Positions 1 to 64,000 of a stretch of DNA of 64,000 bases are shown here, one piece after another. The DNA is taken from the NCBI GenBank assembly GCA_037349105.1, contig JAYJMM010000041.1, forward strand, positions 7,252,501-7,316,500, read 5' to 3'. This stretch comes from Limnomonas spitsbergensis. Lineage: Eukaryota > Chlorophyta > Chlorophyceae > Chlamydomonadales. The notes beneath the pieces were generated by a model, which saw only the letters and a program-made list of their open reading frames with translations, was not told where the DNA came from and did not search any database. How positions within the stretch are numbered: position 1 is the stretch's first letter; every line of letters begins with the position of its first letter. Both the position numbers and the translations under genes were made by a program.

Positions 1-615
1 CAGCCAGGACTTGAAGCTATGTAAGTGACTGGATGCTGGGGGGGGGGGGGCTGAGTGCGGAAAGTCCTCCCATTTTCTTTGTTAGTATCAGACATGAAAA
101 AGGGGGTATTGGAAGCTCCGGCCCGGGGCAGTGGAAGCTGAACATGTCTTTTTTGTGTAAGATGGTAGCTGTGATACATGCTGTCAGCCTCCTACGTGCA
201 GGGGGTACAGGGTTCAGGCAGTGGAAGCCGAGCATGGGTGTTGTTTTAGGTGGTAGCTGTGATACATTTTGTCAGCATTAAACAATGTGCACGGCTTGGG
301 GTGCAGGGATGGCGGGTCTGAACTCTGAACTAGTGCTCGGTTTTTGAATTCTTGCTCCTGAATCCATGCCTAGGTCAAAATAGGCCCTTCACACAAGTCC
401 CGACGTTTTCATCACTCATGGCTCCCCTCCTTCGAAAATAACGGCATTCAATGTCATCATTAATTCCCCTTCCCCCCTCCCCTCCCCACTCCCACCCGCC
501 CTACCATTCCCTCTCATGGCTCTTGTTGCTCTCTATCCTTCTGTTGCCCTTATGGCTCTCTGTCCACTCCTGATTCTCCCTCCTTTCCTGGCTCTCATTA
601 CTCTCCGTGTCCGTC

Positions 616-1060
616 CATCTCCCTCACAGGTAAACTCAAAGTGTTCAGTATTAATGCCCCCCCCCCCTCCCCCTCCCCCCCCTCCCCCCCTCCCCCCCTA
701 CAATTGCCTTTCATGGCTCTCTGTCCATTTCTGGTTCTCATTGCTCCCCGTGTCCGTCCCTCCTCCCTCACAGGTCAACTCACCGTGTTCAGTGTCATCA
801 TGTCGTCCATGGAGGATGTCTCCAAAGCATTCCAGTACATCAACGTCAACACGTGAGTGTGATTGCTGGGTTGTGGTGCTGTTTGAAGGGAGGATGCCTT
901 CAAAGCATGGAGGATGTCTCCAAAGTATCCCAGTATGTCAATGTCAACACTTGAGTCAGAAGCTGGGTTGTTGTTGTTGGCAAAGGGAAGATGTCTCTAA
1001 AGCATGAACGCTGTATCTCTAGCTTTTCAGTACATCTACATAAACGCGTGGGTGTGAAGC
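616..1060 (+). repeat. Decayed copies of LMBR1-like exon 774-852 edges on both sides
   Basis: Upstream, near 620-655, 'ctccctcacag' plus a diverged copy of the exon's first ~25 bases is present. Downstream, at about 890-960, there is a copy of the exon's 3' half (ggaggatgtctccaaag... through gtcaacac) in which the donor GTGAGT has become TTGAGT. A weaker copy sits at 985-1060. Direct comparison by eye. Confidence 0.7.
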
Positions 1061-4000
1061 TGGGCTGCGTCTTCACACCACAGCTTGCCTACGCAAAAGG
1101 GAGCTGGGGTGTGCCCTCTGTGAAGTAATAGCATGATCGATAGCGTCACATAAAGGAAGATTTCAGGCAGGCCCATGGGTGCATTTGAATTCCATGTATG
1201 GATGCACTCCTGGCTCAGCAAGCTGTGGGCTGTTGCACGCCCCTGTGCTGGAGTCACACGGTCAGGGGGGATTGGTATGCAGTCTTGCATCTCTGGTGCC
1301 GAGCGAAGTGAGTAGGACCTATGAGATGTCAAGGTAAGCTCACACGAGGGTTTGGAAACTCTGGCAGCATGAGCCCTGGCCGTTTTTTAGAGCACACCTT
1401 CTAGCATCCAGCTTGGTCCCGGCCTGCAGCCAAGGGGGGCCTGTCGTGGAAAGCCATATTGCACGGGCTGCTGGCTTCAGGTCAGTCACACTTCTACCGG
1501 CTTCAAAGCTCACGAAGTTCACCTGGCGGTCCGCGCAGGTTCCTGCCTGGTAGCCCCCCCAGAGCACGTGGCTAAGCCTTGAGCTGAAAATATCACGTTC
1601 CCGTGTGCCCACCTGCCAACTGCTGATCCCTGACCCCTCTCAGGCACCTGCCAGTAATGATTATCTCATCCCCTGTGCAAAAGTAAGGCTGGAGATGAAA
1701 ATAGGCCATTTAACACTTCAACAGCCTGCCCGCCCGATCGCCCCGCCCACCGTCGTCGCCCATTAGCTAGAATCCCTCACCCCAGAATCTCATTTACCCC
1801 AAACCCCTCACCCCAGTATATTAATCACCCCAAACCCCCTCAGGTACCTGCCCGTGGTGCTGGTGATCCACTGCGCCATGGTGGCCCTGGGCATTTGGGA
1901 CCGGCTGCTCAACATGTGTGTCTCCTCGCGATTCAAGTTCACGACACACGATGTGGACGACGAGTATACAGAAAAGGTGGGCTTTGGGGGGAAAAGGGGA
2001 AGGGGATAATGGGACTGCCCTTTGGAACATGTGTCTAATCGCGTTTCCCTCTAATTCACGAAAAGCAACTATCTGGCAATGAGTCCACACGATAATATTC
2101 TTCACGGTCCGCTTGCGTACCCGTGCATACTGTTTTCCTTGAAGGGGATGATATGGTAATATGGTATACTACACTTGATATACTTGGTATAATACACTTC
2201 ATATTTTTAACGGCCTCCCTTCTTGTTAGTAAATAAGGCCTCCAACATATGATAGTCTTTGTTTCGTGTTTTTACAAGTTTCGAAAAATGTTTAATTTTA
2301 TGAAGCCTTCCCCCGCACCTTGCCTTCTGTTCTCACCAGGGCCGGCTGTTGATCCGCAAGGAGCAGGAGGCGACGCTCAAGGGGTTCAAGATCGGAGAGG
2401 TGCTGCACAGCGCCTACTTTGACCTCGAGTTCCCGACCATTGCAAACGCAGGCAGAGGTGAGGCAGGTTCAGAGTACGAGAAGGGGGGGGCGGCCTCGTG
2501 GTGGCATCCGGACCACCTCTTAAACTTAATTTAGCGCATGCTCAAAAAGATAACGTTATTTCAGTCCCTCTCTGAAATTATTTGCATTTTACCCACGCAC
2601 TGACTCTGGCAGTTGGCAATCGCTTGATAAATATGCTCAAATGCATTGTTGATGAGTCGGTTGGATGCCAAGTGCTTGCCTCGACGCTGACTTGACACGT
2701 CACGCGCGGCTGTGGGTGCAGGGCGCAATCAGAAGAAGGGCTTCTTCAGCAGCTTCTTGGGGAAGAAGAAGCTGCCCCCTGCAGCTGCCTCCGCCCCCAA
2801 GGCCCCTCGGCCGCAGTCCGCCGCCACCGTCGCGGCATCCCGCTGGGTGCGGGGCGGCGAGGGGAGCGAGAGCAAGGCCTCATCCCGCGTGGAGGAGGTG
2901 GCAGCGACGGACAACACGACAGCGCTGCTGGCTGCGCGGGTGCGTGTTTGAAAGGATGCTTGGCTTTTGAACTGCTGCCATTGCACACTTGCCTATGTCT
3001 TGAAGGTCCACACATGACGCTGCTGGTAACGTCCGAGCGTGCCCTCCCTCTTGCGGATGCCCATGATGCGCTGCCCCATGCATGGCCTATCCTCCTTTCT
3101 GCTAGTGCCTGCGCTGTGCTGCCCCATGCGCGGCCAACCCTCCTTTCGGATGATGCCCGCTGTGCTGCCCCATGCTGGCCTACCCTCCCTTCTGCTGATG
3201 CCCGCTGCATGGCATACCCTCCCTTCTGCTTAGGCCCCATGCATGGCCTACCCAATCTTCTGCTGATGCCCCATGCATGGCCTACCATTCCTTCTGCTGA
3301 TGCCCCATGCATGGCCTACCCTCCCCTCTGCTGATGCCCCATGCATGGCCTACCCTCCCTTCTGCTGATGCCCCATGCATGGCCTACCCTCCCCTCTGCT
3401 GATGCCCCATGCATGGCCTACCCTCCCCTCTGCTGATGCCCCGTGCAAGGCCTACCCTCCTTTCTGCTGATGCCCTATGCAAGGCCTACCCTCCCTTCTG
3501 CTGATGCCCGCTGCATGGCCTACCCTCCCCTCTGCTGATGCCCGCTGCATGGCCTACCCTCCCCTCTGCTGATGCCCGCTGCATGGCCTACCCTCCCCTC
3601 TGCTGATGCCCGCTGCATGGCCTACCCTCCCCTCTGCTGATGCCCGCGGTATGGCCTACCCTCCCTTTTGCTGATGCCCCATGCATGGCCTACCCTCCCT
3701 TCTGCCGATGCCCGCGGTATGGCCTACCCTCCCTTCTGCTGATGCCCCATGCATGGCCTACCCTCCCTTCAGCTGATGCCCCATGCATGGCCTACCCTCC
3801 CTTCTGCTAATGCCCCATGCATGGCCTACCTTCCCTTCTGCTGATACCTGCGCTGTGCTGCCCCATGCTCGGCCGACCCTCCTTTCGGCTGATGCTCGCT
3901 GCATGGCCTACCCTCCCTGCTGCTGATGCCCGCTGCGCCGCCCCATGCATGCAGTACGACCAGGGCGGAGCAAGCGGTGCTGTCGCCTCCTCCTCGGCGC

Positions 4001-4245
4001 CGGCCCCCTCCGGGAAGGGCACGTCCGGTCTCGATGGTATCTTCGCCGACCTCGGCTCACGCTTTGCAGCGCCGCCCGCAGCAGCCGGGGCGGGGGGCCC
4101 TAGCAGGCTGGGGCCTTCGGCGTCCGCAGCGCCGGCCTCGCAGGGTGTATCAAGTGGCATCAAGCTTGTATTTGGCAAGAAAGATGAGGGTGTTCCAGCG
4201 GCCAAGGAGACAGACTCTCTGCTGGGCCGCTGGGGACGGAGCTGA
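774..4245 (+). CDS. LMBR1-like multipass membrane protein (LMBRD2-type), 3' exons only
   Basis: Five exons can be joined in phase: 774-852, 1844-1976, 2340-2457, 2722-2939 and 3955-4245 (TGA stop). The first exon needs upstream exons outside or unresolved in the window, so this is the C-terminal part. Exons 1-2 encode a hydrophobic segment (YLPVVLVIHCAMVALGIWD) followed by DRLLNM and a basic RFKF stretch. Exon 3 encodes GRLLIRKEQEATLKGFKIGE. This order (last membrane helix, FDR/WDR, then a GxLLxxKE helix) matches, from memory, the C-terminus of plant LMBR1-domain proteins and animal LMBRD2. The tail (exons 4-5) is low-complexity Ala/Ser/Gly/Pro and ends LLGRWGRS. Family members are multipass membrane proteins; plant function is poorly known. 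The intron before the last exon is a satellite array. Confidence 0.7.
3040..3954 (+). repeat. Intronic tandem array, unit about 34 bp, ending in the real 3' splice site
   Basis: About 25 copies of a unit like 'ctgctgatgcccgctgcatg' followed by 'gcctaccctccctt' fill the last intron of the LMBR1-like gene. Variants alternate between 'gatgccccatgcatggcc' and 'gatgcccgctgcatggcc'. The final unit runs into the working acceptor 'ccccatgcatgcag' before 3955, so most units carry an acceptor-like pyrimidine tract. Short ORFs in the array are artefacts of repetition. Confidence 0.9.
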
Positions 4246-6042
4246 TGGAGCCTGAGGGAGCCTCTCTATGGACTGCTGCAATAGAGTTGGTGGCGGAGCT
4301 GTTAGCCCTGGCGCGCAAGCAAGCGTGTCAGAGGCGCATATACGTTATGCGGCATGGAATGAGCATTTTTTTCTTCCGCTGCAAGCCCAGCGTGGCTGGC
4401 CCCGCATGGCGCCTCCGGTTGGAGGCCACAGAGTAGCTGGCTTCCCGTTGGACAGTAGTTGAAGTTAGTTAGCCAAAAGAAGAAGCGCTGCCTGGCCACC
4501 ATGATTCCACACTTGAGGGCAGTGCCTCTGATAGCTTGAGGGCAGTGCCCGGGGTCTAGGGGTCGCTACTGCCGGCTGGCACTGGGGTTCGCCTCAATTT
4601 TGGAGTCAGTGCCTCTGATGGCTTAAGGGCAGTGTCCCAGGGTCTAGTGGTCGCTACGGCCGGCCGGCACTGGGGTCCGCCAGTCTGGAGGTCAGTGCCT
4701 CTGATGTCTTGTGGGCAGATGGATACCAAACATGGCTGGACCTGGAGGGAATGTTAGTAGAGAAAAACATCACTTGGACTGCATCCTTGTACATGACCCG
4801 AGCTACTGATAGAAAAGACTGATCGCTCGTCCTGAATTGGGAATGAATGCGGCGCTAGGAAGCGGGGTTAAATGACAATTAACATTATTAATGAGGTGTT
4901 GTAACGTCATTGACTGTTAATGATGTTACATTGCGATTTAAATTTAAGGAGAATCCGTGCACACCGCCACACCGTTTGGAAGTTGTCATCTGCTGAGGAG
5001 AAGGTTTTGAAAGGGCGGGTCCCTAGGACCTGACACCCAAGCCGAGACATCGTTCAACATGGCAGAAGCAGTCGCCCTTTCTTTAAATGGGATCGTGCAA
5101 ATCAGGCGAATGTGGGACTTGTGTGAATGAGAGCGAATCACTGCTTGCACGCTGCTTTGTCCGCAGCATGTCTGACAGCCTGTTCCAGCTAATGACCAAA
5201 CACAGCTTGAGCGTTGCCCCTGTGTTAACAGAACAGTTGGTAGCTTTGCCTGTACTCCATGCCAGGCAGACGAGGCAACATGCTTTAGACAGTTTCAATT
5301 TGTATATCATAGACGTTGGTAATTTGGAAAGGCCCTCCAGACCAGAAGATGAGACGTTTGGCTTCTGCCTTTTTACAGGTTTAGAACGGTGCATACCATT
5401 GCTACGGGTAAATTGCTTTTTTACACGAGGTGCATACCCTTGCTCAGAGGCCCTTGCTACAGGAAAATTGCCTTTTTACACGACGGGGGCGAGGGGGGGG
5501 GCAAAAAAAAGAGCTGGGGACCCCCCCCCCCCCAAAAAAACGAGCACCCAAGCCTACCACCCACCCACACTCCGCCTCCGGAACCCATTGAAATTCAAAT
5601 ATCTCAGTCAAAATTCAAAATTACAGGGCATGCAAGGGGTGTTCTTTATCAGCTCGTCAAGGCGCTTCTACTAGTATATTTCAATTTGTTAGGTCAATAA
5701 CGTAACACGTCTGGGCCCGCTAAAAGGTCGGCCGCGTGAGCGCCCAACTGTTCAGAAGGGAGTAAAGAAGGGACTAAAGGAACGAAAGGAGAGGCCGGGA
5801 AGGCAAAGAAGACCAAGTCCAACACCTAAGTTCCACTAGAGACTAGCCCTCAACAAAGCCTCTAAGAAAAGAAAAGTCCAGATAAGCAAGCGTATCCCAC
5901 CCCTGCTTGGCCGCGAGGGCACCCCACTGATCAGAAGGAAGAAGAGAATAAACTAAAAAGGTTTGTTGTTAGGTGATGACCATTCATGCCAACAGTCAAT
6001 TTGGGTACTGAGCTCAGCCAAGCTATTGACTACCGACAACTT
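4246..6042. other. Intergenic: 3' flank of LMBR1-like gene, local repeats, no supported gene
   Basis: At 4515-4705 two to three direct copies of a ~95-bp segment (ggcagtg..ggtctagtggtcgctac..ctctgatg) follow the stop. At 5380-5470 a ~35-bp block (ggtgcataccattgctacgg) is duplicated. At 5490-5540 there is a G-run/A-run/C-run low-complexity stretch related to 7930-8110. At 5700-5760 lies a diverged copy of the dispersed repeat carrying 'tcggccgcgtgagcgcccaact'. A plus-strand open stretch at 5087-5674 was not recognised and is not supported as a gene. Confidence 0.5.
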
Positions 6043-7717
6043 CTAGATAGCGATCACATGTTTCCAGAAAGCAGATGGCCTGGATGGCGGTGGCAATGCG
6101 ATGGCACCAGCCTTCATCTTGACCATGAGCTCCCTCACTGCCTTCTTCCTCTCCCTCAGCGGAACCTCTTTGCCCACTACTCCCTCTAATTCCTCCACCG
6201 CCACCGCGTAGCTTGCCACATCTGCCTCCGCCAGCTGCTGATCGGGATGGGCTGTCAGCATGTGATCAAGGTAGTGACAGCTCCAGACCCACGGGCGGGG
6301 GACGGGCGGATCCCTGCTCCTGCAGACATGGCATGGCACTGGCCTGTTGGTGCAAGGATTGGTGGCTGACACCTTGTGCGCTGAGGCGTATGACATCTTG
6401 TGGTGCAGAGGGCATGCGGAGCTGACTTTCACGGTACTGCTGTTGGAGCCCTTTCCCAGCTTTGAACTGCACATGCCAGAGTCCCGGTCTCCACACACGG
6501 CACCACAGAAGCCACATGCTTCATCAGCATGAGGCTCCAAGCTGCAGGCTGCGCCACATTGGTCCAACAAGATATGGCGTGCGACGTGCAAGCGCATAGC
6601 GGATAACTTGACCATCTTCCCACACCCAGCCACCCTGCAGTCCACAAGCACATCCCTGGCTGCTGATGGCCCATGCTGATCCTGGCGCTGCTCTAGCTGC
6701 TGAGGCACGCTGTTGCAAAGAGGCCATAACTTGGCCTCACTGCCTCTGTAAGGGAACTCAGCGGACATGTTGACGCTGTGAGGGGCAGCTGGTGGAAGCT
6801 GGCCTGGCACCCCCCCTATTTGGGTGAGCAGGGCTGCCAAGATGTTGTCTAGAGTAGATGCCTCGCACCTTGCCACGACATGCGGTGTATCTGGAGACAG
6901 AGAGGCTGTCATGGCGAAGGGGAAGGCTCTGTGGGCAGCCACCTTAAGCTGCCCACCAGTCTTGCCCATCCACTCAAATGCAGCATCTGACCCATCCTCC
7001 TCGTCGCCTCCAGAGTACCTCAGGTGCATGAGCACCCCAGTCACCTGAGCAGCCTCCATCAGCAGCTGCTCCGGTGTCATCTCGCCCACACTATACAGAC
7101 CCCCCTTGGCCGTGGGGACCTGGAGCGCATCAGCTCTGAAGACCGCCAAGGCCAGCATCCCGCCGCTTGAGACCAGCACGGCAAAGGGGTCCCGCACCAT
7201 GAAGGATGCTAGGCTGTGCCAATCCGCTGCTGCCACCGAAGAGCTGGTTCTGGCCAAGCCGGACACTCGCTTCAAGCGGTCTGTTGAACGGGGGTCGTTG
7301 GAGAAAGTGTGACGCAGAGCCGTGCTCTTGTGCACCGGCTTGCCCCCCACCAGGACCGTGATCTCATGCTTGGTGACAGCCGCTGCTTCCTGCAAGCTTG
7401 ACAACATCTGACGAGGGAGGCGACGCCGTTGCAGCCTCATTCTCAGCTTGAGATGGAGAAGGAGAGGCTGGCGGGCTCGCGAGTGTTGGCTCAGCTGGGG
7501 CAGCAGCTGGGGTTGCAGCAGGGGTAGCTAGGGGTGGAACGGGAGCAAACCCGAGCGTTCTCTGCCGCTTCGAATCGCGTGCTATCGCGGAAGCTACCAT
7601 GCACTCCCTCCCATTCTGGTGGCGTCTGACGTTTGCAGGGTCAGCGGATTTGAGGACCATGCCACAACGACCATAAGTGATCGGTTCATTCATGATCCAC
7701 CAGACCAACACTACCAT
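6043..7717 (-). pseudogene. Cys-rich zinc-finger protein of mobile-element style, one frameshift
   Basis: Two overlapping minus-strand frames (7717-7364 and 7440-6043) offset by one base read as a single protein of about 540 residues. The N-terminal part has a BED-like finger (GRCGMVL...NVRRHQNGREC) and an Ala/Pro-rich linker. The C-terminal part has a C2H2-like unit (CRVAGCGKMV...HVARH) and a long Cys/His module: CGFCGAVC, CPLHHKMSYASAHKVS, NPCTNRPVPCHVC and a final W..H..H. That last arrangement resembles, from memory, a zinc module found in large multicopy families of fungi and algae often linked to DNA transposons. No transposase catalytic core was seen. The frameshift could be a dead copy, a sequencing error or a missed intron. 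No introns were needed in the 465-codon part, unlike every neighbouring gene, which supports a mobile origin. Confidence 0.5.
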
Positions 7718-8737
7718 GTGCTGCGTATAATACAGCTCTTTCTAAGGCTGACTCAGCTGGTTTCAGGGTGTGTCCAATGGGGCCAAACCCTCAGTGTGGG
7801 GGGGCAGGGGGTCATTTGGTAATTCAAGCAACATTTTAGGATGTAAATGGACTCATGTTGGCAAGAAGAACACAGAGGTGCCGCTGCCAGCCTCAACATA
7901 CCGCCAGAAAAAATATACGAAGTTTGAAAAAAAAAACCAAATATTGGATTTTTTGGGAGACCCCCCCCCAACTTTGCCCCCCCATATCTCTCACACCCCT
8001 GGGCCAAAAATCTTGATTTATATTTTATAAACAGCTATGGAACGCTCTCGTCAAGCTCTACAAAAAGGGGGCTGGGGTCATTTTTTTTGCCCCCCCCCTC
8101 GGATGGGGGGGCAGAACAAAAATTAGGGACCCTTCCCCCCTAATTCCCCAAAACTTGTCCGTTTGACATGGGAGTTGCCCCCAAGGACTTTTGGGAGGGT
8201 ATCTCGGCTTCAAGAAAAAAAGCAAACGTCTTTTTAGGGACTTGGACCCCCCCCCTCCTTCTTTCTACTGTACGTTGACCATGCAGGGGGTCGTTGGAAA
8301 GTCCTGGCCCTACCATATGCAGTGAGATCTTCACATCATGCAGTTTCCCCGGGGCTGAGATGTTAGTTGCAAAACACGCTTTGTGAAATCTACGAAAGCC
8401 TCATTGTTTGGCTCTCTGTACCTCAGTCACCGTTGGGCCAAAAAGCATATAAAGACGAGATATGGAAAGCTCTCGTCAAGCTCCATACTTTTTGAGGATG
8501 TTTTTTTTTGTTCTCCAGGCCACACTGAAGGAAACGCAACAAGCCTCTGCCTTTTTACAGTTATATATCCTTGACAAGCAAGGGATTTGAATTTAAATCT
8601 AAAATTGTCACAGTGTAAGCCAAGTATCTCTCCTATAATCTGACAGGAGCCAGACATAAGTCAGCTGGCAGCAATATGCAGCAGCACACCATCAGGCTCG
8701 GTCGTTTCATGAGTATCTGACACATTCGTTCCGTCCT
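7718..8737. other. Intergenic low-complexity and repeat DNA
   Basis: Contains poly-C/poly-A runs (7930-8110, 8245-8265) and two copies of a block 'ctctcgtcaagctc' (around 8045 and 8470) within longer weak similarity. Nothing gene-like was seen apart from the 3' end of the V-ATPase gene entering from the right. Confidence 0.4.
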
Positions 8738-14826
<6,089 letters not shown>

Positions 14827-15289
14827 CTTGCTTGTCCCGGGTCGTGATGCCGGCAGGGCAGTGCTGATGTTGTGGTTTATGAGTATTACAATGCCGATTT
14901 CTGCATTTCGATGGTCATTGATCCGCGCATGACCGTTCACACTATTCTCCACATATTTAAAGAATACCCAGTTTGATTTACCTCATTTCTGCAATAATAT
15001 CCAACAAATGACAGCTGTGTCTAAGGGTGTGATCAGAGTCAACACGCCACGGGGTCGTTATTTGATCACTTCCTGTTTCTGTGGCCATTTCTGGCTCGAG
15101 CAACGAGCATACCACGGCCGGCCTAGCATGGCAATATGTGGCCTTACCTTACCTGATTTAACATCCTGTCCAGCAAGACTGCAACACCTGTTGCGGGGCG
15201 GCCCACTGCAGTTGGGCTCGGAAACCAGAAAATAGACACTGCAAGGGACCAGGGTACAACCAGGGGGTACAACCTGCTACATTGCACAA

Positions 15290-15690
15290 CAATACTGCTG
15301 TGCAATGCAGTGCCTGCTACCGCTGCAGTGCATTCCACTGCTTTTGCCCCTCTATTTGCTGCTACTTCTGCAGTACAGTGCCTGCTGTTGCTCTGTGCCT
15401 CAGTGCCTGCTACCTCTGCAAAGCAATACCTGTTGCTGCTACTTCTGCTTTATATCGCCTGCTGCTGCTACTTGTGCTGTATGTCGCATGCTGCTGCCTC
15501 TGTGTCTGATGTCGCTTTGTGCCTCAGTGCCTCCTACCTCTGCAGTGTAGTGCTTGCTGTTGCCTTTTGGATCAGGTGTCTCTTGTCTCTATCTACTACC
15601 TCTGCAGTGCCCGCTGCTACATCTGTGCTGCCTCTGTGCCGGCTGTTGCCTCTGTGCCTCAGTGCCTGCCTCTTCTTCTATATCGCAGAG
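15290..15690. repeat. Degenerate tandem repeat rich in tgcctgctacctctgcagtg
   Basis: About 20 diverged units of roughly 20 bp such as 'gctgctacttctgcagtac' and 'tgcctgctacctctgca'. All three plus frames are open here because of composition, so the short Cys/Leu-rich ORFs are not genes. Confidence 0.7.
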
Positions 15691-16639
15691 TATATTGCTT
15701 GACCTCATGCCCACACTCCTGGGCCTTATGAGTTATGCCCACCCTCCAGGCTGCGTTCTTTCATCTTTTACAGTATGAGCTCCACGCAGCTGCAAGAAGC
15801 AGCGGGGAACGCTGAACTGACACCAAACGATGGCTTGGCTGTGCAATCCCCTGTGTGCAATCATGCTGTCACTTAGGAATTCTGTGGGGAATTAAAAAAA
15901 AATTGGGCCCTGCCCGCAAATGCAGCTGAATTTGCCCTAAAATTGTGGTGGCTGACACTTACCCACGTTACGCAGCCACAACACGGACAGTTATCGGCAC
16001 AGTATTGCTCGGCGGGCATGAATGCAGCAGGCAATCAGTACACTGCCGCAACCGCTGCGGATGCTCTGCCGTCATCTTAGTGGCGTCTAGCCTCTCCAGT
16101 TGGCCTAATGCAGACTGCAGCAGGCATTGTCCTGTTGCGGATGTCGGGAGCAGGCGGCCACTGCCCACTGCCCTTCGATGGCATTCCGTGCCTGGTTTCT
16201 CAGCCCCAGATCCACAGCCAGGGCCAGCGACCTTCATCAGAATACCCACGCAGACCCTCCAGAGAGTCTTGTCGCAGACTGCAGTAGCCCCTGTCCAGTT
16301 TCCGAGTCTTAGGAGACGGCGGCGACTGACCACCACCCTTCAGCCGCATTCCATGTTAACTCTCTAAGAGTAACAAGTTGGAAATTTGTTAAACCATGCG
16401 AAAAACATGGAATTCTGATCTGCAGGCTACAAGGCATCTCAACTTATTTAATTATATTCATTCTTGGTGGAAGTAATCTGCCACTTGATTTGCCACGCCA
16501 TCCTTAAGCCACATTCACATACCCAGTCAAATTTGGGCCATCTCACATGCCTGATACTGGTACCTATGGTTTGACGCTGCTGGCAGCCATACCAAAGATT
16601 GAGGAATTGTACCCGCCACGCAATCTTCTCTGCCCTCTT

Positions 16640-16830
16640 GTCTAGATTGCCGGGTTTTATGTTCCTGCCCCCCTCACATAGGAGGGGGGCAGGGCTGCAC
16701 CATGGTCCTGGCTGTGCATGGTAGCGGAAATTGAGCTTCGTCATTCCCTACCAGCCCCACGCGCCCTAGCGTTCAGCAGGGGCCAGTGGGTATGCACCGT
16801 TCTTAACCTGATACCTATGTCACTCTGCGT
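16640..16830 (-). repeat. Dispersed repeat family B copy
   Basis: Reverse-orientation copy of a ~170-bp unit: aacggtgc..ctgggcc..gaacgctcggccgcgtgggg, ..cagctac.atgcacagccaggaccatg, gtgcagccgtgccaccctcc, ..ggggcaggaacatggaacccgg. Other copies lie at 26690-27010, 27385-27610, 36250-36430, 43595-43775 and 44625-44770. Confidence 0.75.
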
Positions 16831-17289
16831 GTAACTGCCAAGAGCGCCATTGCGGTTTCTGCATGCATACAATTTACTGCTGACGTTACACCTTTGGGCC
16901 CTGCTCTTCAGGCTCGGCCGCCTGCGTGTCCAGAGCCCGTCCAGGGCCCGTCTGGAAGTCCCATTCCCCCGCACAAGAACACGCCCTCATGCTAGCGCGG
17001 TTCATGGTGTGCGCCAGAAGCGCCCGCCGCAGATCTTTGTTCATCATTGGCGGGGTCACTGGATAAATTGTGATGCCAGGTACCAACATTTCTAGCCAAG
17101 ACAGAATTTCCATGGCAAGGAAAATACTTGCCTGTGCGAGCGGGGAGGGGGGCAAATAATAGCAGGGGTAAAGAAAAACATCACCCAAAGTTGTAGAGCC
17201 TGACAAGAACATTCCAAATCTGGTCTTGAATCTGTATTTTGGCTTGGGAGAATTTGAAGAGGGAGGACCACTTGTGTCTGACACATGTA

Positions 17290-17400
17290 AGATCAGGGCC
17301 CAGAGGTGTAACGTCATTGGCTTGTCAATGACATAACGCCTCTGGGCCCTGCTCAAATAAGGCTCGGCCGCGTGGGCGCCTAACTAAAGAGTTGGGAGTA
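17290..17400. repeat. Dispersed repeat family A, head-to-head palindrome
   Basis: gggcccagaggtgtaacgtc followed by attggc-tt-gtcaat and gacataacgcctctgggccc forms an inverted repeat with almost no spacer. It continues into aaggctcggccgcgtgggcg and a purine-rich tail. This is the best copy of a family seen about 18 times in the window. Confidence 0.85.
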
Positions 17401-17570
17401 GAGATGGAAAGAAACACAGAAGGGGGCAGGACAAAAGAACGTGGGAAAAGTGGGGAAAAGTGATGAGACGAAACAAAAGGCTGGAAGACACAAAAAACAA
17501 AGGAAGTTGCAACCACTGAAAAAGTCTACGCCTTAACGATATCTACCACGTCGTCTACAAAGGCCATTGA

Positions 17571-18190
17571 CATGTCAATGACGTCACTCCTCTGGGCCCT
17601 GCATTGACATGTAAGAGGTGCTTCAGGGGAGCACGAAAACATGTCAATGCAGGGCCCAGAAGCGGCATCGCGATTGGTGTGGCGCTTCGCGGCCTCAGGT
17701 TGTACTTGCATTGAAACCAAATGTATGACAGGCACAAATATGGCTACAAATCCACCTTCCACATGCCGCCCTGCGTACCGAGGGCCTGATTGGGATCAAA
17801 CGTGTACAGGCCTACAGCTTGAGGCCAAAGCAGTATGGCTGGCCACTAATGGAGACTCCAGCCAGAGGCTGGAATGTAGCTGACATGTAGCTGAGTCACG
17901 AAAAAATAAACACTGCCTCTCCTTCTCCCACCAACACCCCCCTGTCTGCATTTCCCAGTCTGCCCCACCTTCTCCCCCTGCAACCCCATGTCAATGACGT
18001 TACACCACTGGGCCATGCTGCAAAGCTCGGCCGCGTCGGCACCAACAGCAAGGTTGGAAACTAAAGAGAGAGAGGAAAGAGACCCCTCAAAAACAAGACA
18101 AAAAGTCGTAATCCCCAATCCAACTACCGGAAGCTAAAGACGTCTGGGCCATGCTCAAAAGACTCGGCCGCGTGGGCGTCCCACTGTCAG
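17571..18190. repeat. Cluster of family A copies
   Basis: Copies at 17571-17665 (with catgtcaatg...cattgacatg foldbacks around ggccctgcattgacatg), 17990-18040 (gtcaatgacgttacaccact then gggccatgct) and 18140-18190 (gtctgggccatgctcaaaag then actcggccgcgtgggcgtcc). The purine-rich tail gaaaggggggaaaaggagaa follows the last. Confidence 0.75.
17690..17895. repeat. Dispersed repeat family C copy
   Basis: A ~200-bp unit with a 'gaggcccaagcagtatggctgg' type core ending in reiterated 'tgtagctga' and an A-rich end (tagctgagtcacgaaaaaat). Family C is described under findings; further copies are listed there. Confidence 0.6.
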
Positions 18191-18928
18191 AAAGGGGGGA
18201 AAAGGAGAAAAGAAAAACAGGAACCCCACGTATGCATGTCCTTGTCTGCCCCTGGTTCCCCCCCTGTCAGCACCTCTGCCTACAGGCCCCCCTTTTTTCT
18301 CTCCTCTGCATACCCCCCATGCTTTCCTGACTGCTGTCTCCGCTTACAGACCTAAACCTTAAGTACGACACGACATTTTCCAGCTCTCGCTATCTGGGTT
18401 CTGTACAGCTTGTTCTCTTACATTCCGTAGCGCGAACAGAGAGGGGAAGTTGTCAATGATCAGCTTTGTCAGAGTCGCGATTGAAACTACAGCTGACTGG
18501 CACTGTCTCGCTTCATACTCCCTTAAATACAAGAAGGAAGTGAGAATTTTCGTCTCTGTGGCAGAGTACAACCTCGCAGAGGGCATGATGGAGGCTAAGC
18601 AGCAGGCCGATTGTTCACGAATGGGTCCAGCAGAGAAGCTAAGATGAAGATATCAATCTCATACGCGGCGCCAACGATGATTGAAAAATTGGAGAACTGG
18701 ATATGGAGGAATAAATACAGCTAGCTGGGCCTGTCCCCGTTTGTGACTGGACTGATGACAGGCCCGGCGTACTTGGGTTCCCACAAAAACCCACATCCCA
18801 GTTACTCCCTACCTTGTGCGATCCGAATCCGCGGGGAGGTACTTAGACAGGCTAATAAAAGGGTCGCCACTCGGTTGCTCAATAAGTAAAATCTGAAATT
18901 TGCCCCTAGCCTGGGAAAGAGGCTTAGG

Positions 18929-21900
18929 ATGCAGACCTCTTTGCTCTGCTCAGCCTTGCTTCTCACCTCTTCATTTTATGCCGTCACCTTGGCAGCGGTG
19001 ATGATGGTCCCGCAGCTAGAACGAGAAGAACTGGAGTCTTCAGAATGCCCCTGCAGCCACAGGCACCTATGCAAACCCATCCAGGGGCACAGCAAGCACG
19101 AGGTACCGGCACATGGGTACTGCTTCTTGAAATACGCACCAGACCGCTTTTGGCAGGCCACTAAGCGGCCACCACTGTATTTATGAGGACCAGACATTGA
19201 TCAGCCTGCAGCCGGTGGGCCAAGCTGCAGGGCATGCAGACCCAGACCCCTACCGCCGTAGGCCGTGATGAGCTCGATTCAAACTGAAGCAACCTACAAC
19301 AAACAGCGCACATGGAGGGCAAACTTGATCAAAATGCACACTTCCAGGCACAACCAAGGCATCATTTTTGCAACGGGCACCCAGAACGATGACAACGATC
19401 AACAGGCATCCGTCGTTTTGCGCTTTCCCGCAATGTGCCATTCAGCTGGTCATGATTCCCCCCCTCTGTGCAGGTATTTGGCTTCTTAGGCCAACAGCCA
19501 TCTGGGGCTGTGCAGGATCGATACGACTTCTCCCAGTTATCAACTGTGGCCTGGACAGAAGACCCAGGTGGGAGTCGCGGAGTCGTCACCCGCATGATGA
19601 AGCTCAATTGCTTGTGCACGTGAGGCTTGAGGCTGTTGACCCTCATTCAGGCAGCCGTTTCCTTTCCATGGATCCTGGAGTACCGTAGTTAGTGATCTGC
19701 AGTAGTGCTCTGGTTTGCTTCATAAATGGTTCGTTGGATCTGCAGAACAATTGCAAAAAACAGTCCTTGCTGTTTGCGATTGCGTCAGTGTGTCCAGCTG
19801 CATGTCCCGACCTGAATCCCCGAACCGCAGAGATCATGTGTCAGGGCAAACCCTCAACCCTAGCCCTTCATCCTAGCCCCCCAACCGCAGAAATCATGTT
19901 TTTGGCAAACGTTTCACCCTGAACCCTAAATCGCAGAGATCATGTGCTATGCCCACTCCAAGGGGACACGCGTGATTGCTGACGGCCGTGAGGGCGTGAT
20001 TGAGGCATTGGCGAGCACTCAGTCCCGCAATCAATGGGTGGGTCTAAGGATTATAGATCAAAGCTACCTGGGCAGCAGTTGTTCCCCCCCACACACCCCG
20101 TGGCTCGGCTACGTTTCAGCTACATATCCTCGAGTCTTGGCCCCTGGCCAGAGGACTCATGCTTGGCCTGCCATGCTGCTTGGGCCTGTGTCTGTAGGCC
20201 GGCCTAGGTTTCGCCGGGTCAGAATCGGGTCTTAGGCAACCTCGGGGAGGCCTGCCCAAGGTGGACTGGTGGCCGAAAAAACGAAACGCTGGGGAAAAGG
20301 ACCCTTCATGCTTCAGACTTGTTTAATTTGTACATGCTGCGCTCACACACTCGTGCGTCCCTGGACCAGTGTGTGTGTGTGTGGAGTCTGTAAGGGGGCG
20401 ACACTAGGCCCTAAACCTCGTTTGTCGAAGTGTCCCCCCCTTGGGAATCTTGGTGTGCAACCACGTCCTGTGGAGGGAATTGATTCCATGACTGGACCAG
20501 TGTGTGTGGAATCTTGGTGTGCAACCACGTCCTGTGGAGGGAATCGATTCCATGACTGGACCAGTGTGTGTGGAATCTTGGTGTGCAACCACGTCCTGTG
20601 GAGGGAATCGATTCCATGACTGGACCAGTGTGTGTGGAATCTTGGTGTGCAACGACGTCCTGTGGAGGGCATCCATTCCATGGCTGGACCAGTGTGTGTG
20701 GAATCTTGATGTGCAACCACGTCCTGTGGAGGGAATCGATTCCATGGCTGGACCAGTGTGTGTGGAATCTTGGTGTGCAACGACGTCCTGTGGAGGGCAT
20801 CCATTCCATGGCTGGACCAGTGTGTGTGGAATCTTGGTGTGCAACCACGTCCTGTGGAGGGCATCCATTCCATGGCTGGACTTCTTCTGTTGTGTCTCTT
20901 AGCAGCTGCAGGGCAGGTCACAAAACCTGACAAGAGTATGACAGGAGTCATGCTCCCAAGGCGTCTTCGGCCTACAGCTGCTTCCTGATTTTCCATGCCC
21001 CCACAGAAGTAAATGTTACATCGCCCAACCTTTGATCATTTTACACCCAACACACAATTGTCCTAAAGTTCAACCTCCTGTACCGTAATTGTTTATCCCC
21101 ATCTTCTGGCGACCAGTTGTCAGTACCTTGCTTTTACATTTTTAATTGCTCTCCTTCCCAGCAAGTTATGTTGCGTGCTCTGACAAATGATCGTTCAGCC
21201 ATAGCGAGTAATCGTTCCACCCCAGCAAGGAACCAGTCGTCGTTCTACCCCATTTCCCAGATTCTGGACGCAGTGAGACAGGCCAAGGCTAACCACCTGG
21301 ATGGAATCAACTTTGACCTCGAAATCCCAGCAAAGGTGAGAGGTGCTGGTGTTTGCTGACGGTAAGATTGGTACCTTCATGCGTGGAAAAGTCACCGGCC
21401 CTTTCTGAACACATGCCAGGGGCAGTGCCAGGGGATACGGGTTTAGGGTTTCTGAACACCTGCCAAGGTAAATGCCTGGGGATAAGGTCAGGCCATCACT
21501 CCCACTTACGTACATTGAAGCAACCTTGGACAGACGGCGCTGTACACCTGCCGAACATTGTCGGAAGGGACAAGGCGCTACCGAATTGTCGCTTTGCATT
21601 CTCGTAGGACTCGATTGTAAAACATTTTGCTCGCTGTACATTTTCATACAACTCCAACGAATGCCTGATTTGCTTTTCCTGTGTGCTCGCACCTGTTAGG
21701 TGAACTCTGCATTGTCCAAGAGCTACTCCGCCCTCGTCAGCCAGGCCGTGGAAATCTTCCACCGTCACATCTCAGGCTCACAGGTGATCCGGGGTTGGAG
21801 ATCCGGATCCGGAAATCTTCCACCATCACATCTCAGGCTCACAGGTGATCTGGGGTTGGAGATCCGGATCCGGAAATCTTCCACCGTCACATCTCAGGCT

Positions 21901-24900
21901 CACAGGTTAAGGGTTTAGGGTTTGATCTTCCACCGTCACATCTCAGGCTCACAGGTGATCCGGTGCTGACTGTGCTTGTGGAAAGGTTGGGGCTTGAACA
22001 TCATGGACCTCTTTGAATCTTCGCGCAGTGTCCCTTCGCCTGGATATCTCTTCCCATCCCTTATTCCCTTGGATAATCTACCTCTTTAATATCCCTTCCC
22101 TTGGGCATTCCCTCTCTTTGACATCCCTCCCCTTATCTTGCAAATCCCCTCCCAGGTGTCTGTGGACCTGCCTTGGTCTCCCTACGACATCGATGGCCGC
22201 AACTACGACTGGGACGGGCTGGTGGCTGCAGCAGACATGCTCTTTGTCATGGCCTATGACATGCAGTCACAGGTTAGTACTTAGTCTGCATTGGTCATGA
22301 TCTGCAATGGCGTATGACATGCAGTCACAGGTTAGTCTGCATTGGTCATGATTTGCCATTTAAGTTCTTACATGCTGGCACAGGGTGGTCTGCATTGGTC
22401 ATGATTTGCCATTTAAGTTCTTACATGCTGGCACAGGGTGGTCTGCATTGGTCATGATTTGCCATTTAAGTTCTTACATGCTGGCACAGGGTGGTCTGCA
22501 TTGGTCATGATTTGCCATTTAAGTTCTTACATGCTGGCACAGGGTGGTCTGCATTGGTTTCCAGGTTTCTCTGCCTACCTCACTGCACATGTTTTTGTGA
22601 GCTTTCCCAACTGTCCATGGCTCCCTGCAGAGCCCCCTCACACCCGGCTGACCTTGTCCCCTCCAGATATATGGCAAGTGCATCGCATCCGCCAACTCAC
22701 CTGCGTCACTTGTGAAGAGGGGGCTGAACCAGTGGATCGACCTGGGCGCACGCAGGTGGGCTGCCACTCCACCCATCCTTGCGTTGAGCTGCTAGTCACT
22801 GTCCATAGCATTTTTATTGTAGCGTGTGCCAGTGGATCAACCTGTGCGCACGCAGGTGGGCGGACACGCCACCCCTCCTAGCGCTTAATCTGACAGCAAC
22901 CAGCAGGCAGCAAGGGGCTTATCACTTGGGGGTTTGGACCCGTCCCCTGACAATCCCCCGGCTTATAATGCATATTATGTACCGGTATCCTATTGATGTT
23001 TTCTGTTTGGGGGGGACGGGTCCGAATTTCTAAGTGACAGGCCCCTTGGGGCAACTGTTCATGTCAGTTTTTGTATTTCAGTGTGATCCAGACTACTTTT
23101 GTCATTTGTGGGCCTGATCCAGTGGATCCACCGGGGCGCACCTAGGTGGGCTGCCACTCCACCCATCCTTGCGTTGAGCTGCTAGTCACTGTCCATAGGA
23201 ATTTCATATTAGCGTGTGCCGGTGGATCGACCTGGGTGCACGCAGGTGGGCTTCCACTCTACCCTTCCTGGCGCCAAACCGCTAGTCACTGTCCATACTC
23301 TTATTTTAGTTAGTGTGTGCCAGGTGACTTGTAGGGCTGCCGGGCGGCCACCACCGATGGGGACCAGCCCTTGACCGACCCGCGGCCGGTGGCTCAAGCA
23401 ACAGGGCTTGGTTTAAGGAGCCCTGCCGGGCCTTGGCCGGGTTGTAGCTGAATTGTAGCTGAAGCACCCTGAACTAATCAGGCGTCTACACGCAGCTGAG
23501 GCTCCCTAGTGTCCCGGCAGGGGTCCGGGTACCCCTGGTCATGTTCCGTGCACTTAACCTGATTTTGCATGCTTTAGTGTAGGGACAAGCTTGTTCTGGG
23601 CCTGCCCTGGTATGCCTACGAAGTTCAGTTCACGTGAAGATCCCTTTATTTTTAAAGATCATTCTTTTGTATGATCCCTATGACCTGGTTTTGCATGCTT
23701 TGTGTAGGGACAAGCTTGTACTGGGCCTGCCCTGGTATGCCTACGACTACCCCTGCCAGGCGGATGCCTCCGGCAATTCCATGGATCCCAAGGGCGAGGT
23801 GTGCCACTTGGCGGCGGTGCCATTCCGAGGAGCGCCCTGCAGCGATGCGGCGGGGTCTCAGCGCACGTATTGGGACATTATGGAAGGTGAGAGGCCCACA
23901 GCAGGGCGGCTGCAGGGTTGTTGTGTAGGACTTGTAAGGTTGTACAAGGGCTTGTGGTTGGCCTGAGTGTCAAGAGGGCTCTGTCTCTTCACGACCTCTT
24001 TACCCCTTCTGGGATGTGCGAGTTTTTCGCTTCAGGACTGGGGAGCCACCTCCTGGACAGGTGGAAATCCATACTTATCCCCCCCCCCAACAAAAAAGTT
24101 GCGCGAGGTCCTTCGAAATACCACCGATGACTATCTCTCATCAACGCCAGTTGCAGGTGGAACTTTTTGTAGGGCTCCGGGGTTTTGGTAAAACATCTGC
24201 TTAATTGCAGCATTAAAAAACAATTCATCCGTACCCGAGGGAGGTCAATTTAAATCCATGTAGACTAAGCTTGCTGCGCAAAATAAAACCGATGCGCGTG
24301 CGCTTCCAATGACACGTGCAGTGCTCAGATCTGGTCACAACACGACTGACGTAATGTGGGACGCGGATCAGGAGTCACCCTATTTCAACTACAAGGCAGA
24401 CGACGGCATCATCCACCAGGTAAGGATCAGGCATGCATGACACAGAGGGGGGGGGAATGCCGCATGTACCATGCACCATGCACTATGCCGCATGCACCAT
24501 GCACTGCATGCATGACACTGGGGGGGGGGGGAATGCCGCATGTACCATGCCGCACGCACCGTGCTGCATGCACAATGTACAATGCACCATGCACCATGCC
24601 TGTGCTTCTGGCTTTGATCAGGCAGGAAACAGGCATGGCGTAGCTAAAGATATGCCCCATGCAACAATGTTAGATCGCACATGCATTCTTGAATATCAAC
24701 TAAATATGCGACGGATACATTTGTCTTGAACTTGGACTTCTGCTTGGAAGAAAATGCCCCGGCTGGAAAGGTTACCGGTTGTTCGTTGCAGAAGAAAGCA
24801 ACGCTTGGGGTTAGATCATACATTCATGCAAAAGTACAGGACGGAGACAATTTTCTTGCACTGGGTCCTTCTGCTTTTGGGGGAACTGCCCCGGCTGGGC

Positions 24901-27343
24901 CGATTGACTCGTTTAAGAAAAATGCAACGGAAGGCAGTAGATCGTACCCTGGTAGATCCTGCAGCCCCAAGGCAGATGATGGCATGGCTTCAGTGCAACA
25001 GTCTGTAAAAGGAATAAGGTCAATTGAAATTCCTCAATTATAAGGCTGATGATGGCATCATCCACCAGGTAGGAATCAGGCATGACGCAGGGGGGGACGC
25101 CAGGGAGAGTTCCGTGGATGCGCTGCAAGGTGCTGCACGCCCTTCGGATGGCCCATTGAAGGTTTGAAGCTCGTTTAAATTGGACTGAAGAGAGGGATGA
25201 GGACTTATGCGGCTTGCACATGAATACGCCAGGGTTTGGCAGACCTCGGCTGCCTGGCGCACAAGAAGAACGTCCAAATAGAGTGCGGCGCGTAATGCGT
25301 GGCCCCTAGTGCGTATCATGGTACCGGTATCTAGATTACCGGTACATACATTTATTTAATTTGCTTGCAGTTTATTCATGCCCAGTCATTATTCGACGAT
25401 GATGTTCAGTGGTACTTTACTTTGAAGCCCTTCGTGTGTTTTATTATGTGCCAGCCCACCTTAGGGGAATCCGCCAGGCGTCCCTTATTGGGCTGACTGG
25501 GACCAAACCTTGACCGGCCGACCGACGGTTGCCCAAGCAGCAAGCACCTTGCTTCACCATGCCAGGCTGGGTGTAGGTCTGGTTGCAGCTGAAGTATGAA
25601 ACACCTTTAAAATTGAACTAACCTGCCTCTGGGCCAGTAGCCTAAATTATGGCATCCATGTCAGGAGGGGCCCCGTGGGGCCTGCTGGCCACTGCCCCGC
25701 CGTCTTGCACACGTGGATGCCGCCACTGTCGCGCACACACACTGATTGCACCGTGAAAGATTGCACAGTTTCTTCTTTTCTCCCTTCTGCACAGTTGGGC
25801 GCCCACACGGCCGAGCTTTGAGCGGGCCCAGAGGTGTAAGGTTATCGACACTGATCGCACCGTGAAATCAATCATAGCTTGGATGCGGTCCCCTCTCTCA
25901 GGACGCCCTCGCCCTTGGTGCTTGACGGCGCCCAATTTTAGTTGCTATTTTAATTATAACTGCAGTTTTGCTTGGTGGCACTTTGGCTTGGTTGGGAACA
26001 TACATTTTCAGGCTTGCTAGAGTGAATTAATTGATTAAATGACAGGTCTCGAGAGCTGGCATTTAAATAAGTAATTCACTAAAGTATACCGGTAGCAAAC
26101 CTGAAAATTTAAAAGTCCCCAAACAAGCTATTGTGCCACCAAGCAAAAAGATGAGCTGCTAATGGCAACTAGTGATTATTTAGTGAGTACTGAGTACGAC
26201 TCTCACTGACAGACGGGATCGAACAATGAATGGTCTTCGAGCCAAGCGCAGTCGCTCAGTACTGGGGGGGGGGGAGGATCCCCGAATCACGAAAATAATC
26301 ACTGATGGCGCCCCATGCACTATTGCACGAAGAGCCCAGACAAGTGGTTTGCATGCACCCGTCCCGTGCATCGATTGTGATACTCCACTGCCCTAAACAA
26401 CCAAAGCGCTTGTCACATGCTCTCGCAACCCACTTATCGACAGGTGTGGTTCGACAACCCCAGGTCGCTGAGCATCAAGTACCAGCTGGCAGCGGACCTC
26501 GGCATCAAGTGAGAAAGGGATTGGGGCTATAGCGCGCGCTTACCGGTTGTTCGGGCACTTTATACATGGGTGGCTCTCAAGTACCAAGGGCGAGCGCGGC
26601 CTGAGAGAGGGGACTGAGGAAGCATCGGCGAGCTCTACGTGGCCTCTCCCCTTGGCTGTTTAAACACACGGTGTTTGTTCATTGCACCTAGCTTTTTGTG
26701 CCATGTCCCTGCCCCCGCACATAGGAGGACGGCATGGCAGCACCATGTCCCAGGCTGTGCGTGGTAGCTGGAATTTAGCTGTAGGCATATTCTCTACCAG
26801 CCCCATGCAGCCGAGCATTCAGCAGGGCCCAGCGGGTATGCACTGTTCTTGGCAGCAAGCAGGGGACCACTCTGAGGCACAGCCATTTCCCCTAGGTCCC
26901 TTCCACTGATCACTTGGCGATGCAGGGTAGCTGGAATTGAGCTTCGTCATTCCCTAGCAGCCCCACGCGGCCGAGCGTTCAGCAGGGCCCAGAGGGCAGG
27001 CACCGCTTTAATTTGGGGATGCTGGGAGCTTTGGCAGAATTCCCTCCTCACACCTTCACTCTACTTTCCTAGCTGACTTTCTGTTTGCCAACGTGGCTGA
27101 GCTTCATCTCAGCATGGCCCAGAGGTGTAACATCATTAACCTTCACTCTACCATCAGACTAGGAGGTGCAGTCAGGGTCCACACTTTCCTGATTTGTGTG
27201 ACTTGGCGGGTTTGTGCTGCAGGGGTGTTGGTATATGGCATCTCGAGTCCCTGGACTACAGCAGCAGCGACCCAGATGTCCAACAGCAGACCGCAGACAT
27301 GTGGGAGGCGCTCACAGTCTTCACGAGGCCGGGCGAACTATAG
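18929..27343 (+). CDS. Di-N-acetylchitobiase-like glycoside hydrolase (GH18), complete 11-exon gene
   Basis: A lysosomal/vacuolar-type exo-hydrolase that in animals removes reducing-end GlcNAc from the chitobiose core of N-glycans. Exons: 18929-19102, 19474-19567, 19937-20037, 21261-21335, 21700-21783, 22156-22272, 22667-22755, 23708-23886, 24322-24419, 26444-26508 and 27223-27343 (TAG). They total 1197 bases (398 residues), close to animal chitobiase. A signal peptide (about residues 1-22, SALLLTSSFYAVTLAA) precedes a CPC...LC motif. The GH18 active site reads DGINFDLE (about residues 137-144); Asn at the second Asp position is the chitobiase variant and Glu144 is the likely acid. FVMAYDMQSQ, LGLPWYAYDYPC, VPFRGAPCSDAAG and VWFDNPRSLSIKY follow in the expected order. 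Introns hold exon-edge copies and satellites. Confidence 0.93.
20440..20885. repeat. 64-bp tandem repeat, about 7 copies, in chitobiase intron 3
   Basis: The unit is ggaccagtgtgtgtggaatc, ttggtgtgcaaccacgtcct, gtggagggaatcgattccat, gact. Copies differ at a few sites (gaatcgatt/gcatccatt; actgg/gctgg), suggesting higher-order alternation. Multi-frame ORFs on both strands arise from it and are not genes. Confidence 0.95.
21749..21965 (+). repeat. Tandem copies of chitobiase exon 5 3' edge and donor
   Basis: The exon end 'gaaatcttccaccgtcacat' 'ctcaggctcacag|gtgatc' is repeated three more times, at about 21811, 21876 and 21927, each keeping CACAG|GT. Two copies share the linker 'cggggttggagatccggatc'. 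Several copies therefore retain a usable 5' splice site. Confidence 0.93.
22256..22560 (+). repeat. Copies of chitobiase exon 6 donor followed by a 53-bp tandem array
   Basis: The exon end 'tatgacatgcagtcacag|gttagt' is repeated at 22312-22336. The following intron start 'ctgcattggtcatgatttgc' then multiplies as a 53-bp unit (about four copies) ending 'acatgctggcacagg', a decayed version of the exon end. Confidence 0.9.
22730..23300 (+). repeat. Copies of chitobiase exon 7 3' edge, donor and intron start
   Basis: The junction 'gtggatcgacctgggcgcac' 'gcag|gtgggctgccactcc' plus about 45 bases of intron recurs near 22831, 23119 and 23220. Each copy keeps GCAGGTGGG or TAGGTGGG and the trailing 'gctagtcactgtccata'. 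Confidence 0.9.
23570..23630 (+). repeat. Extra copy of chitobiase exon 8 acceptor and exon start
   Basis: About 125 bp upstream of exon 8 the sequence 'gtagggacaagcttgttctg' 'ggcctgccctggtatgccta' repeats the acceptor TAG and the first ~45 coding bases, then diverges (cgaagttcag instead of cgactacccc). The intron preceding both copies (cctgattttgcatgcttt / cctggttttgcatgcttt) is also duplicated. Confidence 0.93.
24955..25090 (+). repeat. Copies of chitobiase exon 9 3' edge and donor
   Basis: At 25040-25085 'aaggctgatgatggcatcat' 'ccaccag|gtaggaatcaggcat' repeats exon 9's end (24397-24419) and intron start with few changes. A shorter relic, 'aaggcagatgatggcatggc', lies at 24969-24988. Confidence 0.85.
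25440..25855. repeat. Family C copy followed by family A copy inside chitobiase intron 9
   Basis: 25450-25590 carries 'tgggaccaaaccttgaccgg' and 'gcccaagcagcaagcacctt' then 'ggttgcagctgaagtatgaa' (family C). 25795-25850 carries 'gggcgcccacacggccgagc' and 'gggcccagaggtgtaaggtt' (family A). Confidence 0.6.
26690..27145. repeat. Family B copies and a family A copy in chitobiase intron 10
   Basis: Two family-B relics (26690-26850 and 26930-27010; gcggccgagcgttcagcagg) precede a family-A copy at 27060-27145 (gccaacgtggctgagcttca, ggcccagaggtgtaacatca). Together they make up most of the 714-bp intron. Confidence 0.6.
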
Positions 27344-29160
27344 GAGTATAATATCTTGAGCCGCAGTTTGGTGGTCATCAGTTTGTATGGGATGGTGCTT
27401 AGCTGCTCGGCACTGCTTTGCGCTCGGCTGCATGGGGCTGTTAGGGGATGAGCAAGCTCAATGCCAGCTACTATGCACAGCCAGGACCATGGTGCAGCCG
27501 TGCCACCCTCTCCTATATGAGGGGACAGGAACATGGTACCCAGCAATCCGATCCAAGGTGCAGCCATGCCCACATCCTATGCGATGGGGCAGGAACTTGG
27601 TGACCTAGACCGGGGTGAGAGAGAAGATCGGCTGGTGGTCTTCAGTTGAAATACACTAATACTTGCTCAGTTGAAATAAAGCTGAGTATCTATGGGCCCA
27701 GAGGTGTAACGTCATTGGTTAAGAGCAGATGGATTTTGGTCTTCCTGTCCTTTTATGTTGTTGTTGTTAGTTGGAGGGTGGAGGATGGAGACTCTTTCCT
27801 TTATTTTCTCCCGTCCCTTCTCTCTACATTTTCATAGCATTTTTGTTTGCCGACGTGGCAGAGCCTTATTTTTAGCAGGGCCCAGAGTTGTGACGTCATA
27901 AAATGTTCGAGGTGGTGTAACTCTGTTACACATGACTGACGCGGTCGAGCCTTTTTAGCAGGGCCCAGAGGTGTAACGTCATTGACATGACTGGCTGCCA
28001 GAGATGGAGAGAAATCTATAATCGAACGGCTGGTTTTGAAGCATGTACCTTGTTTACCGAAGGGAGCGGCCCAGGAACATGGCGATAGCCATGGTAACCT
28101 GAACAAATGATTCAGGGCCAGCGGCCCATGCCCCCGGCAATGCCACTGTAAGAAATAATACCGCTTGGTTCCTTCCAGGTCAAGGCAGATCCCTTGAGGC
28201 AGATCCTTTGGCACCTCAGGACTACAGACAGACATGAGACACAGGGTAAAAAATGTGATCCCACTATTGGCGGAGGGGACACAACCCAAAGAAACCCTAG
28301 CAACTCCTCAGCAAGCGAGGGGAGGATGGAGCAGAGCAAAACACGATGGGCATGATCCGATGCCGCTAAGCCTTCGTTTCAGCAGGGCCCAGAGGCGTAA
28401 CGTCATTGACTGGGAGTGGGCCTTGCTGATGCACATATTTACCCTTCTGGGTGCCCAGTTCGGGTTCTTCAGGGTTTCAGGCACGTTCTTCGAAGGATAG
28501 GGTATGCAGCGTCAAAATAGCTTTGAGGAGTTACTGAATAATGACGTAACACCTGTGGGCCTACTCAACAGGCTCGACTGCGTGGGCGTCCGACTGTCTG
28601 GTTTGGAGATATAAATCCCCATTTCTCCCAATCCTTTATGGGAAGGAGAGGAGAAGAAATAGAGGAAGAAAAGATAAATTCTCAACATTGTAAGGAAGTT
28701 GGATCTCCCCAGCCCCTCTAAACTTTGGCCACATCCCTCACCAAAGCATGGCATGATTGGCATCTCAACAAAATCCCAACCGTGTCTACCCCGGTAAAGT
28801 GGTGAAGGTCTACAACACCATCGGGAGGGGCTGCCCACCCCGCTCCTGAGGATTCTCCTGGCCGCTAGGGCATTGGCAGCACGCATGTAGCGCGCTCTCT
28901 ACATGCTGGCTGTCTTCACTTGTCTACCATTATTGGCAGCAGCCAGTCTCAAGCCGCTGAACACAACCCCGCCCTCTAATGTCGGCCGTGCTGACTGCAC
29001 CAAGTCGCAGCCGGAAGTTTGTGCGCACACGAACACATGCCCACTTGCTGATGCACCACCTGGCTTGCGCTGTACGTTGAAACCGGGCGCAATGGGCTGC
29101 AGCACATGTGCTCTGTAGCAGGTCCTTAGGGTTCGCCCGGCCAGTGGCATCCAACTGCAC
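27344..29160. repeat. Intergenic mosaic of dispersed repeats after the chitobiase gene
   Basis: A family-B copy at 27385-27610, then family-A copies at 27690-27720, 27845-27900, 27945-27990, 28375-28415 (all ggcccagag.tgtaacgtcatt orientation) and 28540-28600 (reverse). An open plus-strand frame at 28903-29118 starting MLAVFTCLPLLAA is Cys-rich, but the opposite strand is equally open and may be part of the LINE; it is left unassigned. Confidence 0.5.
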
Positions 29161-29199
29161 CTGCTCGTAACCTTGCTATCCTTTCTGTCCTCTTATGCC

Positions 29200-30130
29200 C
29201 TCTCCCTTAACTTTCCTAGCTGACTTTTTGTTTGCCGACATGGCCGAGCTTCATTTAAATTGGCCCAGAGGTGTAACGTCATTAACCTGCTCGTAACCCG
29301 GGTACCTGCGTCCACCAGCGCCAGTACCTCTGTGACGGGTAGCTGCCGTTGGTCAGTCGCTGTCTGGCACAGTCTGGGAAAAGCTGCTCCCTGCTCTAGC
29401 TCCTCCAGTGCACCCAGCAGCTCTCTGCACCAGGTGCGCCTGTGGATGCTCTGCCTCACCACGAGCTGCTTGCCGGCTGCTATGAGTAGGCTGTCTTGCT
29501 GAGCTGTTGGTGACACCGCTGCGTGGAAGAAGCAGAGCACGTGCTGCACTGCTGCCAGCAGGCTTGCTGGAACAGTTGGATCTGCAGATCCCTCATGAAT
29601 GCATGATCCCCCAGCTTGCGAAGGACGCAGGCAGCCCTGTTGTCTGGCGCAGGTGCGGAAGCAGTCTGGTCTGCATCCTGCTGTTGAGGCAACACTGAGG
29701 CAGGAAGTGGCCAGTGGCCCACACCACATCTCCGTAGTCCGCCGCAGACGCTGCATACACAGCCGCTAACCAAATGTGCGTAGGCAGATAGTGCCTAATA
29801 CACACCCTGGTGGCCACGTGGGGAACACGCTGCGGCGCGGTAGCCAGAGATACCTCTCTACCTTGCATGGCCTTCCTCATGCTGCCGCTTTTTGCTGAAT
29901 GATGCCCAAGAACTTGAATTCCTGGACTCACTTTAGCATGGCCGTCCTGGGCCGGACACGCAGACATGTGTTGGCTGTTGGCACTGCGCAGCTACGCGGC
30001 TGCCAAACTCCAAGATCTCAGTCTTGCGGATGCTGACTTGGAACTGTTGAACCGCGGCATGCTCATGAAGAGCATCAAGCATGCGTTGTAGCCCTGCTGG
30101 GGAAGATGCTGGCAAGGAGAGGTCAGCTAT
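29200..30130 (-). mobile_element. Decayed non-LTR retrotransposon (LINE) reverse transcriptase fragment
   Basis: Minus-strand frames give a typical RT palm-to-thumb stretch: ...DLSLPASSPAGLQRMLDALH, then VSIRKTEILEFG, then after frameshifts YLPTHIWLAAVYAASAADYG and LPHLRQTTGLPASFASWGIM. The spacing (helix after the active site, KTE motif, then conserved thumb 'HLR..TG') is that of LINE RTs. The YADD box region is broken by a stop. Several frame changes show that it is dead. No intact endonuclease or 3' tail was identified. Confidence 0.65.
29215..29285 (+). repeat. Family A copy, left flank of LINE remnant
   Basis: Reads tttgtttgccgacatggccg, agcttcatttaaattggccc, agaggtgtaacgtcattaac. It is inverted relative to the copy at 30198-30275. 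Confidence 0.75.
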
Positions 30131-30197
30131 TTAGAGCAGGCAAAGCAACTTCAGTTTCTACGTGTGCAGACCTGTCCACCTCCTTCCCTTCTGAGGC

Positions 30198-30275
30198 TTA
30201 ATGACGTCACACCTTAAGGCCATGTTTGAATAAAGCTCGGCCACGTCGGCAAACATTGTCTTCTAGGAAAGTCAA
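30198..30275 (-). repeat. Family A copy, right flank of LINE remnant
   Basis: Reads ttaatgacgtcacaccttaa, ggccatgtttgaataaagct, cggccacgtcggcaaacatt on the plus strand, the reverse complement of the left copy with scattered changes. Confidence 0.75.
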
Positions 30276-31535
30276 GGGATAAGGCACAAGAGGAAAGAAA
30301 GGTAAGCAAGTTCACCCACCAAACAACAAGGACAACGACAACAAGGTCAGGCAAAACGTATCCCCTGCCCCTTATGAGACTGGGCTTCAAAAAAATCAAT
30401 TACAAGTTCTACTAAAGCCAGGGCCTCCCACTCTTGCCTGCGGGCTATCCTAGTTCCTGTCTCGTAGGGAGGAAAAAGGAAAGGAACTATAGGTGGGTAG
30501 AATCCAATGATATTTGCTGCCTTACTTTGTGCCTTGGTATGATAGTTACTCCTAAACTGCCATGAAGAGACAAAGGTTCCTCTATCAGTGTCATACTTTT
30601 TCTTAAGTTCTGTCAGCATGTCAGTTAGTTCACCTGTTCTTTCAGGTCTTGTTTGCCAATGCTTGGTCGCTGTCCAGAACTATATCAATGCCTGTGCTTG
30701 TTCAATTCTTACAAAAAGGTTGTTAATCAAGGCCTAATGGTAAAGAATCACGTCCATTCATCAGTCATGTACTCAAATGTTAAGATAGCTTCCCGTAGGA
30801 GTCACAAACAGAGGCCTAGCACTGCCACCAACAAGGCCAGTCCAATGGTACCCTGGACAGATGGAAGGCTAGCTTGCTGACAGGCATGGAAGCATGCATC
30901 ACAGCAGGTGCCTGATCTACGAGATGTTCCAAATCCCAAGCGCAATCTACTGCTCTCTAGCGGTGATTGTCGCATTGGACAGGTGTGCAGTACTGCCCAT
31001 CATGCCATGTCGGGTCAGCAGAGCCAGATGAAGTCCTTGCTTCGTCGAAGCTCAAGTGCCGAGCAATCAAATTTCAAGGAATCAAGGCAAGCGATCGTAG
31101 TACCGGTGTTAATCATCTGTTAAGGCATCATCAACAGCAGATTTCTCTGGAAGTCGTACATCTTAACGTTCGAACGGTCTGTCTATGAAACATTATTTCC
31201 ATGTGTTCATCCAATCTTGCACTGTTCAGAACCAGATGAACAAGATTGACTCCTCTACGATTTCATGATACCGGGGCTGAAAACCTGGGTGGGATTTCGA
31301 ATGTATTATTATAATCACGGCGACTAGTATTTAGGAACGTAGCAGTGCATCAATGAGGCCCGGTGAGGACTGACATGTCCCCTATATTTTGGAGATAGGG
31401 CTTGCCTTCAAATTTGCCAAGATTTGCCACCATCCCTTCCAAAGATCAAACCTCATTGTAGCATTTTAAATTAATGTCGGGGAGCCAAAATACACGTATT
31501 TGACAAGCAGCAGATACCCGAATCTGTTTTGAAAG
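30276..31535. other. Intergenic or unresolved 5' region of the AP2 gene
   Basis: No recognised coding sequence. A plus-strand open stretch at 30908-31123 (Ser/Arg-rich, ...MKSLLRRSSSAEQSNFKES) could be an upstream exon of the AP2 gene but cannot be joined with confidence. Confidence 0.35.
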
Positions 31536-34070
31536 CGCCCATCCATGACCAGCCAGTTCCGGGGGGTGACTTTCTCCAAAAAGTCAGCGAAATGGCAGGT
31601 AAATCTGAGATTCCACACCAATCAAGTCCAACCAAGTGTGTCTCTCCGGTGTGTCTAGCCCACGCAAGTGTTAAGGCCGAATGGAATAATAATAAGGACG
31701 GGTATCGAAGCCTGGACATTGGGTTCTGGGGGCGGGAGGCATAGGCATTGAAGTCGAAGATCATTGGATGGATTTATGTTACGCGCGTTTTAACGTACGG
31801 TGTTTATTGCTCATGCAGGCCGCGATCAACATGGGGGGTACGCATGTCCATCTTGGAACATACGTGACTGAGGCGGAGGCAGCGATTGCATTCGACCGAG
31901 CAGCCCTCATAGTTCGAGGTGTGAGAGACTCTCATGACTCGATGCTTGACTGTGTCAGCATCCTACTCCTCCGTTCAAAGTGGTCACTATGTTCCCTGGC
32001 ATGTGGTTGAAGCTGCTGGAACCATCCCAATGTTGGCCCCAGCCTCCCTGACAAGCTGACCTTGCATGCCACTCAATCTGGGTCGAGCCTGCCTCCATTT
32101 TCAGCCATGTCCACCTGCCCTGCCCAGGTCCTGACAAAGCTAAAATCAATTTTGGCGTTTCAAATTATCAAGACACCTCTGGGAACCTTATCGTGGACCC
32201 AACAACACAGCACAAGCTTCAGGCAAGATACCACGACCAGCGCTTGTCGGTTGGCATGTTGCCTGTCCTCTACAATGCTGAAGCTCGTTGTGTGCTCTAG
32301 CATGATCTTCATTGATTGGTCTTTGTGGGGTCAGCTGGTGGCTTGGGACTGCTAAAAGCTGAAAACAGTAAAATCATTCCAAGAAAGTATCACTCACACT
32401 TTGCCGTCATCTGTATTACTCTTTGGCAGGCGGCAGCCAGTGCTGATCGCAGTGCAGGCGGAGACGGATCAGCTGAGGGCGGACGTAAGCGAAGGAAACG
32501 GATCGATGCAGGGTCCTCCGCACCGGATGGCGGAGGTGGTGGCGATTTTGATGACGCGGGGGGGCAATACGCGTACCTCGGCTCGCTCCTTGGTGGGGGA
32601 CAGTACAACGGCATGGATGCGGGTGCAGGCGGGCAGTACCTGCTGCAGCAGTACATGCAGTTGGCGTCTGCCCCCCCCTCGGTGCAGCAGCACTCCCAGC
32701 GTGGCCGGCAGGTGGACCTTCAGTTAGCAGAAAGCGCCGCATGGTCCGGCATGATGGCCGTTGCTGCTGCCGCCATGCCGACCTCGGCTCTGCAGCAGTC
32801 CACCGGGGATGATTCCTCTCCGCCTCGACCACAGCAGCAGCTGCACCGCCTCCTGGGCCTGGTGCCCCACCTGGCCAGCAGAGCAATGGGCGTGCTTTGG
32901 GAGCAGGACGGGGAGCTGGGCGGTGGCCAACCAGAGGACCGGGCTGTGCAGGTGAAGCGCTTTACATGGCGTTTGAGGATGATATGCCAGTATGCCATGT
33001 GCCTGAGATGCATGGGAGGGAGGGGACGGGAAACTCTGGAAGCTGCCTCTGTCGCACCAAGGGCCTCATGATTCTTTTTCAAAATTACGAAATTTTTGCT
33101 GGCTGGCATCCACTCCGTACGTTGAGTCCTAGTGTGTTTGGCTCTCTATAGATCATAATGATGCGAAGAATCTCAAGCTTGGGGCATGCAATCTCACTAT
33201 TGTGTTGCATGCAGGTGGGCGCTGCTGTGTGGCAGAATGGCTCCGTTCTCTGTCGGCAATTGCATCCTGATGAAGGCACAGCAAGGGACTGGCTGGCGGG
33301 TATGATGGAACTCCTTGCTGGCACAGCCACAGCCGTAGCTGCTGCACCGGCAGGAGCGACCTTGCCTGGGAGCTCGCCCTTCCCCCCCTTGACGCTGGAA
33401 GCGCAGCAGCAACAGCAGCAACACCAGCAGCAGCAGCAGCATCTAGCGGGCATGGTTGAGCTCTTGGGAGGTGGGGGGGGGGCCGGGGGGCATGGGGGCT
33501 GCCGAGGCACTCACAGCCGCCCTGGCGGCACTGGTTGGGGGGGGTGGGGCCGGCGGCGGGATGGGGGACATGGCTGACGTTTCTGGTCTCATGGCACAGA
33601 CGTTGGCGGCAGCTGCGGAGGCGTGCAACCCTCAGGGTGGGGGCGGGGGCATCCCGGGTATGGGGGGCAGTTTTAGCGGCTTGGACTTGGTGGCCTTACT
33701 GGCAGCTGCAGCCAGCAGCGTGGCATCTGGTGGGGGCCAGGAGGGGCAGGGAGCATCGGCGGCCGCATTGGGTCAACTGCAAGCCAGTGTCGTATCGGAA
33801 CATCAGCCGCAGCAGCAGCTGCTGCAGCAGCCAGGGGAGGCTGGGAGCTTCCCCCACAATGGCCAGAGCTTAGCCGAGGCGGCCCCTCTCATGATGTTGG
33901 CGGGGCTGATGCAGGACGAGGCGGCGGCTGGGAATGTGCCGCAGGTTGCCCAGGCGGTGGCACCGGCGCCGGCAGCGCCCACGCCTACATTGCAAGACCT
34001 CCAAGCCATGGGCGGGGTGGATCGGGGAGGGGGTGGATCACTGCCACTCTTTCGCGCAGCTGCGCAGTAG
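31536..34070 (+). CDS. AP2/ERF-domain transcription factor, 5' end unresolved, one homopolymer frameshift
   Basis: A DNA-binding regulator of plant AP2 type. Exons: about 31536-31598, 31819-31918, 32128-32222 (or a little longer), 32430-32951 and 33215-34070 (TAG). The first three join in phase to a single AP2 domain: QFRGVTFSKKSAKWQ, then AAINMGGTHVHLGTYVTEAE, AAIAFDRAALIVRG, and PDKAKINFGVSNYQ. FRGV, the W, HLGTY, AA.AFDRAA and RG are the AP2 signature positions. Exon 4 starts with a basic patch (GGRKRRKRID), a possible nuclear signal; the rest is Gln/Gly/Ala-rich, as in activation regions. The frame breaks at a G10 run (33473-33482); with one G fewer the C-terminal ~195 codons to RAAAQ-stop join. 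Exon 3 may use a GC donor (CAG|GCAAGA). Upstream exons are not found. Confidence 0.75.
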
Positions 34071-37000
34071 GCCCAGCGGTACACAACCGGTCAATTAACA
34101 GGGAGGGCATCAATTGACAATGAGTGGCTGTGCTGCTGCGGATAACGTTTTTTACGTTTCTGTACCGCCACTCGTTTCTGTACATTGTTTTATTTTCTGA
34201 GTTGCAGTCACACTCCCTGACGTGGCTCATTGTCTGTCACGTGTGCAACAACCGAACAATCGCTCGGGGGTCCCCATTTGGCTGCATTTGAAACTAGTTG
34301 TCCTTGCTAGTATCCGACTTCCGTTTTGAATTCTTGGTTATAATCAGAGATTTTATGGTAAGCCAGGATTTTTAGTTATTTCATGAAAGTTCTGAAGGGA
34401 GATTTCCTGGGATGCGCTTTTAGGCGCAGCCCGCCCTTCCGATGGCCGATTGCAGCTCATTTCAATGGATGGCCTGAAGAAGGGGATGAGGAATAGTAAT
34501 GTCAATGTCAACTTGTGGGAGTCTGTCTGCCAATGATATTAAACCGCTGGGGCATGCTGAAAAGGTTCGTCCGCGTGGGCGCCGGACTGTCTGGTCGTGT
34601 TGAAAATAAAGTTAAGGGTAGAGGAGAAAGGAAAGGGACAGACGGAAAACGGAGAAGGAAAAGACCGGCCCCAAAAGGAAAGGAAGTCTGAAGAATCCCC
34701 AGCCCGTCCAGATCCTAGCCCTTCACACTGGAGGGGAAAAAAAGGAGTCTGTGACTCTGTGTGCGTGCATGCCTCCTAATGAATGTCTGATGCACCATGA
34801 AATCATATCTTAGGGTCGTACAAACCGGCCGGTTACCGGGGACTTGTGGCCGAAGAAAAAATAACCGGGGGGAAAACTCACAAACAGATGCAAAGAGAAC
34901 CCTCACAAAAATGCCTCACGTAACTTATGCATGTTCTCCCAGCCAAACAGTTGGATGCCAGCGCGGCCTAGCCTTTTCAGAAGGGCCCAGAGGTCAATGA
35001 CGTTACACCTCTGGACCCTGCTCAAAAAGGCTCGGCCTCGTGGGCACCCAACAGTCTCGTTGGGAGGAACAAGGAAAGGAACTGAAGGCCAAGCAGATGA
35101 AAGACAGAGAGGAGCACAAAGTACAAAGAAAATACCCCCACCAGAAATGGAAAGGCGGACCCAAGGATCCCTGCCCCTGATAAGCCTAGCCCTAGCAAAA
35201 AACTGCCAAGGGGAGAAAAAGCACGAGAGAGGTGTTCCGGTATTATTCCTACAAATGTTTGGCGCTGCAAACCCAATCCTTTCAATAATGTGTCTGTCAC
35301 TACCGGTATTGAGAAAAACTTGACAACGCTCCCATCATGCTCCTATATGGATGTGCATCAGCAAGGCCCAGTCAATGAATGACGTTATGCCTCCGGGCCC
35401 TCCTCAAATCGCGGCTCGGCGGCATCGGATCACGCCCCGTGAATTTTGCTGGCCTCCGTCCCCCCCTCGCTCGCTGAGGATTCGTCTAGGGTTGCCCTGT
35501 GTCGAGTTCCTTTTGACATTACTGGGATAACATTTGTTGAGCCGGTGTCTTACGTATTTCTCGGTCCAAGGGTTTCGCCTTGACTAAGCGGCTTTCAGGC
35601 TTTCAGCGGCATGGCCAGGGGCATGGCCGCATGGGTGCCTCCGCATTCATTTGTTCAGGTCGCCATGGTTAATGACGTTAATGACGGTTACCATGGTTGT
35701 GACCATGATCCTGGGCCGCCTTTTTGGTACCCAGGGCTGGGCTCAAACTCCTGACGGTCGATTTTACGAGCCCCCTAAAATGGAGCATGCTCGTCTGGAA
35801 TTTGCTTCCGTCTCCGGCTATGAAGGGTGGGACAAATTGGTGATGCAGTGTGTATGAGGGTGCCTTAGCCATGCATTCATTGGGCTGCGACCTACTCCCC
35901 TACACTTTATATACCCCTTTTCCTTTTTTTCTGCCCCTGTTTACTTAGGCGCCCATGCGGCCGATCTTTTTTAGCAGGGCCCAGAGGTGTAACGTCATGA
36001 CTCCCCTAGTAAGTCAGTTGTGTGCAACAGAGTAACCCCACCTCGCACAATTGTTGTGGGCGAGTGGCTGGCCTAAGTGACAGGGGGACTCTTGTCTCTC
36101 CCCGACTTTTTGTTTCCTCTGGGAAGAGCAAGCTCGCCTTCCATGATTGGGGGACCCACTTCCTTGACAGGTGGAATTCCTAGAAAAATACATGTAATGA
36201 ACTCCCAGTGGCGTGTGTCGGTGCTGAAGGGCTTCAGCAGTCTGCTAAGTTTAGAACGGTGCATACTCACTGGGCCATGCTGAACGCTCGGCCGCGTGGG
36301 GCTGGTGGGGGATGACTAACCTGAATTTCAGCTACAATGCACAGTCAGGACCATCGTGCAGCCGTGCCACCCTCCTACGTGAGGGGGGCAGGAACATGGA
36401 ACCTGGCGATCTAGACAGGGTGGGAGAGAAGACCGTGTGGCAGGTTCGATATCGGTCTGCTGGTGTCAAACCGGCATCCTCGTGTACCAAAATCCGGTAT
36501 GCTGACAGAGATTTAGGAGATTAGTTACAGCAAGGGGGGGTATGTAGGCTCGTTACATGACGGCAGCAATGAGTCAGCCTGTGAGGAAATTGTGCTGTTA
36601 CATCCTGTTGACCTCTGTTCGTAACTTCACATGCTGCACGGCCGCCCACGGCTGGGACAAGTAATCAGAGGTGCTGCTGCGCAGCACGAAAAACGGCAGA
36701 GCAGTCGGGTATGTGACATTTCAGAGGGCAGGCGCAGGTGCGGACGGGGTCACCTGGACCCCATGCAAACCCCCTCGCCATGTTGCAGGATTTTAAAAAT
36801 ATGTGTCACATCTCTATCGCTGGCTAAGTGCGTGTTGTGAATTAAGAAACTAAAAGAGAACGCCGATGCGGCGTGGATTTTGGGAAGTACAGGTTGACGA
36901 GACGCCCAAGCCCCGGTCTGTATACCCTGAAGGGGGAAAGGAATTATGCGTATCTAATTGCGCATAGAGAGGCGAAGTTGCAGCTGTCGCGTGACACCAG

Positions 37001-37433
37001 GGGACAGCGTGACACCTTGCGTCATCCGCTGTGAGATCCAACCTTGGTAGCTGAGTTTCTCAATTCTGCACCTCGGCCTTTGAGGTCTGACAGGAATAAC
37101 CTTTATAAATACAGTCGATTGATTTGCCTGTAGCGCGTAAAGTTTCCGGGACGTTTCCAGAAACATCGGGCTGACGGACGGACAGACAGGCAGACTGAAT
37201 GACGGACAGACGGATACGGGGTGACTCTGGCCAGAGCTCTGGGGGCTTCGCCCCCGCGACTACCGAAAACCCCAACAGAAACCACCGAAACTTCACACTT
37301 GAGTAGTCCATGAGAAACATTTCGCTCACAGCCGTCACTGCTGATACACACTCTGCTTTCTACGCTGCCACACACCTGTTAAAACTTAAGTTCGACTTGT
37401 ATCGTCCAACTCGTCAGCCGACGCCAACAAAAA
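34071..37433. repeat. Intergenic repeats between AP2 gene and LTV1
   Basis: Family-A copies at 34535-34600, 34980-35060 (again partly head-to-head: gggcccagaggtcaatgacg then ttacacctctggaccctgct), 35360-35430 and 35940-36000. A family-B copy at 36250-36430. Purine-rich tails follow several copies (34600-34690, 35060-35160). Nothing coding was recognised. Confidence 0.6.
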
Positions 37434-40400
37434 ATGGGGAAGAAAAAGGTTCCTTTCATTGACAAGAAATCCTCCACGACCTACTCGCTCACCTATGGTA
37501 TCGATGACTCCGAGGATGCCGCGCCTGATGGCGTTTCCATAGCTCCAGGCTCTCAAGCGCGCTATGCTCCTTACGACGACGGCGAATCCTTCTACGGGAG
37601 CGAGTCCTCCTACGCATACGGGTAGGCTGGAGAAAAGCAAAAACAACCAATGGAAAGCGTGGCTATCTGACGGAGACGCAAACAATACGATTCGCCCAGC
37701 AGTGCCCCCCTCGAATGTGCCTCTTAGGGCTTCATGCGGCCCACTTTGATTTGTAGGCAGTCGCAGTATGACGATGATGGATACGTCATGACGGAAGCCA
37801 GGCGTAAGGAGCTCATCGGCCTGGGGTTTCCCGACGACGGCTACGACTACCTTCACCACATGAAGGACCTCGGGCCCACCCAGAGGAGAAAACCCTCGTC
37901 TAGGCGGCCTCGGGTATGTGCACCTCTGCCCCACAGTAGTTGCACTTTGTAATAAACTGCATGTCTTTTGCAAGAGACGTGCTGCTGGCTGCCGCAGTGC
38001 CCCAGGTCCATGCACATGAGCGCCATGTGACATTTCCTGGATAATGCATGCATGCCCCTGTGTACCTATATCTGCCATGCGTATGCCTGACTTCAACTTC
38101 ACTCTTGCAGGGTTCCTCCAAGAAAGTAGACTCTGTCGCCGTCGCCGGCAGTAGCAGCTCCGGCCCAGACGCATCCTCCTCCGCCGCAGCCGCGGCTCCC
38201 GCCGCTCAGCCAGCAGGCGAGGGTGGCAGCTCCTCCTCCGACGAAGAGCAGCACGCCGGTGCTGCAGGTGCAGGCAGTGGTTCAGACGATGATGATGGCG
38301 AGGCGGAGCCCTCCGTGGGTCCATCCGTGTACATCAATGGAAAGTTCATCCCGCCGGAGGAGGATGTGAAGCTCCTGGACGCGAGGCGGCTGGTGGTACA
38401 GGGCAGGGTCGAGGACGATCTGGAGGCTGAGAAAGCTATAGCCACAGTCACTGCTTTCGCCCGGGAGCATCAGAGCAAGGTGTGGGTAAACGCTGAACCC
38501 TAAACCTGGTTGCATCAGAGCAAGGTGTGGGCAAGCACTGAACCCTAAACCTGGTAGCATCAGGACAAGGTGTAGACAAACTCAAAACGCTCAACCCTGA
38601 CCCGGCAGTATGAGGGCAAGGTGGGGGCAAACCCTTTACCCTACACCCGGCCGCCTCAGGGTAAGGTGTGTGGGCTGTTACGCACAAGGAAGCAGGAAGA
38701 TAGCATATGCAAGACAGCTTACTTGAAGTAATGCTTGGGTAGTGGAACCCAACTCCGAATATCTCGAAGGATAGAGACAACAAAGGGCGACCAGCCAACA
38801 CCTGGACTTACAGTAAGTTTACCCCCGGATGAAGACAGAGCCATAGCCCTGTCTGCACACTGTCTTCTGCAAGCAGTACATGGCTACGGAGCTATGGTAC
38901 TAGGGCTTAGAACCTAATGTGGGCAAACTCGGAACCCTAGACCCTGAACCCGACAGCATCAGGGCAAGGGGTGGACAGTGGATTGGCGGGCAGTTGGAAA
39001 TCAAGACGGGGGCAGGATAATGTTGTGGGAGTGGCCGTGGGGATGCTGCTGCGTCAGCAATTCCAAGCAATGTTTGTTTTGGTGTGCGAAAGCCCGCCCC
39101 TCGGCTTGTCTTGCCGATGGGGGATCTAGCACATGGCCCATGGGGACGAAGGACCTTTGCACGCCCATGGCTGGCGGCCCAAGCAGCAGGGCTTGCTGCA
39201 CGAGACTTCAACGGCTGTGCGCCGTTAGTGTAGCTCAATTATAACTGAATGTAGCTCAATCGTAGCTGAAATAACCAACATTTTCAAATGTTAGCAAGGA
39301 ATGATTTTCTTCCACTGCTTGATTGCGCTGCATGGGTAGCTGAAGGATCTTCAGTTTCCAAAACCATGTCATTACTCATGTCATGCATTTGAGGGAGATT
39401 CGGCCGGCCGTGCGACTAGAGTTAGGGTTTGCATTGCCTGCATAAATATCTACGCACCATTTCCCAACGACGTCGCAATGCAAACAAGTTGGAATTTGTG
39501 GCTGCGAGCTAGGCTTGCCCTGCCCGCTGCACGTCCCTTGCTGACTCGTCTCTGCTGCCTGCTCCTCGCAGCTCACTCGCGGTCGTCTGCTGCATGACCT
39601 GGAGGAGATCGAGAAGAGCATGGCACTAGTGGAGGGCAAGCACGAGTCGGGGAAGAAGGGGAAGGCAGCCAAACCCAAAGAAATGGAGGGCTCTTCTATA
39701 GAACAGGTCGGTGGGGACCCTCTTGGGGGAAGTGTTTATTTTGTCGTGGCTCAGCTACATGTCAGCTACCTCCTGGCCTCTGGCTGGAGGCCCCATGGGC
39801 AGAAAGCTATGCTGCTTGGGCCTCTGTCTGTGTGCCTGTGTGCTGGTCAAGGTTTTGCCCCAATCGGGCCGCGGGGCTGAAGGCGGACTTTTAGCTTCTG
39901 AAATGAACATAGTGCTCTGGGGGCGCTTCAGCAAGGTTGGATGTGCCGGGTTGCTCTGAGCGCTGCAGCTTCTGCCTGCCTGCCTTGAGTGTAACAGAGG
40001 TTGGTGGGATCATTTAGTGCTCTGGAGGAAGGTGCGAGGAACAGTTTTTTCCTGATGTCCATGATGGGCAGCACCTCGCACGTCTCTTTTCCCGTCCCCC
40101 TCGTTTCTCACCCCTTCGTTGTTTAGTACTAGTACTACGAGTCTCATACATTTTTGAATTTTGAAGCAGTTTTGAATTTTTGGTCTGTAGGTCCTGAGCA
40201 AGGTTGGCGACGACGGCAGCGACGAGGAGGAGTGGGGCGATTGGTTTGATGACTTTGTTGTGGCCGCTGCCAAGGACGACCCCATCCCCGAGGGGACCGA
40301 GGAAGCCGAGGAGGAAGAAGAGGAGGAAGAAGACGTGGAAGAGGCGGAGGCGGGGGCGGGCGAGGAAGGGCGGGGCAAGGAGGCCGGCGCCGCTGCTGAG

Positions 40401-42682
40401 GGCTCGATCGCCTCGTCGTATTGGCGGCCTGAGAGACAGGACCGCAAGGGCGAGCTGGCTGGCATCGATGACCGGTTTGAGCAGCTGGCAACCCAGGTTG
40501 GTGTGCAGGGCAGGCGTGAGTCTGACAAAACTGTATTCATGTATACAGCTCAGCTTCTTGTCGGCTACACTTTTAAGCTTTGGCCGGTGGCCCCAGGTGT
40601 GGCCAGCCAGTCTGCTTGAGCAGCCAGCAGTGTGCTGGTCCAGATTGATCTCGATCGAGCGGCCAGCAGTGTGCTGGTCCAGGTTTGATCTCAACCCGAA
40701 ACCCTAAGTTTAGGGCCTTGGGTGACCACAGGGCTGCCTGCCAATGGTGTTCTCATAACCAAACAAAGGCTTTGAAACACAGAAAATTTGATACATGAAA
40801 GCATTGATACAAAGAAAGCCAGCACGTGTATTTTTAGGAGGTTGGGAGGTGTGTCAGGGGGGAGTGATAGGGCTGAACCAGGCTTTTGTCTTGCTATGGG
40901 CTGGGCGTTGCCTTATGGCTTAGTCTTTCCCGCTGTCCAATTAAAAGACCTTTGCTGACTGACAGCTTTTGAATAGGTAAACGCAAGCTAAGGGTTACGG
41001 GTTCAGGCTTTGCTGACTGACTGCTTTTGAAGCTGGAAGACGCGTACAGTTATGCACGTTGCCCCTGAGGTTTCCCCTGTCGGTGCTGTTCCCAGAGTGT
41101 TTCCTTTTTCTCCGCCAGTGATGGCAGACTAGCGGTTTACGGGGAGGGGCCATGGGCTTGGCAGCTTAGCAGTGTAGGCGGAGGAGGCGAGATGGGCTTG
41201 GCGTGGCGTGTGGCGTGGCGTGGCGTTAGATTTTACTGGAGTGTTTGTTTTTCCTTATGGCTTAGCTACAGTCCAGCTATCTCCTAGGGTTCAGGGTTAA
41301 GGTTTTGACTGCTGGCCCCATGCGCGAGCAATCATGCTGCTTGGACCCTCGTCCGTGTTTCAGTCCAGAATTGAACCCGGTGGGGCTTTGGCGGTCAAGG
41401 GGCAGCCAGCTGAAGGAGGGGTCTATTAGCTGGAAATAAAGCTAGGCTTTTGGTGGTCAAGGATTGGTCAAGAGGCAGCCTGCTTAAGGAGGACTGTTAG
41501 CTGGAAAATAAAAAACTGGCCGTTTTGTTTAATTACTTGGATTCGGCCCTGAATTCAGCCCTGAACTCTGTTCCCACCTTGCAACAGTACGAGGATGAGG
41601 CGCTCGGCGAGTTGGATGATGAGGACGCTGCCAAGGCGCGCAACAACGGGAATATCGCGGACTTTGCGGGCATGCTGGACGAGTTCCTGCTAGAGCAGGC
41701 GGAGATGGAGGCGGTTCTGGACGAGGAGCAGCAGCAGGGCACGACCAAAAACAACGCGGCGTCACGGGCCGCGGCGCGAGCGGTGGCCGAGCTCGGCGAG
41801 GACATTGCGGACTACGTCGGCGGAGACGAGTATGACGGCGTGCACGGCCTCGGAGGCAGCGATGACGAGGAGGGTGGGCGGGGCGGTCGGCGGCTTCGGG
41901 CCGAAGCGCCGGGCGACGCGACGGCGGGCCCAGCGCCGGTTTACCGCAAGTTCCAAGCGCTGAATCAGATTGACCCCGAGGTGATCGCAAAGACGAGGGA
42001 ACGGATAGCCATTGCCGAGGCCGAGGCCATCAAGCGCATCGAGCGGCCGGTTAACCAGACGCTGGACGACGAGTACGGCGGCCTGGCGGGAGAGGCGGGC
42101 GACCTTTTCAACGAGCAGCTGCAGCAGACGTTTGTGGAGCGGGACGATAAGTGGGACTGCGAGTCGGTCCTGTCGCTGCGCTCCAACCTGGAGAACCACC
42201 CGGCGAGGATCGCAGAGCCTCAGAGGCGGACGGGGACACGCGGCGGCGGCGCGATCAAGCTCTCGTTCAAGACGGGTATGCCGCTCTCGGGGGGTGGCCC
42301 GAACCTCCCAGCCGCGGTGGGAGGCCTGAGCGATGCGGTGGCTGCAGGCGTCGGGGCCCTGACGCTGTCGCCGGAGACGGTGGAGGCTGGCGTTGCGGTA
42401 GGAGGCCCGGAGGACGCCGGGGCTGTCTCTAGCTCTGATGGCTCTGACAATGGGCACCTGGAGGAGGAGGGGTCTGTGGTATACCTGGAACGGCGTAAGG
42501 ATGAGACGGCCGACGAGAAGCGCATGCGCAAGGCGAGCGTCAAGGACGCCAAGCGGGAGGCGCGGGCGTCGAAAAAGTCGCTGAAGATCATGTTCAAGGA
42601 GGAGGGCACGAAGCAGCGGCGGCAGGCAGCAGGGCGGTCGCTCGGGGCGCCGACTGGTGGCAGCACTTTTGTCATTGCGTAA
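37434..42682 (+). CDS. LTV1: LTV1 homologue, 40S ribosome biogenesis factor, complete 6-exon gene
   Basis: LTV1 is a conserved factor in late cytoplasmic maturation and export of the small ribosomal subunit. Exons: 37434-37621, 37757-37913, 38111-38479, 39572-39706, 40191-40496 and 41588-42682 (TAA). They total 2250 bases, 749 residues, longer than typical LTV1 (about 450-550) because of Ser/Ala and Glu-rich inserts. The N-terminus MGKKKVPFIDKKSSTTYSL is the LTV1 signature; LGFPDDGYDYLHHMKDLG follows as expected. The middle is strongly acidic (residues about 250-330). Exon 6 holds EDEALGELDDED and the conserved WDCESVLSLRSNLENHP (about residue 574). The C-terminus is Lys/Arg-rich and ends STFVIA. 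Intron 3 contains copies of exon 3's end. Confidence 0.93.
38466..38960 (+). repeat. Tandem copies of LTV1 exon 3 3' edge and donor with telomere-like filler
   Basis: The junction 'gcatcagagcaag|gtgtggg' recurs at 38508, 38556, 38605, 38652 and about 38955, each ~48 bp apart at first. The spacer is 'taaacgctgaaccctaaacc', so each unit carries a CCCTAAA telomere-type string. The first copy keeps a usable AAG|GTGTGGG donor. Confidence 0.9.
39740..39900 (-). repeat. Family C copy in LTV1 intron 4
   Basis: Reads 'ttattttgtcgtggctcagc' 'tacatgtcagctacctcctg' ... 'gctggtcaaggttttgcccc', the reverse of the family end. Its tail (TAGCTGA repeats then AATAA) is at the left. Confidence 0.65.
40610..40690 (+). 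repeat. Short direct duplication in LTV1 intron 5
   Basis: 'gccagcagtgtgctggtcca' plus 'g.ttgatctcgatcgag' is present twice in tandem (unit about 43 bp). Confidence 0.8.
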
Positions 42683-45600
42683 CGGGGTTGGGTGTTTGAG
42701 GCAGATGACAAGGGCGCCAAGCTGTGTGAGTTATTTTTTATATTATCATGTTTTGTGTGAATCAGCTGTTGCAAATGTGCCCCCTAGCAGTTTATGGGCA
42801 ATGCGATTGAACAGTGTCGAGAAGGGGATTCGGCAGCTTAGTTTGTTAAGAATCCCATTTGGTCAATCCCTGTTTCGAACGTTTTTTTCCAGATACTTCT
42901 GTAATGTGTACCTGCCCCCTTCTGTGTTTCTTTCCATCTCTCCTCCCACCTCTTTAGTTACACGCCCACGCGGCCGAGCCTTTTTTTTGAGCAGGGCCCT
43001 GTCATTGACCTGTACCGGTAGTGAGCCATTGACGAGGGATGGTGGTATAATCCAAATCTCTGCTTCGAGGAACTTCGGCATGAATTTAAGGCGAGCTTAC
43101 AGGGGTGGGCCAGGCCATCACCGTGTGTGCTCGCTGCCTGACATCCCTCAACCATGCAACCAGTGTGTAACTTGCTCGGTGATCTTCTAAACTTGCCGGC
43201 TGTCAAAATGTGAAATTGCAGACTAGGATGGGCAGCCACACTCATGCGTTGACCTAAAGAGAGCGAAGATGTTGATCAGATCGTCGTGGAGGGTAACGGT
43301 ATTTTCCCGATCGGGCCAGAATTAGCAGCCTTGACTCCCTGTCAGCGCTTCCTTAGCTCTGCCATTGCCTTGTGAGGGTTGGCAGCTGTGGTTGAATCGA
43401 AATGGGCATTTAGTCAGCTAGACAGCACATGAATAGAAGTTTATGTTAAATAGACGGCATTCACGGCAAGAGAGTTTATACTGGGAACAGTGTGCCCTCA
43501 ACCTTCAACTGTCCATGCATTCTGCTCTTTTGGCTAGAAGTGTAAGTCCTTGATTAGTGCATTCTGCAGAAGCTGCTAATGACTGAGGACCAGTATGACG
43601 AGAACGGTGCTCACCCGCTGGGCCCTACTGAACGCTCGGCCGCGTGGGGCTGGTAGGAAATGACTATGCTCAATTCCATCTACCATGCACAGCCTGGGCC
43701 ATACTGCAGCCTTGCCATCCTCGTAAGTGAGGGGGCAGGAACATGGAACCCGGCGTTCTAGGTGGGGGGGTCAGGATCTACTGATGGTTGTGACTGCAGT
43801 GCATTGGGCGTGGCCCTCAGTTAAGACTGCATGGATCGCAACCTCACACTCATGCCGTTACGAACGGAACTGATACCGTTCTTTTATTCAGGGTTTCCAC
43901 ATGTCCATATTCAGGGGGATTTAGGGTTTCCATAGGGCTTCCATAAGAGAGTTTGCACCTGTCCAGGGGGTGACTCACCCACTCCTGAATGAGAGAAACG
44001 TGCACATGAGGTGGGAGGCTTCATTGACCCCCCTAACCTGAAAACACACCAGACGATGTCAAGAGGCTAAGAGGAGAGAGCCACCGGTATACTCAGGCCC
44101 ACCACTGTACAACGGCGGGGTCACTCTTGCACACATGGAAAACCCAACAGTTCGAAAACAAACAAACAATTAAGCGTAGAAAATACCTGGTGCAAACAAG
44201 GTGTGGGATGAACGATACAAGGACTAACGTGTCTAAAGAATCGCTCATCACTGTTTATTTAAATGCGCACCAAGACCACCTTATGGGTGCCACCGCACAG
44301 CCACCACCATGCCAATTGAAAGAAAACCTTGGCCGGCTGGCTGGCCCAAGCAGCAGGGCTTCCTTTTCTCCCCCAATCCTTGCTAGCCATAGGCCGGGTA
44401 AGGCCAACGGCCGCTAGCCCAAGCAGCAGGGATCCCTGGACCAGGCCCTGATGTCCGTTGGCCAGGTTGTACCTCAAATATATCGCCAGCACCCACAAAG
44501 AAAACAGCTGCGCTTCATTGCTGTCTCGACAGTTTGAGGTTGCATCACCAACCAACTGCTTCACGCACTGGCTTGAAACAATTCGTGCGCTACACTCCCA
44601 TGTCCATCATCCTAAAAATGCAAGTTAAGAACGGTGCCTGCCTGCTGGGCCCTGCCGAACGCTCGGCCGCGTGGGGCTGGTGGGGGGTGAGCAACCTAAA
44701 TGCCAGCTACTGTGCACAGCCCATGACCATGCTGCAGCCAGGCCACCCTCCTAAAAACACAAGTGAAATTTGATCACACCAGCCAGCCGTGTGAAGGACA
44801 CTTTGTGTCCAGGCTGAGGCGCTGAGCCCAAGCAGTGTACTCACAACTATCACGATCCTTGCGACTGGAGCGCCCTTTGCTCGTAGTGGCATAGTTAGCA
44901 CTCTCACAGGCAGGCAATGATATCTCTCCCAACTGAACAGGTCGGTGCCCACGCGGCTGAGAGCCCCTTCACCAGGGCCCTGAGGTTTACCGTTATTAAT
45001 AACTGGCGGACCGTGAAGAACCAGAGGCAGAGAGGGCTCCTCTACATAGCCGTGCATCCTCAGGAGCCAACACACGAGTTTGTGCAGCATCCAAGCGGGC
45101 CCCTCAGCTCAGCCGTGCATCCTCAGCAGCTAACACATGTGTTTGTGCAGCTCTCCAAGGCGGCCCTCAACACAGCCGTCGATCCTCAGCATCCAACACA
45201 TGCGTTTGTGCAGCTCTCCAAGAGGGGCCCTCCACATAGCCATCAATCTTCAGCATCCAACGCACACACGCTTGTGCAGCATCCAAGCGGGCCCCTCCGC
45301 GTAGCCATGTGTCCTCAGCAGCCCGTGCATGTATTTGCACAGCATCCCTTCGGGCCTCTTCACTTCGCGGTCTATCCTCAGCATCTAACGGGGCCTCTTC
45401 ACTTGGCCGTCGCTCCTCAGCAGCCCGTGCATGCATTTGCACAGCATCCCTTGGGTGCTCTCTCAAAGGTTTGCTTCTTGTTGGCACAACAGAGTGCCCG
45501 GAGCCCTTTGCAGCAGAACCAGTACGAGAAGCAGCCCTCGATGCAGCCCCATGTAGGCCTGCTTGGGGTTAAAGGTTAAGGGTTTAGGCCTTCTCGGGGT

Positions 45601-46300
45601 TGAGGGTTTGGGCCTGCTCAGAGTTCAGGGTTTAGGCCTGCTCAGGGTTAAGGATTTAGGCCTGCTCGGGGTTGAGGGTTTAGGCCTGCTCAGAGTTCAG
45701 GGTTTAGGCATGCTCAGGGTTGAGGGTTTAGGCCTGTTCGGGGTCAAGGGTTTAGGCCTGCTCAGAGTTCAGGGTTTAGGCCTGCTCAGGAATGCACACA
45801 ATGGGCGGGGTGCGGTGGGTCAAGGGACGTGGCAGTCTTAATTGTACATTTAAAGAACCAATTACTAAAAATACGACTCTGCTTAAAACAATAGCGGTGG
45901 TAAAAGCCAGCATAGATTTCCCGCTATGGATTTCAGGTGCGCTCTCGAGCGGGGGCAGTCAACATTATTTACAAATGGGTGGGGCAGCCTTCAGTCTATT
46001 GAAGGGCTCAGGAACAAGGTTCAATCAAGGGCTCAGGAACATTGTCTATTGAAAGAGCTCAGGAACATGGTTTGTTCAAGCCCCTTCAGCGAAAGCCAGC
46101 TACATTATAGCCCTAGGCCGTGTGAGGAACTCATAAAACAAATTTCACGCAAGGGTCGCGAGCTGTAATTTTGAATTGATTCGATGAAGGCATGCCCCAT
46201 CTGGCATCAGTAACATATTAGCAGCATGTTGGCCCTCATGTATGTCAACAACTTAGGGTGAAGAGTGGAGAGCTTAGGTTTTATGGTTTAGGGTTGGGGG
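42683..46300. repeat. Intergenic repeats between LTV1 and the calpain gene
   Basis: A family-A copy at 42955-43020 follows LTV1. Family-B copies lie at 43595-43775 and 44625-44770, with a family-C copy at 44330-44480. A ~60-bp tandem array (ctcagcagcccgtgcatg..tttgcacagcatcc) runs 45040-45470. No gene was recognised; the 220-codon open frame across 44917-45579 is a product of the array. Confidence 0.55.
45560..45790. repeat. Telomere-like degenerate tandem repeat
   Basis: About ten units of ~24 bp such as 'cctgctcagagttcagggtt' 'taggc', each containing GGGTTTAGG or GGGTTGAGGGTTTAGG. It is an interstitial TTTAGGG-derived array. Confidence 0.85.
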
Positions 46301-46309
46301 CTTCGTCCG

Positions 46310-46930
46310 AGCTGGCCTATGGTTAGGGTGTAGACCAGCCACTAGCCCACTGCACACGCACCCGTAGCACAAAAGCTTTTGTCATGGATACGAATGGCCA
46401 GGGTTTGTGGTTAATGGTTAAGACCCACCACTAGCCAACTTAAATCTCACTCCGAACACGGTGAATCCGCACATACCCGCATTTGAATGATAACTTATGC
46501 AATGAATTCGCCATGCCCCCCCCCATTGCCTTGTTTAGGGCCTACGGTCCAGAATTTTGAGGCCAGGGTTAATACCGTACCCACAGCACTTTGTCTGCTC
46601 ATTTCTTGATGGTCAAGAGTTTATACCTACCGCCAGCCCACTGCACCCGCACCCGCAGCATGGCGATTCTTCATGGATGTCAATGACCAAGGTTTATGGT
46701 TTAAGGGTTTAGACCCACCACAACCCCTCTGCACCCACACCCGCAGCACAGTCCCTCTTCATAGTTGTCAACTGCCAAGGTCTATGGTCTAAGGCTTTAG
46801 ACCAACCACAACCCCACAACTCTACTGCACCCGCACCCGCAGCAAGGCGATTCTTCATGGATGTCAATTGCCAAGGTTGACGGTAAATGATTTAGACCCA
46901 CCACTAGCCCACTGCACCCGCACCCGCAGC
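46310..46930 (-). repeat. Tandem copies of the last readable calpain exon's 3' edge
   Basis: On the minus strand the block 'atagacattcatgaagaatc' followed by 'gctgcgggtgcgggtgcagt' and a 'taaaccataaacc' type spacer repeats about six or seven times with unit ~80-90 bp. The exon's own end at about 46950-46927 is the first copy. Repeated LAIDIHEES frames result. Confidence 0.85.
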
Positions 46931-49900
46931 ATGGAGATTCTTCATGAATGTCTATGGCCAGGTCGTCCCAGCCGGTGGTACGGAAGCAGAAGTCCAGGTT
47001 CTGCACAAACCAGCAGCAACGCATGTTTTGTCACATTTCAGCCACATTTCAGCTACATTTCACCTATATTTCAGCAACATTTCAGCAACATTTTGGCTCC
47101 TGGCCAGGGGCCTTATGCGAGGCTTCACATGCTGCTTGGGCCTGTGCTTTACCCAGACACGGATTGACCTCAACCCAGCAGTCGGCCTCTGCGGCGCAAC
47201 CCACCAAACCCTCCTCCTCCTCATATGCACCCACACCTGGCAGATGCCCCATCTGCACCCACCTGGTAGTACTGGCAGAAGTCCGTGAAGTCCATCCAGA
47301 ACATGCCATCATCAGCGGCCAGGAAGTCACACGCCTTGGCCACCTGAGGGGGGTCAGCAGGAGGGGCACACAGGGGATCAGCCAGGTCTGAGGGGCCATA
47401 TCATGTGGATGAGGGCTCAGCTTTCAAATGGCAAGGGGCGTCTCTCTGCCTACCTCCCAGTTCTATAGCCACAGATTCTACAACCACAGATTCTACAACC
47501 ACAGATTCTACAACCACAGATTCTATAACCACAGATTCTATAACCACCGATTCTATAGCGACAGATCTAGAACCATAGATTCTATCATCACAGATTCTAT
47601 AACCACAGATGAGGGCCGAGCCTGCAAAGAGGGCCACTGGGGGACTGGGCCGCCACATCAAGTGGCTGGGGGCTCTCAAACGTTGAGAGGCGTTTCTCTA
47701 CCTAGGTGAGGGTAAAGCTTTCAGAGATGAGCTGAGGAGGGCCGAGGCTTTACGAGGGCTACTGTGGGCCATTGGGGAACTAAGCTGCCACACCAAATGG
47801 CTTAGGGCTATCAAACGGCATCAAACGGCTCTCAAATGACATCAAATGGGTCACAAACGGCAAGTGGCTTTTCTTTACCTACCCGAAGGCAAAGCCTCCG
47901 GAGATGAGGGCTGAGGCGTCAATGAGGGCAATTGGGGAGCGGCCACATAGTGTGGTTGGAGGCTCTCAAACGGCAAAACAGGCGTCTCTCTGAGTCTGTG
48001 CCTGAGATCGGAACTCTGTGTGCGGGCAAAGCCCAGGCAGTTTAGTTGCAACAATCGCGACACTGCCACCTTGAGTGCCCTATTTTCTTACAGGCATTAT
48101 AGCCCCCCTCCAGCTGCCTACCTTCGGGTACTGCTTCCACAGAGGAGAGGTGTCGCTCCAGTTGCCTTTCCACTCGAAAGAGCCCCAGGGGTTCCGCAGC
48201 TTGACCAGCTTGAACTGGTCAATCTCCTTGGCCGCAACCACACTGTACGCGTGCCCCTGAAAACAAGAGTCGACATTAGTGAAAGGAAGAAAAGTACGTT
48301 CCCCGCAGGGCCGTGTGAGGGTTAAGGAAAAGTGCGGGATTCCTGAGCTTGACCAGCTTTAACGGGTCAATCTCCTTGGCAGCGACCACGCTGTACGCCT
48401 GCCCCTGCAGACGAGAGGCGAACATGACATAATCAAGAAAAAAAGGGCGTGAGGGTTAGGGAAACAGTGCGGCGTGGAAACAGCGAGGCCGCGGCTGCGC
48501 CGTTACCATGTAAATGAATGCATGGGGAGACAGCAAAGGAACTTTGTCAGTCAGGCAGCAGGGGGATCCATACAGCTGTAAGACAGGCCAGCAGGGGTAT
48601 ATACCCACCTTGCTGGCCGGTCCGGTAGCAGGGCAGGCAGCAGGGCAATCAGTCTGCTGAGTATAGCCCTGCTGCCTGACTGCCCTGCTGGCCTGTCCGG
48701 CAGCAATAATCTGAACAGCTGTCAGTCAGGCCAACAGGGGTATATGCCCACCTTGCAGGAAACGTTTGTCAGTTCTCCGCCTACCCGGGGTATACAAGGT
48801 TGGATATTACCAAGAACACGATTCTCGGATTGCTTTGTTGAGATTCGTTGCAGATTTCGAAGTAGAAAAAAACAATGCCCCGAGAGCGCAAGATGTGCTC
48901 ATGACCCTGAACCCCTCTAGCGCATTAGACATCTAACCAGCTCAACTCGCCTGTATTCAGCGGGGGACAGCGGGCGAAATGCGTGCATGCAACTAGGGTC
49001 CCCCTATGGGAACCAAAGGTGACCCAAATTATACCCACCCTGCGTACCTGTCTCTGCCATCACAGCATGCAGGGTACATGTTGATTACTAATTACAATTA
49101 TATGCTAATTAGCATGTACTTAATTTCTTGTTTACAATTACACTCACCCTACGTCCTTGCCTCTGCCATCACAGCATGCAGGGTACATAATTATACCTAC
49201 CACCAGTAATTACAACGCATTCCTTATTAATTGAATATAACACATCCATGCTCAGCATCCCGCCGCTGCCTTCAGGGCGCTTCAGCTACAATGCCTCAAC
49301 ATCACAGTGCGCCATCAGCGGGAGGCCTGGTGCAGCAAGCCCTGCTGCTTCGGCCAAGAGCGATAAGCCAGTTAAGATTTTGTGCCAGTTTAGAATCGGC
49401 CCAGTGCTGGCTCCCCGGCTGTCACGACATACGACTGCACCGTGCGTTTGACTGAACATTTGACTGATGTCCTCCTTGTCACTGCCTTGCAGTAGACCAC
49501 ACACTTTGACTGACAGGCTGCTCGGCAGCCACTACTGGACCAATGGGAATTGGGAACCCAACCATGACTGGCATGCGGCCGGAGGTCTGAGCTGCACAAG
49601 GCGTTCCTCAGCCCCACCTCCCACCTTCAGCATCCTGATCCAAGCGTCCACCACCCACCCGCACGATCCCGTTGATGTTCTCCTGGTCACTGCCTGCCCC
49701 AGTGGATACTTGGAATGGACAATTGGTGTGCAAACAGAGACCGAATGGCCTAGTTGGGAATATCGGCGTCCCCTGCAACTCGAGTGCCCTTCCATCGTAG
49801 GGGCATAAAAGCCCCAGTTATACGCAACGCTAATCATTCCCACCACCCGCCTGCACGATCCCGTTGATGTTCTCCTTGTCACTGCTGGGCAGCAGACCAC

Positions 49901-52900
49901 TAACTGTGGCAGCCACCACTGGGCCAAGGTGGACCCGACCTTGACCAGCCCACGGCCAGTGGCCCAAGCAGCAAGAGCTGCAAAAAGTGCACCTTACCAT
50001 CACCATCCACCTGCAGCATCCTGTTCCATGCGCTCACCACCCACCTGCACGATCCCGTTGATGTTCTCCTTGTCACTGCCTGCCCCAGTGGACGCGCCCA
50101 CCACGCTGCGCTGCCTCGTGTAGAACACGAGCGTCTCAAACATGTCATCGTGGCTCAGCACGTCGGTCGACGGCTGCAGCATGATCTTCCCGTTCTTGTC
50201 CTTGGGGTGAACCAGATCGTAGCGCTTCCAGGAGGGCGCCTGATGAGGGCGTGTAGGGATGAGGGTTTATGGGGGCGTGCAGGCGTGGAGGGCGGAGCTC
50301 AAACACAAAGCCAACATTTGTTGCTTATTGCTGCAGCATGATCTTCCCGTTCTTGTCCTTGGGGTGAACCAGGTCGTAACGCTTCCAGGAGGGCACCTGA
50401 TGGGGGGCGTGCAGGCGTGGAGGGCGGAGACAATCCATAAAGACAGAATGTGTTGCTTGTTGCTGCAGCTTCATCTTTCCGTTCTTGTTCCTGGGGATGC
50501 ACTAGGTGGCAGCTTCCAGGCGGGCGCCTGATGGGGCCATAAGGACGTGCAGGCTTGAAGGGCGGGGCATGCAAGGAAAAGCAAATCGTCTTGGTCCATA
50601 TATCCTGGGGGTGGACCAGATGGTTGCACTTCCAAGAGGGCGTCTGATGGGGGCGTGAAAGCATGAAGGGCAGGGCATGGAAAAAACATGATGTTGCGTT
50701 TATTGATGCAGCGTGAAATTCCGTACCCTGTCCCGTGGGGATGCACCAGACCCCCGACGCTTCCAGGCAGAAGGGCGCCTGACGGGGGGTTGCAAGCGTG
50801 AAGGGCGAGGCGTACATGCACGAAAGCACAAGTTCTGTCTCTTTCTGAAGAGCGTGATTATTTCCCGTTATTTCGTCCTTGGGATCTACCAGGTCCCAAC
50901 CCCTCCTGGAGGGCGCCTGATGCGGGGCGCGAGCACGTGTGAAAGGCGCGCCATGAAATAATGGATACACACGCACTGGCAAAGCTGCTTCAATGCTGCT
51001 GCAGCGTCAAGGCGTCAACATAGGAGCTTCTCACGGGCATGGCATGGCATGGCATGGCAGGACATGGCAGTGCATGGCAGTGCATGGCAGTGCATGGTAG
51101 GACAGGACATAGTGACAGGGCAGGGCAGGGCAGGGCAGGGCAGGGCTGGGCTGGGCAGGGCAGGGCAGGGCAGGGCTGGGCAGGGCAGGGCAGGGCAGGG
51201 CAGGGCAGGGCAGGGCAGGGCAGGGCAGGGCAGGGCAGGGCAGGGCAGGGCAGGGCAGGGCAGGGCAGGGCAGGGCAGGGCAGGGCAGGGCAGGGCAGGG
51301 CAGGGCAGGGCAGGGCAGGGCAGGGCAGGGCAGGGCAGGGCAGGGCAGGGCAGGGCAGGGCAGGGCAGGGCAGGGCAGGGCAGGGCAGGGCAGGGCAGGG
51401 CAGGGCAGGGCAGGGCAGGGCAGGGCAGGGCAGGGCAGGGCAGGGCAGGGCAGGGCAGGGCAGGGCAGGGCAGGGCAGGGCAGGGCAGGGCAGGGCAGGG
51501 CAGGGCAGGGCAGAGACAATTCCTTCTTTCCTCTCAGCCTCCCTAGTCCCCGCCCCATTAGCAGTCCCTTGCCACCCGAGCGCATCACCAGGCTCGCCAG
51601 AGTGGAAGAAGATACTGTTCAAGTGATGCTGCAACGACAGGGCATCCACCTAAACCCTAAACCCTCATACCGTTTCATTGATGCTGCAAGGACAGGGCAT
51701 CCACCTAAACCCTAAACCCTCATACGATTTCATTGATGCTGCAAGGACGGGGCATCCACCTTATCCCTAAACCCTCATACCGTTTCATTGATGCTGCAAG
51801 GACAGGGCATCCACCTAAACCCTAACACCGCTTCATTGATGCTGCAACAACAGGGCATCCACCTAAACCCTAAACCCTCATACCGTTTCATTGATGCTGC
51901 AAGGACAGGGCATCCACCTAAACCCTAAACCCTAACACCGCTTCATTGATGCTGCAAGGACAGGGCATCCACCTAAACCCTGTACCCTAACACCGTTTCA
52001 TTGATGCTGCAAGGACAGGGCATCCACCAAAACCCTGTACCCTAACACCGTTTCATTGATGCTGCAAGGACAGGGCATCCACCAAAACCCTAGACCCTAA
52101 TACCGTTTCATTGATGCTGCAAGAACAGGGTATCCACCTAAACCCTAATACCGTTTCATTGATGCTGCAAGGACAGGGCATCCACCTAATCCCTAAACCT
52201 TAACACCGTGTCATTGATGCTGCAACGACAGGGCATCCACCTAAACCCTGTACCCTAACACCATTTCATTGATGCTGCAAGGACAGGGCATCCACCTAAA
52301 CCCTGTACCCTAACACCGTTTCATTGATGCTGCAAGGACAGGGCATCTTCTAAACCCTAGACTCTAATACCCTTTCATTGATGCTGCCAGGACAGGGCAT
52401 CCACCTAAAAGCCAGCTGCCACTGGGCCAGGCAGTGCCAACCCGGGCAACAGAGAAAAGCGTTTCCTCTTTCCTCTCAGCCTCCCTAGCTCCTGCCTGCA
52501 GTCCCATGCTACCCGAGCACACCACCAGGCTGGTCAGAGTGGTAGCTAACACTGTCCTTTCTAATCCTGAACCTGCCCTGAGCTCTGCCCCTCAGACTCG
52601 GCCCCAGAGTTTCTTCTTTAGTCCGAAGCAAACGACCTTTCGGGGCCACCGGGCGGTCTCCTCCACACAAATGTGGACCAAACCTGGCCTGGCCCGCAGG
52701 CGACAGCTGGTGGCTCTAGCGGCGAGTACCCTCCGCCGCAAGCCATACTGTGGCTAAATTGTAGCTGAAAGCCATAATGTGGCTGAATTGTAGCTGAAAT
52801 ACGAGTGGAAAAAAAATAGCCGGTGCTTTGCGCCATGGTGGAACTGCACACTTGTGTGAATGCACCTGCGGCGAGCCCTCCAGCTTGAACTTGAAGACGT

Positions 52901-55900
52901 AGTTGCCCGTGAGGCATTCAAAAGCCCACAGGGAGCTCCCTCCGTCCAAATTGTGGAACGAGCCCTGATCAGGACATGAGCAAGAAGCATACAAGGGGGA
53001 AGATCATCTAAGCGATTCAAAAACAGAAGCAGCAGTCATCTAAAGCTCATAGGGAGCTTCCTCCGTCAAAGTTGTGGAACGACGCCTGATCAGGACATCA
53101 ACAAAGGGGGGCCCATCTGAGCCATTTATAGACAGAAGCAGCACTTCCCCAAAGCCCCTAGGGAGCCCCCTCCCTCCAAGTTGTGGAACGACTCCTGATC
53201 AGGACATCAGCCAAGAGCATAACAAGGGGAAGATCATCTGAGTGATGTTAAGATAAAAGCAGCACTTTCCCAAAACCCCTAGGGAGTTTCCTCCCTCCAA
53301 GTTGTGGAACAACGCCTGATCAGAACAAGAGCAAAGAGCACAACAAAGGGAGGCCCATCAGAGCGATTTACAGACGGAAGCAGCGCTGCAGGCTCGTCCA
53401 AAGCCCGTAGGGAGCTCCATTGATCTAGGTTTTTGAACCCTTGAACCCTTGATAAGCACATGGCAAGGAGCACAAGGGGAGCAGATTGCTAACACTCATG
53501 CATAACAATTCCCTGATCAGAACATGCTATATGGGGCACAGGGGGGGAAAGAGTGTGAACACAAGTGTGAGACGATCCCGGGTCGGGACAAGCAAATGGG
53601 CACAAGCGGAGGCACATCACAGTGGTTGACCGACAGCAGCAACGCTCGTTGTAAACATGTTCCTCCGCTAGTTACAGGCAGCGGCAGCAGCAGTCGAATA
53701 TTCAAAACAAATTTGCTCTGCTACGGGTAACATTCCAGTGACCTATCTGCACCCCGACAAGGTCTGGCGGCCTTGATTACACGTCCACACTAGTTCACAC
53801 TGTTGGCTCCTGAAAAAAAAACATCCATGGTGCAGCCCAGGGGGTGCAGCCCAAGTCTTACAAGCTCTAGATCTGCCAAAAACATCGGCAAACCCTCTGG
53901 GTGTATCTATGCACGCACAGACATATTTCTGTTATGCCTGGGCAGACCATCTGGATGGATCTAGCACAGATCAACCCAGGTCATGCCTGGGCAGACCATG
54001 TTGAGAGATCTGTAACAGATCTACCCAGGTAATGCCTGGGCAGACCATGTTGAGAGATCTATAACAGATCAACCCAGGTAATGCCTCGGCAGACCATGTT
54101 GAGAGATCTATAACAGATCAACCCAGGTAATGCCTGGGCAGACCATGTTGAGAGATCTATAACAGATCTACCCAGGTAATGCCTAGGTAGACCTTCTGGA
54201 CGGATATATAACAGATCTATCCAGCTAGTGAGTGGGTAGACCATCTGGACAGATCTAGTGCAGATCCACCCAGGTGGTGCCTGGGCAGACCATCTGGGCG
54301 GATCTAGAACAGATCTATCCAGTTAGTGAGTAGGTAGACCATATGGACAGATCTAGCGCAGATCCACCACCCAGGTAGTGCCTGGGCAGACCATCTGGAC
54401 AGATCTAGCACAGATCTGCTAGGTGGTGCCTGGACAGACCATCTGGACGGATCTATAACAGATCTATCCAGTTAGTGAGTGGACAGACCATATGGACAGA
54501 TGTAGCGCAGATCTACCCAGGTAATGCCTAGTTAGACCATCTGGACGGATCTAGCGCAGAACTACCCAGGTAGTGCATGGGTAGACCGTCTGGACGGATC
54601 TAGCACAGATCTACCGAGGTAATGCCTGGGCAGTCCATCTGGACAGATCTAGCGCAGATCTACCCTGATAGTTCTTGGGCAGACCGTCTGTGCGGATCTA
54701 GTAAAGATCTGCCAGATAGTGCCTGGACAGATTACTGCCCACATTGAGACCTATCAATAGGCATGAATTCTTCGTCATTCCTGGGATCCATCCTGCCTGA
54801 GGTTTCCTGTCGGCAACTACAGTCACCTGCATCTTCGACACATGATTTAGGGTGTATCAGCTACAGTTCAGCTACATCACAGCCTTCGGCAATAGGTGCC
54901 TGGAGCTGCAAGGTGCCAGCTGCTTGGCCACCGGCCATTGTCCTGTCAAGGTTTGGTCCCCAACAGTCCAGCGGTGGCTGGCCATCGGCTTGCAAATGGT
55001 GGTATTGTGCTCACTCGTCCCTTGCCACTGCTCGTCTCTAAACCAGTGATTTTGTTTTGCCTACGCATCTACCTTCGGCGGGTCACTACGAGGCCGCAGA
55101 AGGTGCGATTGGGGCCAAAACCTGACAAGCTTACAGATAGAGGCCCAAGCAGCATGGCTGGCGGTACATGAGGCCTGTGGCCGGGGACCAGTCAGTAGCT
55201 GAACTGTAGCCTAACTACACAGAAATAAGATAACCGCTGCTGCTCACCTTGAACTTGGCCATGGCCTTCTCCAGAATCAGGACCCAAGCCTCATCCTTGC
55301 TGGGCTGCGCAAAGCAAGGCTTGATCGAGCCCTTCGTGCACGGGATGTAGTCGTCGACGGCCACCGTCACGAACTTGTTCCGCGGCCGGTCAAACAGGCG
55401 GATGCGGTACTTGCCGTAGGCATTGAACTGATGGCACGGTTGGCAAACAACAAACGGAAGTCGCGTGCTGCTTTGATCAAACAATTACTTTTGGCAATAA
55501 AGCTGCTATCGAGAAATGAAGCTGCCATGCAGATATTCAGCTGCCATGCAGATATTCAGCTGCCATGGGGATATTCTGCTGCCTAGTTTTCTGCTGCCAT
55601 GGAGATATTCAGCTGCCATGCAGATATTCAGCTGCCATGCAGATATTCAGCTGCCATGCAGATATTCAGCTACCATGCAGATATTCAGCTGCTGAATGCA
55701 ATCGTCAGTTGCATGCTGCTTTGGGGCAGCCGCATTCCTCTCTATGCATGCTGCAGAAAGAAAGAAAGCTACGTCCCGGGGGGGGCGTGAGAGTTAAGGA
55801 AACAGCGCAGCCTGGGCCGAAGCCACATCCACGCCGTTACCGCTGCATGCTGCATCTCTACTGAGCCACGGTTATGTGTATCAAGCTCCTCTCGCCCGGA

Positions 55901-58236
55901 GAGGAGTGCACACTGCACGACTCAAGTGTCCACACTCTGTCAGCGAGCGATCGAAAGACAAATTTGATCAATTGATGGCCTGCAAGTGCAAGACCAGGCT
56001 TGCAAGAGCCTTGAATCGTGACCATGCAGCAGGTGCGACCCACCTCCCTAGTGAGAAAGGCAAGCTGGATCGCCCCATCGATGGGGGCGAGGCAGGCCAG
56101 TGCGCTCATGAGCCAGCAGTCCCCCAGCTGCCCCTGGCAAATGTCTGAAGGCTCGATCTTGCCTGCGAGCAAACAGACATCAGAAGCTGGCAATGGCAAA
56201 TGTCTGAAGGCTTGATGTGGCCTGCGAGCAATCAGACGCCAGCAGCTGGCAATGGCACATGTTACAATTTACGGCCCCTGTCCTGACCACTTTATTCGGA
56301 ATGTATGAGGGCTCGCTTATCTTGCCTGCTATGAACCTGACATCAGACAGTAATGAAAAGGGCGTCTGGACTCTGTTTTTTCCTGGCTGAGGGCTGAGGG
56401 CACTGGATCATTTATGTGAGAATTCTGAGCGCTAGGTCAGAGGGTTAAAGAATTGGGTAAACCCTTTACTTTTCGTCTGGACTCTGTTTTGGCCTGGCTG
56501 AGGGCTGAGGGCACTAGATCATTTATGTGTGGATTGTGAGCACTAGGCCAGAGGGTTTAAGGTTTGCGTAAACCCTTAACTTTTTGTGTGGGCACAAGGC
56601 CTAATGCCGCCACTTTGTATCTCGGGGGGCGCCCCTGACAGCCACCATGCCTGGCATGGGCAAAGAATGATATAAAGGAATCCATTCCTCGAGGGCGAGA
56701 GGGTTCAGGAGTGCGGCACGGGCCGGCTGGCATGAACAGGCCCCTGTGCAGGTCCTAGCCGAAGCACAGAGATAGGGAGATCACAGGACCCAACTGCTGG
56801 CACAGGACAGGGTTTTGGTGCTTTCGTACACTCCTCGAGCTCAGGCTCTCCAGCAAACGGATGCAAATGCTTTCTATGCAATTAAAGAGCGCTCCGATGA
56901 CAATTCCCCCAAAACCATTTGAAAGAGTGCCAGTTGGGAGCTGTGTTGCCCTCCCTTTGATGAAGAACAACTACCGAGTCATCCATGGACCCAGTCCCAT
57001 GCACCATCCATGCACCATCCATGCACCCAGTCCCATGCACCATCCACGAACCCAGTCCCATGCACCATCCTTGCACCCAGTCCCATGCAACATCCATGCA
57101 CCCAGTCCCATGCACCATCCATGCACCCAGTCCCATGCACCATCCTTGCACCCAGTCCCATGCAACATCCATGCACCCAGACCCAAACACCATCCATGCA
57201 CCCAGACCCAAACACCATCCATGCACCCAGTCCCATGCACCATCCATGCACCCAGACCCAAACACCATCCATGCACCCAGTCCCATGCACCATCCTTGCA
57301 CCCAGTCCCATGCACCATCCATGCACCCAGCCCCATGCAACATCCATGCACCCAGACCCAAACACCATCCATGCACCCAGTCCCACGCACCATCCATGCA
57401 CCCAGTCCCATGCACCCAGTCCCATGCACCCAATCTCACGCACCATCCGCCCCAGACCCATGCACCATCCATGCACCCAAAACCATGCACCATCCATGCA
57501 CCCAGTCCCATGCACCATCCATGCACCCAGTCCCATGCACCATCCATGCACCCAGTCCCATGCACCATCCATGCACTCAGACCCATGCACCATCCATGCA
57601 CCCAGTCCCATGCACCATCTATGCACACAGGCCTATGCGCCATCCATGCACCTAGTCCCATGCAACATCCATGCACCAGGCAGGATCAGAGGACGCAGCC
57701 CCCCTGCACTAGTTACGGTATCAGCCGTCATACCTGTCTCATATGCTAGTTAGCTTCTGAGGGGGCGACCTAGGGCCTACAGGCTACAGGAGCATGAGCT
57801 GCAGCATCGCTTCTTATAACATGCTTTGGCAGCAATTTAGCTACACAGTTGCTGATGGACGAGGGGACTGGTGCAGCTAACCCTGCTGCTCGGGCCACCG
57901 GCGGCAGGCCTGTCAAGGTTTGATACCCAATGGTCTAGTGGTGGCTGCCCCACAGCCCCGTAAGGTGGTGTGGCGCACACAGACAGAAACACTGGCAGCA
58001 ACTTGACTGTGACATGTAGCCTGGGCCTGCAGCTGCTTACCTGAAAATAGCTTTGCTCCAGTTTGGCCCCCTCTCGCACAAATCTGATCGATGCGCTTCC
58101 TGAAATTCGAATTCAAGCGAAGCCCAAGTGAGGTCAGGGCTGGAGTGCTTCCCGAAGGAAGCGTGACAGACTTTGGGTTGGCTGAGTTATAGGAAGGCGG
58201 TGCAAGACAGAAGTCTTTCCCAATTGCACCCACCAT
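46927..58236 (-). CDS. Calpain-type cysteine protease, catalytic region in at least eight exons
   Basis: A calcium-dependent intracellular protease family. Minus-strand exons: about 58099-58041 (frame open back to 58236), 56162-56044, 55427-55248, 52964-52866, 50239-50045, 48256-48122, 47343-47263 and 47000 to about 46927. Phases join without a break. The catalytic triad is intact: Cys in SDICQGQLGDCWLMSALACL, His in GHAYSVVAAK and Asn in VKLRNPWGSFEWKGNWSD. Other family landmarks are YGKYRIRLFDRPRNKFVTVA, DDYIPC, DEAWVLILEKAMAK, DGGSSLWAFECLTG and DDGMFWMDFTDF. The last readable exon (NLDFCFRTTGWDDLAIDIHE) resembles the region after the protease core in algal and protist calpains. The true N- and C-terminal exons were not found; introns are up to 2.6 kb and almost wholly repeats. 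Confidence 0.9.
47460..47610. repeat. 15-bp tandem repeat, about 10 copies
   Basis: The unit is 'cacagattctacaac' or 'cacagattctataac'. It is intronic, between calpain exons 48256-48122 and 47343-47263, and open in one frame because 15 is a multiple of 3. Confidence 0.95.
48330..48480 (-). repeat. Decayed copy of calpain exon 48256-48122 upstream of it
   Basis: The segment 'gagcttgaccagctttaacg' 'ggtcaatctccttggcagcg' 'accacgctgtacgcctgccc' copies the first ~75 bases of the exon (GHAYSVVAAKEIDQFKLVKL becomes GQAYSVVAAKEID.LKLVKL), including the acceptor side. The flanking intron (gtgagggttaaggaaa / gtgagggttagggaaa) is duplicated too. Confidence 0.9.
48540..48760. repeat. Local inverted and direct repeats around 'gccagcaggggtatat'
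   Basis: 'aggccagcaggggtatatac' 'ccaccttgc' (48588-48615) recurs as 'aggccaacaggggtatatgc' 'ccaccttgc' (48727-48756). Between them, gcagggcaggcagcagggca and its inverted counterpart tgcctgactgccctgctggc can pair. Confidence 0.7.
49465..49920 (-). repeat. Decayed copies of the calpain exon 50239-50045 3' edge and donor
   Basis: The block 'cacctgcacgatcccgttga' 'tgttctccttgtcactgcc' (exon end plus donor on the minus strand) recurs at about 49850-49895, 49655-49700 and, weaker, 49465-49500. Confidence 0.9.
49905..49990. repeat. Family C core copy
   Basis: Reads 'gccaaggtggacccgacctt' 'gaccagcccacggccagtgg' 'cccaagcagcaagagctgca'. It lies between two copies of the exon edge. Confidence 0.6.
50240..50960 (-). 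repeat. Five successive decayed copies of the calpain exon 50239-50045 acceptor and 5' edge
   Basis: Blocks of ~100-130 bp containing 'atcttcccgttcttgtcctt' 'ggggtgaaccaggtcgtaac' 'gcttccaggagggcacctga' occur at 50332-50435, 50460-50560, 50590-50680, 50700-50800 and 50860-50950. Similarity to the exon falls stepwise with distance. The minus-strand acceptor CATCAG|GC is retained in most copies. Confidence 0.93.
51112..51513. repeat. (GGGCA)n pentanucleotide tract, about 80 copies
   Basis: About 400 bp of uninterrupted GGGCA (TGCCC on the transcribed minus strand), with GGGCT interruptions only at the left end (51140-51180). It is preceded by a diverged ggcatggcat/ggcagtgcat stretch from 51038. 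It lies inside a calpain intron. Long ORFs on both strands across it are artefacts. Confidence 0.98.
51620..52400. repeat. Tandem array of ~60-bp units carrying CCCTAAA strings, about 13 copies
   Basis: The unit is 'tttcattgatgctgcaagga' 'cagggcatccacctaaaccc' 'taaaccctcataccg', with some units short by one CCCTAAA. The 51620 and 50985 ends share 'gctgcaacgacagggc' / 'gctgcagcgtcaaggcgtc'. Confidence 0.95.
52660..52805. repeat. Family C copy with duplicated 3' tail
   Basis: Contains 'tgtggaccaaacctggcctg' and ends 'gtggctaaattgtagctgaa' 'agccataatgtggctgaatt' 'gtagctgaaatac': two copies of the GTGGCTnAATTGTAGCTGAA tail. Confidence 0.7.
52965..53475 (-). repeat. Four decayed copies of calpain exon 52964-52866 acceptor and 5' edge
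   Basis: 'gggagctccctccgtccaaa' 'ttgtggaacgagccctgatc' 'aggacatgagc' (exon start plus acceptor, minus strand) recurs near 53045-53100, 53155-53215, 53280-53335 and 53405-53465. The spacing is about 120 bp. The exon start GGCTCGTTCCACAA appears as GGCGTCGTTCCACAA or similar in the copies. Confidence 0.92.
53930..54735. repeat. ~49-60-bp tandem array in a calpain intron, about 15 copies
   Basis: The unit is 'agatctacccaggtaatgcc' 'tgggcagaccatctggacgg' 'atctagcac'. Every unit contains one or two AGATCT palindromes and CCAGGTAATG, a donor-like AGGTAA. Confidence 0.93.
54850..55215. repeat. Two family C copies in opposite orientation
   Basis: 54860-54990 starts 'cagctacagttcagctacat' and runs to 'gtcaaggtttggtccccaac'. 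55080-55210 ends 'tagctgaactgtagcctaac' 'tacacagaaataa'. The pair forms a loose inverted repeat. Confidence 0.6.
55510..55695. repeat. 19-bp tandem repeat, about 9 copies
   Basis: The unit is 'cagctgccatgcagatatt', with one rearranged unit near 55565-55600. It is intronic in calpain, upstream of exon 55427-55248. Confidence 0.93.
56165..56350 (-). repeat. Decayed copies of calpain exon 56162-56044 acceptor
   Basis: 'ggcaaatgtctgaaggcttg' 'atgtggcctgcgagcaatca' 'gacgccagcagctggcaatg' at 56192-56250 copies the acceptor (ctgcgagcaaacagacatca) and first coding bases. A weaker copy is at 56300-56345. Confidence 0.88.
56370..56600. repeat. ~113-bp direct duplication with telomere-like ends
   Basis: 'gtctggactctgtttt' through 'gggtttaaggtttgcgtaaa' 'ccctt' occurs twice, at about 56364-56475 and 56477-56590. 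Confidence 0.85.
56980..57680. repeat. 25-bp tandem repeat, about 28 copies
   Basis: The unit is 'catgcaccatccatgcaccc' 'agtcc', with a variant (acccaaacaccatcc) interspersed in blocks near 57180-57370. It is open in all frames on both strands, so the 250-residue His/Pro- and Trp/Gly-rich ORFs here are artefacts. Confidence 0.97.
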
Positions 58237-58359
58237 TCAACTTCTTGATCTATCTGGGCGGGTGACTTGTTATTCCAAGGTCCAATCGATGTTGCGTTGG
58301 CTGCAGGAGTGGAGCAGGATCGGTTCAGGATTAGAAAAGGAAGCACAACATTCATCGAA

Positions 58360-58830
58360 GCATGACTAGGAGGGGGTGCTCAGCAGATGCAAAATTGGAG
58401 CAAAATAAGGAAGCAGAGCACAGTAGCTGCAGGCTTGGAGCATTATTGGGAAGGGAGCATGCCATAAATGCATTGGGTGCAGCATTGGAGGAGGATTAGG
58501 AACAGAGCACTGTAGCTGCAGGCTTGGAGCAGGATAAGGAGGGGGGGCACAACATTACTGCACTGGCTGCAGGATTAGAGCAGGATAAGGAGGGGGGGCA
58601 CAACATTACTGCACTGGCTGCAGGATTAGAGCAGGATTGGGAGGGGGGGCACAAGTGCACAACATTTATGCACTGGCTCTAGGATTAGAGCAGGATTGGG
58701 AGGGGGGGCACAACATTAATGCACTGGCTGCAGGATTGGAGCAGGATTAGGAACCAGAGCACAGAAGTAGAAGGATTGGAGAAGTTTTAAGAGAGGGAGC
58801 ACAACATTTATGCACTGGCTGCATGAATTG
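58360..58830. repeat. ~50-60-bp tandem array, about 9 copies
   Basis: The unit is 'attggagcaggataaggagg' 'gggggcacaacattactgca' 'ctggctgcagg'. It sits upstream of the first located calpain exon. Confidence 0.9.
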
Positions 58831-59244
58831 AGTAGGATCAGAAAGTGGAGAACACAATTAATGCATTGTACCAGTTGTGTCCTGCGGATGTTGTAATGGC
58901 TGCATGATTGGATAAGTATTAGGAAGAGAATCATGCCAATAATGCATGGTCTAGTATAAAATAGACCGTGGGTGGTCAACAAGGCAAGTGAGATGGGGTA
59001 GGCTGCGGGCACGACATGAGGATCTGGGATGCGACACGACTTCTAGAAATGACCCATGCCTGACCACAGCACATTGCTAAGCAGTCTTAGGGTTTGAACA
59101 TGCCGTGAGGCACTTGGAAATGTGGTTGGAGGAGAAACAGGGGAGGGGGGGGGCATGACAGCAAGGAATGCACACAGCGGCTGCGATACAATGTGGAGGG
59201 TTATGCTATGGCCCAGCGGTTGACATGGCCCGGTTACAACGATG

Positions 59245-59525
59245 TCAACTCTCCCATGCACCTGTCGCATGGAAGATGTATGAAGCTTGAGAGCCAGTGT
59301 TGTAGGCTTGTGCATATGCCTCAGATTTGAACATGCGGCAAAAGGACTGAAAGACAGCTGAAGCACGGCCTTGCTGGGCATGCAGACGCTGTAACTGAAA
59401 CAGCTGTACCTGGGAAGCTTTTGTCTTTGAACGTGCAATTGCAGCAGACGCACAGGCCACAGGCCAGACCTCGGACGAGCCTTTGCAAATATACGAAGAT
59501 GCATCCAAAGAAGTAGATCCTGCAC
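59245..59525 (-). other. Possible coding exon, unrecognised
   Basis: A minus-strand frame reads with balanced amino-acid use and helix-like spacing (...SKTKASQVQLFQLQRLHAQQ...). It could be an upstream exon of the calpain gene or of another gene. No motif was recognised, and neighbouring frames are also open. Confidence 0.2.
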
Positions 59526-59539
59526 AACGACGCGGCGGT

Positions 59540-60760
59540 CATGGGTTCTGTTTGAAATGTGCTTTGATCATGACTGTGTCGCCGTCACTTGCCAGGTCGC
59601 TTGAACTGGTAGAATTATTGGGCAGAAGATCGTCTTGAGGAGGCACATGCCGAAGCCCATTCTTGCTAGGTTCGTTAAATAGACGACCTGCGGCCAGCAA
59701 CCTTCGACCACCCTGCTTCGACCTCTACCAGATGTATACCATCAAGGAAATTCAAACTTTAGCAATGCTTATTCTGAATAGCCTTGGGGTAACGCTAACG
59801 GATCGATGTCTCACAGACTCACAATCCCGGTGAATCCCGGCTCACACACTTGGGACCGGTAGTTGGTACCGTTAGGTGCAATATGAAAGGGTCACCTGGC
59901 GGGACCTCCCGAGCTCCGAGGTGGTACGGATCCCTTTTGATGCTGCTAAAGACAGCACTCGGGTACAGAGACCTTAGGCACCGACCGAGCAAGAAACAGG
60001 CTGGACAGTAGTTGGGTTTTTCTACTGGAGGTTAATCAGCAGATATTTTTAGTACGATAACTCCGTATCCTATGTCCTCATGTCCATGGCTTCTGGAGTG
60101 AATCTTGATGGACCAAGTTGGCAGGGTACCAACCCCACCAGGCTGATCATAGGCAGTGTTGTAGCTAGCATTTCAGCTTAAACACGCTTACTCAACAGCT
60201 ATGGAGACTAAAAAACTACACCGCAGTCAAGGGAGGTAGAAAGGCCTACACACAAACAACTGTTGGACGCCGACGCGGCCGAGCCTTTACAGCATGGCCC
60301 AGTGGTGTGCCGTCATTGACACAAACAGCTGCTTCATCATGGTACGACCTGATCATACTGGTACGGTTCGACAATCTTGCAAGCAAGAATATTGCTGACA
60401 TGTCGCAACATAGAAAAGTAACCGTGACTGAAACGGTCGGGATATAATGTTATATCACGAATACGGGAATATACTGTGCCAAGATTCAAAAATTAAATGC
60501 TACCTCCAGGCAGATGTAGAAAATGGGCCCATGCAGGTGATCCCAATCTACCAAAGTTTACTAAGGTTTCAGTACCATACATGGTGGTGCGGCTCCAATT
60601 GCATACATTATTTTTATTTGCTTGCATCTCAGAGTTTCAAGGGTTGCGCAGCCAGCCTCACACTAAGGTAGGTCCAAACAAAAGGATACGCTGACTGTCC
60701 GACTGAGAATCAAACTAATGCTGAAGTTCAATTTTTCTGCCCCAATATCACAACGGATAA
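59540..60760. other. Region with no supported gene
   Basis: Holds one family-A copy at 60260-60325 (gacgccgacgcggccgagcc, tttacagcatggcccagtgg). Nothing else was recognised. Confidence 0.4.
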
Positions 60761-60763
60761 CCA

Positions 60764-60911
60764 TCGGAAGCGCTGCTGCCTCCCTCCTCGTTATCTTTGA
60801 ACATGCGGAGGACGGCCAGGTCGTGCATGGCATCCGCACCCATCAGCTCCACACTGTACGGGGTCGTGTTGCCTGCTGCGTCAGTGACCACCACTACCAC
60901 CACTAGGTGAC
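60764..60911 (-). CDS. Exon of a probable Deg/HtrA-like serine protease
   Basis: After an acceptor TGCAG the minus strand encodes GHLVVVVVVTDAAGNTTPYS then VELMGADAMHDLAVLRMF. This matches the Deg/HtrA stretch in which a beta-strand and surface loop lead into the catalytic Asp motif (VxLxDGxxYxAxVVGxDxxxDLAVLxI); the Asp in HDLAVL would be the triad Asp. Deg proteases act in chloroplast, mitochondria or secretory compartments as quality-control enzymes. The exon end is uncertain; a donor ATG|GTTATC near 60764 is possible. Neighbouring exons (His and Ser motifs) were not found. A candidate upstream exon near 62150-62230 could not be joined in phase. Upstream lies a long array of copies of this exon's start. 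Confidence 0.5.
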
Positions 60912-62065
60912 CTGCACTCAGGTTACAGTGAGCAGCAGTGCACACCTTAGGGTGCTTCAGCTACATTTCAGCTATTAACTTGTGACAGCCGGGGGGCCGT
61001 CAGTTATGACCACCTAGGTGACCTGCACTCAAGTCACTGTGAGCAGCAGAGCACATCTTAGGGTGCTTCAGCTACATTTCAGCTTAAAAACGGCTGATGG
61101 ACGGGGGGCCTGCTGCGTCAGTGTTGACCACCTAGGTGACCTGCACTCAAGTCACAGTGAGCAGCAGAGCACATCTTAGGGTGCTTCAGCTACATTTCAG
61201 CTTAAAAACGGCTGATGGACGGGGGGCCTGCTGCGTCAGTGTTGACCACCTTGGTGACCTGCACTCAAGTCACAGTGAGCAGCAGAGCACATCTTAGGGT
61301 GCTTCAGCTACATTTCAGCTAAAAAACGGCTGATGGACGGGGGGCCTGCTGCGTCAGTGTTGACCACCCTGGTGACCTGCACTCAGGTTACAGGAAGCAG
61401 CGGTGCACATCTTAGGGTGCTTCAGCTACATTTCAGCTTAAAAACGGCTGATGGACGGGGGGCCTGCTGCGTCAGTGTTGACCACCTTGGTGACCTGCAC
61501 TCAAGTCACAGTGAGCAGCAGAGCACATCTTAGGGTGCTTCAGCTACATTTCAGCTAAAAAAACGGCTGATGGACGGGGGGCCTGCTGCGTCAGTGTTGA
61601 CCACCCTGGTGACCTGCACTCAGGTTACAGGAAGCAGCGGTGCACATCTTAGGGTGCTTCAGCTACATTTCAGCTTAAAAACGGCTGATGGACGGGGGGC
61701 CTGCTGCGTCAGTGTTGACCACCTAGGTGACCTGCACTCAAGTCACAGTGAGCAGCAGAGCACATCTTAGGGTGCTTCAGCTACATTTCAGCTAAAAAGC
61801 GGCTGATGGACGGGGGCCTGGTGCGTCAGTGAAGACCACCTTGGTGACCTGAACTCAGGTTACAGTGAGCAACAGTGCACATCTTAGGGTGCTTAAGCTA
61901 CACTTCAGCTAAAAAACGGCTGATGGACGGGGGGCCTGGTGCGTCAGTGATGACCACCTTGGTGACCTGCACTCAGGTTACAGGAAGCAGCGGTGCACAT
62001 CTTTAAGTACTTCAGCTACATTTAGGGTGCTTCCGCTACATTTCAGCTAAAAATCGGCTGGTGGA
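60912..62065 (-). repeat. ~118-bp tandem array seeded by the Deg-like exon's acceptor and start
   Basis: About nine copies of a unit containing 'tgctgcgtcagtgttgacca' 'ccttggtgacctgcactcaa' 'gtcacagtgagcagcagagc' 'acatcttagggtgcttcagc' 'tacatttcagcttaaaaacg' 'gctgatggacggggggc'. On the minus strand each starts like the exon: CTGAGTGCAG|GTCACC, then GTGGTCA..CTGACGCAGCAGG. The spacer equals the start of family C (ttcagctacatttcagct..ggctgatggacggggggcct), so a family-C piece was amplified with the exon edge. Confidence 0.93.
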
Positions 62066-62534
62066 CGGGGGGCCAGAAGATACCTGAGGCTTGGATTTTC
62101 AGAAAGTAGCGGGGTTTAGTTTCGTCAGGTTTCGTCAGGGGGTTCGTCACCAACTCACCACCCCACTCGGCGCTGTACAACACGCGGCACAATCACGTTC
62201 ATGGTGCCAAGCTCACAGTTTCTGACCTGGCGGAAGTCTCATTCGAAAAGTCCAGGAGTTAAGAGCACCCAGATTTATTTCCCAACGAAATCCTTTTTTC
62301 AATGTCTCTAGCTTGCAAGTATTTCGCGGTGCACCTGAAATCAGCCCCCCCCCTTCCACTGACTGACCAGGTGTCCCTCCACTCACTGCCCCCCCCTCCA
62401 CACATTGACCATGTGTCCCTCCACTCACCCGCATTGGCATGTGAGTATGTGACCCTTCAGTCCAGTCCCATCCTGTAACTTCCAGGATTTAAGAGCACCC
62501 ACTTTTTTATTCCCAAAAAAATCCTTGCTTTTTA
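62066..62534. repeat. Duplicated block in otherwise unassigned DNA
   Basis: 'aagtccaggagttaagagca' 'cccagatttatttcccaacg' 'aaatccttttttcaatg' (62248-62304) recurs diverged at 62477-62537 (acttccaggatttaagagca..). C-rich 'ccccccccttccactgactg' repeats lie between. No gene was recognised. Confidence 0.6.
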
Positions 62535-62537
62535 ATG

Positions 62538-62612
62538 TGTCTCTGTTGACAATTTACGTGCTGCGCATGCTTGCGGGTATTGTCCCCCAGTTTTCCCCAC
62601 GTGTCCCCATCC
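62538..62612 (+). repeat. 75-bp direct repeat, left copy
   Basis: tgtctctgttgacaatttac through gtgtccccatcc; matches 63131-63205 with about three mismatches. Confidence 0.95.
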
Positions 62613-62670
62613 AGGGTCCTTGGGGACCTTTTCATTTTGCTCGGGTTCAGCCGAACCCCTAATTTTTTTC

Positions 62671-62686
62671 GTCGGCTTAAGCCGAC
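62671..62686. repeat. 16-bp perfect palindrome
   Basis: gtcggcttaagccgac is its own reverse complement. Just upstream, gggttc-agcc-gaaccc (62643-62658) is a second short hairpin. Confidence 0.9.
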
Positions 62687-62837
62687 CCGACGTTAATCTG
62701 TGCTCGGATTTTTCTTCGGGACTGGAAAGTGTGAAAAAGTGCGGAACGCTGATTTCGTTATTTTTACAAAACGACCCTGAATACCTGTCGATGGCAAAGA
62801 AAGAAAGCTAGCTGCCGATACACATGGATGCAACATA

Positions 62838-62910
62838 TCCCGACATAGCAACTCGCATATAACCGAGTTGCTATGTCGGGACGGATGCCATGCGGATATG
62901 ACATCCGTCC
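62838..62910. repeat. Two adjacent perfect hairpins
   Basis: Stem 1 has 18 base pairs: tcccgacatagcaactcg (62838-62855) with cgagttgctatgtcggga (62864-62881), loop catataac. Stem 2 has 9 base pairs: ggacggatg (62879-62887) with catccgtcc (62902-62910), overlapping the end of stem 1 by three bases, so the two compete slightly. Confidence 0.95.
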
Positions 62911-63130
62911 AGCGACGAGGGAGAAACCCGAGCTGAGCTGGCATACCGCTTGATCCAAAACACGCATGCCTTGCCCATATTGAAACTTTCCACATTCTTT
63001 CAGAGTGCACGAGCTTTATCGACATTATCGCTAAAGCTGACAAGCCGAGTTGCCGAGCTGCCATTAAAATCTACCCGGCTTTGCCGAGCCACGTGTCTAA
63101 AAAGGGTCGTCTGGCCTCGGCTTGCTAAGG

Positions 63131-63205
63131 TGTCTCTGTTGACAATTTGCGTGCTGCGCATGCTTGAGGGTTTTGTCCCCCAGTTTTCCCCACGTGTCCC
63201 CATCC
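63131..63205 (+). repeat. 75-bp direct repeat, right copy
   Basis: tgtctctgttgacaatttgc through gtgtccccatcc, 593 bp from the left copy. Confidence 0.95.
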
Positions 63206-64000
63206 CTCCCTTATGTGGCCCGAGCCTTGTCCCCCCTCCTTGGACTGCTGGCCAGCGTCCATTCGCTGCATATTCTTGGCTTGGCCAGCAGCTCCGCCTG
63301 TGGTTTGTCCTTTTTGAGGTGTTTCGGTGTCGTTTCTGAAATCCAAAGTTATGGGCCTTATAAGTTTTGAAAACAATGGTGATTTTTAGAGTGCCAAACG
63401 TCAGTGTTATAAATGTTTATAACTTTTGTTTTTGATTTCGCCTTGGTGAGTTAGGTAGCTAATCCTGTAGTCCTTGGTCTTGGGCATCGTTTGGTTAAAT
63501 TTGCGCGTGGTTCCCGCGAGGCTCGCTCTTACTTTTTGGGTTTATGGTTCAAGATCCTCTGGCAGGCTGCTTCCTAGTTTTTTTTAGACCAGCCCCTTCT
63601 TAGATTTGTTTTTGGACCAAACCCTTCCCTTTGTGTATTCCCCCTCTTGTTAGTGGATGTGTTGGGGTTGAGAGGGCCTGCGGCTGCTACACCACCTTGG
63701 GTTGAGCAGCTGGCTGGCCTGGGCCCCCCTTCAATCCCTCCAATGTTTTTTTTTTTGATTTGGGCCATCTTAATTATTATCAGAGATTTGTGTGTGCAGC
63801 TGCACTCCCTCCTTCTTGGAGATTGATATTTCGGGTATAGGGTTCGGGTAATCAAGGGCTGGCAGCAGGACCCTGATCATCTGGCTGGCCTTGCCCCCAC
63901 TTGAAGCCCCCCTACTATTGGCATTTTTGGGATTTGGGTCATCTTTTTTGTCAGTCTAAAATTAGTCTGATTATTTTAATTGCTGTTGATTATTTAATTG
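63206..64000. other. T-rich intergenic DNA, no supported gene
   Basis: Contains poly-T runs (63580, 63748) and two similar blocks 'tttttgatttgggccatctt' (63752) and 'tttttgggatttgggtcatc' (63926), each following 'cctggcctgggccccccttc' or 'tggccttgcccccacttgaa', i.e. a ~180-bp diverged tandem duplication. Open frames are short and unrecognised. Confidence 0.45.

Follow-up and report, generated by a model that had tools for sequence, protein, structure and literature searches.

Exon-edge copies in introns of a chlamydomonadalean green alga: probable products of local tandem duplication indifferent to exon borders

Results

Genes in the window and copies of their exon edges

The window, the whole 64-kb stretch of DNA that we analysed, comes from the nuclear genome of a chlamydomonadalean green alga, judging from the V-ATPase B match described below. 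Gene models were built for three genes, V-ATPase B, chitobiase and calpain, all of which have their nearest algal match in Chlamydomonas eustigma (for V-ATPase B, among the matches listed). The V-ATPase B model comprises 11 exons on the minus strand (14826-9320) in a single open frame, with the last few residues unplaced, and the C. eustigma protein shows 96% identity to it over 100% of the length (among the best 120 of 7973 matches). The top-scoring V-ATPase B match among those listed is a longer Brassica protein with 86% identity. The chitobiase model consists of exons K1-K7 on the plus strand (21252-26508) and the calpain model of exons C1-C7 on the minus strand (56162-46924); when these two models are aligned with the C. 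eustigma proteins, none of their 12 junctions shows a gap. The start of exon K6 was set at 24322 by reading phase, and its 5′ edge, tested with the start at 24329, has no copy (z 0.4). No known RNA or tRNA elements that could lie behind the repeats were detected within the 64-kb window.

Copies of exon edges occur in the adjoining introns at 13 edges in four genes, the fourth being represented by a Deg-like protease exon. A first-pass annotation had named six genes. These four bear it out, but for LMBR1 and LTV1 the expected Pfam families were unmatched (in a Pfam run on part of the window's frames), and both genes were omitted from the analysis. A match of ~40 nt upstream of 41501 would suit the LTV1 claim; the gene model there is putative. 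The copies and arrays are as follows.

Chitobiase K2, 21700..21783, plus strand: 3′ edge and donor copied at 21811-21956 and 21872-21963; 34 exon nt
Chitobiase K3, 22156..22272, plus strand: 3′ edge and donor copied within 22307-22475; 24 exon nt
Chitobiase K4, 22667..22755, plus strand: three copies of 3′ edge and donor, 22829-22883, 23110-23274 and 23219-23323; 27-36 exon nt
Chitobiase K5, 23708..23886, plus strand: acceptor and exon start copied at 23557-23621; 95% identity, 39 exon nt
Chitobiase K6, 24322..24419, plus strand: 3′ edge and donor copied at 25034-25096, 649 nt downstream; 35 exon nt
Chitobiase K6, additional, 24968-24985, plus strand: weak 18-nt match without the junction
Calpain C1, 56044..56162, minus strand: acceptor and exon start copied at 56185-56262 and 56300-56347; edge chosen post hoc
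Calpain C3, 52866..52964, minus strand: four copies of acceptor and exon start in the interval 53039-53479, with 44-47 exon nt
Calpain C4, acceptor side, 50045..50239, minus strand: five copies of acceptor and exon start within 50330-50926
Calpain C4, 3′ edge, 50045..50239, minus strand: three copies, 49841-49885 (donor GT changed to GC), 49589-49706 and 49465-49487 (without the donor)
Calpain C5, 48122..48256, minus strand: acceptor and exon start copied at 48336-48421; 69 exon nt
Calpain C7, 46924..47000, minus strand: copies of 3′ edge and donor within 46606-46873, further match at 46342-46369; intron end unplaced, edge chosen post hoc
V-ATPase B exon 9, 10808..10937, minus strand: four decayed copies of acceptor and 8-9 exon nt, 11082-11112, 11258-11278, 11382-11418 and 11572-11587
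Deg-like protease exon, 60754..60911, minus strand: weak Pfam Trypsin_2 match, end unplaced by homology, edge chosen post hoc; its start carries the last unit of the array listed next
118-bp tandem array, 60899..62023, minus strand: 9.6 units; nine copies of acceptor and Deg-like exon start
Intron-only 40-bp array, V-ATPase B intron 9, 10127..10781, minus strand: ~16 units directly beyond the donor; exon edge unrepeated
Intron-only 49-bp array, calpain intron 2, 53934..54731, minus strand: 16 units; duplication within the intron interior

Exon sequence alone finds a match in the adjoining intron at 12 of 47 edges, with z values of 8.1-23.9 relative to shuffled introns; three of the 47 (calpain C1 5′, calpain C7 3′ and Deg 5′) had been chosen post hoc for looking positive and were excluded from the frequency test described below. 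The thirteenth edge is the start of V-ATPase exon 9, whose four copies include 8-9 exon nt each, two of them at E 0.013. As the first-pass annotation described, an edge has between one and nine copies, almost always including the splice site (38 of 40 alignments at the 13 edges cross the junction), and identity to the exon edge ranges from 72 to 98%. The copies are also local and in one orientation: among matches at E≤1e-3 beyond the queries themselves, 35 of 36 lie in the adjoining intron in the same orientation and none is inverted, the remaining match being on the same strand slightly outside the 500-nt limit. Both kinds of edge are used: when the post hoc edges are left aside, 6 of the 22 edges on the donor side and 5 of the 22 on the acceptor side reach z≥5; the V-ATPase exon 8 3′ edge, counted among the positives, repeats intron sequence alone (exon-only z 0.1). 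The reported fall in similarity with distance is not consistently seen: seven edges have three or more copies, and Spearman coefficients are negative at five of them, none convincingly; only K4, a 3-copy edge, loses similarity steadily.

The nearest copy is shifted by 58-194 bp at 12 of the 13 edges. Copied exon depth is 24-69 nt at 12 edges and 9 nt at one; whole-exon copies, the hallmark of internal gene duplication, are absent at the 13 edges, where the deepest exon inclusion is 69 nt. That the copies are false duplications introduced by assembly is most improbable, since they diverge by 2-28% from the exon edge and thus are not identical assembly stutters; their divergence also follows a codon-position pattern.

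Frequency of duplication at edges and in intron interiors

Duplication might be targeted at exon-intron borders, for example by breaks at splice sites or by transcription-coupled events. The number of edges with exon-only matches and the single edge with nine copies would suit such targeting, as would the fairly uniform copied exon depth at 12 of the 13 edges (KS p 0.053, 12 edges, units entered by hand). We compared the edges with the interiors of the same introns, leaving out the three post hoc edges and the ten edges of five short introns (66-136 bp, no interior windows), all ten of which are negative. From the interiors of 17 introns, 12.65 of 34 edges are expected to be duplicated, and 11 were observed. 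The edge/interior ratio is 0.87 (95% interval 0.42-1.53, z≥5) and lies between 0.81 and 1.05 across six thresholds; its interval extends up to 1.5 for z≥5 and up to 2.1 for z≥10, which leaves room for a modest edge preference. The first-pass annotation had named as its own refuting test a finding that edge copies are no commoner than duplications of other intron segments, and within this window the result goes against it.

The boundary profile likewise speaks against targeting. Across the 16 introns that measure 300 bp or more, the duplicated share is 11/32 at the junction and 123/416 at intron positions +15 to +195; inside the exon, at centres 15 to 60 nt deep, it is 9/30, 7/30, 3/30 and 2/29, and none of 57 exon windows centred at least 75 nt deep is copied. 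The profile is therefore flat through the intron and over the border, and falls off within ~70 nt of exon. In addition, several arrays are wholly intronic. Taken together, these observations make border targeting an unlikely account of the copies. For Chlamydomonas reinhardtii and Volvox, the part of PMC3887541 available to us reports tandem repeats enriched toward intron ends, with which the flat profile here disagrees.

Repeats of this kind are common in the non-coding DNA of the window. Local direct repeats, scored in 40-mers at z≥6, occupy 258 of 644 intron windows, 21 of 84 straddling windows, 323 of 1697 in other DNA and 7 of 134 in exons, where the exon class also counts the exon of the Deg-like protease and an unverified ORF, 41501-42679. 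The corresponding figures for inverted repeats are 15/644, 0/84, 39/1697 and 1/134. Repeats called by Tandem Repeats Finder make up 26% of the bases in introns, 13% in other DNA and 5% in exons. The proposal that introns expand by duplication across their borders thus survives in part: the copies are as expected and duplication accounts for much of the introns, but the targeting of edges lacks support.

Decay of the copies and state of their splice sites

In the exon part of the copies, mismatches at codon positions 1, 2 and 3 number 43/460, 36/459 and 86/456 (9.3%, 7.8% and 18.9%), and in the intron part 432/2949 (14.6%). If the copy alone is free to change, half of each edge's intron mismatch rate over all 13 edges predicts 73.6 mismatches at positions 1 and 2 together, and 79 were found. 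These values fit a constrained exon with a free copy, in agreement with the earlier proposal that the exon is kept while its copies decay. The third-position excess is present at 9 of 13 edges and absent at K2, K4, C4 3′ and the Deg array.

Alternatively, the copies could have a function in the control of splicing, acting as decoys or as alternative splice sites (for instance through NMD-coupled isoforms), with their AG or GT and, at some edges, their coding positions under selection. The splice-site trinucleotides in the copies are almost all intact, with 1 mismatch in 114, whereas the rate at codon position 1 predicts 12.1 (permutation P 0.011), that at codon position 2 predicts 14.7 (P 0.003) and that at nearby intron sites predicts 19.5 (0 of 5000 permutations); this hints that the copies do not evolve by drift alone. 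The copies at K6, C5 and C7, edges picked afterwards, look protein-conserving, with 3/137 mismatches at positions 1 and 2, where 12.3 are predicted, and 22/67 at position 3. Moreover, the Haematococcus calpain model has 11 additional residues precisely where C3 meets C4, which would suit the use, or the annotation, of a different splice site there. However, over all 13 edges positions 1 and 2 decay like free sequence, and the nearest junction-spanning shift is divisible by three at only 3 of 13 edges (126, 87 and 153 bp), as chance would give. Zero mismatches are also found at some other positions near the junction, and the intactness of the splice sites may result in part from an alignment-end effect and the small number of independent edges. 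Functional copies are unlikely. We give only slightly more credence to the proposal that selection keeps the copied sites intact as banks of spare sites for alternative or regulatory use, feeding splicing diversity in the lineage.

Similarity between intron ends

A further possibility is the birth of new introns, either when a segment containing AGGT is duplicated in tandem (the Rogers model) or from introner-like elements. Calpain intron 6 (262 bp) shows similarity between its donor and acceptor sides (p<1/300 before any correction for the 22 tests), but the other 21 of 22 introns give p values of 0.07 or more. The edge copies also lie within long introns, away from the opposite splice site, and no edge has a match beyond its own neighbourhood. 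Between introns there are 6 short matches among the 22, none of them end to end. With donor/acceptor similarity in 1 of 22 introns we rejected intron birth of the Rogers type, and on the inter-intron matches we rejected introners; this origin is very unlikely.

Discussion

The copies are probably the product of local tandem duplication that is blind to exon boundaries, followed by purging of the events that disrupt exons. Duplication is no commoner at borders than elsewhere in the intron, and the process therefore looks like ordinary duplication, dense and filtered by selection. It resembles minisatellite formation in that copies are head to tail or nearby in one orientation, and in that non-coding DNA is duplicated regardless of exon borders.

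A mutational process indifferent to borders would make short local tandem duplications in non-coding DNA, and repeated rounds could build minisatellite-like arrays. Slippage or end-joining repair may be the source. A duplication that straddles a border would be tolerated because the splice site beside the exon body, presumably the one in use, would still give an unchanged mRNA. The exon-side copy would then remain under coding constraint while the intron-side copy drifts, and duplications within exons would be purged, probably by selection. Intron growth would thus be ordinary tandem duplication, with the exon-edge copies as its border-crossing part.

Such copies would constitute a countable footprint of intron lengthening by border-crossing duplications. 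Because the exon side is constrained and the copy is free, each such duplication offers a date relative to the exon that it copies and reveals which splice site was kept. If the density seen here, exon-only copies at 12 of 47 edges, holds genome-wide, this alga would be well suited to measuring how splicing tolerates intact decoy sites nearby. If selection does act on the copied sites, tandem duplication would steadily supply splicing diversity in this lineage.

Among the matches listed (titles and abstract starts, with most subscription journals outside the coverage), no paper describes exon-edge copies as a regular genome feature. Zhuo et al. in 2007 reportedly traced human introns to tandem arrays, with direct repeats that include splice sites and, as the hallmark, matching sequence at both intron ends. 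Arrays that include splice sites are common to both cases, but here similarity of both ends is found in at best 1 of 22 introns. A published intron-gain case, as far as its accessible part shows, likewise has a tandem duplication covering intron end, acceptor and exon start; there, one event gave a new intron, whereas here introns already present lengthen and the modelled protein junctions equal those of the orthologue. The human variable internal tandem repeats of PMC2812944 also straddle exon-intron borders and affect splicing, but, in the portion available, they are recent and variable, with segmental-duplication paralogues and alternative transcripts, unlike the decayed repeats in conserved algal genes described here. 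The concentration of tandem repeats in the introns of Chlamydomonas and Volvox has already been published (PMC3887541, consulted in part), and the examined part makes no mention of exon-edge copies. The minisatellites of C. reinhardtii and Volvox carteri described there come from the same algal order and are likewise densest in introns; their units are 1-50 bp, whereas the nearest edge copies here are shifted by at least 58 bp.

Gene models of the window

The window (54% GC over 64 kb) is nuclear genome DNA of a chlamydomonadalean green alga; neither Rfam nor tRNA matches were found in it. Exon placement relied on GT/GC-AG borders and on reading phase, with family motifs as a guide, and was checked afterwards. 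The features referred to below, in window positions, are as follows.

14826-9320, minus strand: V-ATPase B, 11 exons
14610-14487, minus strand: GC-AG intron, V-ATPase B intron 2
21252-26508, plus strand: chitobiase, exons K1-K7
56162-46924, minus strand: calpain, exons C1-C7
calpain exon C4: five upstream copies of the exon start and three downstream copies of the exon end
51035-51513: (GGGCA)n array of ~95 copies inside calpain intron 3
60754-60911, minus strand: Deg-like exon, its start closing a 118-bp array that holds nine more copies
17283-17430, 27936-27989, 34991-35082, 35920-36002 and 36247-36445: examples of dispersed repeats, which comprise 48 intervals with non-local or inverted self-matches, many of ~50-150 bp

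The V-ATPase B exons join into a single open frame. Among the matches listed for the resulting protein, the highest identity, 96% along the entire length, is with the Chlamydomonas eustigma protein; the top score belongs to a longer Brassica protein (86% identity). The best matches of calpain (87%) and chitobiase (67%) are also from C. eustigma, and alignment of K1-K7 and C1-C7 with its proteins has 0 gaps at 12 junctions. The calpain of Haematococcus lacustris (P0125) has 11 extra residues exactly at the C3|C4 junction, valine first; these may reflect an alternative splice site or an annotation error, the initial valine being as if the donor were read through. The Deg-like exon has a weak Pfam match to Trypsin_2 (E 0.005; exon by itself, E 0.075). 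Two further identities in the first-pass annotation, LMBR1 and LTV1, were not borne out, as neither gene matched its expected family in Pfam, and both were left out of the analysis.

Within 9320-56162 the three modelled genes are linked to one another. Their C. eustigma counterparts have neighbouring gene numbers and a contig of 612,668 bases for each, so that the neighbourhood appears to be conserved on a single contig of that species.

Copies of exon edges in adjacent introns

We tested 47 edges: 44 bound the 22 introns in the three models, and three more, each with an open intron end, were included because they looked positive. Scored relative to shuffled introns, 14 of 47 edges had a local repeat at z≥5 when the query held 25 exon and 15 intron bases; with an exon-only query 12 of 47 did so, every one at z≥8. 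Junction alignments numbered 40 at 13 edges, 38 of them spanning the junction, and contained 8-69 exon bases at 72-98% identity. Among 36 matches at E≤1e-3, 35 lie in the adjacent intron in the same orientation and none is inverted; the remaining one is on the same strand, just outside the distance limit set. The first-pass annotation had described such copies as local and uniformly oriented, and both points are upheld.

A tandem duplication spanning a donor would yield an exon–donor–copy–donor arrangement, in which use of the first donor would leave the mRNA unchanged; acceptors would be the mirror case. The duplications could arise by replication slippage or end-joining repair. Homologous recombination is described as very rare for Chlamydomonas reinhardtii (PMC8226300). 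The exon-side copy would stay coding while the other drifts. Under this scheme, position 3 and the intron part should show about twice the mismatch rate (~2d) of codon positions 1 and 2 (d).

Mismatches between exon edges and their copies amount to 9.3%, 7.8% and 18.9% at codon positions 1, 2 and 3, and to 14.6% in the intron part (position 3 versus 1+2, Fisher p 9e-8, a test that takes related copies as independent). Positions 1 and 2 hold 79 mismatches, compared with 73.6 predicted from half each edge's intron rate. The earlier proposal that copies decay while the exon is kept thus agrees with these values. Nine of the 13 edges show this excess at position 3; K2, K4, the 3' edge of C4 and the Deg array do not. 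The nearest junction-spanning copy is shifted by a multiple of three at 3 of 13 edges.

Exon edges and intron interiors

The exon edge is not measurably special as a duplication site. Seventeen introns (34 edges) are long enough for interior windows; of their 696 interior 40-mers, 314 have a local duplicate at z≥5. Each intron's own rate would give 12.65 positive edges out of 34, and 11 are positive. The edge/interior ratio is 0.81-1.05 across six thresholds, with bootstrap intervals of 0.42-1.53 at z≥5 and 0.46-2.06 at z≥10. These values do not favour the boundary-centred process that had been proposed, as far as this window is concerned.

The duplicated share was also followed across the borders of 16 introns measuring 300 bp or more. 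It stands at 11/32 on the junction itself and at 123/416 over intron positions +15 to +195; inside the exon it falls from 9/30 at 15 nt to 2/29 at 60 nt, and then to 0/57. For the whole window (2559 40-mers, z≥6), local direct repeats account for 23.8% and local inverted repeats for 2.1%. The direct repeats are found in 258 of 644 intron, 323 of 1697 other and 7 of 134 exon 40-mers, the exon class taking in one unverified ORF.

Observations that fit poorly

The splice-site trinucleotide is nearly intact in the copies: the 38 that span the junction carry one mismatch, GT changed to GC, among 114 cells, which poorly fits simple drift. Permutations preserving dependence within arrays predict 12.1 mismatches (P 0.011); taking nearby coding sites as the reference raises this to 14.7 (P 0.003), and taking nearby intron sites to 19.5 (0/5000 permutations). 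Given that some other single near-junction positions likewise have zero mismatches, that the V-ATPase copies span little sequence and that there are few independent edges, we treat the nearly intact trinucleotides as a lead.

The copies of K6, C5 and C7, a grouping chosen after viewing the per-edge table, look protein-conserving, with 3/137 mismatches at positions 1+2 (12.3 predicted) and 22/67 at position 3. The 5' edge of C4 and the Deg array deviate in the opposite direction (46 mismatches versus 27.7 predicted at positions 1+2). Copied exon depth is more narrowly spread than expected under uniform placement (KS p 0.053, 12 edges). The correlation of intron length with duplicated share is only weak (rho 0.45, p 0.07, 17 introns).

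Comparison with known systems

Single duplications crossing an exon-intron border are described for potato (PMC4974935), and repeats at exon-intron boundaries for human paralogues (PMC2812944). In C. reinhardtii and Volvox, according to PMC3887541, tandem repeats with units of 1-50 bp are densest in introns and commoner towards intron ends. We judge the edge copies to be a longer-unit form of already known duplication, dense in this window, rather than a new process.
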